Of a DNA stretch of 55,696 bases, positions 1 to 55,696 are shown one piece after another. Numbering within the stretch: the first letter of the stretch is position 1; every line of letters starts with the position of its first letter. Below the pieces are notes generated by a model, which did no database searches, was not told the DNA's origin, and worked only from the letters and a program-made list of their open reading frames with translations. Location of the stretch: assembly GCA_020719775.1 (NCBI GenBank), contig DYPS01000005.1, forward strand, positions 1 to 55,696, read 5' to 3'. A program made the translations under genes and the position numbers. Source of the stretch: Desulfosporosinus sp. (GTDB taxonomy: Bacteria > Campylobacterota > Campylobacteria > Campylobacterales > Arcobacteraceae).

Positions 1-50
1 CCAACCCCAACCCCAACCCCAACCCCAACCCCAACCCCAACCCCAACCCC
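1..50. repeat. C4A2 telomere repeat (left chromosome end)
   Basis: About eight uninterrupted CCCCAA units open the window, the C-rich strand of a C4A2/G4T2 telomere as in oligohymenophorean ciliates. This marks a true macronuclear chromosome end. The repeat is homogeneous, without the C3A3 variants seen in Paramecium. Only 39 bp of unique AT-rich sequence (51-89) separates it from the stop codon of the first gene. Confidence 0.97.
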
Positions 51-89
51 GTATTGCCTTTAATAATATGATTCATTAATTATATTGGA

Positions 90-2086
90 TCAGGTGCCTT
101 TCAGATAAGGATAGACAAACTTGCGTTAGAAGAGGACTGAAATATGCAAATAGTGCACTGCATCTCTCATCGACCCTGATAGACTGGTTGGATTTTTCAA
201 ACGCATCAATTACCAATATTTCCAAGCTTAGTTTATATTTCCTTAAGCCAAGTGCATACTCATCAATTAGTGATAAAACACAGTTTCATAATCCACATTT
301 TATACTGTTTCTGTTCGAGGTTTGCAATAAAGAACTTGGGTTGTTGCACCAGGTAATTGTGTGACCTGATGTTGAATTAGATCAATATATGGTTTTACTT
401 AGAATGCTGATTTTCCAAGTGCTAGCTAGGCTTCGACCATGTAGTGCAGGATGTTAAGGCGATTTCTGGAGTCTAGTTTTTTGTCTTGAAGAGATAGTAA
501 ACCTATTTTGATTACTTTTCTGTATAACTGTAAACCTAGACTCACATAACAGATGAGGGCTAAAGTGCTATGTTTGAACTGGAAACTATCATTTTTTAAT
601 CTCATTATCATTGTTTAGAGTTCATCTTCATGGATGTTGTAGTATTTCGTCAAATTCTTAAGTTAAGATAGGGAAGGGATTGGTGAATTTTAAATGCAAT
701 AGAGGCAATTTGTTAAAGAATTTAGAGCTGACTGAAGTAGAGATTTTTTTTGTTATTAGGAGGTTTGTGATTCATGGTAAAATTGTAAAATGGATTGGGC
801 AATACGATACCAAAATTTATAATTTTTAGACATTTGATTGCTCTTCTTAATGCTTTAGAAATACTGGTAGCTCTATTTGGGACGAGATTGCAGCAAAGTT
901 AATGCTTGATTATAAGTAATGGATTATATATGATTCCCATAATTCAAAGAAAACAAATGCAAATCCTTATCCTCAACTCCTGTGCAGGCCTTCCCTAAAA
1001 GTGCCTTTGCTTTCGAGAAGTAAGCTAAAGCAACAGTCGACTTCCCATAAACAAAATGCACAAGACCGGTATTACTTGTAGCGAAGGCATTGAGTATATT
1101 AGTTATAATTTTAGTGGTTGGCATCTGTTCAAATTCTTCGACTATATTCACAAAATTCATAAGACTGAGACAGCGCTGATAATTACGGGCATATAGTTCC
1201 TTTTGAGCCTATAGGAATCGACTGATCATGATTACATTGATTTCGTAGTATTTGTTGATAGTATTTTTTCTGCGTTTTACTCTTCCTAAAAGTTACTATC
1301 TGATCTTTTCTTAGTCTTCGGCAGGACCTAGACAGAGTGGTGGTGCTCCTAGTTGCATTAAAGCTTGACTTGTATACACTCTACTCATGAAAACAAATTA
1401 TTCACGAGCGACAGCAAAGGTCTTTCCATGCTAATGGAGAATGATTGATATCCATTGTTGTGATTGGTTGCGCAGCTCTACAGGTTTAAGTAGGTAATAT
1501 CGATAGATTTGCAACACTTCGAATGAATTTTTAGCAAGCGCGTTGAGTTCCTGAATGACTGATGTGTTACTAAAAGTAGGAGAAATATGCGACTCTGCAT
1601 GAATTCGATCAGACAGTCACGATTGCGGTAGACGCTATAAAGTACGACTAATGCATTGTCACGTTTGCCTTGAAGTATGAGTAGTACAGCGATGTTAAGT
1701 TTAATCATGCATTAGGTTTGTCCTTCGATGCGTGAGGGATCGCGTTTAAGTTTGCGGGCGATGATGTCGTTGAGTTTGCGAAGACAGTTTAAAGAAGATA
1801 GTTGGCATCTGTTTGAGAGATACTCACAAATGGCAAGATTAGGTTCATAGGAATCAATATTGGTAGGGTTTTGAAGAAGGGAGCTACAGAGCTGTATTTG
1901 TACCTTTGAGCTTATTTGTATTTGCCCGCATTGAAATTTTGGTATGCTTGCTACATTCACGATAATTATAAGGATGTATAATTCATAAACTCAAAATCAT
2001 CCAAACCTGCAGAATTAATAAAGCAATAACTACGATTGCCAAATCGAAGGATAGTTTTGGTAACTAATTGAAGAAGTATGAGGCAT
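90..2086 (-). CDS. CNOT10: CNOT10-like TPR subunit of the CCR4-NOT complex
   Basis: Likely scaffold subunit of the CCR4-NOT deadenylase, which shortens poly(A) tails. Read with TGA as the only stop, the frame runs from about 1,950 to a TGA at 90-92. It aligns in order with human CNOT10: an N-terminal NLAICEYLSN segment, then LNIAVLLILQGKRDNALVVL (human YNQAVILYHLRQYTEAISV), then NTGLVHFVYGKSTVALAYFSK (human [22 protein letters not shown]), and a C-terminal helical repeat with LAEGNINEAWKYW. A 20-nt intron at 1,551-1,570 restores the frame. The first exon is not resolved: ATG 2,086 is the best start but needs another intron near 1,947-2,006. Length is about 630 residues. The stop lies 40 bp from the telomere, so the 3' UTR must be tiny. 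The family call is sound; the 5' end is uncertain. Confidence 0.75.
1551..1570 (-). other. 20-nt intron (CNOT10-like gene)
   Basis: Sense GTAACACATCAGTCATTCAG. Removal joins RIFLLLL to ELNALAKNSFEVL and carries the TPR frame into the downstream exon that stays open to 90. Confidence 0.85.
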
Positions 2087-2121
2087 GTACAAAATTAATC
2101 AAATCATTATAAAACTGTGTT

Positions 2122-3491
2122 TCATCGAAGAGAAGTGGCGTATTTGCTTTAAAAACCTCTGGCACTTTATTTTTTCCCACTAATTCCATTTACTCTGCTC
2201 ATATTGGACAGATGTAGTCGATTTTCTTTTTTTAATCCAACAATGCTCATTCCATGACTGGTATTAAGACTTTTATATTGGCTCGAACTGACACTTGAAG
2301 TTTTTTCTTTGCTGATGGACCGAAGTGGAGCAATTTATAGTTTATTGACTCCATTGAGATTGATACTTTTTAAGACACTATCATATTCTTCATCATTGTT
2401 GATACTTTGATAGGAAAGTTTTGGCTGAATTGGATTTTATTAATCTTAAACCATTTTAATTGAGCCATTAATTGAAATTTAATCTCTAATATTTTGTATG
2501 TATTTCTTTGCTTAGATCAATGAAAAACGCTATTTGGGATCTACTTTGGAAAGCTTTTCTATGAGAGTCGTGAGTGATTGAGGGTAAATATTTCTAATTT
2601 ATTTTAAATCCGTTCTGAACTGTTTTTAATCAAAAGATAGACTGAAATCACTAGTAGATTGATTTGTGTAATAGCGCCGAGGCGAGTTGAAAACCATGGA
2701 CTCCATTGCTATCATTCCAATTCCAAAAACATCCATTTTTTAAAAGCTAACATCAACCAATTACTGCGCCTTCTTTTTAAAAAAAGGCAGGCACTCTGGA
2801 GAAATGGGGAGAAACTTATGTATATCTCTAGAATCACTGCCGATCATGCGATAGTACACAAAATGTTTATGATCTAGATAAAAACAAATAATACTGGGTG
2901 TGAGATGATACAGATATACTTTTATATACCCTTCAGGAGATAGGAAAATATTTTTAGCCAAAAATATTCCGAAGTACAAACCAAGTTCTAGCTTAATGCA
3001 TATCTACATTGCAAATACAGTGCCAGATCAATGAGACTATTTAGGACATACCACACTTATCCTGTGGTGAAACGTATATCATTAGTTTTTCTTTGATCGA
3101 TGATTTGTTCCAAATTAATCGCATAATAATTGACATAGCTTTCGATGGAAATCTGTTTGATGCAGATATTTGATCCTACATTAAAAATGTATATACTTGT
3201 GCAAATGTTGACTGAATGTATTTTGGCAACATTTTTATGATCGATATGCGAGACTATACCTTTGGCCATTTGTGAGTACTATTGATATTTGGGGTTATCT
3301 GGGGCGAAGATACGCACGTATTTCATTACGATTTAGTACGGTTATGTTTTGAATCGGTATATTTTGAATCTGCCCAGCGCCAGCATTTAGTTGTTATTTT
3401 AACCGTCTTCTATCGGGATTAAACTGTTAAGCAGGTCGCATTAGTTGGAGAAGGAATTGTCAGTGGTGATCCAGTCTTAGGAGTTACCCAT
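2122..3491 (-). CDS. Protein-kinase-fold pseudokinase
   Basis: A 449-residue protein with a kinase fold but without catalytic residues. Visible in order: N-terminal MGNSEDW; an N-lobe with the VAIK-type lysine kept (QIVMKYV); an E-helix NSLIDLALYL; a catalytic loop where HRD is replaced by FGI, with exact spacing to the retained KN (YFGIFLAKNIFLSPEGYIKV); LYH in place of DFG; SPECL in place of APE; the F-helix DVFGIGMIAMESM; and a C-lobe IEKLSKVDPKERFS. The tail is Ser/Lys-rich and ends at TGA 2,122-2,124. One 20-nt intron (2,988-3,007) sits just before the catalytic loop. MGN could allow N-myristoylation, but the residue at position 6 is Asp, so that is weak. A role as a scaffold or allosteric partner is inferred only from the missing residues. 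Confidence 0.85.
2988..3007 (-). other. 20-nt intron (pseudokinase gene)
   Basis: Sense GTAGATATGCATTAAGCTAG. Removal joins LALYL to LGLYFGIFLAKNIFL, giving the normal kinase spacing between helix E and the catalytic loop. Confidence 0.9.
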
Positions 3492-3652
3492 TTGAATATT
3501 CGTAAAATACTAACTGAATATAAATAGTAATTTAGTACATGTGAGGGAACAAAAACTATCATAATTAGGAAGGGATGTAAATTGTTATTTGTTGGTTATA
3601 AATTTATGGTAAATTTTGCAGCAATTTATGCTTAATATTGAACAAATAATGA

Positions 3653-6600
3653 TCAGATATGCTATTTGATTTGTTGGGCTGCGCTGTCTGGATATACAAT
3701 GCCTTCTGCGAGTTTATTGGAGGAAGGAATTGTCGGATTTGAGGCTACAATTTAAACCTATTCCACCATATTTGTTTGATCTCGAAGTAATCTGCCCAGT
3801 AGATACCTGAAAGCGTAGAAAAGTGTGGCTGCAGCTAGAACGAAGGGTAGCAGCATCCATCCTAAAAATATTAGTAAACTATTGGTAAACCAATATTTAT
3901 ACTTGACCACAACTGCTTCTTTAAATTACAAGCCGACAATTGGCACTTCAATAGGATTATAAAGTATAGTCAATATTTTAATGGCGTTGGGGATTTTCTT
4001 ATCTGGACTGATTATTTAAATTTCAACTGATGCCTAAACGTTCACATATATTTTTTATGTATTGTTGGCTCCTATTATTTTTTTGATCTGGGAGTTCTAA
4101 ATATTAATAGAAATACCTCTATTGTTATGATTGGGTTATCTTTGGAATAGCCTTCAATTGCTGGTTCTTCAATTGCGCAGCGACTGTATCTGAACAGACT
4201 GTCTTGATTGGCCGAGGCATAAGCCCAATAGTTAATCTTCTTTACAGCGATATCATTCTCTACATTGGTGTCAAGATAAGGGGGAGAAACTTTGATTTAT
4301 ATACCATTTTATTGTATTTGATAATGTACTTCATAATTGGTGGCATCGAGTCTATCATAAGGGTTGATATTCCCATAATTGTAATAGTTGATTAAATATT
4401 CGAGTTAGTTCGTTGGCACTTTATTTGAAATCTTTAGGAAATATGATCCGAATATGTCTTAGACGCTGAAGACATAGTGTCCTCCGTAATTAGGTCGTTT
4501 AAGTTCGACTGAGCTGGTCATTTTATCTAAAGTTGTATTCATATCTTTATAATCTTTAGATGCTAGAACATTTAGATCTCCTTTGCAGTTGAATATCTAT
4601 ACCACCATGTTGTTGTTGTCAGTCCAGAGTTGGAAAATACCTTACGAGTTGAAGAAATGGTTGCTGACTGGGCTGATGTGGGTTAGGGAATTTTTAAGCA
4701 GAAGCATGGTGATATCAACATCAACATTGGTGTTAATTGTAATATAGTAAGTGCCTTTAATGTTCTTTAGATTTGTGACATAGGTATTGTCTGCTTTGGT
4801 TGATTTGATAAATAAGTCGTTATATGCGACTAGCCCTCCACTTGCGAGTTCGCCAGTGAGGTTGAAAGTTAGGATGGCTTAATCTGAGCCTGCTTTTTCA
4901 ATCACATCAGTCATTAGAGTCAGTGGTTTCGTGATGTCTTGACTGTTGATGAATTCAATAACAGTTGGCATAAGCTTGTAAATGCTGATGGTTGTTGGTA
5001 GTCCTTCGAAAATTCTTTAAGAATTATGAATTCTATCGACTTTGATATAGTATTCGGCTTATTCTATTACTTGAACTTTGATTTTGTATTCTGTTCGAAG
5101 AGAATGGAATTATACTTTTTAGCTTTATTTGTAATTCATGGCCTTGACAGAAAAAACTCTTTTTTTCGAAATTTCTTCATTGAAAACTTTAGTTCCATCA
5201 GGGGATGTGATCAGCACACTAATTGACCCAGAGATCATATTGAAAGTAATGTTGAAATCAGTTAGAGAATAGAATACATAACTTTCAGAACTGAGCTAAG
5301 TTCTAGGGAGAAGCCACTCTTTAAACATGTGGTTTACTGTGAGTGGCACTGCATCATGAATGCGAATAAAAACAATTTCTCCAACGAACATAGGATTGGC
5401 TAACAGATGAATATAGTAAAAGCATTCTGAACAGAAATTAGCTTAATCGCTGCTCGAAATAACAAAATCTCCATCTACTTTATCTATAATTGGAAAGCTT
5501 TTATAATCTGTAGCTAGAACTTCTGCGAGAGTGATGTTGTTTGATTTAATGGGCATTACATAGATATCTGCTGATCCTGCACTGATCATTTGTATTATTT
5601 TAAATGAAGCAGGATTTTGATGGTAGTAGAGAAAACCTAGACTTTGCCCATTTTACAGCTTAACATCATAAGGGTTTGAGAGACGGACGTTACGAACTGC
5701 TTGAGTGCTACTCGTATAGCTGATTTGATATGTACATTTTTAAATATCTCCTCGTACGAATATCTTTTATATTTTATCACTTTTCTTGAATTTTAAACTA
5801 TTTCCCAGTTGTTTGCCATTGACTACAGTCCCATTTTTAAGAGCAGAAGTGATGGTGGCGCATACTGATGAGCCTTTGCCATCAGAATTCATGTTTCTAA
5901 TTGAGACAATTGCATCTTCTGGATCAATAATATAGGTATATATTTATCCTTTTTCCACAAATCCTATTTTGGAATCACCCAATTCTAAAGTTGTTTCTTC
6001 TTGGCTTAATTAAATTTAATAGTAAATGCTTTAAAGCTCAACTCTTTATTATTATGCATTTATTGAATCGGCGTAAACTGATAGGATGAAGTAACAATCG
6101 AGATCTTTTGAACAGTATTTTTTAATGTACTATGAACCGATTGTTATTATCGATGTTCCGGATTTGCCCAGAGTTGTTGTGTACAGATTATCACGAAGAT
6201 CGTCTTTCTTTAATCTATCAGCTTATTGTATATATTTGGGGTATATACTCTCATCGCTGGCATGTCGACTAAGGAACGCATCTTTGGTTACGAATTTACC
6301 AGCCAGGAAATAAGAAAATCTGAGAGATTTGGTTGTAAAGAATATTTAAATGGATTCGGTTGAATAGACACGATAATAATAATTTTTGGGATCTCCGTTT
6401 TCGATATTGGGAGTATTGATTTTTTAGGTAATTCCATCAAAAAGTGCGATTTCAGCATCTTCCTCTTCCATAATAAAGTTGAAGTAATTAGTCTTGTTTG
6501 CATCACTTGTAAATTAGATTCTAATTGGACAGGTGCTTACAAATCCTTCTCTTTTCAAACCCAGAGGACAGACGTTATTCATATCAGCCAAGGTAATATC

Positions 6601-9018
6601 ATCGTGGGTTCCTTATATCTTTCTAAACTATCTATCTTTTATAAATAAGGTAGTCTTTATGTCCTTCCCCAAAAGCTGACTGTGGGTGAAAGAAGCCACG
6701 AATTTAATTGTCAATTCTCGATTGACTGAGAAAGAATAGCATTATTTATCTTATTTATGTAGGGTTACATATTGAGGTAAGTTGAGAACTCCGGCAGTGC
6801 AAGTTAAAGAATTGGTTTTATAACTGATGGCAAATTTAATTTATTTATTTGCTTATCCCTTCACCTCAATGCGGTAGTCAGTGTTTTCTTTGGTTTGAAC
6901 TTAACATACTAAAGCATTATCAGTTTTTCCAATGCAGGGAAGTGCATTGCCTTTGAGGTCTAAAATTTTAAAAAAGGAGTGTCCTAGCAGCTAAGTAATA
7001 CTCACAATTAAGGTGGTTGAAGAATTAGAGTTTATTTTAAAGTAAACAGCTTTTTCATTGGACTCCAGGAGATAGGTAAACACACTGTTGGGTTCCAAAA
7101 TGAGTTATGTCTCTTTGCCTTGATTTTTCCTATGAACAACAACTCCCAAATTAATTTATGTGAACTGATAGGCATAAACTGAAATAAATACATCTTTTTT
7201 AATATCTTTTCCTCTCAAAACAATACTGGCTTTTTCTCCAGTTTCCTTAAATATATTTTCCTTTTTGCTATCGAGCGTGGGCATTTTCTAAACAGTCGAT
7301 GCAATGAGTGCAGTATCTCCTGAGAAGGTAGTAATGAATATGTTGATTTAGTCTACATTTTAAATATTGGGCAGTGAAAATGCGAAATAAAGATAGCTAT
7401 CCTTGTTGATATACTCTTTGACAATTCTACTTTATTTGAGATAGTTCAGATAGTATTTCCTTTAAGCAGTTATTGAAAAGGCAAAGTCTTAGACTGTATC
7501 GCTGACTGCTATTATTTGGAATGCGCATTCGTAATATAATTTATTGTTTTTTGACTAGATGTTCTAACAAAGGGAAATGTTATATTCCATGTCTATCGTT
7601 ATCTTGTTGTCAGTTTTGATATGTTTGTTTTGTATCTCATCAGCATAGAACTCATTGGTCGTCAGTTCTTAAGGTGAGTTAATGAGGCATTACTACAAAC
7701 TGAAATATGTGAAATTAAGATTGCTTTCAATCGTTCTACAACGTTTGAATAAAAATCTGCCTGAGCCTTGAGATATTTATACTTTAAAATTATAGTGTTT
7801 TATAATATCTGTTTAATTTGCATCCACTACGAATCTTTAGATCATTATGTAGTTTTAAACTGTGCTGTTGCTCAGTTGGTCGAAATAGGTAATTGATGGT
7901 TAAATGTACTAGGCGTAGTCTCGAATTAATTGGGTGTAGAAATAGTATTAAGCTGCTGATGATGATTTCACTTTGAAGTATATATTTTCCTTGAAGTTAT
8001 ATTTTGAACGGACTTAAGGGGATATAGAATAGCTTAAGGCTGATGATTGTTGGGGTAGTTATATTTTTTGGGTGAAATTTGAGTCAAAACCGATTGTAAT
8101 ACTTGGTTGGCCTGAGTAAATATCAAAAACTAGTTCAATTGATTTTTATTATAGCAAATTGGTGTATTCTTTTGTCCTTAAAGTATAGATTTTTTCTTAT
8201 GATTTAGAAGCAAAGTCAAAATACGATCTGCCCAAAGTAATATCAAATTAATTTCCATTTAATTTCGTAATGCTGAAAGAAACTGATGTTCCTTTTTTTA
8301 GCTTTAAGTATATCTTGATCCAAGATCCAGGTGGAGATACGTCTTTTAAGAGAAATAAGGCTTTGCCACCAGCAAATAAGGACTATCCACGAGCTAAGTA
8401 TTTCTCATCATTTGGAGTGGCCACGTCTTTGCCTCCATAATTAAGAAGTAAGTCGATTCCTTCCTCAACTTGTTCCACATTTTGTTAAATATTAGTCATA
8501 ACAGCCATGACAGCCAATGCTGTATATTCTGAATCTTTGGGAATCTAAACCGAAATGGAAACAGTAAGTCCTTCTTCATTGACTGCATTGAGTTTAAGCT
8601 ATTGATTTAAGTCAAGATTTAAAATCTTATCCAGATAGGTCTATAAGTTCAAGTTACAAAGAGTAGCACATTTGATTTATAAAATGAATTATCTGCTATT
8701 TTTCAGTTCAGCTGTTGGGATCATGCATACTCCTGCGAACTATGAGTGAGCTTTATAGCAGTTTAAAGAGTAGCCATTATCGCTAGTTATCATGAGATAG
8801 GGAACTTGGAAGGGGTCAGCGATAATGGGTTGTGCGTGTATATATAAATTATCTTTCAGTGCGGCGTCTGTTGGTACTTTGATTTTATAGATCAAAGGAG
8901 AAGAGGGTTGTAGTGAAATACGAGCGTTGGATGATAGAGACAAATCTAGTATTTCCTAACCATTTGTTAGAGCGAGGAGGGTGAAGATGATAAAAAGTAT
9001 AAAGATCTGTTTCTTCAT
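3653..9018 (-). CDS. Large secreted/type I membrane ectodomain protein, family unknown
   Basis: A 1,781-residue protein that I cannot assign to a family. It begins with a clear signal peptide (MKKQIFILFIIFTLLAL) at ATG 9,018. A very long ectodomain follows, rich in Asn, Ser, Thr, Tyr and Phe, with short beta-like stretches such as YYYRVYSTESI and few cysteines. Near the C-terminus is one transmembrane helix (FLGWMLLPFVLAAATLFYAF, near 3,860), then a short cytoplasmic tail ending SAAEEIKEHI at TGA 3,653-3,655. A single 20-nt intron (4,097-4,116) makes the length an exact codon multiple. The topology predicts a cell-surface or vesicle-lumen protein with the bulk outside the cytosol. Repeated Ig-like or beta-propeller modules are possible but not provable by eye. 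Confidence 0.85.
4097..4116 (-). other. 20-nt intron (large ectodomain gene)
   Basis: Sense GTATTTCTATTAATATTTAG. Without removal the frame meets a TGA shortly downstream. With removal it runs through the transmembrane helix to 3,653. Confidence 0.88.
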
Positions 9019-9690
9019 GGTTCAAATCTAAAATTATTATCTAAACGATAATAGAAAAAAGTAATGAAAATTGGATACAAATCTAGTTAATTACATGGGG
9101 AATACAGTTTTCGACTTGGAATATTTGCCTTGTTTGCTCATAAATAGAAAAACTGATAAAATGCTGCATATGTTTAAAAATACTATGATTCTGATTATAC
9201 ATTTAACCTTTCTAATTTTCCAGTTAATTCTAAAAATAAATTAATGAACATATTTAACTAATCCTCCATAATCAATTTATAAATGAAATTAAACATTCTT
9301 TTAATGATGCTGTTGACCTTTGCCACAGCAATTGACATTCAACGGCAAATTTAAAATTAGTACACTCTCAATAACATAATCTAACTGGTAAAAATGAATC
9401 GTGTGGATGAGTATGACCGTGATAGTACCAAAATGTGTGCAACTAGTACATGTTGTGTCTGTGGGGCATAGTTTCGCAACACAACATTTAGTGCTATTCA
9501 TCTTTCATTGCATCATTCTACAGTTCCTGAATAAACTGAGCAATTACAGATTCTTTTTGATCAGGATGTGCCAGTATAAGAGAGATATTAATTTTGTCAG
9601 AATTATCTGTTTGATAGAAAGTTAACAATAAAACAGTTGTAATCGGTTTGTTTGATTATTAGCTATGGATTACATCGTTAGGTGGTGTGG
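9019..9690. other. AT-rich intergenic region, no convincing gene
   Basis: This is the 5' flank of the minus-strand ectodomain gene and the left flank of the small plus-strand ORF at 9,691. A cysteine-rich minus-strand frame (9,301-9,501, with CCVAKLC) is open but runs into low-complexity hydrophobic sequence and resembles no family I know. Promoters are presumably here, but I see no distinct element. Confidence 0.5.
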
Positions 9691-9780
9691 ATGTCGGTTC
9701 TGAAGTACGTGCTCTTTGTGGTATTCGGACTGTTTGCAATCGTGTATTATTCTGATATAGCAAAAGATAAAGATAATTGA
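9691..9780 (+). CDS. Possible 29-residue single-span membrane peptide
   Basis: ATG 9,691 to TGA 9,780 encodes a peptide beginning MSVLKYVLFVVFGLFAIVYY, one hydrophobic helix, followed by a charged tail (DIAKDKDN). The stretch is visibly more GC-rich and codon-like than its AT-rich flanks. It lies 158 bp upstream of SPB1 on the same strand. Size and layout recall small subunits of membrane complexes, but I recognise no family. It could also be chance or an upstream ORF of the SPB1 transcript. Confidence 0.35.
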   Translation: MSVLKYVLFVVFGLFAIVYYSDIAKDKDN

Positions 9781-9938
9781 TGCTTTATGATTTTAATTCA
9801 TGACAATAAATACTATGATGAAATGAAATATTTAGAAATGTGAGTTTGTGCCAAATATAATGCATTATGCCATAAAATGGTATAAAATGCATTTGGTATT
9901 CTATTGATTTTATAATTATTAGTCATCTCAACAACCAG

Positions 9939-12368
9939 ATGGGAAAAAAAACTAAGTCCAAGCAAAGACTAGATACCTATTATCATTACGCTAAGCAACA
10001 GGGCTATCGCTCCAGAGCTGCCTACAAACTTATTCAACTCAACCGCAAATACAATTTCCTAAACACATCAACTGTACTCATCGATCTGTGTGCTGCACCT
10101 GGAGGATGGATGCAGGTAGCCAGCGAATGCATGCCCATGAACTCCACTATTGTAGGAGTAGATCTAGATCCCATTAAAAGAGTCCCTGGAACCAAAAGTT
10201 TCATAGGAGATATCACAACCCAGACATGTTATGATCAACTTCGTAAAGAAACTCATGGACAGAAATGTGATGTTGTTCTCAATGATGGTGCTCCTAATGT
10301 TGGAGCCAACTGGAGTAAAGACGCTTACTCTCAGAGTGAACTTGTGCTTGCTGCTTTAAAATTAGCTTGCTCTTTCTTAAGATAGGGAGGTTACTTTATC
10401 ACAAAAGTATTCAGATCCACAGATTTCCAGTCATTGATGTGGGTGTTCAAAAAATTCTTTGAGAGAGTTGAGGCAACTAAACCTAAAGCATCTCGTTTTT
10501 CCTCAGCTTAAATTTTTGTTGTTTGTGCTGGTTATCGTGCTCCTAGTTTTATCGATTAAAAATTATTCGATGCCAAATTTGTATTTCAGGATACTGAGGC
10601 AGATCATTTTCATGAACAATTAGCTGGAGAAATAACAAGTATTGATAAGTTGCTTGAAGATAGAAGAAAGAGAGGTGGTTATGAAGACAATGCCCCTATG
10701 CATCTTTATAAATAAATTTCACTTTCAAACTTTATATAATCGGAGACTCCTCTGCTTGTGTTTGCAAAATATAATAAGATTACTGTGACTCCCGAGGAAA
10801 AAACAAAATATTTTACTCTTGTGAAGAATGTTCCAAGAGATCTTGACTCATTATTTGAAGATTTGAGAGTCATTGGTAAGAGATAAATAGGATCAATTCT
10901 AAAATGGCGCAGTAAAATCAACCATTTGTTTGTTCAATAAAAAATTACAAAATAAAAAAAGGAAGCCGAAACAAGCAAAATGTAAATTTAAGGACAAGAA
11001 AATTAAGAAGATTCGGAAGTACAACTTGAAAAAGAAGTATTACACTCTCGAAGAAGAGAAATTAAGCATTTAAAATAAAAGGAAGATAAAAGAAGTGAGT
11101 TAATGATCAAATCTCAAGTAGCAAATAAGCAACATCACGAGAGTTAAGATTAATTTGGAGAAAATGTTGAAGGTGTATTTGAAGGAGATATTGAGGAGCT
11201 TTAATATCAAGAAGAACCTGAAGAAGTCAAACCAAAAGATTAAAAGAAAAAAATGGCATCCTTCAGTCAAAAAGAGCTTTAGAAAAATTTAGAAGAAATA
11301 TATGAAGCCAGAAAACAAGTTAAAAATGATAGGGAACAACAAATGAGAGAAGCTAGAGAGGCTAGAAAAGATAGAAGAAATGAACGTTTTTAGACAAAAG
11401 AAAGAAAATTGAAATGCAGAAAAATAGGTGCTGATCCTGAATTAATTGGCAAAACTTAGGGCTATGATGAAAACGAATAAGAATAAGAAGAAGTTGAACA
11501 TGAATTTAAATAAATTACATTCAAAAACCCTTTAGCTGATATGGATGATGACGATCTTTATATTTCAGATAATGAAGAAGAGATCAACGAAGAGGCTGTA
11601 GACCCCAATGAAAAGATTGATGGTGAACTGTCCGACGATGATGCTTATGTTATCCCTAAGCCATTATCTGATATGTAGAAAAGAAGGCAACAATTGAAGA
11701 AAAATACTTTGAAAAAGTAAAAAAAATTAAAAAAGGACATTGTAGAGGGAGAGGATGTTGGAGATCAGATCTAAATTGTGAAGCACAAACATATGTAAGA
11801 TTACAATATTGATGAGTTGGCTGAAACTCTTGCAATTGGTAAGAAAATGCTTAGAAATAGATCGAGAGATGATATTCTTGATTCTTCTTACAGTCGTTTC
11901 AATTTTGAAGATCATGATGATTTGCCCAAGTGGTTCTCTGAAGATGAGAAGAAACATAACTTCAAGAAAACACCAATTACTAAATAATAGTTTCAACAAT
12001 AGAAGCAAAGACTTATTGCTATTAATGCAAGAGTTCCTAAGAAAATTTTGGAAGCTAAAGTTAGAAGAAAAATGAGAATCCAAAAAAAACTTAAAAAGAC
12101 TCAGAAACAAGCTGAAGTTGTAATGAATCAAGATGGTGTGACTGAGTATAACAAACTACGTCAGATCAGTAAAATGTATGATAAATCAAAGCGTGAATTG
12201 AAGGACAACAAAAAATATATTGTCAGTTCTAAGAGTCGCACAGGTGCTGGTAAAGACAGTCGAAATGTAAAGCATGTGGATAGTCGTATGAAGAAAGATA
12301 AACGTTCATTGAAGGTAAAGAAGACTAGGCAAGTCAAGCGTACTCATAAGAGAAGAGGAAAATTCTGA
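9939..12368 (+). CDS. SPB1: SPB1/FTSJ3 pre-rRNA 2'-O-methyltransferase
   Basis: An 809-residue nucleolar methyltransferase for 60S ribosome assembly. In yeast, Spb1 methylates the ribose of a guanosine in the peptidyl-transferase A-loop. The FtsJ domain occupies roughly residues 1-230: [10 protein letters not shown], the SAM-binding [24 protein letters not shown], and [11 protein letters not shown] carrying the catalytic Lys. The final catalytic Glu sits in SSAEIFVVC and is written TAA (10,509-10,511), which is key evidence for TAA = Glu. An acidic and basic middle follows, then the Spb1 C-terminal domain: [25 protein letters not shown] and a terminal [10 protein letters not shown]. There is no intron. 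The start ATG gives the family's usual N-terminus MGKKTK. Confidence is very high. Confidence 0.97.
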
Positions 12369-12474
12369 TTATTAGCTAACTTATTTAAACCTTGCTTTTA
12401 ATTATAGATTTATTAATTATTTATCAAGAGCAATTGGGAAGGAAATTGGTCTTAGGTTATAATAATTAACAAAG

Positions 12475-15400
12475 ATGAAAGAATTAGTTATTAATTACTA
12501 CTTCTTTGCCTTATTACTAATTTTTGGGCCCATTGTAATATCCCAACAAGTTTCCTCAAATTATTTCACATCAGGTACTCTTCATTGTAGTTAGATCAGG
12601 TCACTCTTTGGCACGGTAATACGATTGTTCCCCATCAATCCATCGTACCCTCCTATCAATTTACTTACACTATTCAACAAGCCCCTTCTCAGATAAATAA
12701 CATCCAAGCAGCCCTTACCGGCCTAAGTATTAGTAACGGCAACACTATTAATTTTTTAGTAAGCATTCTTTATGTTCCTTCTGCGAATGGAACCTTCATA
12801 ATCGATTTCAATCCCATGAATACATCAATTTATTATTCTATATCTTTTTCATTGATTGCCTTGACTGCACTTCCTAATAACTTCATTCACTCTCATTTGT
12901 AAAGTAAGTCGTTTATTATTACTTAGATTTAAATATATTGAATCTTAATAATATTGCAAGACCGGTTGGGTCAAATAGTTAAAGCTTTACAATTACATCA
13001 CCTTTACAGTTCACTCATCTTGCATTTGAAGTTCGAGTATTTATCAACTGCTTTCATGTGGTTTACGGATCTGGAGAAGTAGGGATATCTACAAATGGTC
13101 AAGGTGTTCCTACTTTAAATGCTTTTACATTTACTTTTGTGATTGGAGTGAATCCTGGTGTGGTTGTGAATGCTTGCTATGTTGTTGTGCTTATTGCTGA
13201 TATTACACAACTTCATGCTCAGCGGCACATGTATTTTGTTGCTGACAATTTCCAAATTTCAGATAATTATTTTATAAACCCAAATATTGCTCTAAGCACT
13301 CATACATCATCAAATTTCGGCATTTCCCCTTTATTTGGTCCAATTTTCAGCCGTAACTGCACTATTGCCCTTTATAATATTCATTTTGTAGCTGATATAT
13401 CAATAAAAACATTATTGTACGATTATAATTCAGCATTTGGTTTTATTAATGTTCAATCGATTGGAGGAGGTGGATTATTAGCCTATTATCAAACTTTCTG
13501 TGTTATAGACTGCACATAAACTGCTTTTTATTACTCTGTGACTAACAAATGTTAATTCTGTTCCAATTACATAACTTACTGTGAAACTTGCCTCAACGAA
13601 AATATATGCACAAATTGCGGAATTAACACATTCTTTGATCCACTCTATCGACTATGTCACTGTGTAATCGGCATCCGAGTTATAGGAGGATGTACAGACA
13701 TCGTAGGATGCACTTCTATCAACCCTTCAAATAAATGTTTACACTGTTCAACAGGTTATACCCTATCTTCAAACAATAGATCATGCCTGTGTTCAACTGG
13801 TTACACGATGGTAACAGGAATATGTATAAATGTGTTGGGATGTATTGCAGCTGTAAATTTACATAATTCAACTCGTTGTTTGACATGTAATCAGTCTATG
13901 AACATGATGATGGATTTTAATAGATCTAATTGTGTTTGTAGGGATGGTTATAGTTTTAAAAATGGAATGTGTGTAACTATTTGTGGGAATGGGTTTTTGT
14001 TTTTGCAGGAGCAGTGTGATGATGGAAATAATCAGGATGGAGACGGGTGTTCTTCTCTTTGTGAGATTGAGACTCATTATGAGTGTGTCAATAGTAATTC
14101 TGGATCTTTATCGGTTTGTTCCTATAAAAGCGAAGATGCAACTATTTCTTTGATATAAGTATATCGAGATAATCAATAAAATGCTGGGTATTTCGTGTTC
14201 CAAATAGTGCCTGCTATCTTAAATTTCAACAAAATGGATTTTACCTCGGCTGTCACATTTGGCTGCGCTTCCAACTTTACACAGCCTGAAGTTTATTACA
14301 AGGATGGAATATTGAAAATTAAAATTATATTTCTTCAGGACATTTAAGATAAACTGGCTAATGTCACCATTAACTTCAATCAGACTATCTTCAAGCATTC
14401 GCCAATTTCTGACATTTTTATAATTAAATCAATGAACTCTCCTCTTCGTATTTTCAAAAAATTTCCATAATATGAATTTTTCAAATCTTTTTTCACTGGT
14501 ATATCTTTTGTGGCTTTACTCCTCTTCTTTTTAGGCTCCTTGGCTCATAAAATGATTGGCATTGAGACTATTCACGTATTCCAGATGCTATTCTTTCTTT
14601 GCATATACTAAGTTTGCTATGCTGATTTATTTTTAAGTTCTGTTCAAACTCTCAGGTATACATCAAACTACTCTGATATATTTTTTGACTAGCTGAAAGG
14701 TATGGATGAAAGTGGAATATACTAAAGTTTGCGATTTGCCTTTACTTTTATTCAAAATTACTATGTTGTAGGAAGTGCCTAACTTATAGTGTTCATTTTG
14801 CTACTCACCAACTTCATCTACTATAAGTTGAAATCTGATAAATAGGCAAGTTAGACGACTTAATAATAGATTAAACAGATGAACAGGTCATACAAAATCA
14901 GAAGGGACATTATGACTTCAGTTCTAATGGTGCCTTTGGTTCTTGGATACTTCTATCAATGTTTATTTGGAGTGTAGGCTCAAAATTTTAGAAAATTGAG
15001 TAATAAATAGCATTTTGTTTACATTGTAAATTCTCTGTTGTTAGTAGGCTTTGTTTTTCTGTCTGCATTCTATTTGATCAACTAAATTGTTGCTAATTTA
15101 AAGAACTCTGGTCTAAACAAACATTATTAAATAAAATAGAGATACATTTTAATATACATTTTCAATTTTTTAGTGAACCTTATGATTCTAAATATTTCCT
15201 AGTTCATACAATGGGATATCATTATTTTGCTAGTTTGGAATATTCTTTATTTCGCAGTGCTGATTATCTACAAACCCTATGTTCATAACTTACACAATTT
15301 CAGTATTGCCTTCAATAACTTTGTTGTTATTTACTGGATGGGTGTGCTTCTTTACCAAGATTTATCTAAAAATGGATTAAGTGAGGATCAAAAATTTATT

Positions 15401-15889
15401 GTGCTAACCATTTTGCAATCATTATTAGCGATTGTTTGTCTATTGTCGTTGGTCAGAATTTTATTGTAGATTGTTGAGAATGGTACTCAAGTACATAAGA
15501 TTAACTAGTATTATGATGAGATTGATTTAAATTATAGAAGAATTTTTAAAAGATCAAGAGAAGTGAGAAGGAAACAGCGGAAATAATTAAATAACGATCT
15601 GTAAAATATCAACAGGTATCGATTGAAAGCTCAGGAAGATATTTAGAAAAGACAAGAAGAAAACAAAATCAATTGCGAACGAGTTGGGAAAAATTTAAGT
15701 ATACTTTTCCCAAAGAGACACCTTCGACATGGCTTAAAACAAAACAAATCAAAATAATTAATTTAATAGGATAACCAACAGCATTTAGAGAGCTACAAAA
15801 CTAAGAAAGATTAGTAAATATAAAAGCTTAAATTGAAATTGAGAGAAGATCTGGTGAGATACCGACAAAAACTACTTTCAAACGATTGA
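12475..15889 (+). CDS. Cysteine-rich (DUF4215-type) multi-transmembrane surface protein
   Basis: A 1,123-residue protein of a type common in ciliates. It has a signal peptide (YYFFALLLIFGPIVISQQ), a beta-rich ectodomain, and a block of CxxC repeats (CSNYITYCETCLNENICTNC, CLHCSTGY). A DUF4215/Myxococcus-type disulfide repeat follows (CGNGFLF...CDDGNNQDGDGCSSLC near 13,980-14,070). After a membrane-proximal segment come about nine hydrophobic helices between 14,480 and 15,470, then a basic, Lys/Arg-rich cytoplasmic tail of about 140 residues. Two introns lie in the 5' part (20 and 23 nt). Family knowledge suggests an extracellular sensor coupled to a membrane bundle. Whether it is a channel or receptor cannot be told here. 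Confidence 0.85.
12575..12594 (+). other. 20-nt intron (DUF4215-type gene)
   Basis: Sense GTACTCTTCATTGTAGTTAG, just after the signal-peptide exon. Removal shifts into the frame reading DQVTLWHGNTIVPHQ. Confidence 0.88.
12904..12926 (+). other. 23-nt intron (DUF4215-type gene)
   Basis: Begins GTAAGTCG and ends ACTTAG. Retention would hit an in-frame TGA at once; removal joins HL to DLNILNLNNIARPVG. Confidence 0.88.
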
Positions 15890-15968
15890 AAAAAAATGAT
15901 TTTATTGTAATTTACTTTAAAGTTTTTAATAGATAAGAGAAGTAAGACAATAGATGACAATTAATCAA

Positions 15969-18377
15969 TCAAATGTAGTAAAGATATTTGTGCATACCGG
16001 TCTCTTCGCTATCCTTGTTTATGTATTGCCCAATGAACATTCCCAATTTTTTTGCGTATTGTAGCATTCCTGGTACCTTGATTGCTCCTGTCCAGTTCAT
16101 GTAGTTGAAACATTGAGTGAATAACAGTTATTAAATTACTCCTTATTCTATCAAAGAATCACTGTAAACTACCTTATAGTAGGTTGGACGGACTGTTCCT
16201 CTATTGCAGTGTTGGGCAATCAGATAAAATTAAAAGTTATTTCCTACTGCTTCGCTGTTGACGAGTGTCCCTGAACCTGGGTTTGAAACTTAACCATTTC
16301 GGTCATTAAAGAATTTAATGCTGGCTTGCTTATCGACAATGATGTAAACGAGTTTAATTGGAGTATAGGATATCGAGACTGCTCTAAATATTTCCTTGAT
16401 TTCAGTAACATCTGCTTGAACTGAAAGAGTTAAATCATATTTGCCGCTTCCATTTTTGAGGATGATGACATCAGTTGGTGGAGTTTGATTTGCCATAATG
16501 TATTAGTTCAAGCATTCAAAGATTATCTCCTTCATTTTGATGTGATTGTCATGTTTATTCTGAAGGAAATAACTTGAATAGAAGGAAGAAAATTATTTAT
16601 TTGTGTTTGAGCAGAATGAAACTACTGTTTTATTTTTGTTCTAGTTGTCACCATAGCTTTAAATTCCTATTATTAGCACTCCTGTATGAAGAATTTTAGT
16701 GGGGACACGAGGAACCCAAAGTTTGTTTCCAACCTTGGCAGCAATTTGCAATAGAATTTTGGTGACAATGCTTTGAGCTCCTTTCTTTTGAAGAGTTGTC
16801 GTTACACATACTTGACTATTCTTAGCAATGTCAACTTTAAGCATGAATCTTTTGAGATTTTTGTACTCCTTTTTGAAGTATGGCGGAATGATGAACCAAA
16901 AAATGTTGGCCGAACCATTTTAACATTATCTTCTAACTGTTGATTCGATTGTATTCATTGACTGTTTGGTGTCTGAATAATTGATTGGATAAGGGATGAG
17001 CTTGTGCTGTAAGTTTAAGCTTCTACTTGTTGATTCAAAAATTGTTCTGGTTGGGCTCCAATCAAATTCGCTTGGATAGATGACAGCAACTTTGAGACTG
17101 ATGTCAGGTGAATAGAGAGGTTTGTTGAAGAGCATGAAGTTGGCCACCTTGTTTCTTTCAATTTTATCTTTATCACCAAGTTGTAGTTCTGGAGAATTTA
17201 ATATTTTTCCATTAATTACAGTAGGATTTTTATTGAATTATATACCCAATTTTTCGGCAACTAGATCAGGTCCAAAGTTTTAAAGTGCAGAATTATTGAA
17301 TTTTTGAAATAGCCCCTAAATTTATCCTAATTTTTGCTAAGGCTGAACAATAGTTGTTTCACTGATTTCTCTTCTTTTCCTCTCATCAAAATTATCAGGA
17401 AGTCCACTCATCAAAAGTAGTTCTGGAATCAAAACAATTATTTCTTAAGGCTTATCAGTTGATTTTTTCTTTTTATCTGACTTAACTTGAACCAGAGGCT
17501 GTCTTTTGCTTTAAATGCTGATATTGTATACGTCTTTGTAGTATTCAATGATATTTATGTCCTTTTTACCATCATTAAATTTATAAGACTCAAGGCAAAT
17601 ATCAAAAAGAACGTTGCTAATTTCATAATACTTGTTTTTGCCATAATTGGCCATGACTTGTTTGCCGATCAATTATTCTAAAACAACTGCTCTTTTTTAT
17701 TGTTTGGAAAGAGCACTGTTGATTTTATAGACTTGATTAATTACATCAAGAACTGAGTCTTTTCTTACAATTTTTACAGCTGAATCGACTTTGAAGTATA
17801 AACCAGTTTATAAAAGTGAAAAACTGCTAGAATAACCTTTAAAAATAGTTACTTGGGCTCCATTAAGATTAACTTTAGTTTTTGAATCAAAGTATTTCTT
17901 GCTTCTTCCGATTTCAGTGTAGTCCAGCAGATGAAAGAAATTTTTTATCATATTGTTAAGGAAAGAATATACAATACCAGATTTTTGTTTTTCAGGAGAG
18001 TAAATATCAGAAAGAATTACTTGCTTCACTACTTTAAGGAAGACTTGATAAGCTGTTGATTAGTGCTCCAATCTCAAATTCAATTCATCACCTTTTGGAA
18101 GTTGCTGTAATTTGGTGGCAAATAAAGTTCTTCCAGAAATAACATAGGGGCCAATCAGTCTTTAGATGATGTTGCGGTTTATCATCAGCATTGATCTAAG
18201 CTTTTTTCCATTTTATCTTGGTATTTATGGGAGAGTTCTTAGAGTGTAGATATATATGTTTGCATCTTCTTTGAAGTTGACTTTGAAGAGGTTTGTTGCA
18301 AGCTGTGTCTTGGTGCATCTGTCGAGGTGAGGACCTTTGACTCTTTCAGGAAGTTGTTCGATAGAGTTAAAACTCAT
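15969..18377 (-). CDS. PIWI-clade Argonaute, slicer residues degenerate (copy A)
   Basis: An 802-residue, intron-free PIWI protein with N, PAZ, MID and PIWI regions. The MID domain keeps the guide 5'-phosphate pocket pattern Y-K-Q-K (EYKNLKRF...SQVCVTTTL). The PIWI domain shows SIVTKILLQIAAKVGNKLW and ends QYAKKLGMFIGQYI...LYYI. The slicer tetrad (D-E-D-H) reads E-E-N-K: GIESYGD instead of GIDVYHD (codon TAA, 16,659-16,661), the second Glu kept in MKEII, KNG instead of RDG, and K instead of H in QYAHK. Guide binding is therefore likely but cleavage unlikely. Copy B lies upstream on the same strand. Ciliate PIWIs serve small-RNA-guided DNA elimination or, as with Tetrahymena Twi12, RNA processing; which applies here is unknown. 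Confidence 0.93.
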
Positions 18378-18697
18378 GATTTTGATTATAGAGTTTGGCT
18401 CTTGGATTTAAGGGAATTTCCAATTTGCTTGTTTATTGACTTTGACTTCAAAGTAATTGGGTAAAATCGATTTTGATAAAGTTTATAATAATAAGATAGT
18501 AAAGTATAAATGCAATTGACCCAAAATTAACTTCAATGCTAACCTTAAAAAATAAATGATATTTTATAATCATCATCTTCTAATTTTCCTATTAATTAAC
18601 ATCAAATGCTTTCTTCATGAGTTTACAAGGACAAAGAGCAAGCATTGAATACATGAACTTTTCAAAAATAAATTATGTGCAAATCATTTATCTGAGC
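18378..18697. promoter_or_regulatory. Spacer between the two PIWI genes
   Basis: These 320 bp of AT-rich DNA separate the stop of PIWI copy B from the start of copy A and must hold B's terminator and A's promoter. I see no ORF and no clear motif, so separate promoters are inferred only from the spacing. Confidence 0.4.
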
Positions 18698-21076
18698 TCA
18701 AATGTAATACAGAGTATTTGTGATTTCCTGAGCTTGTGAATCTTGGTTGATGTACTGTCCTACAAAGCTTGCCAACTTCTTCGCATATTGCAATGTTCCT
18801 GGTACTCTTACAGGTCCCATCCAATTAGCATAATTGAAGCATTCATTGAAAATTAGTTCCTGTAAAACTCCCTCTTCCATATTTGATGTCGTATATATGA
18901 CTTTGTAATAAGTTGGTTTGGCTGTTCCTCTGTTGCAGTTTTGGGCCACCATGTAGAAATCATAGTACTAACTTACCACACCGGAGTTAATCAAAGAACC
19001 AAAAAATGGATTGACAGTTTAGCCATTTTTTTACAGATAAAACTGTTGTTTTGAATTTTTATCGACAACGATGTAAGTCAATTTCGGTGCAGGGTTGGTT
19101 CCAGCAAACAACTGAAGCTGATCTTAAACATCTTTAACCTCAGCTCTTAACATGACTCCTATATCATTATTACATGTTCCATTCTTGAGTATGATAACTT
19201 CTCCTGGCAATCTTTTAGTCTCCGTAAAATATTTATTCATACAATCAATGATAACTGGTTTCAATTTGATGGCATTATCGCTTTCTTGAATACAATAGTT
19301 GGAGTTGAAAGATGATAGTTATTGATCAACAGTTGAGCAGTATGCTACCACAGTCATTCCTTTTCTTGCAGAATCTTTATAATTTTATATGCTGATCATC
19401 AGTACTCCATAGTTTTTTAGCTATTTTGATAGTTTTGGAACCCAGAGTTTATTACCTATCTTAGCCGCCATCTGAAGCAGTATCTTTGTGAAAATAGAGT
19501 TGAAATTTTTCTTTGCTAGTGTTGATGTGAGACTGAATTGTGTTGGTTTTTGATAAGGTCCATTAAGAGTTATTTTTTTGATGGTTTTATACAATTGTTT
19601 AGAATTGGCTGGAAGTATGAACCAATAAATGTTGCAATTATGTCTTTCTTTCATTAGTAAAGAAGTGATATTTGTTTATATTTTTCTTGTATCGTTGAAA
19701 TTGAAAGAGCAGCATTTTAGGAAATATCTAATTGCAATATTTCTGCAGGTAGAATTCATGATATTTTTGATACTGTTTGACTCAAAATCTTCAGTTGCGA
19801 TGAGGCATATTTTTAGTTCAATTGATGTATCAAACAGAGGTTTATTGTAAAGAATGAACCCTCCTACTTTACTTTCCTAGATATTCTATTTACCACCTAG
19901 TTGAAGGATTGGGTTGTTCAACTTCTTGGCTTCAATTTTGCAGAGATTTGTTGATATTTTAATGCCTAGTTTTTCAGCAACTGAGCTTATATTACAACTG
20001 GCTTGTCCATTATTTAGATTCGACATTAAATTTTAAAGCTATTTTTGTTTGTTGTTTGGAGGTATTATGGTTTTTTAACTCACTTATCTCCTCTTGCGTT
20101 CATCAAAATTTGCAGGTAAACCACTCATGAGTAACAATTATGGTACAATAATAATATTTTCTTTCTTCTTTTTTTCCTTTCCGGTTGAAGCCTTTAGAAG
20201 TGGCTGTTTCAAATTTTTGATTGTAATTTGATAATTATTTAGGTAATACTGTATTAAATTGGTGGAAACTCCATTGAGCTAGAAGATATAATTTTCCAAA
20301 TTGACATCGAATATAACCTCTTCTATGAGATAGCAAATATTTTTTCCATAATTAGCCATCACCATTTTATTTATTAGTTCGTCTTAAATCAGCATTCTCT
20401 TTTAGGATTTGCTTAGCTCATTGTTTGTGGAGTATATTTTGTTTATTAGCTCGAGCACTGATTCTGTACGAATTATTTTAGTAATTGGGTTTATTTGAAG
20501 GAAAAGACCCTTTTAGAGAAGATTAAAACGAGTAGAATATCCTGAAAAAAGCATGACTCCAGCATTTCTTAAAACCATTCTTTTGCTTGGATCAAAGTAA
20601 TTTCGAGTTTTTCCCATCTATGTAAAGTCCAGCTAAGCCATAAAATTCTTGATTAGATTGTTCAAGAAAAGATAGACTGGTCCACTCAATGTTTTGTCTT
20701 GACTGGAGATGTTCTTCAAATCAATAGATCTCACTTTTTTTACTGTCATTTAGTAAGTGGGATTAGAACCAATTTAGAAAGACACTTCATCTGTATTTAG
20801 TTTATTGCTGGTTGTAAACAAAGTCTTGCCTGAAGAAACAAAGGGACCAATAACTGCTTCAATCTATCTGCGGGAATTTTTGAGAATATTCTTCAGCAAT
20901 GAATTGTTTTTAGCATATACTTAAGGTTTGAGTCTAAAAGCGATAATGCTGACCATCTGTTATGACTCCAGCTGAACCTTAAAGAGATTGCTGGTGAGAG
21001 AGATGCTGCTGCACCTATTTAGGTGAGAGCCTCGCTTACGAGAGGGAAGGCTGATGATGGAGAAGTTGGACTACAT
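18698..21076 (-). CDS. PIWI-clade Argonaute, slicer residues degenerate (copy B)
   Basis: A 792-residue, intron-free paralog of copy A, starting MESNFSIISLP at ATG 21,076. It shares the N-terminal layout (RCSSISLTSNLFKV versus RCTKTQLATNLFKV in A), the motif LLLMSGLP.NFDERKRR before the MID region, and the C-terminal LYYI. The MID pocket is kept (LYKTIKK...PTQFSLTSTLAKK). The slicer tetrad is more eroded than in A: SIENYKD (TAA at 19,385-19,387), no Glu at the second position (LKPVIIDC), KNG for RDG (19,191-19,193), and K for H in QYAKKLASFVGQ. The two copies have diverged well beyond recent duplicates yet share the same substitutions at three catalytic sites, so the loss probably preceded the duplication. 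Intact length implies selection. Confidence 0.93.
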
Positions 21077-21480
21077 CTTAATTAATGATAAAAGCGATAG
21101 CCGGTAGCATTTATAGTGAGGTACCAATTTTTGAGGGCGATATAGTATAGAGATTGGGGATATAAACACAGTATTAAATTGTATAATTATTAGATAAGTA
21201 AAATAAAGAATTAGGTCCAAGCAAAAGAAACACATTGAAGATGTGAGATATGATTAGATGATGATAGAGTATGATATCCTCATAATTTTAATCTAATTTA
21301 TTTGTTTAATGTTTGGGACTTGCTTACAATTTATAGGGAGCATGCATTTGTGATTACCAGCAATGAATAATAAATCCAAAAGTCAAGACAACTATACTAA
21401 GTTGATGTTGGTAAATAGTTAGACATATTTGAGGATGATAATTTCAACTGACCTATTTGGTTTATCAAAAGTATAAAATA
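21077..21480. other. Intergenic spacer upstream of PIWI copy B
   Basis: This is 404 bp of AT-rich sequence between the coiled-coil gene's stop and PIWI B's start, both on the minus strand. No coding frame or repeat stands out. It should contain PIWI B's promoter. Confidence 0.4.
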
Positions 21481-22317
21481 TCACAGTTCTCTTTGCAAAA
21501 TCTAAAACATTTTTCTCTTTATTCTCGAATTCATTAAAAAGTTTAAAAGCTAGTTTTGAGCATTATTTTAATTATTACTTTCGAAAGTATGCGTAAATCC
21601 TCTGAGAGTGCTGCTCATATTTTTATTTAAATCTTTTACCTTTTTTAAATAGCTATCATTTGTTTTTGTTGTTTCATCAATTAGATTTCCACTGTTGAAG
21701 AACGGTTTTAGCTTCGTAATATTTTATTTATCTTATCTTGTTCGTTCTCTCATATGTTCATTCTCCTTCATTTTGATGGTGTTATATATTTGATTTATTT
21801 TCCTAAAATCAGCCCCAGTTTTAGCAAATGCTTTCTGTTTGATTTGAGGTGATCTTTCTTTTGTTTGTGTTACGAATGATGTTCCATTATACTCTTCCAT
21901 AGACGAATACTTTTCTTTAAGTTTATCGAGTTGTTCTTGAAAATCTTTGATTTTATTTTACAGATTTTGAACATCAAATAAATTTTCTTTATGTTCGTTA
22001 GTGAGTCTTTTTTGTTCTTCTTGCATAGACTTGTAGGACTAGTTACATTACCTCCATCGACTTTCGAGCATTTGTCTTTCTTTTTCTTTTTATCTTCTGC
22101 GATCAGTGATGAGCCTATCTATGTTTTACTGGCTAACCTCTCGTTTATAGATGACTAATTCTTTTTTGAGTTATTTGGTTCTTTTGAGTAGTTCCTCTAC
22201 TAAATTATTTTCTTTTTTCTCATAGTTGCAGGTGAGTATAGCTTAATACTGCGCAATAATCTATTCAACTGAGAGTTTATTTGGTTCGTTTGCTGGATCA
22301 TGTCTAGAATTATTCAT
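21481..22317 (-). CDS. Coiled-coil protein, unknown
   Basis: A 278-residue hydrophilic protein starting MNNSRHDPANEPNKL at ATG 22,317, with one uninterrupted TGA-only frame. Residues about 15-150 form a long charged coiled coil (LLKRTKQLKKELVIYKREV; LQNKIKDFQEQLDKLKEKY). The C-terminal half is Asn/Lys-rich and ends KMFEILQREL. There is no signal peptide, membrane helix or enzyme motif. Cytoskeletal or basal-body proteins of ciliates often look like this, but no specific role can be given. It sits 100 bp downstream of the GST-like gene on the same strand. Confidence 0.75.
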
Positions 22318-22417
22318 AATTTATTCTTCTATCGCTTTATAAAGCATACCCAGGTACTATAATTAGCACACTACTTCATTAATTCAAATAAATAACAATT
22401 TTAACAATTTCATCATC

Positions 22418-23067
22418 TCATACTCCAGTTTAGACCTTCGCAGGGCCATCAGCTATTATATGACTGTCTTTGCCACATAAATTAATTTCTCCTAGAACTT
22501 TTTGGAAAGGTCCGGTTGATCGCATGTAGGTAAACCATCTTGTGAGATTTGGCAATTTCTTTCTAATATCTTAGTTGATCACAGATCTTTATAATAATTT
22601 GTGTACTTGAAAGCAGTTTAGAGGTGAGTAGTTAGGCTAATGTCGACAGCTGAGATTGAATTGCCAACCAAAAATGTTCTGGTTTTCAGATGATTATTGA
22701 TGATTTATAATACTTTCAACAGTTCTTTTGTTGAGTATTAATATTTTTCTTTATTTTCTGGTTTTTCTTTTGATATTTGTTCGTATATTTCTTTGAGGAG
22801 TGGATGAAGTTCAAGGTTGAAATGTTAAAACCATTCATGAACTCTAAGTTTCTCTTCCTCATTTGTGCCAACTAACTGATCTCTAAGCAAGTATAGCAAG
22901 ATTGTATTGGGCTGGTTGAGAGTGCCAAATGACGTTAGCAAGATGAGAGGGTCATACTTTTTGTTGATTTCTTGAGGGTTAAGATTAAGATTGAGGAAGT
23001 GAGCAGCTACGAGAGTTTGTTGGTAGTTAGGATCGTTGAGTTTGGTGTAGTAAAGAGTATCAGCCAT
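22418..23067 (-). CDS. eEF1B-gamma-like glutathione-S-transferase-fold protein lacking the C-terminal domain
   Basis: A 209-residue protein matching the N-terminal GST-fold half of elongation factor 1B-gamma. It has the start MADTLYYTKLNDPNYQQ, a C-terminal helical domain with LKTRTFLVGNSISAVDISL (human eEF1B-gamma LKTRTFLVGERVTLADITV), then NLTRWFTYMRSTGPFQKVLG and EINLCGKDS. A 20-nt intron (22,563-22,582) restores the frame before this last block. The protein stops about 20 residues after the GST fold, so the EF1G domain usual in eEF1B-gamma is absent. It may tether other eEF1B or tRNA-synthetase subunits as GST-like domains do, or be a true GST. Confidence 0.85.
22563..22582 (-). other. 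20-nt intron (GST-like gene)
   Basis: Sense GTGATCAACTAAGATATTAG, the only 20-mer here not starting GTA. Its first TGA would end the frame at once; removal gives YYKDLKKLPNLTRWF. Confidence 0.92.
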
Positions 23068-23270
23068 TGGTTATTATTAATAAATATGCAAAATTGTTTT
23101 CTTTTATATCTTAAAAACTGGTCAAAGGCTTATGTTCATAAAAATAAGACTATGAAAAGAGCCAAGGAATTGAAAATGCACGTACTGAGCATAATTGAAA
23201 TTAATTGATATTTTGATGATAAACATCGAGATGAGGAACCTTCAATTTATATTTTAATATTTATCATAGT
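23068..23270. promoter_or_regulatory. Divergent intergenic promoter region
   Basis: These 203 bp lie between the divergently transcribed GST-like gene (-) and the J-domain-like gene (+) and must hold both promoters. It is AT-rich with no recognisable element. Confidence 0.45.
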
Positions 23271-24144
23271 ATGCTCATCAAATACCTAAACAAACTAACA
23301 TCTCCAGTATTAAGCAGATACTCTTTCGCAACCGGAGCAACACTTGATAGAGTCAATTACTACAACATTCTCTAAGTTGAAAGTGGAGCTACCGAACAGG
23401 AAATCAGAAAAGCTTATGCTGAGTTGACATCAGGACTTCGGCCAGAATTCGATTCTTCTTAATTCAAAAAATTGAATGAGGCTTTCGTCATTTTGATTGA
23501 TAATAAAACTAGAGATGCTTATGACTCACTGCTGAGTGTTAGAAAAAGTTTTTATCTTAGCCCTGAGGATGAACAAGTCCCAATGACTAAGTCATATCTT
23601 TCAAAAAGAAAAGAAAATAAGTATTGTCCCTTTTATGCAGACTTGAAGAGCTCAAAAAAAAGATTAACATTGATCAGTTCGGTAGATATAAGGGAGGACT
23701 TCCCCAAAAAAATGGTGAAATTAGAGGTAAATCTAGAAATGAGATCGGAGTCATGCATCGACCAAGAGAAATTTAGGAAGCTCTCGATCCTTTCCCTGAG
23801 TTTCACAACGTTACTTCCGAAAAAGCAGAATCATTTAAAAATTTCCATCAGGATGAAAGAGAGGCTAGACAAATGAAATGGCCTTGGTTTTCCTTCGAAG
23901 TCGACTATGACTATTTCACTTTCCGCACATTTAGAAAGAAATATTGGCCAAAAATTCAGCTTGCAATTATTTTCTTCTACGTTTTACCAACCCTCTTCTT
24001 TTTCGTAGAGGGCTTGATTAAGAAGCTAGAAACTAAAGGTACGTTTACTGACATACAGAACTGATAGCCAAAGCTGCAGCAAAGGCATAGGCATCCAGTA
24101 AGTCTGAGGTTGTAGTTTCCGCCCAAACAGAAAAGCATGATTGA
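23271..24144 (+). CDS. Degenerate J-domain membrane protein, probably mitochondrial
   Basis: A 277-residue protein with an N-terminus (MLIKYLNKLTSPVLSRYSFA) that looks like a mitochondrial presequence: basic, no acids. A J-domain-like helix pair follows: NYYNILEVESGATEQEIRKAYAEL then FKKLNEAFVILIDNKTRDAYDSLL. The HPD motif that stimulates Hsp70 is replaced by LRPEF, so it is probably not a working co-chaperone. After a polar linker comes one transmembrane helix (QLAIIFFYVLPTLFFFV) and a short Ala/Lys tail. Two 20-nt introns (23,621 and 24,039) are needed. Degenerate J-like proteins are known among ciliate respiratory-complex subunits, which is a possible role but only an inference. Confidence 0.8.
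23621..23640 (+). other. 20-nt intron (J-domain-like gene)
   Basis: Sense GTATTGTCCCTTTTATGCAG. Removal joins SKRKEN to KLEELKKKINIDQFG. Confidence 0.9.
24039..24058 (+). other. 20-nt intron (J-domain-like gene)
   Basis: Sense GTACGTTTACTGACATACAG. Retention would end the protein at the adjacent TGA; removal gives KELIAKAAAKAEASSKS. Confidence 0.85.
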
Positions 24145-24317
24145 GAATATGATCAAATTCAAAATTTAAAGAGTGATTGATGGGAATGCTATAAAGCAAA
24201 GTTATGACCTTTGAGTTTGTGATGGAATATTTGATTGAGGGGTGTGGTATGGGTATGGTGGTTCGTATGTGCATTGAGGACGCGGCTGTTTATTTATATT
24301 TTATTAAGATATTATCA

Positions 24318-27300
24318 ATGCCAGGTGAATAACAAAATACGTTAAAGTGGGGCGACATTATTCGTATACACGGAGTCAACCTCACCAAAGAAAAGCAATC
24401 ATAGTCTATGGGTCTAATTATATCGAAGGGGTAACAATTCTTTAATGCAGATTCACTGATACGAACATCTATTATCAAAAATATGAGATCATCTCTGAGG
24501 ACAAAGTCAACAATAAAGAGGCTGAGGGTTTTGAAACTGTCAATTTTTACAGGGAATCGCTTTATCAGGTCATGCCTCATAGCAATTTCGATATTCATGA
24601 TGAACTCAGTGATCCCAACATCTCGTAACTTGCATATTATTTAGTCCTCAACATCGTGAAGGTCTCAAGAACAAAGCAAAAGGATAAATCGAGAGTTTGA
24701 ACAACAATCTCAATCTCAAAAAGGGACAAAACGTACCTTATGGAGCCGAAGCAATCTTCAGACATGTGGAGTCTGATTCTTACTTGAGAGGTCTACTAAA
24801 AGCAGCGGATACAGGAGATGGTGCTTTCACAATTGAAGTTTCGCCTTTACCTTCTTCTCAGATTATTTGGAAAATCGACTCTCATCGAAGTTATCAGCAT
24901 GATGGAGATCCGATCTATTTTGACGATGAGTTACTGATTTATCATGTGAGTACAGACTGCTTCATGAACTTCGCTTAAAATAATAAGCCTATCTACTTAG
25001 ACACTAAATTCCCTTTAGAAGTAATGCCTTAAAACCATAAAGGATGGGAGTATGTCCACAGTCGCCCTCAGATTAAAACTCCAAATAAGGATCGTATTTC
25101 AATAATAAATGAAAACAAGAGCAAGTGTCTATGGAAATTTATTGAACACTGCACCTACGATCAATATGTCAATCGTGATAAAATAAAATCTCATGATATT
25201 GTGTTCTTTGAGCACACTAAAAATAAAGGTTGCATTTCATCTTCACTTAATCAGGATCTTTTCTACCTCAAGGAAACTGTTGATCAAAAACAGAGTTATG
25301 AAAGCTTTTGGGAGCTTATTCCCAAGGAAGTCAATGAACTTGGACCTGAAACTTCTAACGACTTTTATGCAAGAAATATTGTTACTGGTAAGTATCTTTC
25401 TTACAATGGTTATCGTGTCAGGATTACATCCAAATAAGTGATTGAAGGAGGAGGATTTTTGAGTAAAGGATTAATTAACTTGCTCTGCAGTGATGATGAC
25501 AAAATGCTTGATAGAGGATCTCTTATTCCAAAAGATTTGAACAAGCCTGAAATTATTAAATTTTCTGAAAATTTGTATGATTTGTTCTAGCTGATTGAAG
25601 TGCAAGAATTGACAGAGGATAGTTTCTTGATCGTTAAGGTTGAATAATAAACTATGATGAACATTCAGTTTGTTATATCTTCTCATGAACATTTGGTAAA
25701 GTTTTTGGATCGCTTCAATAGTCATATGATAAAGGAAACTATGGCTCGCAAACTCAAGCCAAACAGCAAAGAACTTATTATTATATATGAGTTTCAATTA
25801 TTGATGCTATAAGAACTTTAAAATATTCGTACTATCCTTGAGATGCTAGCTGGTAAAATTTATGGTACAAGTTATGATGAAATTGTATCTTCAGGTAACA
25901 CACCTAATCCTATGATTCAAAAGATATTGGTTGAAACTGGAACGACTGAATTACTTATTGAAATTATTTATCAATTGTTTGTTCCTTTTGTATTCATTGA
26001 GTAAAATCCTGAAGCTTCTCCTGATAGAGCTCAAAGAGTTCGTTTGACTTAAATATTTGAAAGAGTTTACAAACTATTAGAAAAGATTGTGGTTGGAAAT
26101 TAAAAAAATAAATTTTATCTGTCGAGATGGGTTGATCTCTTCCTTTCTCACTCTAACGCTATCAACAGAGAGTATATTCAATAATGTTTGGTAGGAATTC
26201 TTCAAAATAATCCCAAGGCTATTGAAGCAACTATTACTGAGGCAAAAATATCAGATTTGATCAAATGTTTTTATGCTGAAGCAGACAAGAATCGTTCTGG
26301 ATAGCTGACGACTAAATACTTGAGATTGTTTTCAACTTTCATTAAATGTGAAGATCGTGTTTTAAAGCAAAATCAAACAATCATTCTTGACAATTTCTTC
26401 AAGGACAAAGATAATAAATATTGTTATCGCTTCAATATTAGGCCAAAAGAAGATGAAGTTTAAATACCCAATGATCCTTTTAGCAAAATCAGAACTAAAA
26501 GAGTAGATATCTCTTTGGACAAGCAGGACTTCAGCACTATTCCTAAATATTTCAAAGACTGGGGACCAAAGTGGAACTATTTCCTATACTTTGTCAACTT
26601 GTTGGCTGATGTTTGTATGGATAAAAATAACAATGCTATTGAAAATGTTTCAGCCTTAGTATCTCTTCAAACTGTGACTATTATTCTCTTTGATCCTGAC
26701 ATTCATAAGCTGAATCAATAAATTAGAGAGGCCAATGAAACTCACCTTAAAGAAAAGGGAGTATTGAAATATCCTATTGCCAATGTTCATGAGCCATTTG
26801 TGAGAATTGCTCACTATGTTTACATTTACAACACTAAGTTTACTCAAATTAAGACTATTAAAAATATTAGTAGATGGTATCGCCATCAAGGAGAAGAGAA
26901 GGGAGTAATTCGAAGATAAGATATCAATAGAACAAAAAGAGCTTTTGAAGGTGAAAAAGAATAAGAATAGAAATTCTATTTGAATAGTATTCTCAAGTAT
27001 ATCGAATCTTTCATTGAAGAATGCAATCAATAAAATGCAAATTTAGATATTCTTCACACTGTTCTTTTGTTATTCAAAGAAACAGTTCTATTAGGACTGT
27101 GGGAAAGCATATCTCAGTTTAGAAAACTTATTCCACTTTTGATTATGCGCATTACTAAGATTGAAAATAGTAAGATCTTCTACATTACTGGAGAAATAAA
27201 AAAATCTAAGACTCCTGTTTAAATTGTCAACTTGAATAAAGACGGACTAAGCTTTAATAGACCATAAATTGGACTCAACATCAATTGCAAAATTAAAGCT

Positions 27301-30300
27301 ACTTAAATATTTAAATACATAAATGAGCTCGAAATCGATATTAGGCTTCGTTACATGATGAACTTTTTCAAAGGACTTTATGAAGCAACATAAAGTTTTG
27401 AAGACTACAACAAGCAATAAAACTAAATTGAATTAGAAGATGAAAGCATCAAAGCTAGAAATCAAACTGCAAGAGGAGAATTCCTTAAATCAGAATATGC
27501 AACCATTCTAGGTTAAGTCAAAAAGATAAGTGAGGATCAAGATATTATGCTCAAAGAAAACATTTGGTGCAATAAATTTAAAGAACTAACTCCTTTCGAA
27601 TACAATGGGCCTGTAGAAGACATGAGCAAGGATCGATATCTCTTCCAAGGAGATAGACAGGCTATGAATCCTTAAAATAATTTTGATTCAATGGTCCTCG
27701 CACTATTCTAATTGCCCGTCTACAAGAATGATAAATTGTTGAGCTCAGCTTTAAGAATGTTGAGACTTATTTTCGAACAGAGAAAAGATTTGATTGACCA
27801 GTTCAAGGGAATTTTAGTTTGTGGAAAAGGAAATTTGCTTGAAGTTTATATGACTTTGAAATACATGCGTGAAAAATTTGAAATGTTAACAAATCAAAAT
27901 ATTCTTAAGGTTACAAAAGCAAGAGATGAAGCTTTTTCATACTATATCGAAAAGCCATATGATTCAATGTAAAAAACAAATGCTAAGCGATCAGGAATAC
28001 TCCAAGATTTATTTTTCCTTTCTAGAACTCTCAAGTAGGATATCAATCTAAAAAATATTGAGTCTTTAATGTTTGTTTAAGAATCAATGTTCAATAAAAA
28101 CATTGTTTTCAATTATCTCAACTAAAAGGAACGAAATAACAAGTTGTTCCAAGCTGTGAACATTGCTGAGGGAATATATTTACCTCTTATGAGCTACATC
28201 AAACTTGTCGGTGATAATCCAGTCTCTGATATTCATCGAAAGATACTCTTCGCTATTTATCAATATTTGGCTTTACTTTGCTTTAACAATCTTTAGGCCA
28301 AGCAGAAACTTATGGTTTACGTACCTATTATTCTTCCTCACTTGAAACGTAGAGTTGGAGCATCTAATTTCCTTTATCATGTGTCTCTTAACAATAAAAT
28401 GCTTATTAGCAATAATCGATTGGTTAAGCAAATTATTAATGGAGCACTTGAAGCTTGTGTGGAGCTTGATCGTGAGGAAATGATAATGAATCCAAACATT
28501 TTAAAGGATTAACGTGAAGCTGTTGTTCACAATAATTTTGAAAAGAGTCAGATTCTCTTTGCACTGAGAGGCATTCTTCTATTAAATGATTAAGGTTTCC
28601 GTATCAATCAGGACAATTTAATGAATCGCTTCCAAGATAATAAATTCAAAAAACTTATCTACAAAAATAAAGTTGAATTCACAAGTAAAAAAGATAATTT
28701 TGCTCTTAGTCCTTAAGAAAGTTATGTCGCATGTTTCTTTGAACTGTTTTCAGTCATCGTATAGAGCAAAAATTTCATAAACATCGGAAAATTATAGAAT
28801 ATTCATCCTTATACATACTGCCTTGATTGTTTGAAGAACACCAATCGGTGGCAGATTCGCAGGTCAATTCGTGCCTACATAAATCGTCTTTATTATGTCA
28901 ATAAGGACCGTGATGTCTTCCTGTTTGAAGAATTCATTCGTAAGTAATTCAAAATTATAAATGATGAGCTTGAAGATTTAATTTACTTGCATCGTAATAA
29001 ATTAATTAACGATGAGATTGCTATTCCCAATGGAATTAGATTCAAATATGCTCAAAGTGAAATCTTTTAGATGATTCTAGAAATATTCATTACCATTGAA
29101 GAGATGCTTTTGAAACCTGAGTTCATCAAGGTTTTGAAGAGAGAAATCTCAAAGGAAGAGAAAAAATCAGAAAATCAACGTGAAATTCATGATCAATTCA
29201 TCAAGCTCCTCCATCACATAGGTTGTCTCAACATTCTTTACCCAACTAAGAGTATCATTTCAGCTTTCATTAAATAAATTTACACTCATATCGAGGGAGT
29301 CATGCTCAATTTCAGCGACACCTATCTTTAAAAGCAAACCAGTCAATAGGGTGATGCTGTGGCTGAAGAGGCTGATGATCTCGGAAATGATCCTGACAAA
29401 AAAAACTATATTTATGATCACTCTAAAAGTTTCTTCAGAAATCTTGCCTGTATGATAAGAGATATAAAGGCTAAGGATAAAAAAGAGGAATTAAAACAAA
29501 AAATGGCAAAAAGACAAAACAAATAAGGCTCTCCTGACTAGCTTAAAAAATTGTATATTGATATCCTCTTCCAATGTCAAGGTTAAAATTTAAAGCCTAT
29601 TGTTTCCAAAAAGTTTAGGGAAGTATCTTCATCACTTTACAAGCCTCATATTCAAACTGCTAACTCCAGAATATTCAAGGTTATTGCCAAGCCCACTTTG
29701 ACTGAAAATGAATAAAATATTGAATTGAACAGAAGATTGTCTATTGTGAAGGAAATCATTGATGATTCTCCAGTTTTTAGAAAATTACGTGAGGATGAGT
29801 TTTTTAAGTTGGTTACTACTCTAACAAAAATTGACAGTACCAGTAGAAGTTACTATGAAAAAATGTGGTTGCAAGTTGAATAGAAAAAATCGATCCCAGT
29901 AGTTTCTCTACGAGAAATATTTACTAAATCTTTCAAGCTGATAATGGATAATCATGAAACTATTGAAGATGAAGAAAAAATATTTATTATCAGGATTGCT
30001 AGATGTTATATCACTGAGGCTGTCGAGGGCAATCAAACCTATAAACTTTCAGTTGATAAATGGAATGCAGATTATTACAGTGGTGAAGAAGAACTTCCAC
30101 CTGGAGAGACTGAGAGTGAGCTTGTAAAACGTCAAAACCTTATTGAGGAGTGCGGAGGATCTGAATTTATAAGATCAATCTTCAAATATAATGCAAATAA
30201 TCTCGATACTAAGAGATAACTTCTCAATGAAACTCTATTGCTGGGTATCGCTTATCTTTTCAATGGTAACACTAAGTGTCAAGAATCATTGTTGAAAGTA

Positions 30301-33029
30301 TTACTTGCTGATCCTGAGAATCTCATGCTTATCAGCATCAAAAGACTTATCACTAATATCGGTAATCTTCTTATTGAAATCCGTAAGACGAAGGAAGCTG
30401 GGAAATTGAGAAAGTTTGCTTATAGTATTGTGGATACATTTGATTACTTTGATGTGAAGGGAAATATAATTTTGAAGGAGTTCGGAAATTCAGGATTTGA
30501 TAAGTTCTAGGCTCGAACTGAAAAAAATTATGAGTTAGCATTGTGCAGAATATTCCGTTTCTTGCAGCTATTTTGTGAAAACGGTAATGTAGATATGAAA
30601 AATTTCTTATTAGCTCAAACAAATGATAAAGAACGTAAACAGCGCAAAACAACTTCCATTAATTTTATTGAAACAACTACTCTTTTGCTAAGAAAGCTGT
30701 TTAAAATAATGAATGACAAGGTAGTTAACATCCCTCAAACACTATTAGACTTCATCAACGAAATAACTCAGCTTCCTTGCATTTAAAATCAAATTGCCTT
30801 TATGAAGAGTACATTCTTCGAAGATCTTTCTTATCTTGCAGATTTCTTTATGAGTGAGGAAAATCTTATTAACCGCAAATTTAATATTGCTCCATAAAAT
30901 TAAGACTAACCTGTTTGCTAACTTCGGGGTATTTATCAAAAAGGTATTGATTTGGCTCTTTGCAACTTTGAAGGTAACGATGATTCACTCATATGGGAAT
31001 TCCTTTCCAAATGTCAACCTAAATTTTTATGGGTTGTTATCAAGCAAAATTTGATGAAGATATTGATCTAAAAGGCAGGTGATTTTGGAATTGAAAAACA
31101 AGATGATCAACCTTAAAGCAAATTTGAGGCTGATCTGTTGGCTAAGTTTAACATTGACACCATAAAAGAATATTTAGTTTAGCAGGAAAAATCAGGAGCC
31201 ATGCTTAACGATTAAATAATCAATATTCTATCTGTACTTTACATTTTGAAAAAAATAGAAGTTTACTATTAGAAGAGAATGGAAATTGCCTATTACGATA
31301 AGGATAAACCAAACCTTGAATAAAAGGAAAAAGCAGATAAGGCTCACAGTTTCAAGGAAGATCTCATTAAATACGTAAAAGATAAAGAAGGCTATCACCA
31401 CATTTAAGATTTTTTGAATGAGTTCAATGGTTTAATTCTTTCAATTGAAATCAGTTCTCATAATGGTAAAGAGAAAGGATTCCAATATATCTACTTCCCC
31501 AAACATCCAGTTTTCTCTTATTTAGCTGCCGATACCAAAGACAGTATTATGATGGGAGTCAAACGTGAAACTCAAAGAGATAAGCAAATAACTTTGCTGC
31601 AAGTAAGAGAATAAATTTATGATGAAATAGAGCTGAACTATGGTTTGAAGTATGGATAAATCACTATTCCAATCATAAACAAAAATGTTCCATTCCAAAT
31701 CACCTCTTAATATGCTGAAAAAGTTAGAAAATTGGCAAGATATATTTCCTTCTTCATTTGTTTCTTGCTTCTCTTCTTTATTGCCGTCGATCATGACACT
31801 GAAGAAATGACATCCACTTTTACTTACACCAGTATCTTCACTTAATTTTTGCTTAGAGTAGCAGCTGCCGCCCAGTTGCTGACGACTGTTTGGTTTATCT
31901 TTATATGGCTTAAACTACGTAAACCTTTAGCGATGAAAAAATTTGATACTGCAGGAGGCTAGTAGAAAAAATAGATGAATACTTAGCAGTAGACCAAGAA
32001 AAAGGAATATAGTTAATTATAAGGTTCGGATTTACTGCTGGGTTACTACAAGTCAATGCTGAATGTGTTCCAACCATATGCTGCAAAAGTGAAAGATGTA
32101 ATCATGCAAAACTACTTCATTAGGAATATTATCATTAGCACTTATTCACTTTCTCAGTATGAGTCTGGTTTCCTTTCGATTTTAATGTTTGTTGTTGCAA
32201 CTTTCTTGGGTAATTTTGTGGGAGTCGAATGGTATACAATCCATCTCTTTGATATCTTCACTGATATATCTGAATTGACAAACATCTTTAAAGCTATTCT
32301 GAACAATTTCAAAAAGCTAGCATTATTATCTTTCTTGGCGGGAGTGTTCATTCTTGTGTTCAACGTTATATCTCTTAACACTTACACCCCAGTTATTTGG
32401 GAAGAAGAACTGCCAGCCGAAGCTTGTGAAGATATAATCGGTTGTGTTTTGTAATTATATACTAGTGGTGCAATTGGCGATGATATGGAGTAGTTTGCTC
32501 TTTGGAGATTCGCTTTTGATATTGTGTATGTTGTGTTCATGGAGATGTTGTTCCAAAACATTGTGGGAGGTATTATGATCGATGCTTTCTCAGAACTGAA
32601 AGAATCTGACGAAGCAAGAGACGAAGATAAGAGCAATCTGTGTTATATATGTGGTATGGATAAACCTGCGGTATAAATTTTATTATTTAGATGTAAAGAT
32701 CAGGCTCAACATTCGAAAAACATATCCAAAAGCACTATCTTTGGCACTATCTTTATTATCTCTACGTTCTTAGACTCAAGAATCCAACTGATTTTACTGG
32801 TCTTGAGTACGAAATCGACAAGAAAGTGAATTAGTAAGATGTGTAATGGTTCCCTGCAATGGGCGAAGGTGACACTGAAGGAGAAGTCTAAAAAGTGTTA
32901 GGAGAACTTTAGACTGATATGAATGAGGTATTCCGAGTGCTAGATGAATCAGTGGGCAATAGTAAATCTACATTTGAATAAGCAAAGAAGGTAGTGGACA
33001 AGATTAAGAATAAAGAAAGGGCAGTTTGA
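24318..33029 (+). CDS. IP3-receptor/ryanodine-receptor family calcium-release channel
   Basis: A channel of about 2,883 residues, close to the family size. The N-terminal region (LKWGDIIRIHG...FYRESLYQVMPHS) matches the IP3R beta-trefoil. MIR-type repeats follow (GAEAIFRHVESDSYL; VFFEHTKNKGCISSS; NDFYARNIVTGKYLSYNGY), then a very long helical RIH-type solenoid to about residue 2,450. The C-terminal membrane domain carries several helices and a pore loop TSGAIGDDME (32,461-32,490), the counterpart of GGGVGD/GGGIGD. The pore helix leads to FENIVGGIMIDAFSEL, as in IP3R (NLIFGVIIDTFADL). Beyond it are the zinc-binding CYICG...HIQKHYLWH and the family-typical WFPAM before a short coiled coil. Three 20-nt introns. 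It probably releases Ca2+ from the ER or alveolar sacs. Ligand choice (IP3 or not) cannot be read here. Confidence 0.97.
24431..24450 (+). other. 20-nt intron (calcium-channel gene)
   Basis: Sense GTAACAATTCTTTAATGCAG. Removal joins GLIISKG to FTDTNIYYQKYEII in the N-terminal trefoil. Confidence 0.9.
24625..24644 (+). other. 20-nt intron (calcium-channel gene)
   Basis: Sense GTAACTTGCATATTATTTAG. Removal joins DPNIS to PQHREGLKNKAKG, which leads into the MIR region. Confidence 0.9.
32671..32690 (+). other. 20-nt intron (calcium-channel gene)
   Basis: Sense GTATAAATTTTATTATTTAG. Removal restores the CxxC...HxxxxH linker of IP3 receptors (CYICGMDKPA then STFEKHIQKHYLWHYL). Confidence 0.95.
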
Positions 33030-33163
33030 AACTGTAATGATTGATTGTTTGACATTTAATAAAAATAATTGATATGAAGAGATGTTGCCTGTTGAGATTG
33101 CTATTTGATATATGGATATTGATATAATTGCATTAAAGTATATTAACGGACATTTGGCCTACA

Positions 33164-34057
33164 ATGGGAAATTGTTAAACTTGTGTGAACGTAAGTGGTG
33201 ATCCCGCTTCCAATCTTGTTCTGCTTCCTCAACCCGAACAGCATCAGCAAAAAAGCACGTTATAAAAAATCGCTGAATATTGTCCAGAACCTGTCAAAAA
33301 TACCTATAACAGACTTGGAGAATTTGTTTTTACTTAGACATTCGATTATGAGTAGAGACCGCCTGTTCAAATGGAAAATGGATCTATTTATGAGGGTCAA
33401 TGGAACGAAGGAAAACGCAACGGACAAGGTAGACAGATTTGGAAGGATGGTACTTTTTATGAAGGGTGTTGGAAGGATGATAAGGCCAATGGACTTGGTA
33501 GGCTCATTCAATCAGGAGGAGATGTGTATTAAGGAGAATGGTTTAATGACAGAGCCTAGGGCAGGGGTGTATATTTTCACCAAGACGGCACTTCATACAG
33601 TGGGTAATGGCTCGAAGACAAACAACATGGCTACGGTCATGAGAAATGGGCTGATGGAGCTGAATATTAAGGAAATTATCTTGATGGTATGAAGGATGGT
33701 CATGGAACATTTAGTTGGCTCGATGGTAATAAATATATTGGGGAGTTCAAAGCAAACAACATAGAGGGATATGGCAGATATATTTGGGTAGATGGCAGAG
33801 AGTATGAAGGATTATGGAAAAATAATAAAATGCATGGAAAAGGAGTGTTTGTTTGGTCAGATGGTAGAAAATATGTAGGAGAGTATCATAATGAGAAGAA
33901 GTAAGGATATGGAGAGTTTACATGGCCTGATGGTCGATGCTATAAGGGAGATTGGAAAAATGGAAAACAAGATGGTCGAGGAGTCTACAAAAATCCACAA
34001 GGAATATAGAAGGCTGGATTGTGGAGTAATGGCAAACGTTTAAAGTGGTTGGATTGA
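33164..34057 (+). CDS. MGNC-type MORN-repeat protein
   Basis: A 297-residue protein starting MGNCETC: Gly2 with Thr6 fits N-myristoylation, and the adjacent cysteines fit palmitoylation. After about 95 polar residues come nine MORN repeats ([42 protein letters not shown] and others). MORN arrays bind membranes or organise cytoskeletal scaffolds; ciliates use them at the cortex and basal bodies. Several TAA/TAG codons fall at the YEG or GEW glutamates, supporting the Glu reading. No intron. It lies 134 bp downstream of the calcium channel, same strand, and converges with the HSF gene 70 bp away. Confidence 0.95.
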
Positions 34058-34127
34058 TCATTGATATTATTTTGATTGCTAAAATATATTTTGTAATCTG
34101 AACTATCATAAATACAGTAACAAAAGT

Positions 34128-35247
34128 TCAATCCAACTTTTGGATTTTACTTGCTTATTACAATTGAAGAAGAGCATCTGTGGAGTTGAGATACTCTTTG
34201 AAAGACCTTGACTGTGATTGGTCTATTATATGATCTATGAGAGCATGCATGCCAACTAAGCTGTTTTTTTATTGGGAACTGATATAGGTTGATTGGGCTA
34301 GTTGCAAATCTTGTTCTAATTTTGAAGAAAGAGTGGCCATTATTATCTTATTGAATTTATTAATTATATTATTTTTGTTTCCAGAATTTAATTGTTTAAG
34401 AATGCTCATTTTAGCCTGTTTTTGTTTTTTTAAATTTCTATTTATTTCTTGCAGTTCAATTAATTTAAATGACATTTGCTATGGTTCATTGCTAGCAGGT
34501 TTTCCCAACGAACTCTCTCGTTTCTATGGAGATTAATCCATTTGAATTTGAGAATTTATAATTTTTTGTTATGAGCCTGCAAATGGAGTACTATTTAATG
34601 GTAAATATTTGTCTATTGTTTAATTTTTGATTGGTTCATTGTTAATGGATAGATCTGGCTGTGGGATTAATGAAATTGATGGAATGCTGAAAGTGGATTA
34701 TACTTGTTTTCTCTTGATTTAGGGCAATAAATCTCCTCTATTTTTGATAAATTTTTAATGTTAGAATTCATACTCGTTCTTATCTCCTCTAACCTTGTGG
34801 AAGTTATACATGTTGAGCTGTGTTAGCAAGAATTACTTGGCGCACAAAAGATGACATGTTAGAGTGCTTAAAGTATTGTGGTAAAACTATCTCTTCGAAT
34901 GCTTTTACATTATGAATCTTGAAGCCTGAGGGTTGATTAACTTGTCCGCGGTTAGAGTTACCTTTCGGTTCGTCCGCAAAGTGTACTGTCCGAGATTGTG
35001 GGATGCTGTCAGAGTTGTCAGCCCAACTGACTATACTTTAAAATCGTTTTTCCTGCAAAATAGCATATGTTTTTTGTATGAAATTATTAACTGAGGGCAT
35101 TCCTTGTGTTCGTTTTTCTCGTTTTGAGTGTGTATGTTATTGCAATGGTTGATCTTGTTCTGCTCCGAGTAGCTGCAGTGAACACAGTCCATCATTTTCA
35201 ATATGTCTGAGTGATAACGGGGTGTGTTGATTCTGTTGTTGGCTCAT
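34128..35247 (-). CDS. HSF: Heat-shock transcription factor (HSF)
   Basis: A 366-residue DNA-binding factor that recognises nGAAn elements. The HSF domain is clear: VNNFIQKTYAILQEK, SIVSWADNSDS, then [25 protein letters not shown] and a wing EYEFEHEKFIKNRGDLLPEIKRK. Between the second helix and the VLP turn there is an insertion of about 26 residues (from IPQSRTVHF to NQPSG) not found in standard HSFs. A leucine-zipper-like segment (MSFKLIELQEINRNLKK) lies near 34,400-34,480, as expected for trimerisation, though offset from the DNA-binding domain by a polar linker. A 19-nt intron (34,818-34,836) splits the recognition region between VRQ and LNMY. Stop at TGA 34,128. Confidence 0.95.
34818..34836 (-). 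other. 19-nt intron (HSF gene)
   Basis: Sense GTAATTCTTGCTAACACAG. Removal regenerates the invariant [13 protein letters not shown]. Confidence 0.97.
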
Positions 35248-35344
35248 TTTGTTATTGTTTTTGTTTTCCTAAAATAATATCAGATTAATTATAAGGAACA
35301 ATATATTTTCTGCAACAATTGATTAATTTATCAAACAATATCAT

Positions 35345-37659
35345 TCATATCAATTTGCGAAGGCTTTGAATTACCTAGCCGATAGTAGGTCGTTTGTCGT
35401 AGATCTCATGCCAGCAGCGGCGAATTAAATTTTTAACTTATGATTTGATTTGTTCTGGAAGTTTTGGCCTGAAATTTTATTATGCAAATTTAGCCTGTAT
35501 CTATTGCAAAGGCAACTGTCTGTACTGTCTATTTTTTGTTACGATCTAGTAAAGAATTATTCCGAATGAATAGATATCTGCTGGCTTTTTGGCCTTAAGA
35601 ATTATGTTATTTCTGTCTTTAAGATGCTAGACTGCTGTATAGATAGTCTTGTTTGTATATCCAGTAATCAAAGATAAATATTTTCTTAAACTGTGAAGTC
35701 CAAAACCGTTCAGAATTATTTAAGAACCATCGAAGAATATGTGCTAGGGAGATAGACAACCATGCACAATATCCTTTTAATGAAATTCTCCTATAGATTG
35801 AGCAATGCTTAGCGCCACTCTTAAAAGTTATGCTTCACTGTATATATCTTGTATCTTTTGATCAAGATTCTGATAATAGTACTTTTAAACCAAATGGATA
35901 ATTTCTCCTTCACAAAAATATGAAATCTTTGATAGTGATTTGATGTTGGCTTGGCTCCACATGGCCAGTTAATTTTCGATATCTTCGAAGATGTAGCTGG
36001 ATATTTCATGCTTGGATATTCTTATTAAATATTATTTGTTTTAGTAGGTTCCTTTTTTGCAGATCCAAATGCTGTCTTCCTTATCTGGTCGTTCGTCGGT
36101 GAGGTGATGGAAACTTTTGAGTCTGAGTTAGATGTGGTTCTCGCTATCATCTTGCTTGTCAAGCATAGATTGTTGTAGATCTGAAGTAGTGTCGGTGAAC
36201 ATACTTTATTTGTATTCGAAAGTCGTCGATTTGAAATTTAGTGCCTACACCACCGAATTTCGGAGACTGTACATTACTGGTAGACCTTCAGTCAGCAAAA
36301 TTAAAACTACTGAGCCGATAAACAGTAGTCCTAAAATCACTTCGTATTCCAAATTTTATGTGGCAGACTCGATATATGCTTCAAAGGAATCAGGCACAAA
36401 ATCAGCCACTAGAATTTGAAAACAAATCATGAAGGCGCGACTAACTAAGATAATCATTTGAACCTTGAAGATGCGTTTGATGACTTAGTTCAGACGACTC
36501 TCCATCATTATGCCTGTCATTTTGAAGTTGAGGTAAAAGACAGTCAATAGAAAGGATAATATGATGAATGAGTTGATCCCGATTGAAAGACTATTTAATA
36601 CATTATAGCTTAAATCGTTGACATTGAATAGGATCAAAGGAATTAGGAGCACTAAGATCACTATTATTTGCAGGATCTTTAAAGAAAAAGTCATCATTTT
36701 TGTTCTTTTCTGCGTGGTAGCAAAATTACGCGGTTGCTGATGTCGGTGATGGTGGATAGGCAAAGTACAAAATACGTTTCCAATGACACAAGAAACATCT
36801 AGACGATTGAGAAATCAGCTAAGACGAGTCCTGTTTTTATGATAAGTTAAATTTCAGATGGTACTAGATTTTTCCATGAATTGGAAATGCCTACAATAAT
36901 TTCCATGATAAGTATGGTGCAAAGTACCATTTTAGTGGTGATGTAAAAGGCGATTGCAAGATAGTACTTCCGATTGCGTAGCTATATTAATTTTTTTGCC
37001 CTCCTGATTACGATGAGGAGGAGACTGATGAGATATATCATGATGATGACTATTTATACGAAAATGATCAGCACTGTTTTTGTGTCTACGATGTCCTCTC
37101 CGTGAGCGGTGGGTAATTAGGTGAAGGGCTTTTGCATCGAATATATATGAACAACTATAATATTATTAAAGATCAGTTTTAACTTTGTATTCTGATACAT
37201 AAAGGTTGCTGAAGGGCCATAAACTTTGAATTAGATAAAGGAAAATGATGTTTGATTTATATAAATTATGAAAAATGACACATTACGATCAGAGTTGGAT
37301 AACATAGTAGTTGAGCTCTTTTTATTTTGAGAAAAATCTTTGGCAAGGCTTATACTGTCACCGAAACATTTGCTGTCAATGGAGACAAATTGACAGACAA
37401 AATCAATATTTATGGCAGAGACATTCAAAGGAGAAATCATAGCCGTTATTTTTATCTTTAAGTTTTGTAATATGGGACACTATTGATCAGAGCGAACTGA
37501 TATTTTCTAGAAGATTGGAAAACACTTTATAAAGTTGTGTTGATGAATGTAATTTGATTATTTTATCAATAGTAGTATTATAAATAATGCAATTTCAACT
37601 TAACTCAATTTATTCAAAATTGAATTAAATTTAGAATCGGTTTCAGTAATTGTTTGCAT
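35345..37659 (-). CDS. Seven-transmembrane receptor fused to a pseudokinase
   Basis: A protein of up to 764 residues. A signal-like segment (EIALFIILLLIK) and an ectodomain of about 140 residues precede seven hydrophobic helices (the first VLIIFVQIVIIMIYLISLLL, the last VILGLLFIGSVVLILL). A cytosolic linker and a kinase-fold domain of about 260 residues follow. In that domain HRD reads HGC (35,756-35,764, in KDIVHGCLSPEHIFF), DFG reads GFG (35,699-35,707), the APE position reads AVE, and the VAIK lysine is probably Arg (EYLIRISK). The F-helix ADIYSFGIILYEIVT and the C-terminal CWHEIYDKRPTIGEV are intact, with a TKL or receptor-cyclase flavour. A 20-nt intron lies at 36,710. The ATG at 37,659 is chosen because it supplies the signal-like segment; ATG 37,440 or 37,137 are alternatives. 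Confidence 0.85.
36710..36729 (-). other. 20-nt intron (7TM-pseudokinase gene)
   Basis: Sense GTAATTTTGCTACCACGCAG, between the third and fourth transmembrane helices. Removal joins ITDISNR to KRTKMMTFSLKIL. Confidence 0.9.
37205..37299. repeat. Imperfect repeat, unit X, in the 7TM gene's ectodomain
   Basis: This segment shares the core gccataaactttgaatta and flanking similarity with 38,152-38,249, and more weakly with 38,040-38,095. Here it is coding (FSFIEFKVYG on the minus strand). Confidence 0.7.
37449..37567. repeat. Imperfect repeat, unit Y, copy 1 (coding)
   Basis: Resembles 37,770-37,880. On the minus strand both copies encode a similar peptide: ISVRSDEQCPILEN here, FTVRADQQPQITK in copy 2. 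Confidence 0.65.
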
Positions 37660-38239
37660 CTTTTAAAATTTGATCAAACATTTGACAGCAAAATTGACGA
37701 ATTTATCATTGCTGATTTTATATATACAAACATATTATATGTAAATTTTTGGAGTTTAAGTATAGAATTATTTTTATCTTAGTCTTAGGCTTTGTAATCT
37801 GGGGCTGTTGATCAGCACGAACTGTAAAATTTGAATAACAAAAAGTTGTTTTGATGAATAAATTTTGATTATTTTTATTCAATTGAAATCTGACAATTGT
37901 AGTATCTACATTTCCTTTTGCGATTTTTACAATCTTGGCTAAGTTCATTAAAAATTATATTTAATTCAAATTACAGAACAAATTATTTTTTCTATCTTAT
38001 AAATTTTTATTAAAATTTTAATGATATTATTAAACAATGAAGGAAGAAAAATGAGGTTTTTATTCAAATAAATTATGAATAATAACACAGATTATGGTAA
38101 AAGCCAGTATTTATTTATTTATTGCAATCCCAAATTTATTTTTCATTTAAGGTAGTTGAAAGCCATAAACTTTGAATTAAGGGAAGGAAAATTGAGTTGA
38201 TTTTTTATAAAATTTTAATGAAGAATGATAAATATTGAA
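37660..38239 (-). pseudogene. Degenerate duplicate of the 7TM ectodomain (non-coding spacer)
   Basis: The spacer between the 7TM gene and chitin synthase A carries at least two partial copies of the receptor's ectodomain coding sequence (unit Y near 37,770-37,880; unit X near 38,040 and 38,152). The minus-strand frame 37,718-37,948 aligns with the receptor's N-terminus but is in another frame and not joined to any transmembrane segment. I read this as the remains of a tandem duplication. An unrecognised 5' extension of the receptor gene is the alternative. Confidence 0.45.
37770..37880. repeat. Imperfect repeat, unit Y, copy 2
   Basis: Similar to 37,449-37,567, including ttgatcag.gcgaact and tttgattattttta blocks. 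It lies in the spacer. Confidence 0.65.
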
Positions 38240-38249
38240 TCAGACTGGG
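38152..38249. repeat. Imperfect repeat, unit X, copy overlapping a stop codon
   Basis: Similar to 37,205-37,299 over about 95 bp. Its right end contains the last codons and TGA (38,240-38,242) of chitin synthase A. Confidence 0.65.
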
Positions 38250-41200
38250 TTATTATTGCCTTTATTAAATATTTTCGCCGGCTTCTTCACAATGGCTGAA
38301 GTGCGATGGACGTACGATCTCCCTTTGTTCTCTTCTTCGAATTTTTTATTTTCCGCTCTCAAAAAATCAGTTTTCTTAATGATTTTGGAGTATTCAAACA
38401 TACAATTTTTGTTTCTGCCCTATTTTTCCATTTCAGTATGCATATTCTTCAATCTATCTTCAATCTATTTGAGGACTCCTTTTTCTACTGTGGCTATTAC
38501 TGCTTTCAAGGTCGACTATTTTGGAGATTAAATGTTGTCAGTTTTGCTGCAGCATTTCTTCAAACTATATGAGAGCAGATAAAGTAAACCGAGAAATACT
38601 TTTAAAAACAATGTGATTACGATCAAAGCCATTAAGACTAAAGTGATGAAAAAACGTGGAATTGCAACCTAGGCAAAAGAAAGCAGAACTACTGAAGCAG
38701 CGACATTCCATACCACAAATTTTGTGACATGAATTAATTTTATCATTTTCCATTTATCCTGAAGTTTTGATTGTCTTGAGTTGCCACTCTATAGACCTTT
38801 GGTTCCCCACGAAATATCGTCGATTCTGCAGAGAGAATAAATATTAAGCAGAACGAAGTAGCTGGGACTATAGAAAATAAAAGAAACTGATGCTTTGATG
38901 ATTTAAAAAAGAGGCTGAAAATTTCTATAAAGGAGCGAATAGAATGCAACTGGCACCATATACATTCCAAAGACACCCACAATAACATAGCGATAAACTT
39001 TGAGAATGACATCACTACCTGGAACTTAATTGAGGGCAAAATTATTTTGAAGGAGAACTATATAAAATAATAATTACATTCCGTATTAGTGGCAAGACCG
39101 CGAATCATGTCGACTAATAGCACGATAAACATTGTTATGGACATAAGTCCAAGTATTGTGGAGATGAAGTAAATGTAGGGTTTGTAGATGGGCTTATTCG
39201 ATGTAGTGTTTAGACTGAAAAACAGAACTGTGCCTAGCATCATCGCGTAAAAGAGATCGATTGTGTAGACGAAGAAATTCAGTAAGTTTAAATTTGATTT
39301 TTAATTCAGCAATGGTTTGATGATTTCGGTGAGGACATCTGTCTTGAAGGCGACCATTGAAATGTGAAGAGTAAAGAAGAAGAGGGAAGGAGCAAAGTAA
39401 CCTAAAACGTTGACAAAATTTAGATATATTATTTGAAGAGTCAGTAAAAATTCACATCCCCCATTTTATTTTTAAAACTCGCGTTTTTAATTTTTAACTT
39501 TTTCAAAGGCAAAATAGCTGCCATTAATCCATCTTTTTCGTTGCCCCATTAAACCGTGAACAGTTTTGATGGGGTCTACTTAAGCATAGGCATCAGGAAG
39601 AAAGACTAAGTCTTTCCCATTTTTGTGAATTTACATACATAGAATTCTATCTTCTGCTAGATAAATGTTTTAGTTATAAAGCATTTGTTCTTCGGAATCT
39701 GGATCAACTCCAAAGAAGAATTAATACAAAAATTAAGGAAATAACACTCTAAATATAGCTCTTGACAAAGTAATTTCTGATTATTTGATATTGCCTTAGC
39801 TTAGTTTTTAGTCAATAGACTTAAAATAATGTTTGAGTAGTTTATCTTTTGATTCTTTGGAGCGTAGTGCTTCCATATTGTATCCAGAAAATGCTCCCGG
39901 AAGTACGTGAATAAAATTAAATAGCGACTCAAAAGGTTTATCTAAAATATGCGCCAAGTGATATTCCATTTGTTGTGCTTTTTGAATATCTACAAATGTA
40001 AGGACCATTCTCGATAGCCAATCAGCATCTTAGTCTTTTATTTAATCTTCATCATCAACCTTTTCAATCTTTAAACTCATATATCCGCAAACTCCACCCA
40101 CATTGTCATTGTGCTTCATATAGGTATACATCTTCAAGAGAGAGTCGGGGAATGGTTTCAATCCCACGTCTAAAAGTATGGAATATTTGGGATTTAATTA
40201 TTTGCAAAAACCATTGAAGAACCAATTGTGAGAAGTTAATTTACCGCTATTTTTATATTTGATGCACATAAATAGATTCATGTGTCTGTAGCTTTCTTCT
40301 TCAGTTTTTTCTTATAGTAGAATTTGATTTGATTTTTCATTTTAATTTTCAGGTTTTTATTACTAATTTTGGATATATACTTTCTTTCTGAAACTTCCTA
40401 AATAGGCCAATTTTTATCTAGTCGAAAAAAATTATTAAAATTAACGAAGAGCGTAGTTTATGGCATTGAAGCTGATCATTTTACTGAGAGTTGGAGAGTA
40501 GGCGTATTCATCAATGATTAATTGATCGGTCAGTTATTATGGTTTAATGTATTTGACTACTTCTTACTTTGTAAGATGAGTCCATTTGTGAGCCCTGGCC
40601 AATGGGATGAATATATTTTTTTGGACGTAGGTCGGTAATTTTTAGAATATCATTTTAGTGCTTTTAAATTCAGAACGCAGTTTTTGTAGTTATTTTGTCA
40701 TTTTTTTATAATCCATGTAACGAGAATGAACAGATTTAAAGCGTCTTTCTTCCCGATCATCCAAATCTGGAGGACTAAACAAAAAATTATTTCTACTCTT
40801 TTCAAGAAAAACTTCATCAATCGCTCCTTCATTGTCTTATTACCTTTATTTGACCTATCTTAATTCCTTCTCAATGTCTTGAGTTGTGAGGGCTTAGAGA
40901 TTATTTTATCCTAAATATATTTCACTGTCTCTTTCAAACTCTTAAATGAGGTCAATGACTGAACTGTGGACTTTTTCAATTCCATCCAAAATGACAAATA
41001 CTCCAATAGAATCAGGGTCCACTCCTCTATTAACCATTTTGCTAAAATTATCTTAAATTCCTTTCAAAGTATCTTTGAGCATAACTTTTCCTTCACTATA
41101 CATACACACACATATAGCTACTTCCATTTGAAAGGGTTTCATCTATTAATCACTGACTTTATCAAATTTCTTTCCCTTCAAAAATGAAATCATGTTATCA

Positions 41201-41517
41201 GTGTTGGTTGTCTTCATGTCTTTATATTGTGTCGCTCTTTTTAATGGAAGTATGGACTGAGTTTCATATTTATTTCCTGAGAATTCTCCACTTCTGACAG
41301 CTAGCACTAATCCTTGTGGAAGTGCGCCAATTTGTATTTGTTTTTATTGTGTATGTTAAACATGATCGGCTTCCAATAGTTCAGTATCTTAATTCAGTTG
41401 TACTGCTCTGGTTTTGAGTGCAATTTAAATTGGTTTCAAAAACACCTTATGAACAATATCTTAATTTCTTATTTTACTCAGGATGGTGTGTGTCACTTCA
41501 TCACTGTTTTTCTTCAT
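38240..41517 (-). CDS. Chitin synthase (copy A)
   Basis: A 1,085-residue family-2 glycosyltransferase that polymerises UDP-GlcNAc at the plasma membrane. The core is complete: [71 protein letters not shown] and the product-binding QRKRW (GQRKRWINGSYFA). A bundle of transmembrane helices follows with the conserved IDDISWGTKG turn, then a charged coiled tail of about 100 residues. The N-terminus carries about 130 polar residues before the catalytic domain, and about 180 residues are inserted between the first two catalytic blocks. One 20-nt intron (39,058). It is followed on the same strand by the 7TM gene and preceded by a PDE gene and copy B, whose domain order is the same. Confidence 0.96.
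39058..39077 (-). other. 20-nt intron (chitin synthase A)
   Basis: Sense GTAATTATTATTTTATATAG. Removal moves into the frame that encodes VYRYVIVGVFGMYMVPVAFY and the conserved DDISWGTKG. Confidence 0.95.
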
Positions 41518-41617
41518 TTTAATTTATGATAAAGATATACTTACTTACTGACCCGTCATAATCAAAAAACAACAGCAACTTATCAATTCACATCAAAATT
41601 AATATAAAATTATGCCA

Positions 41618-42612
41618 TCATGCCATATCCAAATTCTACCCCAGCAATTATTTATTCTATTATTTTTGCCAATACTATTTGTTCTTCATTATTTTGTCCA
41701 GCAACGGTTTGCATTCACTCTGCAGCTGAGTTAATGATCTGAATAATGGTAGAATCATATGGTCTAGGAAGGATATATTTGATCTGATAAACTCAAGATT
41801 TGTTTCAATTCGCTCGTAACTGATTGGTAGACCCTACTTCTACTCCTTTTGTCGCTGAGTTATCAACCATCTACCTGAGTTTAGAACTAAATATATAGCC
41901 TTTTGGTCCACTTCACGCTCAGCTAGATGTCCTTTGTTGTGTTGTTGAGATCAGCCACATGGAGCAGAAAGCAGTTTGCAGTAAGTAAATGCGGTTGTTC
42001 TTGAATTTCTAACTATTTTAACTAGGAAAGTCTATCTGCTTTTTCAATAAGCCAACCATGATAGAAGTTATCAGTCTTCATAATCATTTCTGTCATTGCC
42101 TCTACCTATGTGGATGGTATTTCTAGTTAATATTCTCTTAGCAATCTTCTCAAATTGCTAGCATGCATAAATTCAAGTGGAGATTCAGACTAATCAGCAA
42201 GTTGATGTTTAGCATTTTTATAGTAAGCATTGGTGAATCCAGAATGTCCTGAATCATGTGCATAGGCAGCAAGTAGCATATATATCCTTTGATGTTCGTT
42301 GATGTTCAGTTTGATCTGCCACCCATATTGAGTGAGATACTGATCGAGATTCTATTATCATAAAGGATATACTGTCATCACATCGAAAGCATGTGTTAAG
42401 TTATGATAGGGTACTGGGTGATAGAGATTGTTGATTGCTTGTATAAAATTTAGGATATGTTGAGGTTTTTTTTATGGCCAGAGGGTGTGTTTAATGATGA
42501 GTTGGAAGAGATATTGTTATGGGTGGGTTTGGTAGGTGTTGTAGATGGGGTTGATTAGTTAAAGGTTGAGGTGGAGGTGGGTTTGAGGGGGTTGGGGTTG
42601 TTCAGTTTGCAT
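41618..42612 (-). CDS. 3',5'-cyclic nucleotide phosphodiesterase (class I)
   Basis: A 317-residue PDE of near catalytic-domain size. Metal-site motifs are in order: PVPYHNLTHAFDV, LLAAYAHDSGHSGFTNAYY, SPLEFMHA, then the second metal block LLHVADLNNTTK followed by LSVKW and GLPISYERIE. It hydrolyses cAMP or cGMP; specificity cannot be judged, and no GAF, PAS or membrane segment is attached. The N-terminal 40 residues are Pro/Gln/Leu-rich. Two introns (21 nt at 42,352; 20 nt at 41,855). It lies between two chitin synthases on the same strand with 100 and 175 bp spacers, so it is an independent gene. Confidence 0.95.
41855..41874 (-). other. 20-nt intron (PDE gene)
   Basis: Sense GTAGATGGTTGATAACTCAG, containing an in-frame TGA if retained. 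Removal joins LYIEFETQ to RQKEEKEGLPIS. Confidence 0.92.
42352..42372 (-). other. 21-nt intron (PDE gene)
   Basis: Begins GTATATCC, ends TAATAG. It is a codon multiple but contains an in-frame TGA. Removal joins HAFDVMT to NLDQYLTQYGW. Confidence 0.9.
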
Positions 42613-42787
42613 TTATTATTTAAATTATAAATTTATTCGATTTGGTTTTGATTGTAATTTGGGAATGAAGGAATTCAATGTGGGATCGAGTTTGATTTGA
42701 TGATAGAAATATGGAGATTATTTTTAATAGTTTTGATAATTTTATTGATTTTAAATAAAGCCAATGCTAATAATTACATAACAATTA

Positions 42788-45282
42788 TCACAAAATATTT
42801 TGCTTTCTATAACTCTTTTTTTGCCTATTTATTTTTTTCTCTTATACAGCTTTAATATGATTTGCGTATTCTCCATTCAAGCCAACCCATAAAGCTTTCA
42901 CCTTTTCCAACCTTCCTGGATACAATGGTTTTTTACAGCAATTAAAATGTTACGTAAAAATCCACTTAAACTGATGTATCAATGCCAAAACAACTTTTAT
43001 GAGCATATACAGCGCACTATACCATCCAATAATTATTAAAATAATTCTTCTATTTTAATTGACTCCTGTCGTTGAATTGGGAATAACTGAATCTACGTAA
43101 ATCAAAATGTAAGCTAGCAGTGAGTTGTAGAATAACCTATATTATTAATGATGTACCATGCTGCTACAAATTTTATTTTTTAGTTTTAGTATTTTTTGCC
43201 TCCTCCGTGGCCACTTGCTCCTTTTGTTCCCCAAGAGACGTCATCGACGTTGCAGAAGGCGTGGATGACCATAGTTTGAGTGTAGGCGCCTTGATAGCTG
43301 ATATAGCTGATTTGATCACAGATAAGTTTCCATACAAATTAAGGATGAGTGATGAGATGAATTAGAAGAATGAAGAAATATAAGCCGAGGTTGATGAGTA
43401 TCATCACAAGAATACTCATTTGTGAGAAACTTGTCCAATCCACTCCATTATTATTCAAATCTAGATAAACAGCCACAATGTTATAGAAGACCAGACCGAC
43501 TAAACCCCAAGTATACAAACCCAAGACAACCGAGATATGCTGGGCATATTTTGTCCAAATACCACCCATCAATGACCCACCAACTGCCATCAGAATTATC
43601 AAAACATAGATAATCGATATTACACGAGCGATGATGAACACATATGAAACAGTTAAATCGATTTGTTATATTGTGCAAAGTAAAATATAGAAGGTGAGAC
43701 TTGGTGAGATGTAAGCGGTGATGGTGGAAAGCATTGACATGAGCATGGCTAAATTTAGAAGAATATATTTGTCAAAAGCTCCATGTTTGGATTATGCGCA
43801 ATTGAAATAATAACTGTCCCAAACATAGAGAAATGCAAACATACTACTGTTTATCCATCTTCTGCGTTGTTTCATTAAATCTTAATGGTTGTTCATCGGA
43901 TCAGTTTTTGCGATGGCGTTGGGAAGATAGCGAAGATAATATTTTTAGTTTGGCTGGCAGTATATGCCTAGACTTAGGATTCTGTCTTCGGCTAAATACA
44001 TGTTGGCTTATCGGTAATCTTTTTCTTCGATGTTGGGATTTAGTAACATTTTGAAGTAGCTGTGTTCTAGTAAATTTGGCTAATATCGATCTGATTTGAT
44101 TAGGGCTTTGTAGCGATATGCTGACCAAGCTCCAGGTAGTACATGAAGGAAACCTAGAGAACTTTCAGCATTTTTATCAATAAAATGAGAGATAATGTAT
44201 TCGTATTATTGGGCCTTTGCAATTGAAAAGAAGCTTTACCTAATGAATTAAAGGCAACAGTTTTATTTTTAATTGCTGTCTCCTCCTTCTTAGGATTAAA
44301 AGGTGCTATCAACTGACATCAAACCAGTTACTCCTCCAACGTCTTTGTTGTCGAAGCCTCGAAGTAGGTTCACTATTCCTTATTCAGATGGCTAAGTTCC
44401 AACATCAAGTAATACTATAAATTCAGGTTGGAGATATCTGCAAAATCCTTCGAAAAACCATAGATGTGAGGACAGTTTGGTTCCATTGAGATGTTTGAAG
44501 CAGCTGAATAATCTTAAATATTTATTTTATTTAAGGTCATCGACTTTTTATGAGATATTTTATTTTTTGACTTTGGTCATACTTGGTTTCCATAGATTTT
44601 GATAGAGCAGGGACACATTTTTTTAAATTGATGGAGGAAAATCCCTGTTTTCTCCAACCATATTACCAAGTTCTCTCCTATTAAAATTTTATATTTAGTC
44701 GAGGATCGTATTGATTCTCTCTTCCAAATCGCATTTATCTTTGCCTTAAGCTTGATCTAGAGCTTTATAGAACTAAACCATCGAATTCTTTCCTTTCGCA
44801 TAGGTCCTTTTCTTCCTATCCTCCACAAGTTTCAGAATACCATCCTGCATCATGACAACTCCCACTTCTTCAGCCGCAATACCTTGTTCCTCTAATTTTT
44901 CCAAATTGCTATAAATTCCATTCAGAGTAGTGTTCATTGCAATTCTGCTCTCATTGTACATGCAGACGCAGATTAGAACTTTAATTCTGAGTGGAGCCTG
45001 TTTGTTGACATTGTCAATTTTGTTCATGCAGTTGAGCTGATATATTAATCCATCTTAGATAGATAGTTCTTTTAAGTAATTTTGGGAAGGGGCTGGTTGA
45101 TCATAAAATTGTGAAATATTGGTGGCTTCAATTTATTTGGTGTAGGCACACATGGGGATACTGCGATTATTGACTCTATCATTATAGACTCGAGGAGAGA
45201 AGTAGATATTGAGAGTTGGATAGACATAATGAGCATGTGATTCACTTGCTTATTCTTATTTTCGTAGGGAATTGGATGACAT
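42788..45282 (-). CDS. Chitin synthase (copy B)
   Basis: An 823-residue chitin synthase, shorter at both ends than copy A. Motifs: [46 protein letters not shown], the Q-x-x-E-Y block [48 protein letters not shown], then membrane helices with [10 protein letters not shown] and a final hydrophobic pair before TGA 42,788. A 23-nt intron (43,114) joins AAWYIINNI to [13 protein letters not shown] 45,282 gives [11 protein letters not shown]; an upstream start is possible. It is a tandem paralog of copy A but well diverged, as QRRRW/QRKRW and VDDVSW/IDDISW show. Chitin in ciliates is known from cyst walls and loricae. Confidence 0.96.
43114..43136 (-). other. 23-nt intron (chitin synthase B)
   Basis: Begins GTTATTCT, ends CTGCTAG. 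Without removal the protein would end at a nearby TGA before the last transmembrane segments. Confidence 0.88.
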
Positions 45283-45619
45283 AATTTTAGCCAATTTGGG
45301 AAGTCTATCTTATTTATATATGATTCTGCTGGATTCAAAGAGTTTAAAAAATAAATGAATTCAACTAACTTGTAAAAAACTTCCAAAAGCATAAAAATGA
45401 GCATATTATGATTGATACATAGTTTCATGTTAGTTTAACTTTCTTCAAGTTCTCAATTTAAATTCAGTTTAACTTTAACAGATATATGTAAATATATGAA
45501 ATTAATTTTAGTACATCTTTTGCAAAATATATAGAAGCATCTGTTTTATTTGGGACTAAATTGACGAATGATTTATGGAAGAATGTCTTGAAATAGACTG
45601 TTCAATCACTAATAATTCA
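45283..45619. other. Upstream region of chitin synthase B
   Basis: AT-rich. The minus frame 45,072-45,428 partly overlaps the start of chitin synthase B but is a shadow of it. I see no gene here; the promoter of copy B should lie in it. Confidence 0.4.
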
Positions 45620-46069
45620 TCAGTTATGACAAATCATATATCTAATTGCCAAATAAGATTGCAGCGATGTGCTTGTTTTTGATTTAAATGATTCAATGAT
45701 TGGCCAGTATTGGTCCTGTTAATAAAATTTGTCAAGTAGCTCGTCTATTAACTGTATATTGTGGTTCAATATTTTTGAATCTTTACATCTATGAGTACGA
45801 TTGTATTGAAAAACTGAAGTAGTTTTTAGAGCAACTCTTCCTAGTTTGATCCAAACTAGATCAAGTAATTAAAGCACCTTATAAGTGCACTATAACATCT
45901 TTCTTTCTTTTTCTCGATTGTTCTCTTTTTCTTCAATTTATTATCAATATAATCGCATTTTGAAGGCAATATCAGTAATATTCTCTTTATATAAATCTTC
46001 AATCATCAAAAGATGTACTTCACTTTCAAGCCTATGTATGATTTTATATTATTAATAAGTTATCAACAT
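45620..46069 (-). CDS. Doubtful small gene, head-to-head with VPS29
   Basis: Minus-strand sequence here looks coding but the model is unsettled. From ATG 46,069 one frame gives helical, charged protein (MIEDLYKENITDIAFKMRLY), meets one TGA followed by TAATAA, then continues EIEEKENNREKER. An adjoining frame encodes FGSNEEELLEKLLQFFNTIV, and the last segment reads LIDELLDKFYEQDQYWPIIE to TGA 45,620-45,622. Introns of about 19-35 nt could join these pieces, giving roughly 130 residues. The TGA could be removed by an intron I cannot place, be recoded, or mean the start lies downstream. No family recognised. Confidence 0.4.
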
Positions 46070-46667
46070 GTCGGAATAGGAATAAATGGGCCAGCTGGCC
46101 CTTGTGCTCGGAGATTTTCACATCCCACTTCGATGTGCTTAAGTCCCAGCCAAATATAAAGAAATGATCACCCCCAACAAAGTTAGCGCTGTTTTTTGTA
46201 CTGGGAACATTGGATCAAGGGAAGGATTTGATTGGGTCAAGTCTCTCTCATCCACATTTCATGTAGTAAAAGGAGATTACGAAGACTAAGCATTAGCAGA
46301 TTTTCCTTAAGAAAAAGTATTTTTTTGTGTTATTTAGGTATTTTAATTCAATGGGGTCAAAATCGGTATGATTCACGGTCATCAGATCATTCCTTGGGCT
46401 GACGAGTAGGCTCTTGAGAACAAGGCGAAAGAAATGGGAGTTCACTTATTGATAACGGGCCATAGTCATGACCTGAAATCATCTCATCATAATGGAGTTT
46501 ACTTTATTAATCCTGGATCAATAACTGGTGCATACAGTGCTTTAAAAATAAACGCAGTGCCATCATTTATGATATTGTAGTTCAAAAGCACGGATATAGT
46601 AATTTATGAATATTCTTTGGTGGATGGGGAGTTGAAATGTGTGGATGGGAAAATACCTAGAGTGTGA
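46068..46667 (+). CDS. VPS29: VPS29 retromer subunit
   Basis: A 192-residue metallophosphoesterase-fold subunit of retromer, which recycles cargo from endosomes. It follows human VPS29 closely: LALVLGDFHIPLRC, VPAKYKEM, VSAVFCTGNIGSREGFDWVK, HVVKGDYED, IGMIHGHQIIPW, LLITGHSHD, VYFINPGSITGAYSAL. The fold's metal-ligand positions are largely kept, although VPS29 acts as a scaffold. A 21-nt intron (46,317-46,337) sits before FEFNGVKIGM. ATG 46,068 gives an acidic leader MSEEEEMGQ; the second ATG (46,086) gives a start closer to the human protein and is equally likely. Confidence 0.96.
46317..46337 (+). other. 21-nt intron (VPS29)
   Basis: Begins GTATTTTT, ends TATTTAG. It is a codon multiple without an in-frame TGA, so retention would only insert seven residues. 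It is called from the alignment gap against VPS29. Confidence 0.75.
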
Positions 46668-46862
46668 TTTTGATTTGCTGATAGGATCTTATATGTATAC
46701 AAGAGTATAATTATATTGATTTTTAATATGCTTTGTTTTTAGAATGTGACTGTTTATGTTTGTGCAATTTATCGGGGGATATTTAATATTGATTTTTGTC
46801 TGTAATGTTAATTTTTTAAGATTCTTACTCTATATTTATAATTTAAAATAATTGTTTGTCTC

Positions 46863-47248
46863 ATGGCATCCAAAAAGAACACCAATAAGTATCTGATCAT
46901 TAACATAGCAACAAAGAAATCGTAAATGATTCATTTCTGCTGGGACAGCCAATGTACGATCTCACGCCCCCTCCTCCATTACCTTACCCTAAACTGTTCC
47001 ATTATAGTCTTGATCCAGCTAGACACTACCATCACCGTTTTACTACTTCATTCATCGCATCACTTAAACCTTTGCTGATTGACTGTGAAGTTGGTGTCCC
47101 TGTGGACTAGTTAATTCTCTTCACAAAGTAGTATAATAACTCAAATGTAATTTTGTCCTAAAAGTAGGGTATTTTAGATGAGTAGGACGAGATGCTGATT
47201 AAATAGAGTTTGATGGATATAAAAGGTAGTCTACGCAAGGACCAATGA
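46863..47248 (+). CDS. PAF1: Short PAF1-like protein (RNA polymerase II elongation factor subunit)
   Basis: A 121-residue protein matching only the conserved N-terminal core of PAF1: PPPPLPYPKLFHYSLDPARH (PAF1 pattern P-K-L-L-P-F-D-P-x-R), LLIDCEVGVPVDELILF (human LLTEPDLGVTIDLINP) and ILDEEDEMLIKESL (human LLDPADEKLLEE). PAF1 is a scaffold of the Paf1 complex that travels with Pol II. Typical PAF1 proteins exceed 400 residues, so the rest is missing or lies elsewhere; the next gene converges 41 bp away, leaving no room. A 20-nt intron (46,889) follows the eighth codon. The glutamates written TAG here support TAR = Glu. Confidence 0.7.
46889..46908 (+). other. 20-nt intron (PAF1-like gene)
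   Basis: Sense GTATCTGATCATTAACATAG. Removal joins MASKKNTN to NKEIVNDSFLLG. Confidence 0.88.
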
Positions 47249-47289
47249 TTTATGATAGCGTAAATTGATTTGTATACATCGATAAAGAA

Positions 47290-49661
47290 TCACTCTAAAG
47301 GAATTTATTGCACCTTTGTTTTTATGAAGGCATGTTTACGTTTTTAGATGTACTAATCGTAGTAATCTTCCTTTACATCAATCTATTCCTATAAAATATG
47401 AAAAAATAGAACAGGTGATGTGTTTTTTGGAAATTTCAGCATTTTTAGTCCCTAGTTGAATGTGCACATTTTCAGTTATATTTCGTAGTATTTTATTAAA
47501 GCTATTCCAACTTTGAACAGGTAAATCTAGCCTTGGAGAACGAAGTTGTCCCAAATACGCATTAAAAATTAGTTATGAAAGCAACTGGCGAAAACTGAGA
47601 GAAACCATGTCACTAAAAACATACGAGTCTATAAACGAATGCCTTTGAAATGTGACTTGACTGTTGGGGCATTGATTTACATTAAATTTTAGAAAAGTTG
47701 AATTCTTAATTAAATTTAACTTTTATCTCCACGGTAAAATGATAGAAAATGATTAGAGTGAATGAAATTGACTAAAGCAGATATTGCTTGAGTGTTGCTG
47801 TCTTTGGGTTTGAAATCTTTGAATACTTCTAGGAAAACTTGACTAAGTAAAAGTAAGTCCTTCACTGGAGGCAAGTCAGGTCTCATCGTTATCAATGTCT
47901 ATGCAGTCTATATGACTTATTTTCCGGTATCGAATGAGACTTATCTTAGTTCAGGAATTGATTGCTTTCTTTTTTTAACCTATTATATTATCATTGGAGT
48001 CAATGCTAAATTATTTCCAATTATGAGAGGCCATAGAGTTTTACGGCTTGAAGGAGGAAGTCCATTTTTCCATAGAGTTTAAAGCAGATTGGTTTTAATG
48101 TTGAGTCCACTGTTACTAGTTTTTTAATTGAGTCCATCTTTTTTATTTCCTTAGCTTGACCAACATGAGCAAATAGCTTCTAATCCTCTTGCTATGTATC
48201 CCTTCTCCTTGGGTTTCCTATGTTTATAGTCCCAATGTCTGTCCCAAAATGGGAAAATATCATTATTCCACATATCCTCAATAATCTAGCTATTTATTGT
48301 GCTATTATATTTATCCTCAAGTTCCTATTTCTTTTTGTCCCTTCTTTGAATAAGAATAGCCCTTAGATAATTGATCCATTTGGCTCTTTACTTAGTTGTT
48401 CTTGCTTTGAGGTCTAGTGTTCTGTTTGTAGTTGTTATTGTGAAGCAGAGAGAGTCAAATTATTATGGGACTTTATTTTTGCGCATTACTGTTGAGCCTA
48501 TTCCTAGAGTGAGGTCGGTTATATCTTTAATGTAGATGAAACGAGGATTATCTCCTTTTGGTGGATCGCAAATCCAGTTTATCTTAGTTTCGTCCTCACT
48601 TATGTAAACTTTTCTTTGTACAAATTTTGTTGTATTTCTACAAATTTTCAAAAAAATATCACCCTTTATTAATTATTTGCTGATTTCAATAGCTTCACCA
48701 ATATTGGAAACAGCTAAATCTTTCAGCCTCCCATAAATAGTAGCAAAGTAATCCGTCTAAGTTTCAAACTTTTCCTTGGTGATTCTTTAAAAAATATGAG
48801 TTAAATAATCTTAATTAATTGATGGACAGGGTCTGCGAGTATTGGTTACAAACTATTCACAAGTCATCTTTTTTTCCTGTTTGGGATTATGAGCATCAGT
48901 TGATAGCATAATGATGGCATAGGCCAATGGAAATAATTAATCTGCGTTTTAATATTGTAGACTATTGGCTTAAAAAAATGCTAATGCAAACTACCAGATT
49001 ACTCTTTAAATTTGTTGTGCTTCTCCTGGCAATCTGAATTTACATAGTAAAATTCTTAAAGCTTTATCGAACTATTGATTATTGAAATTTAGTAATTTGC
49101 AATAGGAGTGTAAGATTTGCAATACTTTTTTATCATTTTTCCCAAAGTATTCCCCAAGAATAGCTTTATCAATTCCTTCCATTTTGATGATATACTAAGC
49201 GATGGCATCAGGAGTGTCCTAATGTATAAATCCCTTGGTGACATAATCAGAAATGGCATGTTCTGGTTTTTTATTGAACATTAAAATGAATAGCTATGAT
49301 TACTCATTAAATTTTTAATTTAAATTTATGTTGTTCAGTTCGTCCATTAGCTTACCATCCTTTTGGTCTTAGTTTAACTTTACCCTGTCCAAATTTAAAG
49401 GAATTGAATTTCTATTTTGCTATAGATAGTTTTAAACCTTCAATTTGAACTATGCTCCCCTCTTCTCTGTTTCAGTACTCAAAACTGAGTGTCCAGGTTG
49501 TTATATTGATTACAGATAATCTTATGCATCGCTGAGTTCCTATAAAACTTCTTCTTCAAACTAAATTAGTTCTGGAGGATCAGGTGGTTATATTTCTACT
49601 TTGATTTCTGAATGAATGAAGGTATACCTTATCTCTTAATGGCAGATTTATTCTTAATCAT
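47290..49661 (-). CDS. Sec7-PH-TBC fusion (ArfGEF joined to RabGAP)
   Basis: A 783-residue protein combining an Arf activator and a Rab inactivator. Domain order: an acidic leader; a Sec7 domain (LFILMFNKKPEHAISDYV, ILGEYFGKN, and CKFRLPGEAQ with the catalytic glutamic finger, then PLAYAIIMLSTDAHNP); a PH-like domain (RKVYISEDETKINW through AKWINYLRAIL); and a TBC domain (LWKNGLPPSSRKTLWPLIIGN to MRIWDNFVLQGEIYLF). The Gln finger is present (NTQAIS), but the arginine finger I-x-x-D-x-x-R reads VSFDTGK, so GAP activity is doubtful. A 20-nt intron (49,608) follows the start exon. Sec7-TBC fusions are reported in ciliates and other protists. Confidence 0.92.
49608..49627 (-). other. 20-nt intron (Sec7-PH-TBC gene)
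   Basis: Sense GTATACCTTCATTCATTCAG. Removal joins MIKNKSAIKRE to EIKVEIEPPDPPEL. Confidence 0.9.
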
Positions 49662-49786
49662 ATTGGGCTTAGTCTATCCTAAGTAAAACTTTTGAATTAT
49701 AAGTTTAGATGAAGTTAGATTAATTTGACTAATACATCCAAATTTGATGAAATAGAGATTAAATTGTCAATATAATTACATCTTTA

Positions 49787-52125
49787 TCAATGTTATTCAT
49801 ATTCATCATCGCTGTTTTCCTCTTTTATTGCCTGGTTGTCGTTTAGCTGTCGTTAGTTCTTTAGCTTTCGTTGAAGTCTCTGCTGCTTCATTCTTCTCCT
49901 TTCGTGCATTTCAGCATTGCTTAAAGTTTTTTTATGATTGACATCTTCAATTCTCTTTGTCAATCTTCTTTTTTTTTCCTAATCATAGCCTTAAATGCGA
50001 TCTGTAATTTTCTTCATTTGATACAATACTTTTTTTATAATTATAGTTGATACTTTTTTACGAGTATTATCTTTATGGCTCATTTATAACTAACTTCTCA
50101 ACAATAAATCTGCTTTTTCAATGCTTTTAACACTCTCTATCAATTATTATATTGCAAACTGCAATTGAGCCTGCAAAAAATAAGCATTGACAATTTAAAT
50201 TGTGGTTTGGTGAGATTAAGGAAGATTGCTGAGAATGGCCAGTGAGTACTTCAAAGCCTCTTTTGAAAATGATATTAGTTTATTATCCTTCAGACTGATT
50301 CTAAATTTGGTTTAGTAAAACAACGCTTTGAGATAATAAAATTTAGCCTGATATCTTTTGCCAGAGTATAGAGTCTCATACATGTTGACATCTTCGACCA
50401 TTTTACTGATGATGTCCAAGGTATTTTAAGTCTATTCAAATTTAAGCTATTCGATATATACTAATGTCTTTGTGAGTAGCGATTCAGTTTGAATTTATAG
50501 TGACAAATTGTTCGAGCGTGAAACAATAAAGAGTAGTTCAGATAGTGTCTTATTTCTTTAATTTTTCAAATTGATGTTTTATGCATTGTCCGGATCCATA
50601 ATAATTTGATGATGATAGAGATAGACCGTTTCAATTTGTAGTTTGATGCTGAATTCTTAATTATTTCCTTTATAGGATTTGTATAGATCCTTTGTTTCGA
50701 TTAGTACGTTTTTGTGAGTTGTATAAAAGTAGGTTATTCGGTATTATTCAATAAGTTCGAGTCTTAAGCTTATTTATTATTTGTAGTAATCGTTGTTGGC
50801 AATGCCGATTTTCTAGTAATAATCGCCTATTTTATGCAATAAGGCAACGTTTTTTTATTTGTCGTAATCTCCAAATTAATTTTACATTTTGCTAATTAAA
50901 ATTTTGTTGAATTCTTCCTTTTTGTGAAGAAGCACTAATGTATTAATATGCCCCTCCTCAATCCAAGCCTAGTACTATTTTTTCATATAAATCTTCATTA
51001 AATCTTCGCTGATTTTCCTATCGTCAGCAAAAGCATTCTATTTTTATTCAGTTTTAAATCTGCCAATAATCGTATCTAATTTTTCTTCCAAATTATACAA
51101 ATTCACATTTTCCTGACCTAGTTTATCTAAAATTGAATTAAATTCAGGATCAACGCATATGAGATTGGTTTCAGTTGTTGCCAAATTATAAATACTCAAT
51201 AGAACTCTCTTCAAACAGGCAAAGTCATATTTATGAGGATCGTAACTTTTCAATTCTGTTTTAGATGAAATTGCTTGAATTAATGGTTCGCATGCAAATA
51301 AATTTACTCCTCTTACGCTTATGAGGTCATCATCTTTTTAATTGTTTTTATTTTTGCCAAATTTCCTGGCTGATTCTAAGTTAATGAATTGATAAGGAAT
51401 ATTTTTATTAGAAGGCGTATAAAATATTTTATTAAGACGTATATCCCTATGACATATATCTTGTTCTTCCAACTGTCTATATCCCTTGATTAGCATTTTC
51501 CAAAGCAAAGCCACTTCGCAATTATTCCATCTATAAAAATGTGCTAATTTCCGATATTACAAAATTTAGAATAAAGTATTTTCATAATATTTGAACATCA
51601 TAACAAGAGCGTTGATTTTTCCACGACTCATTATGAAATAGTCCACAAGTGGAGATTATGATAATTAGTTGTACAGGGAAATTTAATATAGTCCGTTTTT
51701 TAGAGTGCTGTCATTATAGGATGTAAAACTGTAGACTTTCATTGTTAAGGAATGTGATTTGTTTGTTATTATGTGATGATAGACCTGTTTTTGGTCATTG
51801 TCGAAGACGTCTAAGATAGGACAGAGCATTAGATCTTTTAGTTAGAATTTTGTGCCATCGTAAAGTTAGAAATCTGCGACTGAGGACATGATGCGAATTT
51901 ATACGTTGACTGTGGTGTTATTTTTATCATTGGCAGGCATGATAAGCCTATAAATACTATCCTTTTTGGTTCTTAATTTTTATATTTCTCCAAATCTTGA
52001 GCCTTTTCTTTTGACTATCTTTATATCTTTTCCCAATATCTTTGATGGATCTTCATAGTTAACCTACATCTCAATATTCATACTGGGGTGAATGTTTCGG
52101 GAGGTACTCCGCATGTATTACCCAT
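49787..52125 (-). CDS. MGNTC kinase-like protein with helical repeats and a basic tail
   Basis: A 772-residue protein starting MGNTCGVPPETF (possible N-acylation). Residues about 30-350 resemble a protein kinase: a glycine-loop-like KRKGSRFGEIEKLRTKK, a catalytic loop CHRDIRLNKIFYTP that keeps HRD, but NLESAR where DFG should be, so the Mg-binding Asp is lost. Residues about 400-670 are a run of paired helices resembling TPR or SEL1 units (AFYYLKALFYQTKF; NAYFLQAQLQFAI). The last 100 residues are strongly basic (RLEDVNHKKTL, RRRMKQQRLQRKL), ending DDEYEEH. A 20-nt intron (52,064) follows codon 15. An apparent separate small ORF at its 3' end is in the same frame. Function unknown. Confidence 0.82.
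52064..52083 (-). other. 20-nt intron (MGNTC gene)
   Basis: Sense GTATGAATATTGAGATGTAG. Retention would place TGA right after PETFTPV; removal gives TFTPVNYEDPSKILG. Confidence 0.9.
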
Positions 52126-52168
52126 TATTTATATTTGAAGAATATATGATATAAAGCAATCTTAATTA

Positions 52169-55100
52169 TCATTGATATTGCTATGATTATTCACGGTAAC
52201 TTTAAAATTATTGGTTGTATTAGTCTTCACTCCCTTAGAGCTATTACAGCAGTTTCATTACATCTTTCTTTTGTTTTTGCGGAGATTTGCGCTTTTATTG
52301 AACGTTTTGAATTTATCTTTTGTTGAGTTAGATTGAATCATCTTTTCTAGTAATGAAAGATTATAATTCAGAAAATTTCTATTACACTGAGCGATAATCT
52401 TTACTCTCATCAAATGATTTAACTTTGCACTACTTTGCTAATTTTCTAGCTTATTCAAGAGATTTTAGTTTTCCCTGCGGATGTAAAAGTTTAGAGGAAC
52501 TCGCTTTGATTTATTAATAGGGATTTGATTGAGGAATAGTGGCGACAGACCGAGGAGCAATAATAGTTGGGGGATTAAATTCTAATTAAGGTGATTTTTA
52601 TTTTTTTTATTTGCTTTTATTGTCTGCCAGTGATGAATTAATTACTTTGTTTTTATTTAAGTTTACACCAGATTCATACTGTGATTCATAGACATTAGAA
52701 TCGAATTTATGGGGTTCTCCATAGCTTTCAATTGATTAGTTCATGTTATAGCTTTTTGATATATCAGGGTTCATTTTGCTCCTCATAATGCTACTTTCTT
52801 TCTTTTTTCCTACAGATTTTCGTTTATTAATTGGCGGTTTACCTGTGTTGCTGCTTTCTTCAACTGACTCAACTGTTTGTGAATATCTCATCATATCTTC
52901 TTGCATTCTTTGCTTTTAACTTTCTCTCATTTTTAGCTGTGATTGAGACTATGACGCTTTTGATGGATTCACAGCTTGTAATTTGGCAAATCCTTAAATT
53001 GAAGCCCCAACTTTAGGAGTTCTTACTTTTGCAGGCTCATAATCACTCCTAATAGTTTCTAAGCTTTATTCATAATAATTATCACTTTTTTTGACTGGGG
53101 AAATCTAGTTATTCGAAAAGTAGTCTTTGCTATTGTTTTCATTGATTTTTGACTCTTTTATTTATGAATCTTTTATGGTTATATATTTGTTGTTTTCCTA
53201 GGTTTTTTATTTATCATATTTACTTAAGATATCGTTGTTCAATTTAATGAAATTTAATGCTTTAATTGGAGCTATATTTCCTTAATTTATTCTTTTTTAA
53301 TACTATTGAATGTAACTTGGGGTGACTTTTGATTCTTAGCGTATTCTGGGTTATGTTTGATACTCATCTTGTTCTAATATTTATTTTTTGCTTTTTGGGG
53401 AATAATTGCCGATTGGGGAATTCATTCTGGGTTATTTTTAATTAAAAGTCATTATATTTTAATCATTTGATGTTACTTTTTTCAAAAACGGCTTATCTTT
53501 TGAAAGCCTTTTAATTTTATGAGGAGAAGTTGATTTGATAGTGACATACTAGCTTTGAACTGGATTCATAATTGGATCAACCAACACTCTTCTGTCCTTT
53601 TCATAAGTCGCATTTTTATTCATTTTGTTTGCCAATTCAGTAAATCCTTTCTAAGATTGTAACTTTTTTAATTGAAGCAAATCTTATTCAAATCGATGTT
53701 TCAGCTATTCCTTAGCGTTTTTACTTCTAAAGTATGTGCTGGTTGAAGGAACTTCCAGAGATGATTGATTTGGGTCAATCATGACTTAGAAAGTATGAAA
53801 TCGTCTGACTTTGTATTTATATTTGAAAAATTGATCTAAGGCTGACTATTTTGATGTTTTTTATTATTTTGTATATTTTTTGTTAGTGGTGTTATTGATT
53901 GGTATTTTACTAGCAATTGCTGACAGACTTTTATCATAGTATTATGAATTATCAGACTATCCATAAGGCATTTGATTATTTAAACTTTAACCAGACACAG
54001 GAACAGCCTGTCTCTTCACATTTGACTATTTATCAAAATAGTCTTTATGCTGTTTCGCATCCGAGTAAAATTATTTTTGCTGAATATTTTGAATTGGTGG
54101 AATTTGCTGAGTCAAAAAATTAGTTTGTGTTTGAGATATTATCTTATTGAGGGCTTACTGATAAGCCTGACCTTGACTGTATTGAGTTTGATATGCTTCT
54201 TTTATTTATTTTATGCAAACATCAAATATTTTTTTCATCATTTACATATATTATCCAGAAACATTTTGAGGAGGAAAGGCTGGTGGCATACCATATCCTA
54301 CCATGCTGTTTGGAGGTAGAGTTCCATTGGCATAGTAGGGAGTTGGTTGTTGGACCATACTTGGCATAAACTGCGAATAGTTGATGCTTTCGTTGCGAAT
54401 GGGATAGCTGATATTTGGTTAATTTTTATTTTCTTAAACGTTGGGTTGTGATGCTATCTTTAGTTACTATTATTTTTTAATGGGAGAGTATTGAACTGGA
54501 GCAAACTATTTTTATGCTTTTGGAGCGTTGTCTTATTCAAGTTCAATGATGTCTCCTCCATAATTCTTTTAGAGATTGTTTAACTATCTCGTATATTCTT
54601 AATAAGTAACTTTTCCTTTTTTAAATTTACTTTTTAGTTCGATTATCTTTGATTTCACTAGTGTTTTATCAAAAGCGCTGTAGTTGCCCATTGATGGGAC
54701 TGGGGGTTTGCTACTGTTAGGGTCATGTCTTTTCATTACCAAAGGTTTAGCATCAATTTTTTTTTCTTCATTAAACTCATAGTGCTGTCCTTTGAATTAT
54801 TTTTCCTATTTAATTCTTTCTTATTTTTTTCTTAGTTGTTAAAATCTCTGCTCTTCCAGTTCCATTAAATATTTACGATTCATCTCTTCTTTTTTCTGTT
54901 TTTGCAGATCATCATCTTTTACAAAGGGATTAAAATTTGGATTGTAACTTTTTTAAATATCTGGAGATTTAGCTTTGAAGTTGTTATTGAGAGCTACTGG
55001 CTGATTGCCATTTTTACTATTATGTCTATCATTTTCCGGAACAAGAGTCGGCTGTTGCTGTTGTTTACCATAGCTTCTAACTTTATTATGATCATTGCTT

Positions 55101-55536
55101 GTGGGAAAGAGGCCTTAATGTTTTTGATTTTGCAGTTTGTTCTTCTGAAGTTATCTTTCATTTATGAAATGATTCTATCTTTGAGGCTGAGGGGATGGTT
55201 TATACTATTCTCGCCTTATTTCTTGGTATGGTATGTATTATTAAGCTTTTGGGTTTCGATAGGGGCTGAGTTATTTTGGTGGTGGTGCGACATATCTGTT
55301 TGGCACTTGTGAAGGATTGCTAATGAGTTAATTCATGATTTAATCGGCCAGTGACAAATTTTTATTGGTTGGTTTTTGGTTGTTCTTATCCTAATAAAAC
55401 TAAATGATGAATAGAGTACCTCTGCTTCGAGTTGCTTCATTTCCAGTTATTTTTTGTTACTTTCGATCTATTTGGTGTATTCTTGGTATAAGTTTTTCTT
55501 TTCTTATAGGGTTTTATCCCGATAGTGGTAGCTCAT
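52169..55536 (-). CDS. Long Glu/Gln/Lys/Pro-rich coiled-coil protein, start uncertain
   Basis: A single TGA-only frame from about 55,400 to TGA 52,169-52,171 encodes about 1,115 residues with no known domain. Order: an N-terminal coiled coil (TLEEKKNLYEEYTKEIESNK); a Pro/Asn/Tyr-rich stretch (PNRYVAPPPKELSPYR); a second charged coil (QKKEEMNRKYLMELEEQR); FKKGKVTYEEYTRELNNL; a Pro/Met/Tyr-rich stretch (PPNSMVGYGMPPAFPPQN); then a long basic, Ser/Lys/Glu-rich region. A 20-nt intron is at 55,400. ATG 55,536 (MSYHYRDKTL) is the last safe start; ATG 55,645 or an exon beyond the window may be the real one. Cytoskeletal or centrosomal proteins look similar, but no identity is claimed. Confidence 0.75.
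55400..55419 (-). other. 20-nt intron (terminal coiled-coil gene)
   Basis: Sense GTACTCTATTCATCATTTAG. Removal joins the N-terminal coil (KQLEAE) to FYEDKNNQKPTNK. Confidence 0.88.
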
Positions 55537-55696
55537 TCGAATACTTTTGCTTTGCAATTTAAATTGTTATAACCAGTTGATTAAGGAACATCATTGCTGA
55601 TTGCAAAATTAAGAAATAAATAGAAGATCTCGAATTATTATTCATTTTGTATTTATTTTTGACCTTTTTGACAATATCGACTGTTTAAATATTTTA
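55537..55696. other. Right-edge sequence, probably 5' part of the last gene
   Basis: Minus-strand frames here (MNNNSRSS from 55,645; INWLQQFKLQSKS leading into the coiled coil) suggest the coding region or leader of the last gene continues, but the joins cannot be fixed before the window ends. Confidence 0.4.

Follow-up and report, generated by a model that had tools for sequence, protein, structure and literature searches.

Introns held to nearly a single, very short length are already known from several lineages. In the parts of the reports cited here, the introns of the ciliate Stentor coeruleus are described as 15 nt (92.8%) or 16 nt (7.2%) long, GT..AG and AT-rich, with a near-fixed branch A six bases from the 3' end, mostly at positions 10 and 11, and a 5-nt tail (PMC9505925); those of Blepharisma stoltei are predominantly 15 and 16 bp (PMC9942806). 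In Mikrocytos mackini, a rhizarian parasite with a reduced spliceosome, 217 of 224 predicted introns are 16 nt and seven are 17 nt (PMC10245619), and the same source gives 18-21 bp for chlorarachniophyte nucleomorph introns. Loxodes magnus is reported to have negligible numbers of introns under 16 bp, a mode of 17 and a mean of 19.3 (PMC11441545), and the introns of Paramecium and Nyctotherus are GT..AG and mostly well under 40 nt (PMC2633312, PMC12862383, PMC5014332), those of Nyctotherus having GTA..TAG ends and, in the portion of that report cited, no branch motif (PMC2633312).

Here we report that introns locked at 20 nt, a new variant of this phenomenon, occur in ciliate DNA contained in a bacterial assembly. 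Set beside these partial accounts, the introns resemble those of Stentor in their one dominant length, GT..AG ends, AT-richness and A at -6 (a candidate branch A, present in 469 of 474 20-mers), and differ from the 15-16 nt heterotrich type in a mode of 20 and an A at position 15. Blepharisma telomeres are CCCTAACA and its UGA encodes Trp (PMC9942806), whereas here the telomeres are CCCCAA and TAA and TAG encode Gln. An extremely narrow length range is shared with Mikrocytos mackini, which has 224 predicted introns of another length as against about 0.85 per gene model here, and a narrow range including 20 with the chlorarachniophyte nucleomorph, a remnant endosymbiont nucleus whose range includes lengths below 20 nt. 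Loxodes magnus, another ciliate, likewise has very short introns and a lower length limit, with lengths that are broader and relatively depleted in multiples of three (3n); in our set 81% of the 20-23 nt excess lies at 20, and 21 nt is not rarer than 22. Paramecium and Nyctotherus, likewise GT..AG and ultra-short, have broader distributions centred on 23-25 nt; in place of the Paramecium-type pattern we found a 20-nt peak with no broad 24-25 nt distribution and no 3n depletion (63 calls of 21 nt, 55 of 22 nt).

Ciliate DNA in a bacterial assembly

The window, by which we mean the whole 55,696-nt stretch analysed, is a ciliate macronuclear chromosome inside an assembly labelled prokaryotic: it begins with a CCCCAA telomere and reads TAA and TAG as Gln. 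Ciliate contigs are mixed into this assembly (69 contigs, 1.17 Mb), which contains the ciliate genome in part only. Among the first 60 loci, L128 was excluded because its table-11 reading frames marked it as bacterial; among a further 80, 23 were kept as ciliate, and 57 were set aside because they were bacterial, ambiguous (the case of L139, L142 and L151) or made up of N throughout. The CCCCAA repeat is present at one or both examined ends in 49 of the 69 contigs, a count that covers the fetched contig ends and leaves out those of some long contigs.

A centrin search over 200 genomes close to that of the host bacterium matched only this genome. The window's Spb1 protein had no relative in the genome contigs collection, and centrin, ATP synthase alpha and CCT-beta had no match in the viral contigs collection. 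The ADP/ATP translocase family, sought as a hint of an intracellular bacterium, gave no match, and its control also matched nowhere. Searches of the assembly, with its partial ciliate genome, for U2, U6 and LSM gave no match (150 of 273 U2 and 150 of 364 U6 candidates were scored), and Rfam, run on six sets of loci covering 842 kb of the 1.17 Mb of contigs from the same partial genome, returned ten tRNAs, no snRNA and nothing else.

Intron lengths in the window and across the contigs

Introns in the window were called with splice-site weights trained on genome-wide 20-mers and a flat length prior, and in a first run with GT..AG ends as the sole requirement (Table 1). The weighted run gave 33 calls, 17 of them exactly 20 nt, and 13 of the 18 calls with a gain of at least 3.0 nats are 20 nt. 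All six 20-nt introns that the initial annotation had named individually were called at identical coordinates; the first run, with nine 20-nt introns, included three of them. Four of the 17 are weak (gain below 2 nats; those starting at 24039, 41855, 43137 and 52064), two of these being among the six, and some calls at other lengths are also weak. As to the non-20 introns, previously listed as 19, 21, 21, 23 and 23 nt, all three lengths were recovered in a different set: one of 19 nt, three of 21 nt plus a weak fourth, one of 23 nt, and one ambiguous between 29 and 20 nt. The 20-nt alternative for the last (55400-55419) has an A at position 15 and the same donor and frame effect as the 29-nt call.

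Table 1. Telomere and introns in the window (gain in nats).
Feature	Position	Strand	Basis
CCCCAA telomere repeats, left end of macronuclear chromosome	1-50	+	sequence
20-nt intron	1551-1570	-	weighted run; gain 3.4
20-nt intron, position 15 not A	1884-1903	-	both runs; gain 4.7
21-nt intron, frame-neutral	2874-2894	-	weighted run; gain 2.2
20-nt intron, named initially	2988-3007	-	both runs; gain 3.6
20-nt intron	4097-4116	-	both runs; gain 13.4
20-nt intron, named initially	12575-12594	+	weighted run; gain 4.3
23-nt intron	12904-12926	+	weighted run; gain 14.8
20-nt intron	22587-22606	-	weighted run; gain 5.0
20-nt intron, named initially	23621-23640	+	both runs; gain 8.8
20-nt intron, weak	24039-24058	+	weighted run; gain 0.8
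21-nt intron, weak	24288-24308		weighted run
20-nt intron, IP3-receptor-like gene	24431-24450	+	both runs; gain 9.5
20-nt intron, IP3-receptor-like gene	24625-24644	+	both runs; gain 15.2
20-nt intron, named initially	32671-32690	+	both runs; gain 21.7
19-nt intron, rare length	34818-34836	-	weighted run; gain 3.6
20-nt intron, chitin-synthase-like gene	39058-39077	-	both runs; gain 13.3
20-nt intron, named initially, weak	41855-41874	-	weighted run; gain 1.5
21-nt intron with TGA inside	42352-42372	-	weighted run; gain 10.1
20-nt intron, second chitin-synthase-like gene, weak	43137-43156	-	weighted run; gain 1.7
21-nt intron, frame-neutral	46317-46337	+	weighted run; gain 2.4
20-nt intron	46889-46908	+	weighted run; gain 3.0
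20-nt intron, Sec7/TBC gene	49608-49627	-	both runs; gain 3.9
20-nt intron, named initially, weak	52064-52083	-	weighted run; gain 0.9
Ambiguous intron, called 29 nt	55391-55419	-	29-nt reading, gain 5.4; 20-nt reading, gain 3.3

The 20-nt peak is genome-wide, and four kinds of evidence confirm it as a single sharp mode. Across the 69 contigs the flat-prior finder, whose intron weights were trained on 20-mers, made 843 calls: 502 of 20 nt, 63 of 21, 55 of 22 and 19 of 23, while every other length between 14 and 45 nt received 2-14. Where the initial annotation had held that a broad genome-wide distribution would count against it, the tally gave a sharp peak, with a drop to 21 nt of up to nine-fold and 81% of the 20-23 nt excess over background at 20 nt; that excess, 613 calls over 719 gene models, amounts to the 0.85 introns per gene model given above. 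Reversed and antisense control models placed 41 and 35 calls at 20 nt, against 502 in sense, although in total they made nearly as many calls (802 and 629, against 843), spread over all lengths. The GT..AG-only run found 231 at 20 nt and 5, 3, 15 and 5 at 19, 21, 22 and 23, while 14 other boundary pairs in the same design gave 3-27 each at 20 nt, so that among 15 pairs the peak is confined to GT..AG. It is the peak alone that is specific to GT..AG, not the call total or the path score, which in this run was higher for AT..AG (32327) than for GT..AG (32228). Counting the motif GTA..TNAYNYAG with no gene model at all gave 299 occurrences at spacing 20 and 62 at 21, against a mean of 29.9 over 27 other spacings.

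Lengths under 20 nt show little excess or none, and some shorter introns may exist. Lengths of 14-19 nt have 7-14 calls each (11 of 843 at 15 nt, seven at 16 nt), whereas those of 24-45 nt average 6.5, and 18-mers within coding frames are slightly in excess (nine above 10 nats, against two antisense). At a gain of at least 6 nats, 341 of 413 calls are 20 nt and five are shorter (16-19 nt), three of the five also having a 20-nt alternative. Introns of 21 nt are a real minor class, and coding frames contain an excess of 21-mers that lack an in-frame stop; such introns are easily missed because 21 is a multiple of three, and lengths of 18, 21 and 24, being frame-neutral, are largely invisible to frame restoration. 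The decoy motif GTA..ANNYAG is rarer in sense coding sequence, relative to antisense, at 20-23 nt than at 16-19 or 24-27 nt (Fisher p=1.7e-4), a depletion to which we give no weight because called introns had been removed from the sense set.

The adenosine at position 15 and introns in conserved genes

Of the 20-mers found by three runs that had no branch-point term, 97-99% have an A at position 15 (97% of 231, 97% of 294, 469 of 474). This A, at -6 with five bases after it, is likely the branch point, the feature that the initial annotation had hoped an aligned logo would locate. The GTA start and AG end noted there are supported genome-wide as GTA..YAG, and the little room it foresaw for a separate pyrimidine tract proves to be none, since only five bases follow the A. 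Beyond GTA, T13, A15 and YAG, the 20-mers share little sequence. In longer introns the A occupies an interval: 61 of 62 21-mers have one within positions 15-16 (31 and 41 of 62 in the two preceding windows; p=1e-10 against the first) and 48 of 49 22-mers within 15-17 (29 and 33 of 49; p=2e-6), the difference for 23-mers being insignificant (16 of 16 against 14 of 16). A model-free table of A by position from start and from end has 235 at (15,-6) where 17 are expected and 40 at (16,-6) where 14 are expected, little excess across the three arrangements of 22 nt, and none for A at 14.

Removing the introns restores a conserved reading frame in the genes examined. Six genes were mapped and four aligned to solved structures, all chosen for at least three 20-nt introns; eleven 20-nt introns and a single 21-nt intron fall at junctions that are gap-free in alignments to solved homologues, and one SEC11 junction has a single-residue gap 4-5 residues away. 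Kinase domains were not so chosen: from the 37 of 56 segments that lie next to another piece of their own domain, 18 of 21 breaks displace the frame by 2 (mod 3), and 21 of 23 introns called at the breaks are 20 nt. We infer that the segments are spliced. They are known here from genomic sequence, and ciliates do have short intragenic elements in germline DNA, as described in part of PMC9942806, so internal eliminated sequences that were never excised, or else sequencing indels or pseudogenes, might be entertained in place of introns; the sense-specific GT..AG ends (502 against 35 antisense at 20 nt), the near-fixed A, the telomere repeats that 49 of the 69 contigs carry and the conserved products restored in the genes examined make such readings barely credible, and we reject internal eliminated sequences as the identity of the 20-mers.

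Paralogues often keep the length while losing the sequence: of 32 intron pairs at shared positions, 19 are 20/20, and many of these are unrelated in sequence. Four pairs are 20/22, all among centrins, and two are 20/23, both from a single gene pair whose calls are weak. Three centrin copies, 98.7-99.4% identical in protein, have same-position introns of 20, 20 and 22 nt with nothing in common beyond the GTA, T13, A15 and YAG signals, and this position is also occupied in a related ciliate contig (L209). The narrow length and shared ends could in principle reflect a recent burst of one mobile, introner-like 20-nt family, with length inherited rather than constrained. The scant shared sequence, the centrin introns and the related contig render this highly improbable, and a burst was rejected as the cause of the 20-nt length. 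L209 has introns of 20-25 nt, with none of its eight calls under 20 nt, and those of 22, 23 and 25 nt are backed by alignment.

A proposed floor set by two distances

We suggest, as the probable explanation, that the segments are spliceosomal introns in the macronuclear genome of a ciliate, subject to two minimum distances and compacted onto a 20-nt floor. The branch adenosine would need a minimum of 14 nt ahead of it, placing it at position 15 or later, and a minimum of 5 nt behind it, placing it at -6 or further in; with the A itself these minima add up to 20 nt, which would be the smallest well-spliced intron. Compaction onto this presumably mechanical floor, by deletion bias or selection, would leave about four in five introns at exactly 20 nt (GTA N11 A NN YAG) and most others at 21-23 nt, with the A inside the permitted interval.

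The initial annotation had instead proposed a spliceosome with a length ruler, measuring the distance from donor to acceptor and favouring exactly 20 nt. Its tiny introns and sharp mode stand, and the steep drop at 21 nt and the many 20/20 pairs among diverged paralogues are what such a ruler might produce. A single total-length ruler is not required, however, and seems unlikely: introns of 21-23 nt occur, the A spreads from 15 to -6 as 21- and 22-mers lengthen, centrin paralogues differ at a shared position, with 20 nt in some and 22 nt in others, and the relative ranges over 20-25 nt, with alignment behind its longer introns.

Selection on frame, by which 20 nt is favoured since retention shifts the frame towards an early stop and nonsense-mediated decay, is very unlikely and was rejected as the cause of the length. 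Retained 20-mers do meet an in-frame TGA, the median distance being 115.5 nt, and in 27 of 432 it lies within the intron (TGA occurs in 4-9% of 20-mers per frame); 3n introns are reported, in the parts of the papers cited, as depleted in Paramecium, Loxodes and others (PMC5014332, PMC11441545). Yet 21-nt calls are not fewer than 22-nt ones (63 against 55), stop-free 21-mers are in excess inside coding frames, and 22, 23 or 25 nt would shift the frame equally well. The earlier emphasis on a length not divisible by three is therefore not needed, and Stentor's 15 nt is itself divisible by three.

Returning to the two minima, we give about even chances to a broader view in which ciliate intron length reflects two separate limits of the spliceosome: a branch-to-3' splice site distance of 5 nt, as in Stentor, and a lineage-dependent 5' splice site-to-branch distance (14 nt here, 9 nt in Stentor), nearly all introns of this species lying at the floor while those of a relative with the same floor do not.

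For annotation, gene finders applied to this organism must accept 20-nt introns, and 21-nt introns are nearly invisible without RNA. The finding also bears on a structural question, that of the smallest intron a spliceosome handles and of what sets that limit. Another ciliate type, locked at a different length and combining Stentor's 3' geometry with a 5' arm five bases longer, makes the two distances separable and each of them testable, and the related contig with unlocked introns would allow the move onto the floor to be studied between related species.

Ciliate chromosomes within a bacterial assembly

The window (contig C183) lies within an assembly listed as prokaryotic (2.85 Mb, 228 contigs). 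It starts with CCCCAA repeats, shows long reading frames once TAA and TAG are taken as Gln (the longest table-11 frame is 200 aa), and carries eukaryotic genes for Spb1, two Piwi proteins, an IP3-receptor-like channel, a kinase, two chitin synthases and a Sec7/TBC protein. Among the matches listed, the repeat was also present on further contigs of the assembly. From 140 fetched stretches and the window, 69 contigs (1.168 Mb) were retained as ciliate on their reading frames; CCCCAA stands at one or more fetched ends in 49 of the 69 and at both ends in 20, in a set that is a partial genome and includes some long contigs without their ends. Judging by sequence, these contigs look to us like ciliate macronuclear chromosomes that were binned together with a bacterium.

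The genome concerned (G000) is a prokaryote species representative scored as 100% complete and 0.32% contaminated, yet it contains no less than 1.17 Mb of macronuclear DNA from a ciliate; the contamination score is blind to that DNA. The tandem copy on stretch L159, of a gene that we take to encode PEPCK, is either a recent duplication or an effect of assembly.

Coordinates of gene pairs, tRNA genes and the related contig (L-numbers are fetched contig stretches)
Location	Feature	Observation
Window 15972-21076	Two neighbouring Piwi/PAZ genes	Same strand; neither with called introns
Window 38243-45282	Two neighbouring chitin-synthase-like genes	Diverged, 28% identity over 547 aligned columns; called introns have no position in common
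L159:13434-17540	Tandem gene duplicate	Protein 100% identical; introns identical
L078:7532-7616	tRNA gene, 85 nt	Two-base anticodon (ta) per ARAGORN
L091:10673-10757	tRNA gene, 85 nt	Two-base anticodon (ta) per ARAGORN
L209:1-7298	Contig JAQTXT010000079.1 of a related ciliate	CCCCAA-capped; from a MAG titled Rickettsiales bacterium isolate STC_2; centrin 86% identical

Intron length in the focal ciliate

The initial annotation had described introns mostly of exactly 20 nt, and this sharp mode was borne out by a flat-prior gene finder, a model-free count, breaks in kinase matches and ungapped junction alignments. A semi-Markov finder reading both strands, with TGA as sole stop, GT..AG required and lengths of 10-100 nt equally likely, was run on 46 contigs; its third round ended with 231 calls of 20 nt and with 5, 3, 15 and 5 at 19, 21, 22 and 23 nt. 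With 14 alternative boundary pairs the same finder made 3-27 calls at 20 nt. The AT..AG control reached a higher path score than GT..AG (32327 versus 32228), because common pairs bridge many breaks by chance, without a 20-nt peak; its calls numbered 10 at 20 nt and 42 at 17.

When splice-site weights were added and all lengths of 14-45 nt were equally likely a priori, the intron weights being trained on 20-mers, 843 calls on the 69 contigs comprised 502 of 20 nt, 63 of 21, 55 of 22 and 19 of 23, with 2-14 at each other length. Reversed and antisense control models gave calls spread over all lengths (802 with 41 at 20 nt, and 629 with 35). Against the mean background of 6.5 at 24-45 nt, the excess at 20, 21, 22 and 23 nt is divided 81%, 9%, 8% and 2%. 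At a score advantage (gain) of at least 6 nats, 413 calls were left: 341 of 20 nt, 38 of 22, 6 each of 21 and 23, 5 shorter and 17 longer, and for 10 of the calls at other lengths a 20-nt alternative scores within 3 nats. The first fifth of genes is richer in 20-nt introns than the rest (146/432 across the 69 contigs).

Counting GTA followed by TNAYNYAG, which involves no model, gave 299 at spacing 20 and 62 at 21, as against 18-39 (mean 29.9) at each of 27 other spacings within 12-40; GTC or GAT starts gave no spacing peak in this count. Pfam kinase matches, which are blind to splice sites, were interrupted at 21 places with a frame shift of 2 mod 3 at 18 and of 1 at 3, and the introns called at kinase breaks were 21 of 20 nt, one of 22 and one of 23. 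In spliced products of four conserved genes, selected for at least three 20-nt introns and so testing exactness rather than frequency, the alignments had no gap at the junctions of 11 20-nt introns and of a single 21-nt intron. These were ATP synthase alpha (three of 20 nt; best match 6yny, presumably a Tetrahymena structure), Rab (three of 20 nt and the 21-mer), SEC11 (three of 20 nt, with a single-residue gap 4-5 residues away from one junction) and CCT-beta (two of three, the third lying outside the alignment).

On the other lengths, the initial annotation needs one correction: introns of 21 nt form a genuine minor class, largely invisible to its restoration of reading frames. When a 21-nt intron has no TGA in frame, the reading frame stays open and the intron is missed; all six 21-mers of an extended run of the first type carry TGA. 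Inside called coding sequence, 37 21-mers scored above 10 nats (antisense 3); the same scoring gave 1-9 at each of the other lengths within 14-33, and 20 nt left 14. With nine 18-mers above this score (antisense 2), a small number of 18-nt introns may exist.

Position of the putative branch A

The anatomy was taken from 20-mers of finders without a branch-point term. They carry A at position 3 in 96-97% of cases and at position 15 in 97% (469/474 in a later run, also without that term), with a preference for T at 13, 16 and 17 and for C or T at 18. A15 stands six bases from the 3' end and has five bases after it. An A falls within 15-16 in 61/62 21-mers (the two preceding windows, 31/62 and 41/62) and within 15-17 in 48/49 22-mers (29/49 and 33/49), while in 23-mers it falls within 15-18 in 16/16, but also in 14/16 in the preceding window. 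A model-free two-distance table peaks at (15,-6), with 235 versus 17, and next at (16,-6), with 40 versus 14; A at 14 shows no excess in it and the 22-nt cells show little. Cells (11,-10), (12,-9) and (13,-8) are raised, which we read as other A's of the 20-mers.

Length-locked introns as such are already published. In these accounts, introns are 15/16 nt in Stentor, where the branch A hardly varies in position (PMC9505925), and in Blepharisma (PMC9942806), 16/17 nt in Mikrocytos and 18-21 nt in nucleomorphs (both PMC10245619), with a mode of 17 in Loxodes (PMC11441545) and broader ultra-short sets in Paramecium and Nyctotherus (PMC5014332, PMC12862383, PMC2633312). Longer modes are given for Colepidae (55-60 bp), Colpoda (mean 93 bp), Pseudourostyla (31 and 34 bp) and Chilodontopsis (36 bp) (literature including PMC10946202). 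Among the open-licence full texts searched we found no ciliate described as locked at 20 nt, and make no claim of absence from print. Stentor is reported to have the A six bases from the 3' end and the five-base tail, as in the focal ciliate, whereas its 5' arm is 9 nt rather than 14.

Length switches and a proposed two-minima floor

Paralogues share 32 intron pairs at common positions (19 20/20, four 20/22, two 20/23, two 22/22, two 21/22 and three others). These pairs do not count as independent cases: the four 20/22 pairs all belong to centrins, a single gene pair with weak calls supplies both of the 20/23 pairs, and identical copies account for some of the 20/20 pairs. Three centrin copies, 98.7-99.4% identical in protein, have introns at one position that are unrelated in sequence and measure 20, 20 and 22 nt.

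A centrin scan of GTDB contigs found one relative, L209, whose eight called introns are 20, 20, 22, 22, 22, 22, 23 and 25 nt. Seven of them belong to genes for centrin, RPN1 and Rab, and the spliced products of these genes align ungapped at the junctions to solved homologues; 20 nt accounts for 2/7 of these versus 21/23 focal-species kinase introns (Fisher p=0.003). On this small sample, the relative has the same floor and no lock. Kinase matches reading through many TAA/TAG were seen in its assembly, which suggests further ciliate contigs there; in both assemblies the bacterium may be a symbiont of the ciliate.

We consider it probable that the 20-nt lock reflects two minima, 14 nt before the branch A and 5 nt after, together with compaction: introns would sit on a 20-nt floor, after shortening down to the limit of the splicing machinery. 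Such minima would give near-absence below 20 nt, a fixed A in 20-mers and a free A in longer introns. The length ruler proposed initially, a spliceosome preferring exactly 20 nt, seems unlikely; because the paralogue length switches rest on two gene families, we hold the floor slightly less surely, and the ruler slightly more. From a retained 20-mer the median distance to a TGA is 115.5 nt, so that decay could act on unspliced RNA; frame selection, however, leaves unexplained why introns are 20 rather than 22 nt. Neither snRNA nor Sm genes were found in the searched portions of the partial ciliate genome, which says little. We infer that the two minima are mechanical limits; the five-base tail that Stentor also has fits this, as does the difference in length of the 5' arm.

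Follow-up and report, generated by a model that had tools for sequence, protein, structure and literature searches.

Two tandem genes for predicted PIWI-clade Argonautes lacking the slicer tetrad, from a peritrich ciliate chromosome in a bacterial assembly

What might two neighbouring Argonaute genes do when neither encodes a single residue of the slicer tetrad? The question is raised by genes A and B, which lie in a window of 55,696 bases (the whole stretch of DNA analysed, contig C183). The answer we prefer, at a probability of roughly 60%, is that guides would address the two proteins to targets which they bind, and at which they recruit other factors, without cutting; silencing, or the selection or protection of small RNAs, would be the likeliest setting, judging from the protein sequences and from analogy with known Piwis.

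The assembly to which the window belongs (2.85 Mb, 228 contigs) is filed as a prokaryote genome. The window's genes are of ciliate type, with long frames that contain many in-frame TAA and TAG codons and with TGA as the sole stop, and the window opens with telomere repeats:

1..50, no strand: C4A2 telomere repeats, left end of the macronuclear chromosome

C4A2 repeats stand at both ends of other contigs of the same assembly. TGA-only long frames, the telomeric start and the two-ended telomeric contigs elsewhere identify the window as a ciliate macronuclear chromosome; the ciliate is a peritrich (of the bell-animalcule type), mixed into a bacterial assembly. The same mixture is seen in the assembly's 56 protein-kinase matches, the majority of which have in-frame TAA or TAG and which are scattered across many contigs. 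The assembly (G000) has a listed completeness of 100% and a contamination of 0.32%, yet many ciliate macronuclear contigs are inside it, for example C8, C29, C31, C48, C49, C59, C76 and C78. Several contigs with C4A2 telomeres at both ends resemble complete chromosomes of about 6-40 kb, which suggests that macronuclear chromosomes are short in this peritrich. A search with a eukaryote-specific 18S rRNA pattern gave no match.

The genetic code had to be settled before the active sites could be read, since in A and B alike TAA encodes the position of the first catalytic Asp. Under table 6, the usual code of ciliates, TAR would be Gln. In an alignment of A with B, the partner of TAR is Glu in ten cases, Lys in seven and Gln in two, and CAR is paired with Gln in 16. 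Among the assembly's kinases, the APE motif has its invariant Glu encoded by TAA four times, by TAG once and by GAR five times, and the Glu position of the HRD-K-P-E-N motif is frequently TAA; the invariant HRD Lys is AAR in 18 of 18 cases and never TAR. TAR also occupies the conserved Glu of the SAEIF and KEL motifs in a neighbouring gene:

9939-12368, plus strand: SPB1, a real gene with conserved motifs SAEIF and KEL

From the placement of TAR in the A/B alignment, at invariant kinase residues and at conserved Glu of SPB1, UAA and UAG both encode Glu in this organism. Table 6 was rejected, as TAR sits at conserved Glu in A/B and in the kinases; it would have misread the first catalytic position of both proteins as Gln, so that the reading of the active site depends on the code. 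The code of Oligohymenophorea sp. PL0344, in which UAA is Lys and UAG is Glu (PMC10553269), was likewise rejected, because TAA falls four times on the invariant kinase Glu and never on the HRD Lys. Assignment of both UAA and UAG to Glu, as found here in nuclear genes, is the one made for peritrichs (PMC11687900, PMC10553269).

Under this code the two genes read as follows, each on the evidence of its open frame, Pfam and profile comparison:

15969..18377, minus strand: gene A, PIWI-clade Argonaute by profile score, 802 aa, single exon, TGA stop
18698..21076, minus strand: gene B, PIWI-clade Argonaute by profile score, 792 aa, single exon, TGA stop

They are in tandem, separated by a gap of 320 bp. 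Both match Pfam Piwi (E 3e-47 and 9e-48) and both contain PAZ over the Pfam cut-off, in the expected order, PAZ then PIWI. A single profile of the A/B pair scores PIWIL1 at 263 bits vs 85-91 bits for human AGO2/AGO1, which by sequence places A and B in the PIWI clade, closer than to the AGO clade. The two proteins are 45% identical (46% in the PIWI domain alone) and each is about 24% identical to animal PIWIs. Each frame, of about 800 codons, is free of TGA before its terminal stop, where about 14 would be expected by composition, and pN between them (0.37) is far under a pS of 0.78 that is itself saturated; A and B are therefore real, old genes under purifying constraint. A reading of the window from its letters and open frames (the sequence-only reading) had described two full-length, intron-free genes at this place, and the open frames, the Piwi and PAZ matches and the lack of internal TGA bear it out. 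Loss of catalytic residues can signal decay, but the intact frames, the low level of replacement relative to synonymous change, the intact ends of both genes and the guide-pocket residues retained in both (below) make it extremely improbable that A and B have lately become pseudogenes or escaped selection. Upstream of the homologous start, gene B has a further 89 open codons in frame (21077-21343, minus strand), and its N-terminus may be longer. Scans of genomic and viral contigs and of 399 genomes from the assembly's bacterial order, together with tblastn against plasmids and phages, turned up no relatives beyond this assembly, as expected for prokaryote and virus collections.

The slicer centre was read from a MAFFT alignment of five sequences (A, B and animal PIWIs), with HMMER alignments alongside. 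The positions that correspond to the catalytic residues, all placed by alignment, are:

16659..16661, minus strand: A Glu573 (TAA codon), position of the first catalytic Asp
16545..16550, minus strand: A Asp610-Asn611, glutamate-finger position, with a one-residue ambiguity
16452..16454, minus strand: A Asn642 (KNG), position of the second catalytic Asp
16050..16052, minus strand: A Lys776, position of the catalytic His
19385..19387, minus strand: B Glu564 (TAA codon), position of the first catalytic Asp
19274..19279, minus strand: B Asp600-Asn601, glutamate-finger position
19181..19183, minus strand: B Asn632 (KNG), position of the second catalytic Asp
18779..18781, minus strand: B Lys766, position of the catalytic His

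The animal tetrad D-E-D-H thus aligns with E-N-N-K in both proteins, or E-[D/N]-N-K when the finger ambiguity is included: none of four tetrad residues is kept, and neither copy has the first Asp, the finger Glu, the Asp of RDG or the His by which slicer competence is judged. That the first Asp was replaced (GIESYGD in A, SIENYKD in B), that RDG had become KNG and that Lys had taken the place of His in both copies had all been claimed by the sequence-only reading, and alignment to animal PIWIs agrees on each count, although the Glu letters in the first motif were right only because TAA is Glu here. On the glutamate finger its claim held for B, where loss was proposed, and failed for A, where the finger was said to survive in MKEII; Asp-Asn occupies the finger position in both copies. 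MAFFT aligns the finger Glu with Asn611 in A and Asn601 in B, and the HMMER alignments put the same Asn or its neighbour there, whereas an ungapped count of 32 residues back from the second Asp position arrives at Asp610 and Asp600. A one-residue deletion near the finger in both copies accounts for the two readings, and Glu appears under neither. Glu617 of the MKEII motif aligns with Leu/Val, several residues C-terminal of the finger, and lies inside a predicted helix in a low-confidence AlphaFold2 model. AlphaFold2, run on a two-row alignment, reached a pLDDT of 36 at full length and 45 for MID-PIWI; the order of secondary-structure elements alone was used, as weak support.

By their sequences, then, A and B are most likely catalytically dead. 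In Tetrahymena Twi1p the single change D526N (Asp to Asn) yields a slicer-dead protein that retains RNA duplexes (PMC4331008); since one such substitution suffices there and four positions differ here, cleavage by A and B would not be expected, and we infer that they do not slice. An altered site might still cut RNA if the Glu/Asp/Asn/Lys set coordinated metal differently. That A and B carry the same replacements, in part conservative ones (Asp to Glu), would suit such a site, and as E, D and K are ionisable some residual activity is formally conceivable; but the Twi1p mutant loses slicing through a single ligand, here none of the four positions is unchanged, and the finger has been shortened by one residue, which together leave continued cutting very improbable.

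The part of the protein that would hold a guide has fared otherwise. The residues of the MID 5'-phosphate pocket, placed by alignment, are:

16734..16865, minus strand: A Tyr505, Lys509, Gln522, Lys548
19460..19591, minus strand: B Tyr496, Lys500, Gln513, Lys539

Alignment to animal PIWIs confirms the earlier report of a Y-K-Q-K pocket in both copies and, with Lys540 (A numbering) included, all five pocket residues are kept in each. By comparison, of the columns invariant among the animal proteins elsewhere in these domains, both copies keep only 12 of 41 in MID and 27 of 90 in PIWI (about 30%). With the 5' pocket and PAZ retained, A and B would be expected to load a small guide RNA. The intact pocket, the lost slicer centre and the purifying constraint on both frames are points on which the interpretation made from the letters is supported.

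The same replacements are present at the four tetrad positions of A and B. Gene conversion between them is unlikely as the source of this identity: no stretch of identical DNA exceeds 11 nt, and 160 conserved residues have the same codon in both genes, with 146 expected from codon usage. Common replacements in well-diverged copies that bear no sign of recent conversion favour a single loss, and we infer that the slicer was lost once, ahead of the duplication that gave A and B, whose sisterhood is presumed; loss before duplication was also what the sequence-only reading had proposed, and the data fit it. At 46% identity across the PIWI domain, four common residues are not decisive on this point.

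How might such proteins act? The MID pocket would hold the 5' phosphate of a small RNA, and the loaded protein would pair with target RNA; with the four D-E-D-H positions replaced in both copies (E, D/N, N, K) the target would not be cleaved, and passenger strands would have to leave without slicing. Partner proteins would be recruited at the guide-addressed targets, and the likeliest outcome would be co-transcriptional or chromatin-level silencing, or the selection or protection of a class of small RNAs. The silencing role is a guess from precedent. In the transgene silencing of Paramecium, PTIWI13 is the one Piwi described as a potential slicer (PMC4937312), from which PTIWI08 and PTIWI14 are taken to be non-slicers; both the accumulation of siRNA and silencing at the chromatin level depend on PTIWI14 (PMC4937312). 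Nuclear Piwi of animals needs no slicer activity to repress transcription (review PMC7792047). PTIWI08 and PTIWI14, which act in transgene-induced chromatin-level silencing, are ohnologues whereas A and B are a tandem pair, and we liken them by description only. The best solved relatives by sequence are the animal PIWIs (PIWIL1/MIWI, PIWIL2/MILI and Ephydatia Piwi-A), which share the PAZ-MID-PIWI layout and the Y-K-Q-K pocket but, unlike A and B, keep the tetrad. Stylonychia PIWI1 is, like A and B, a ciliate PIWI-clade protein. Loss of the tetrad alone does not fix the pathway. An RdRP search of the assembly gave no match, and its control searches were equally silent; an RNase III search gave one match, most likely bacterial since its frame is without in-frame stops.

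A second ciliate precedent is Tetrahymena Twi12, a Piwi whose role lies outside DNA elimination, also likened by description only: it is macronuclear, needed for growth, and associates with 3' fragments of tRNA and with the exonuclease Xrn2 (review PMC6562869). A and B, with a guide pocket and no slicer centre, could in the same manner have RNA fragments as cargo and serve an RNA-processing complex as activator or scaffold instead of silencing genes, a reading that we consider unlikely. The proximity of SPB1 is no evidence for it. The distance of 3.6 kb noted earlier is correct, but the link to A and B, then raised as speculative, finds no support, because another frame intervenes and SPB1 is on the opposite strand from the pair:

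13229-15889, plus strand: 886-aa ORF, membrane-protein-like, cysteine-rich, DUF4215, between SPB1 and gene A

It is a long shot that E-D/N-N-K, instead of being a product of decay, is a fixed, repurposed centre, serving for example a permanently clamped guide-target state or other chemistry, with the tandem pair splitting one ancestral non-slicer role in peritrichs.

Whatever their pathway, A and B would on their sequences constitute a new slicer-less Piwi pair from a poorly sampled ciliate group, non-slicing ciliate Piwis being already known. No small-RNA study of peritrichs came up in a limited search of the literature. Tandem Piwis without any slicer residue extend slicer loss to the peritrich branch, and provide two candidates for asking whether ciliates inherited guide-only Piwi function from an ancestor or acquired it repeatedly.

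Elsewhere in the window, one uninterrupted frame, about 2,600 aa long, encodes an ion channel of the ryanodine/IP3-receptor superfamily, which matches RyR in its C-terminal channel region (E 5e-18 for the whole protein):

24964-32829, plus strand: ryanodine/IP3-receptor-superfamily ion channel
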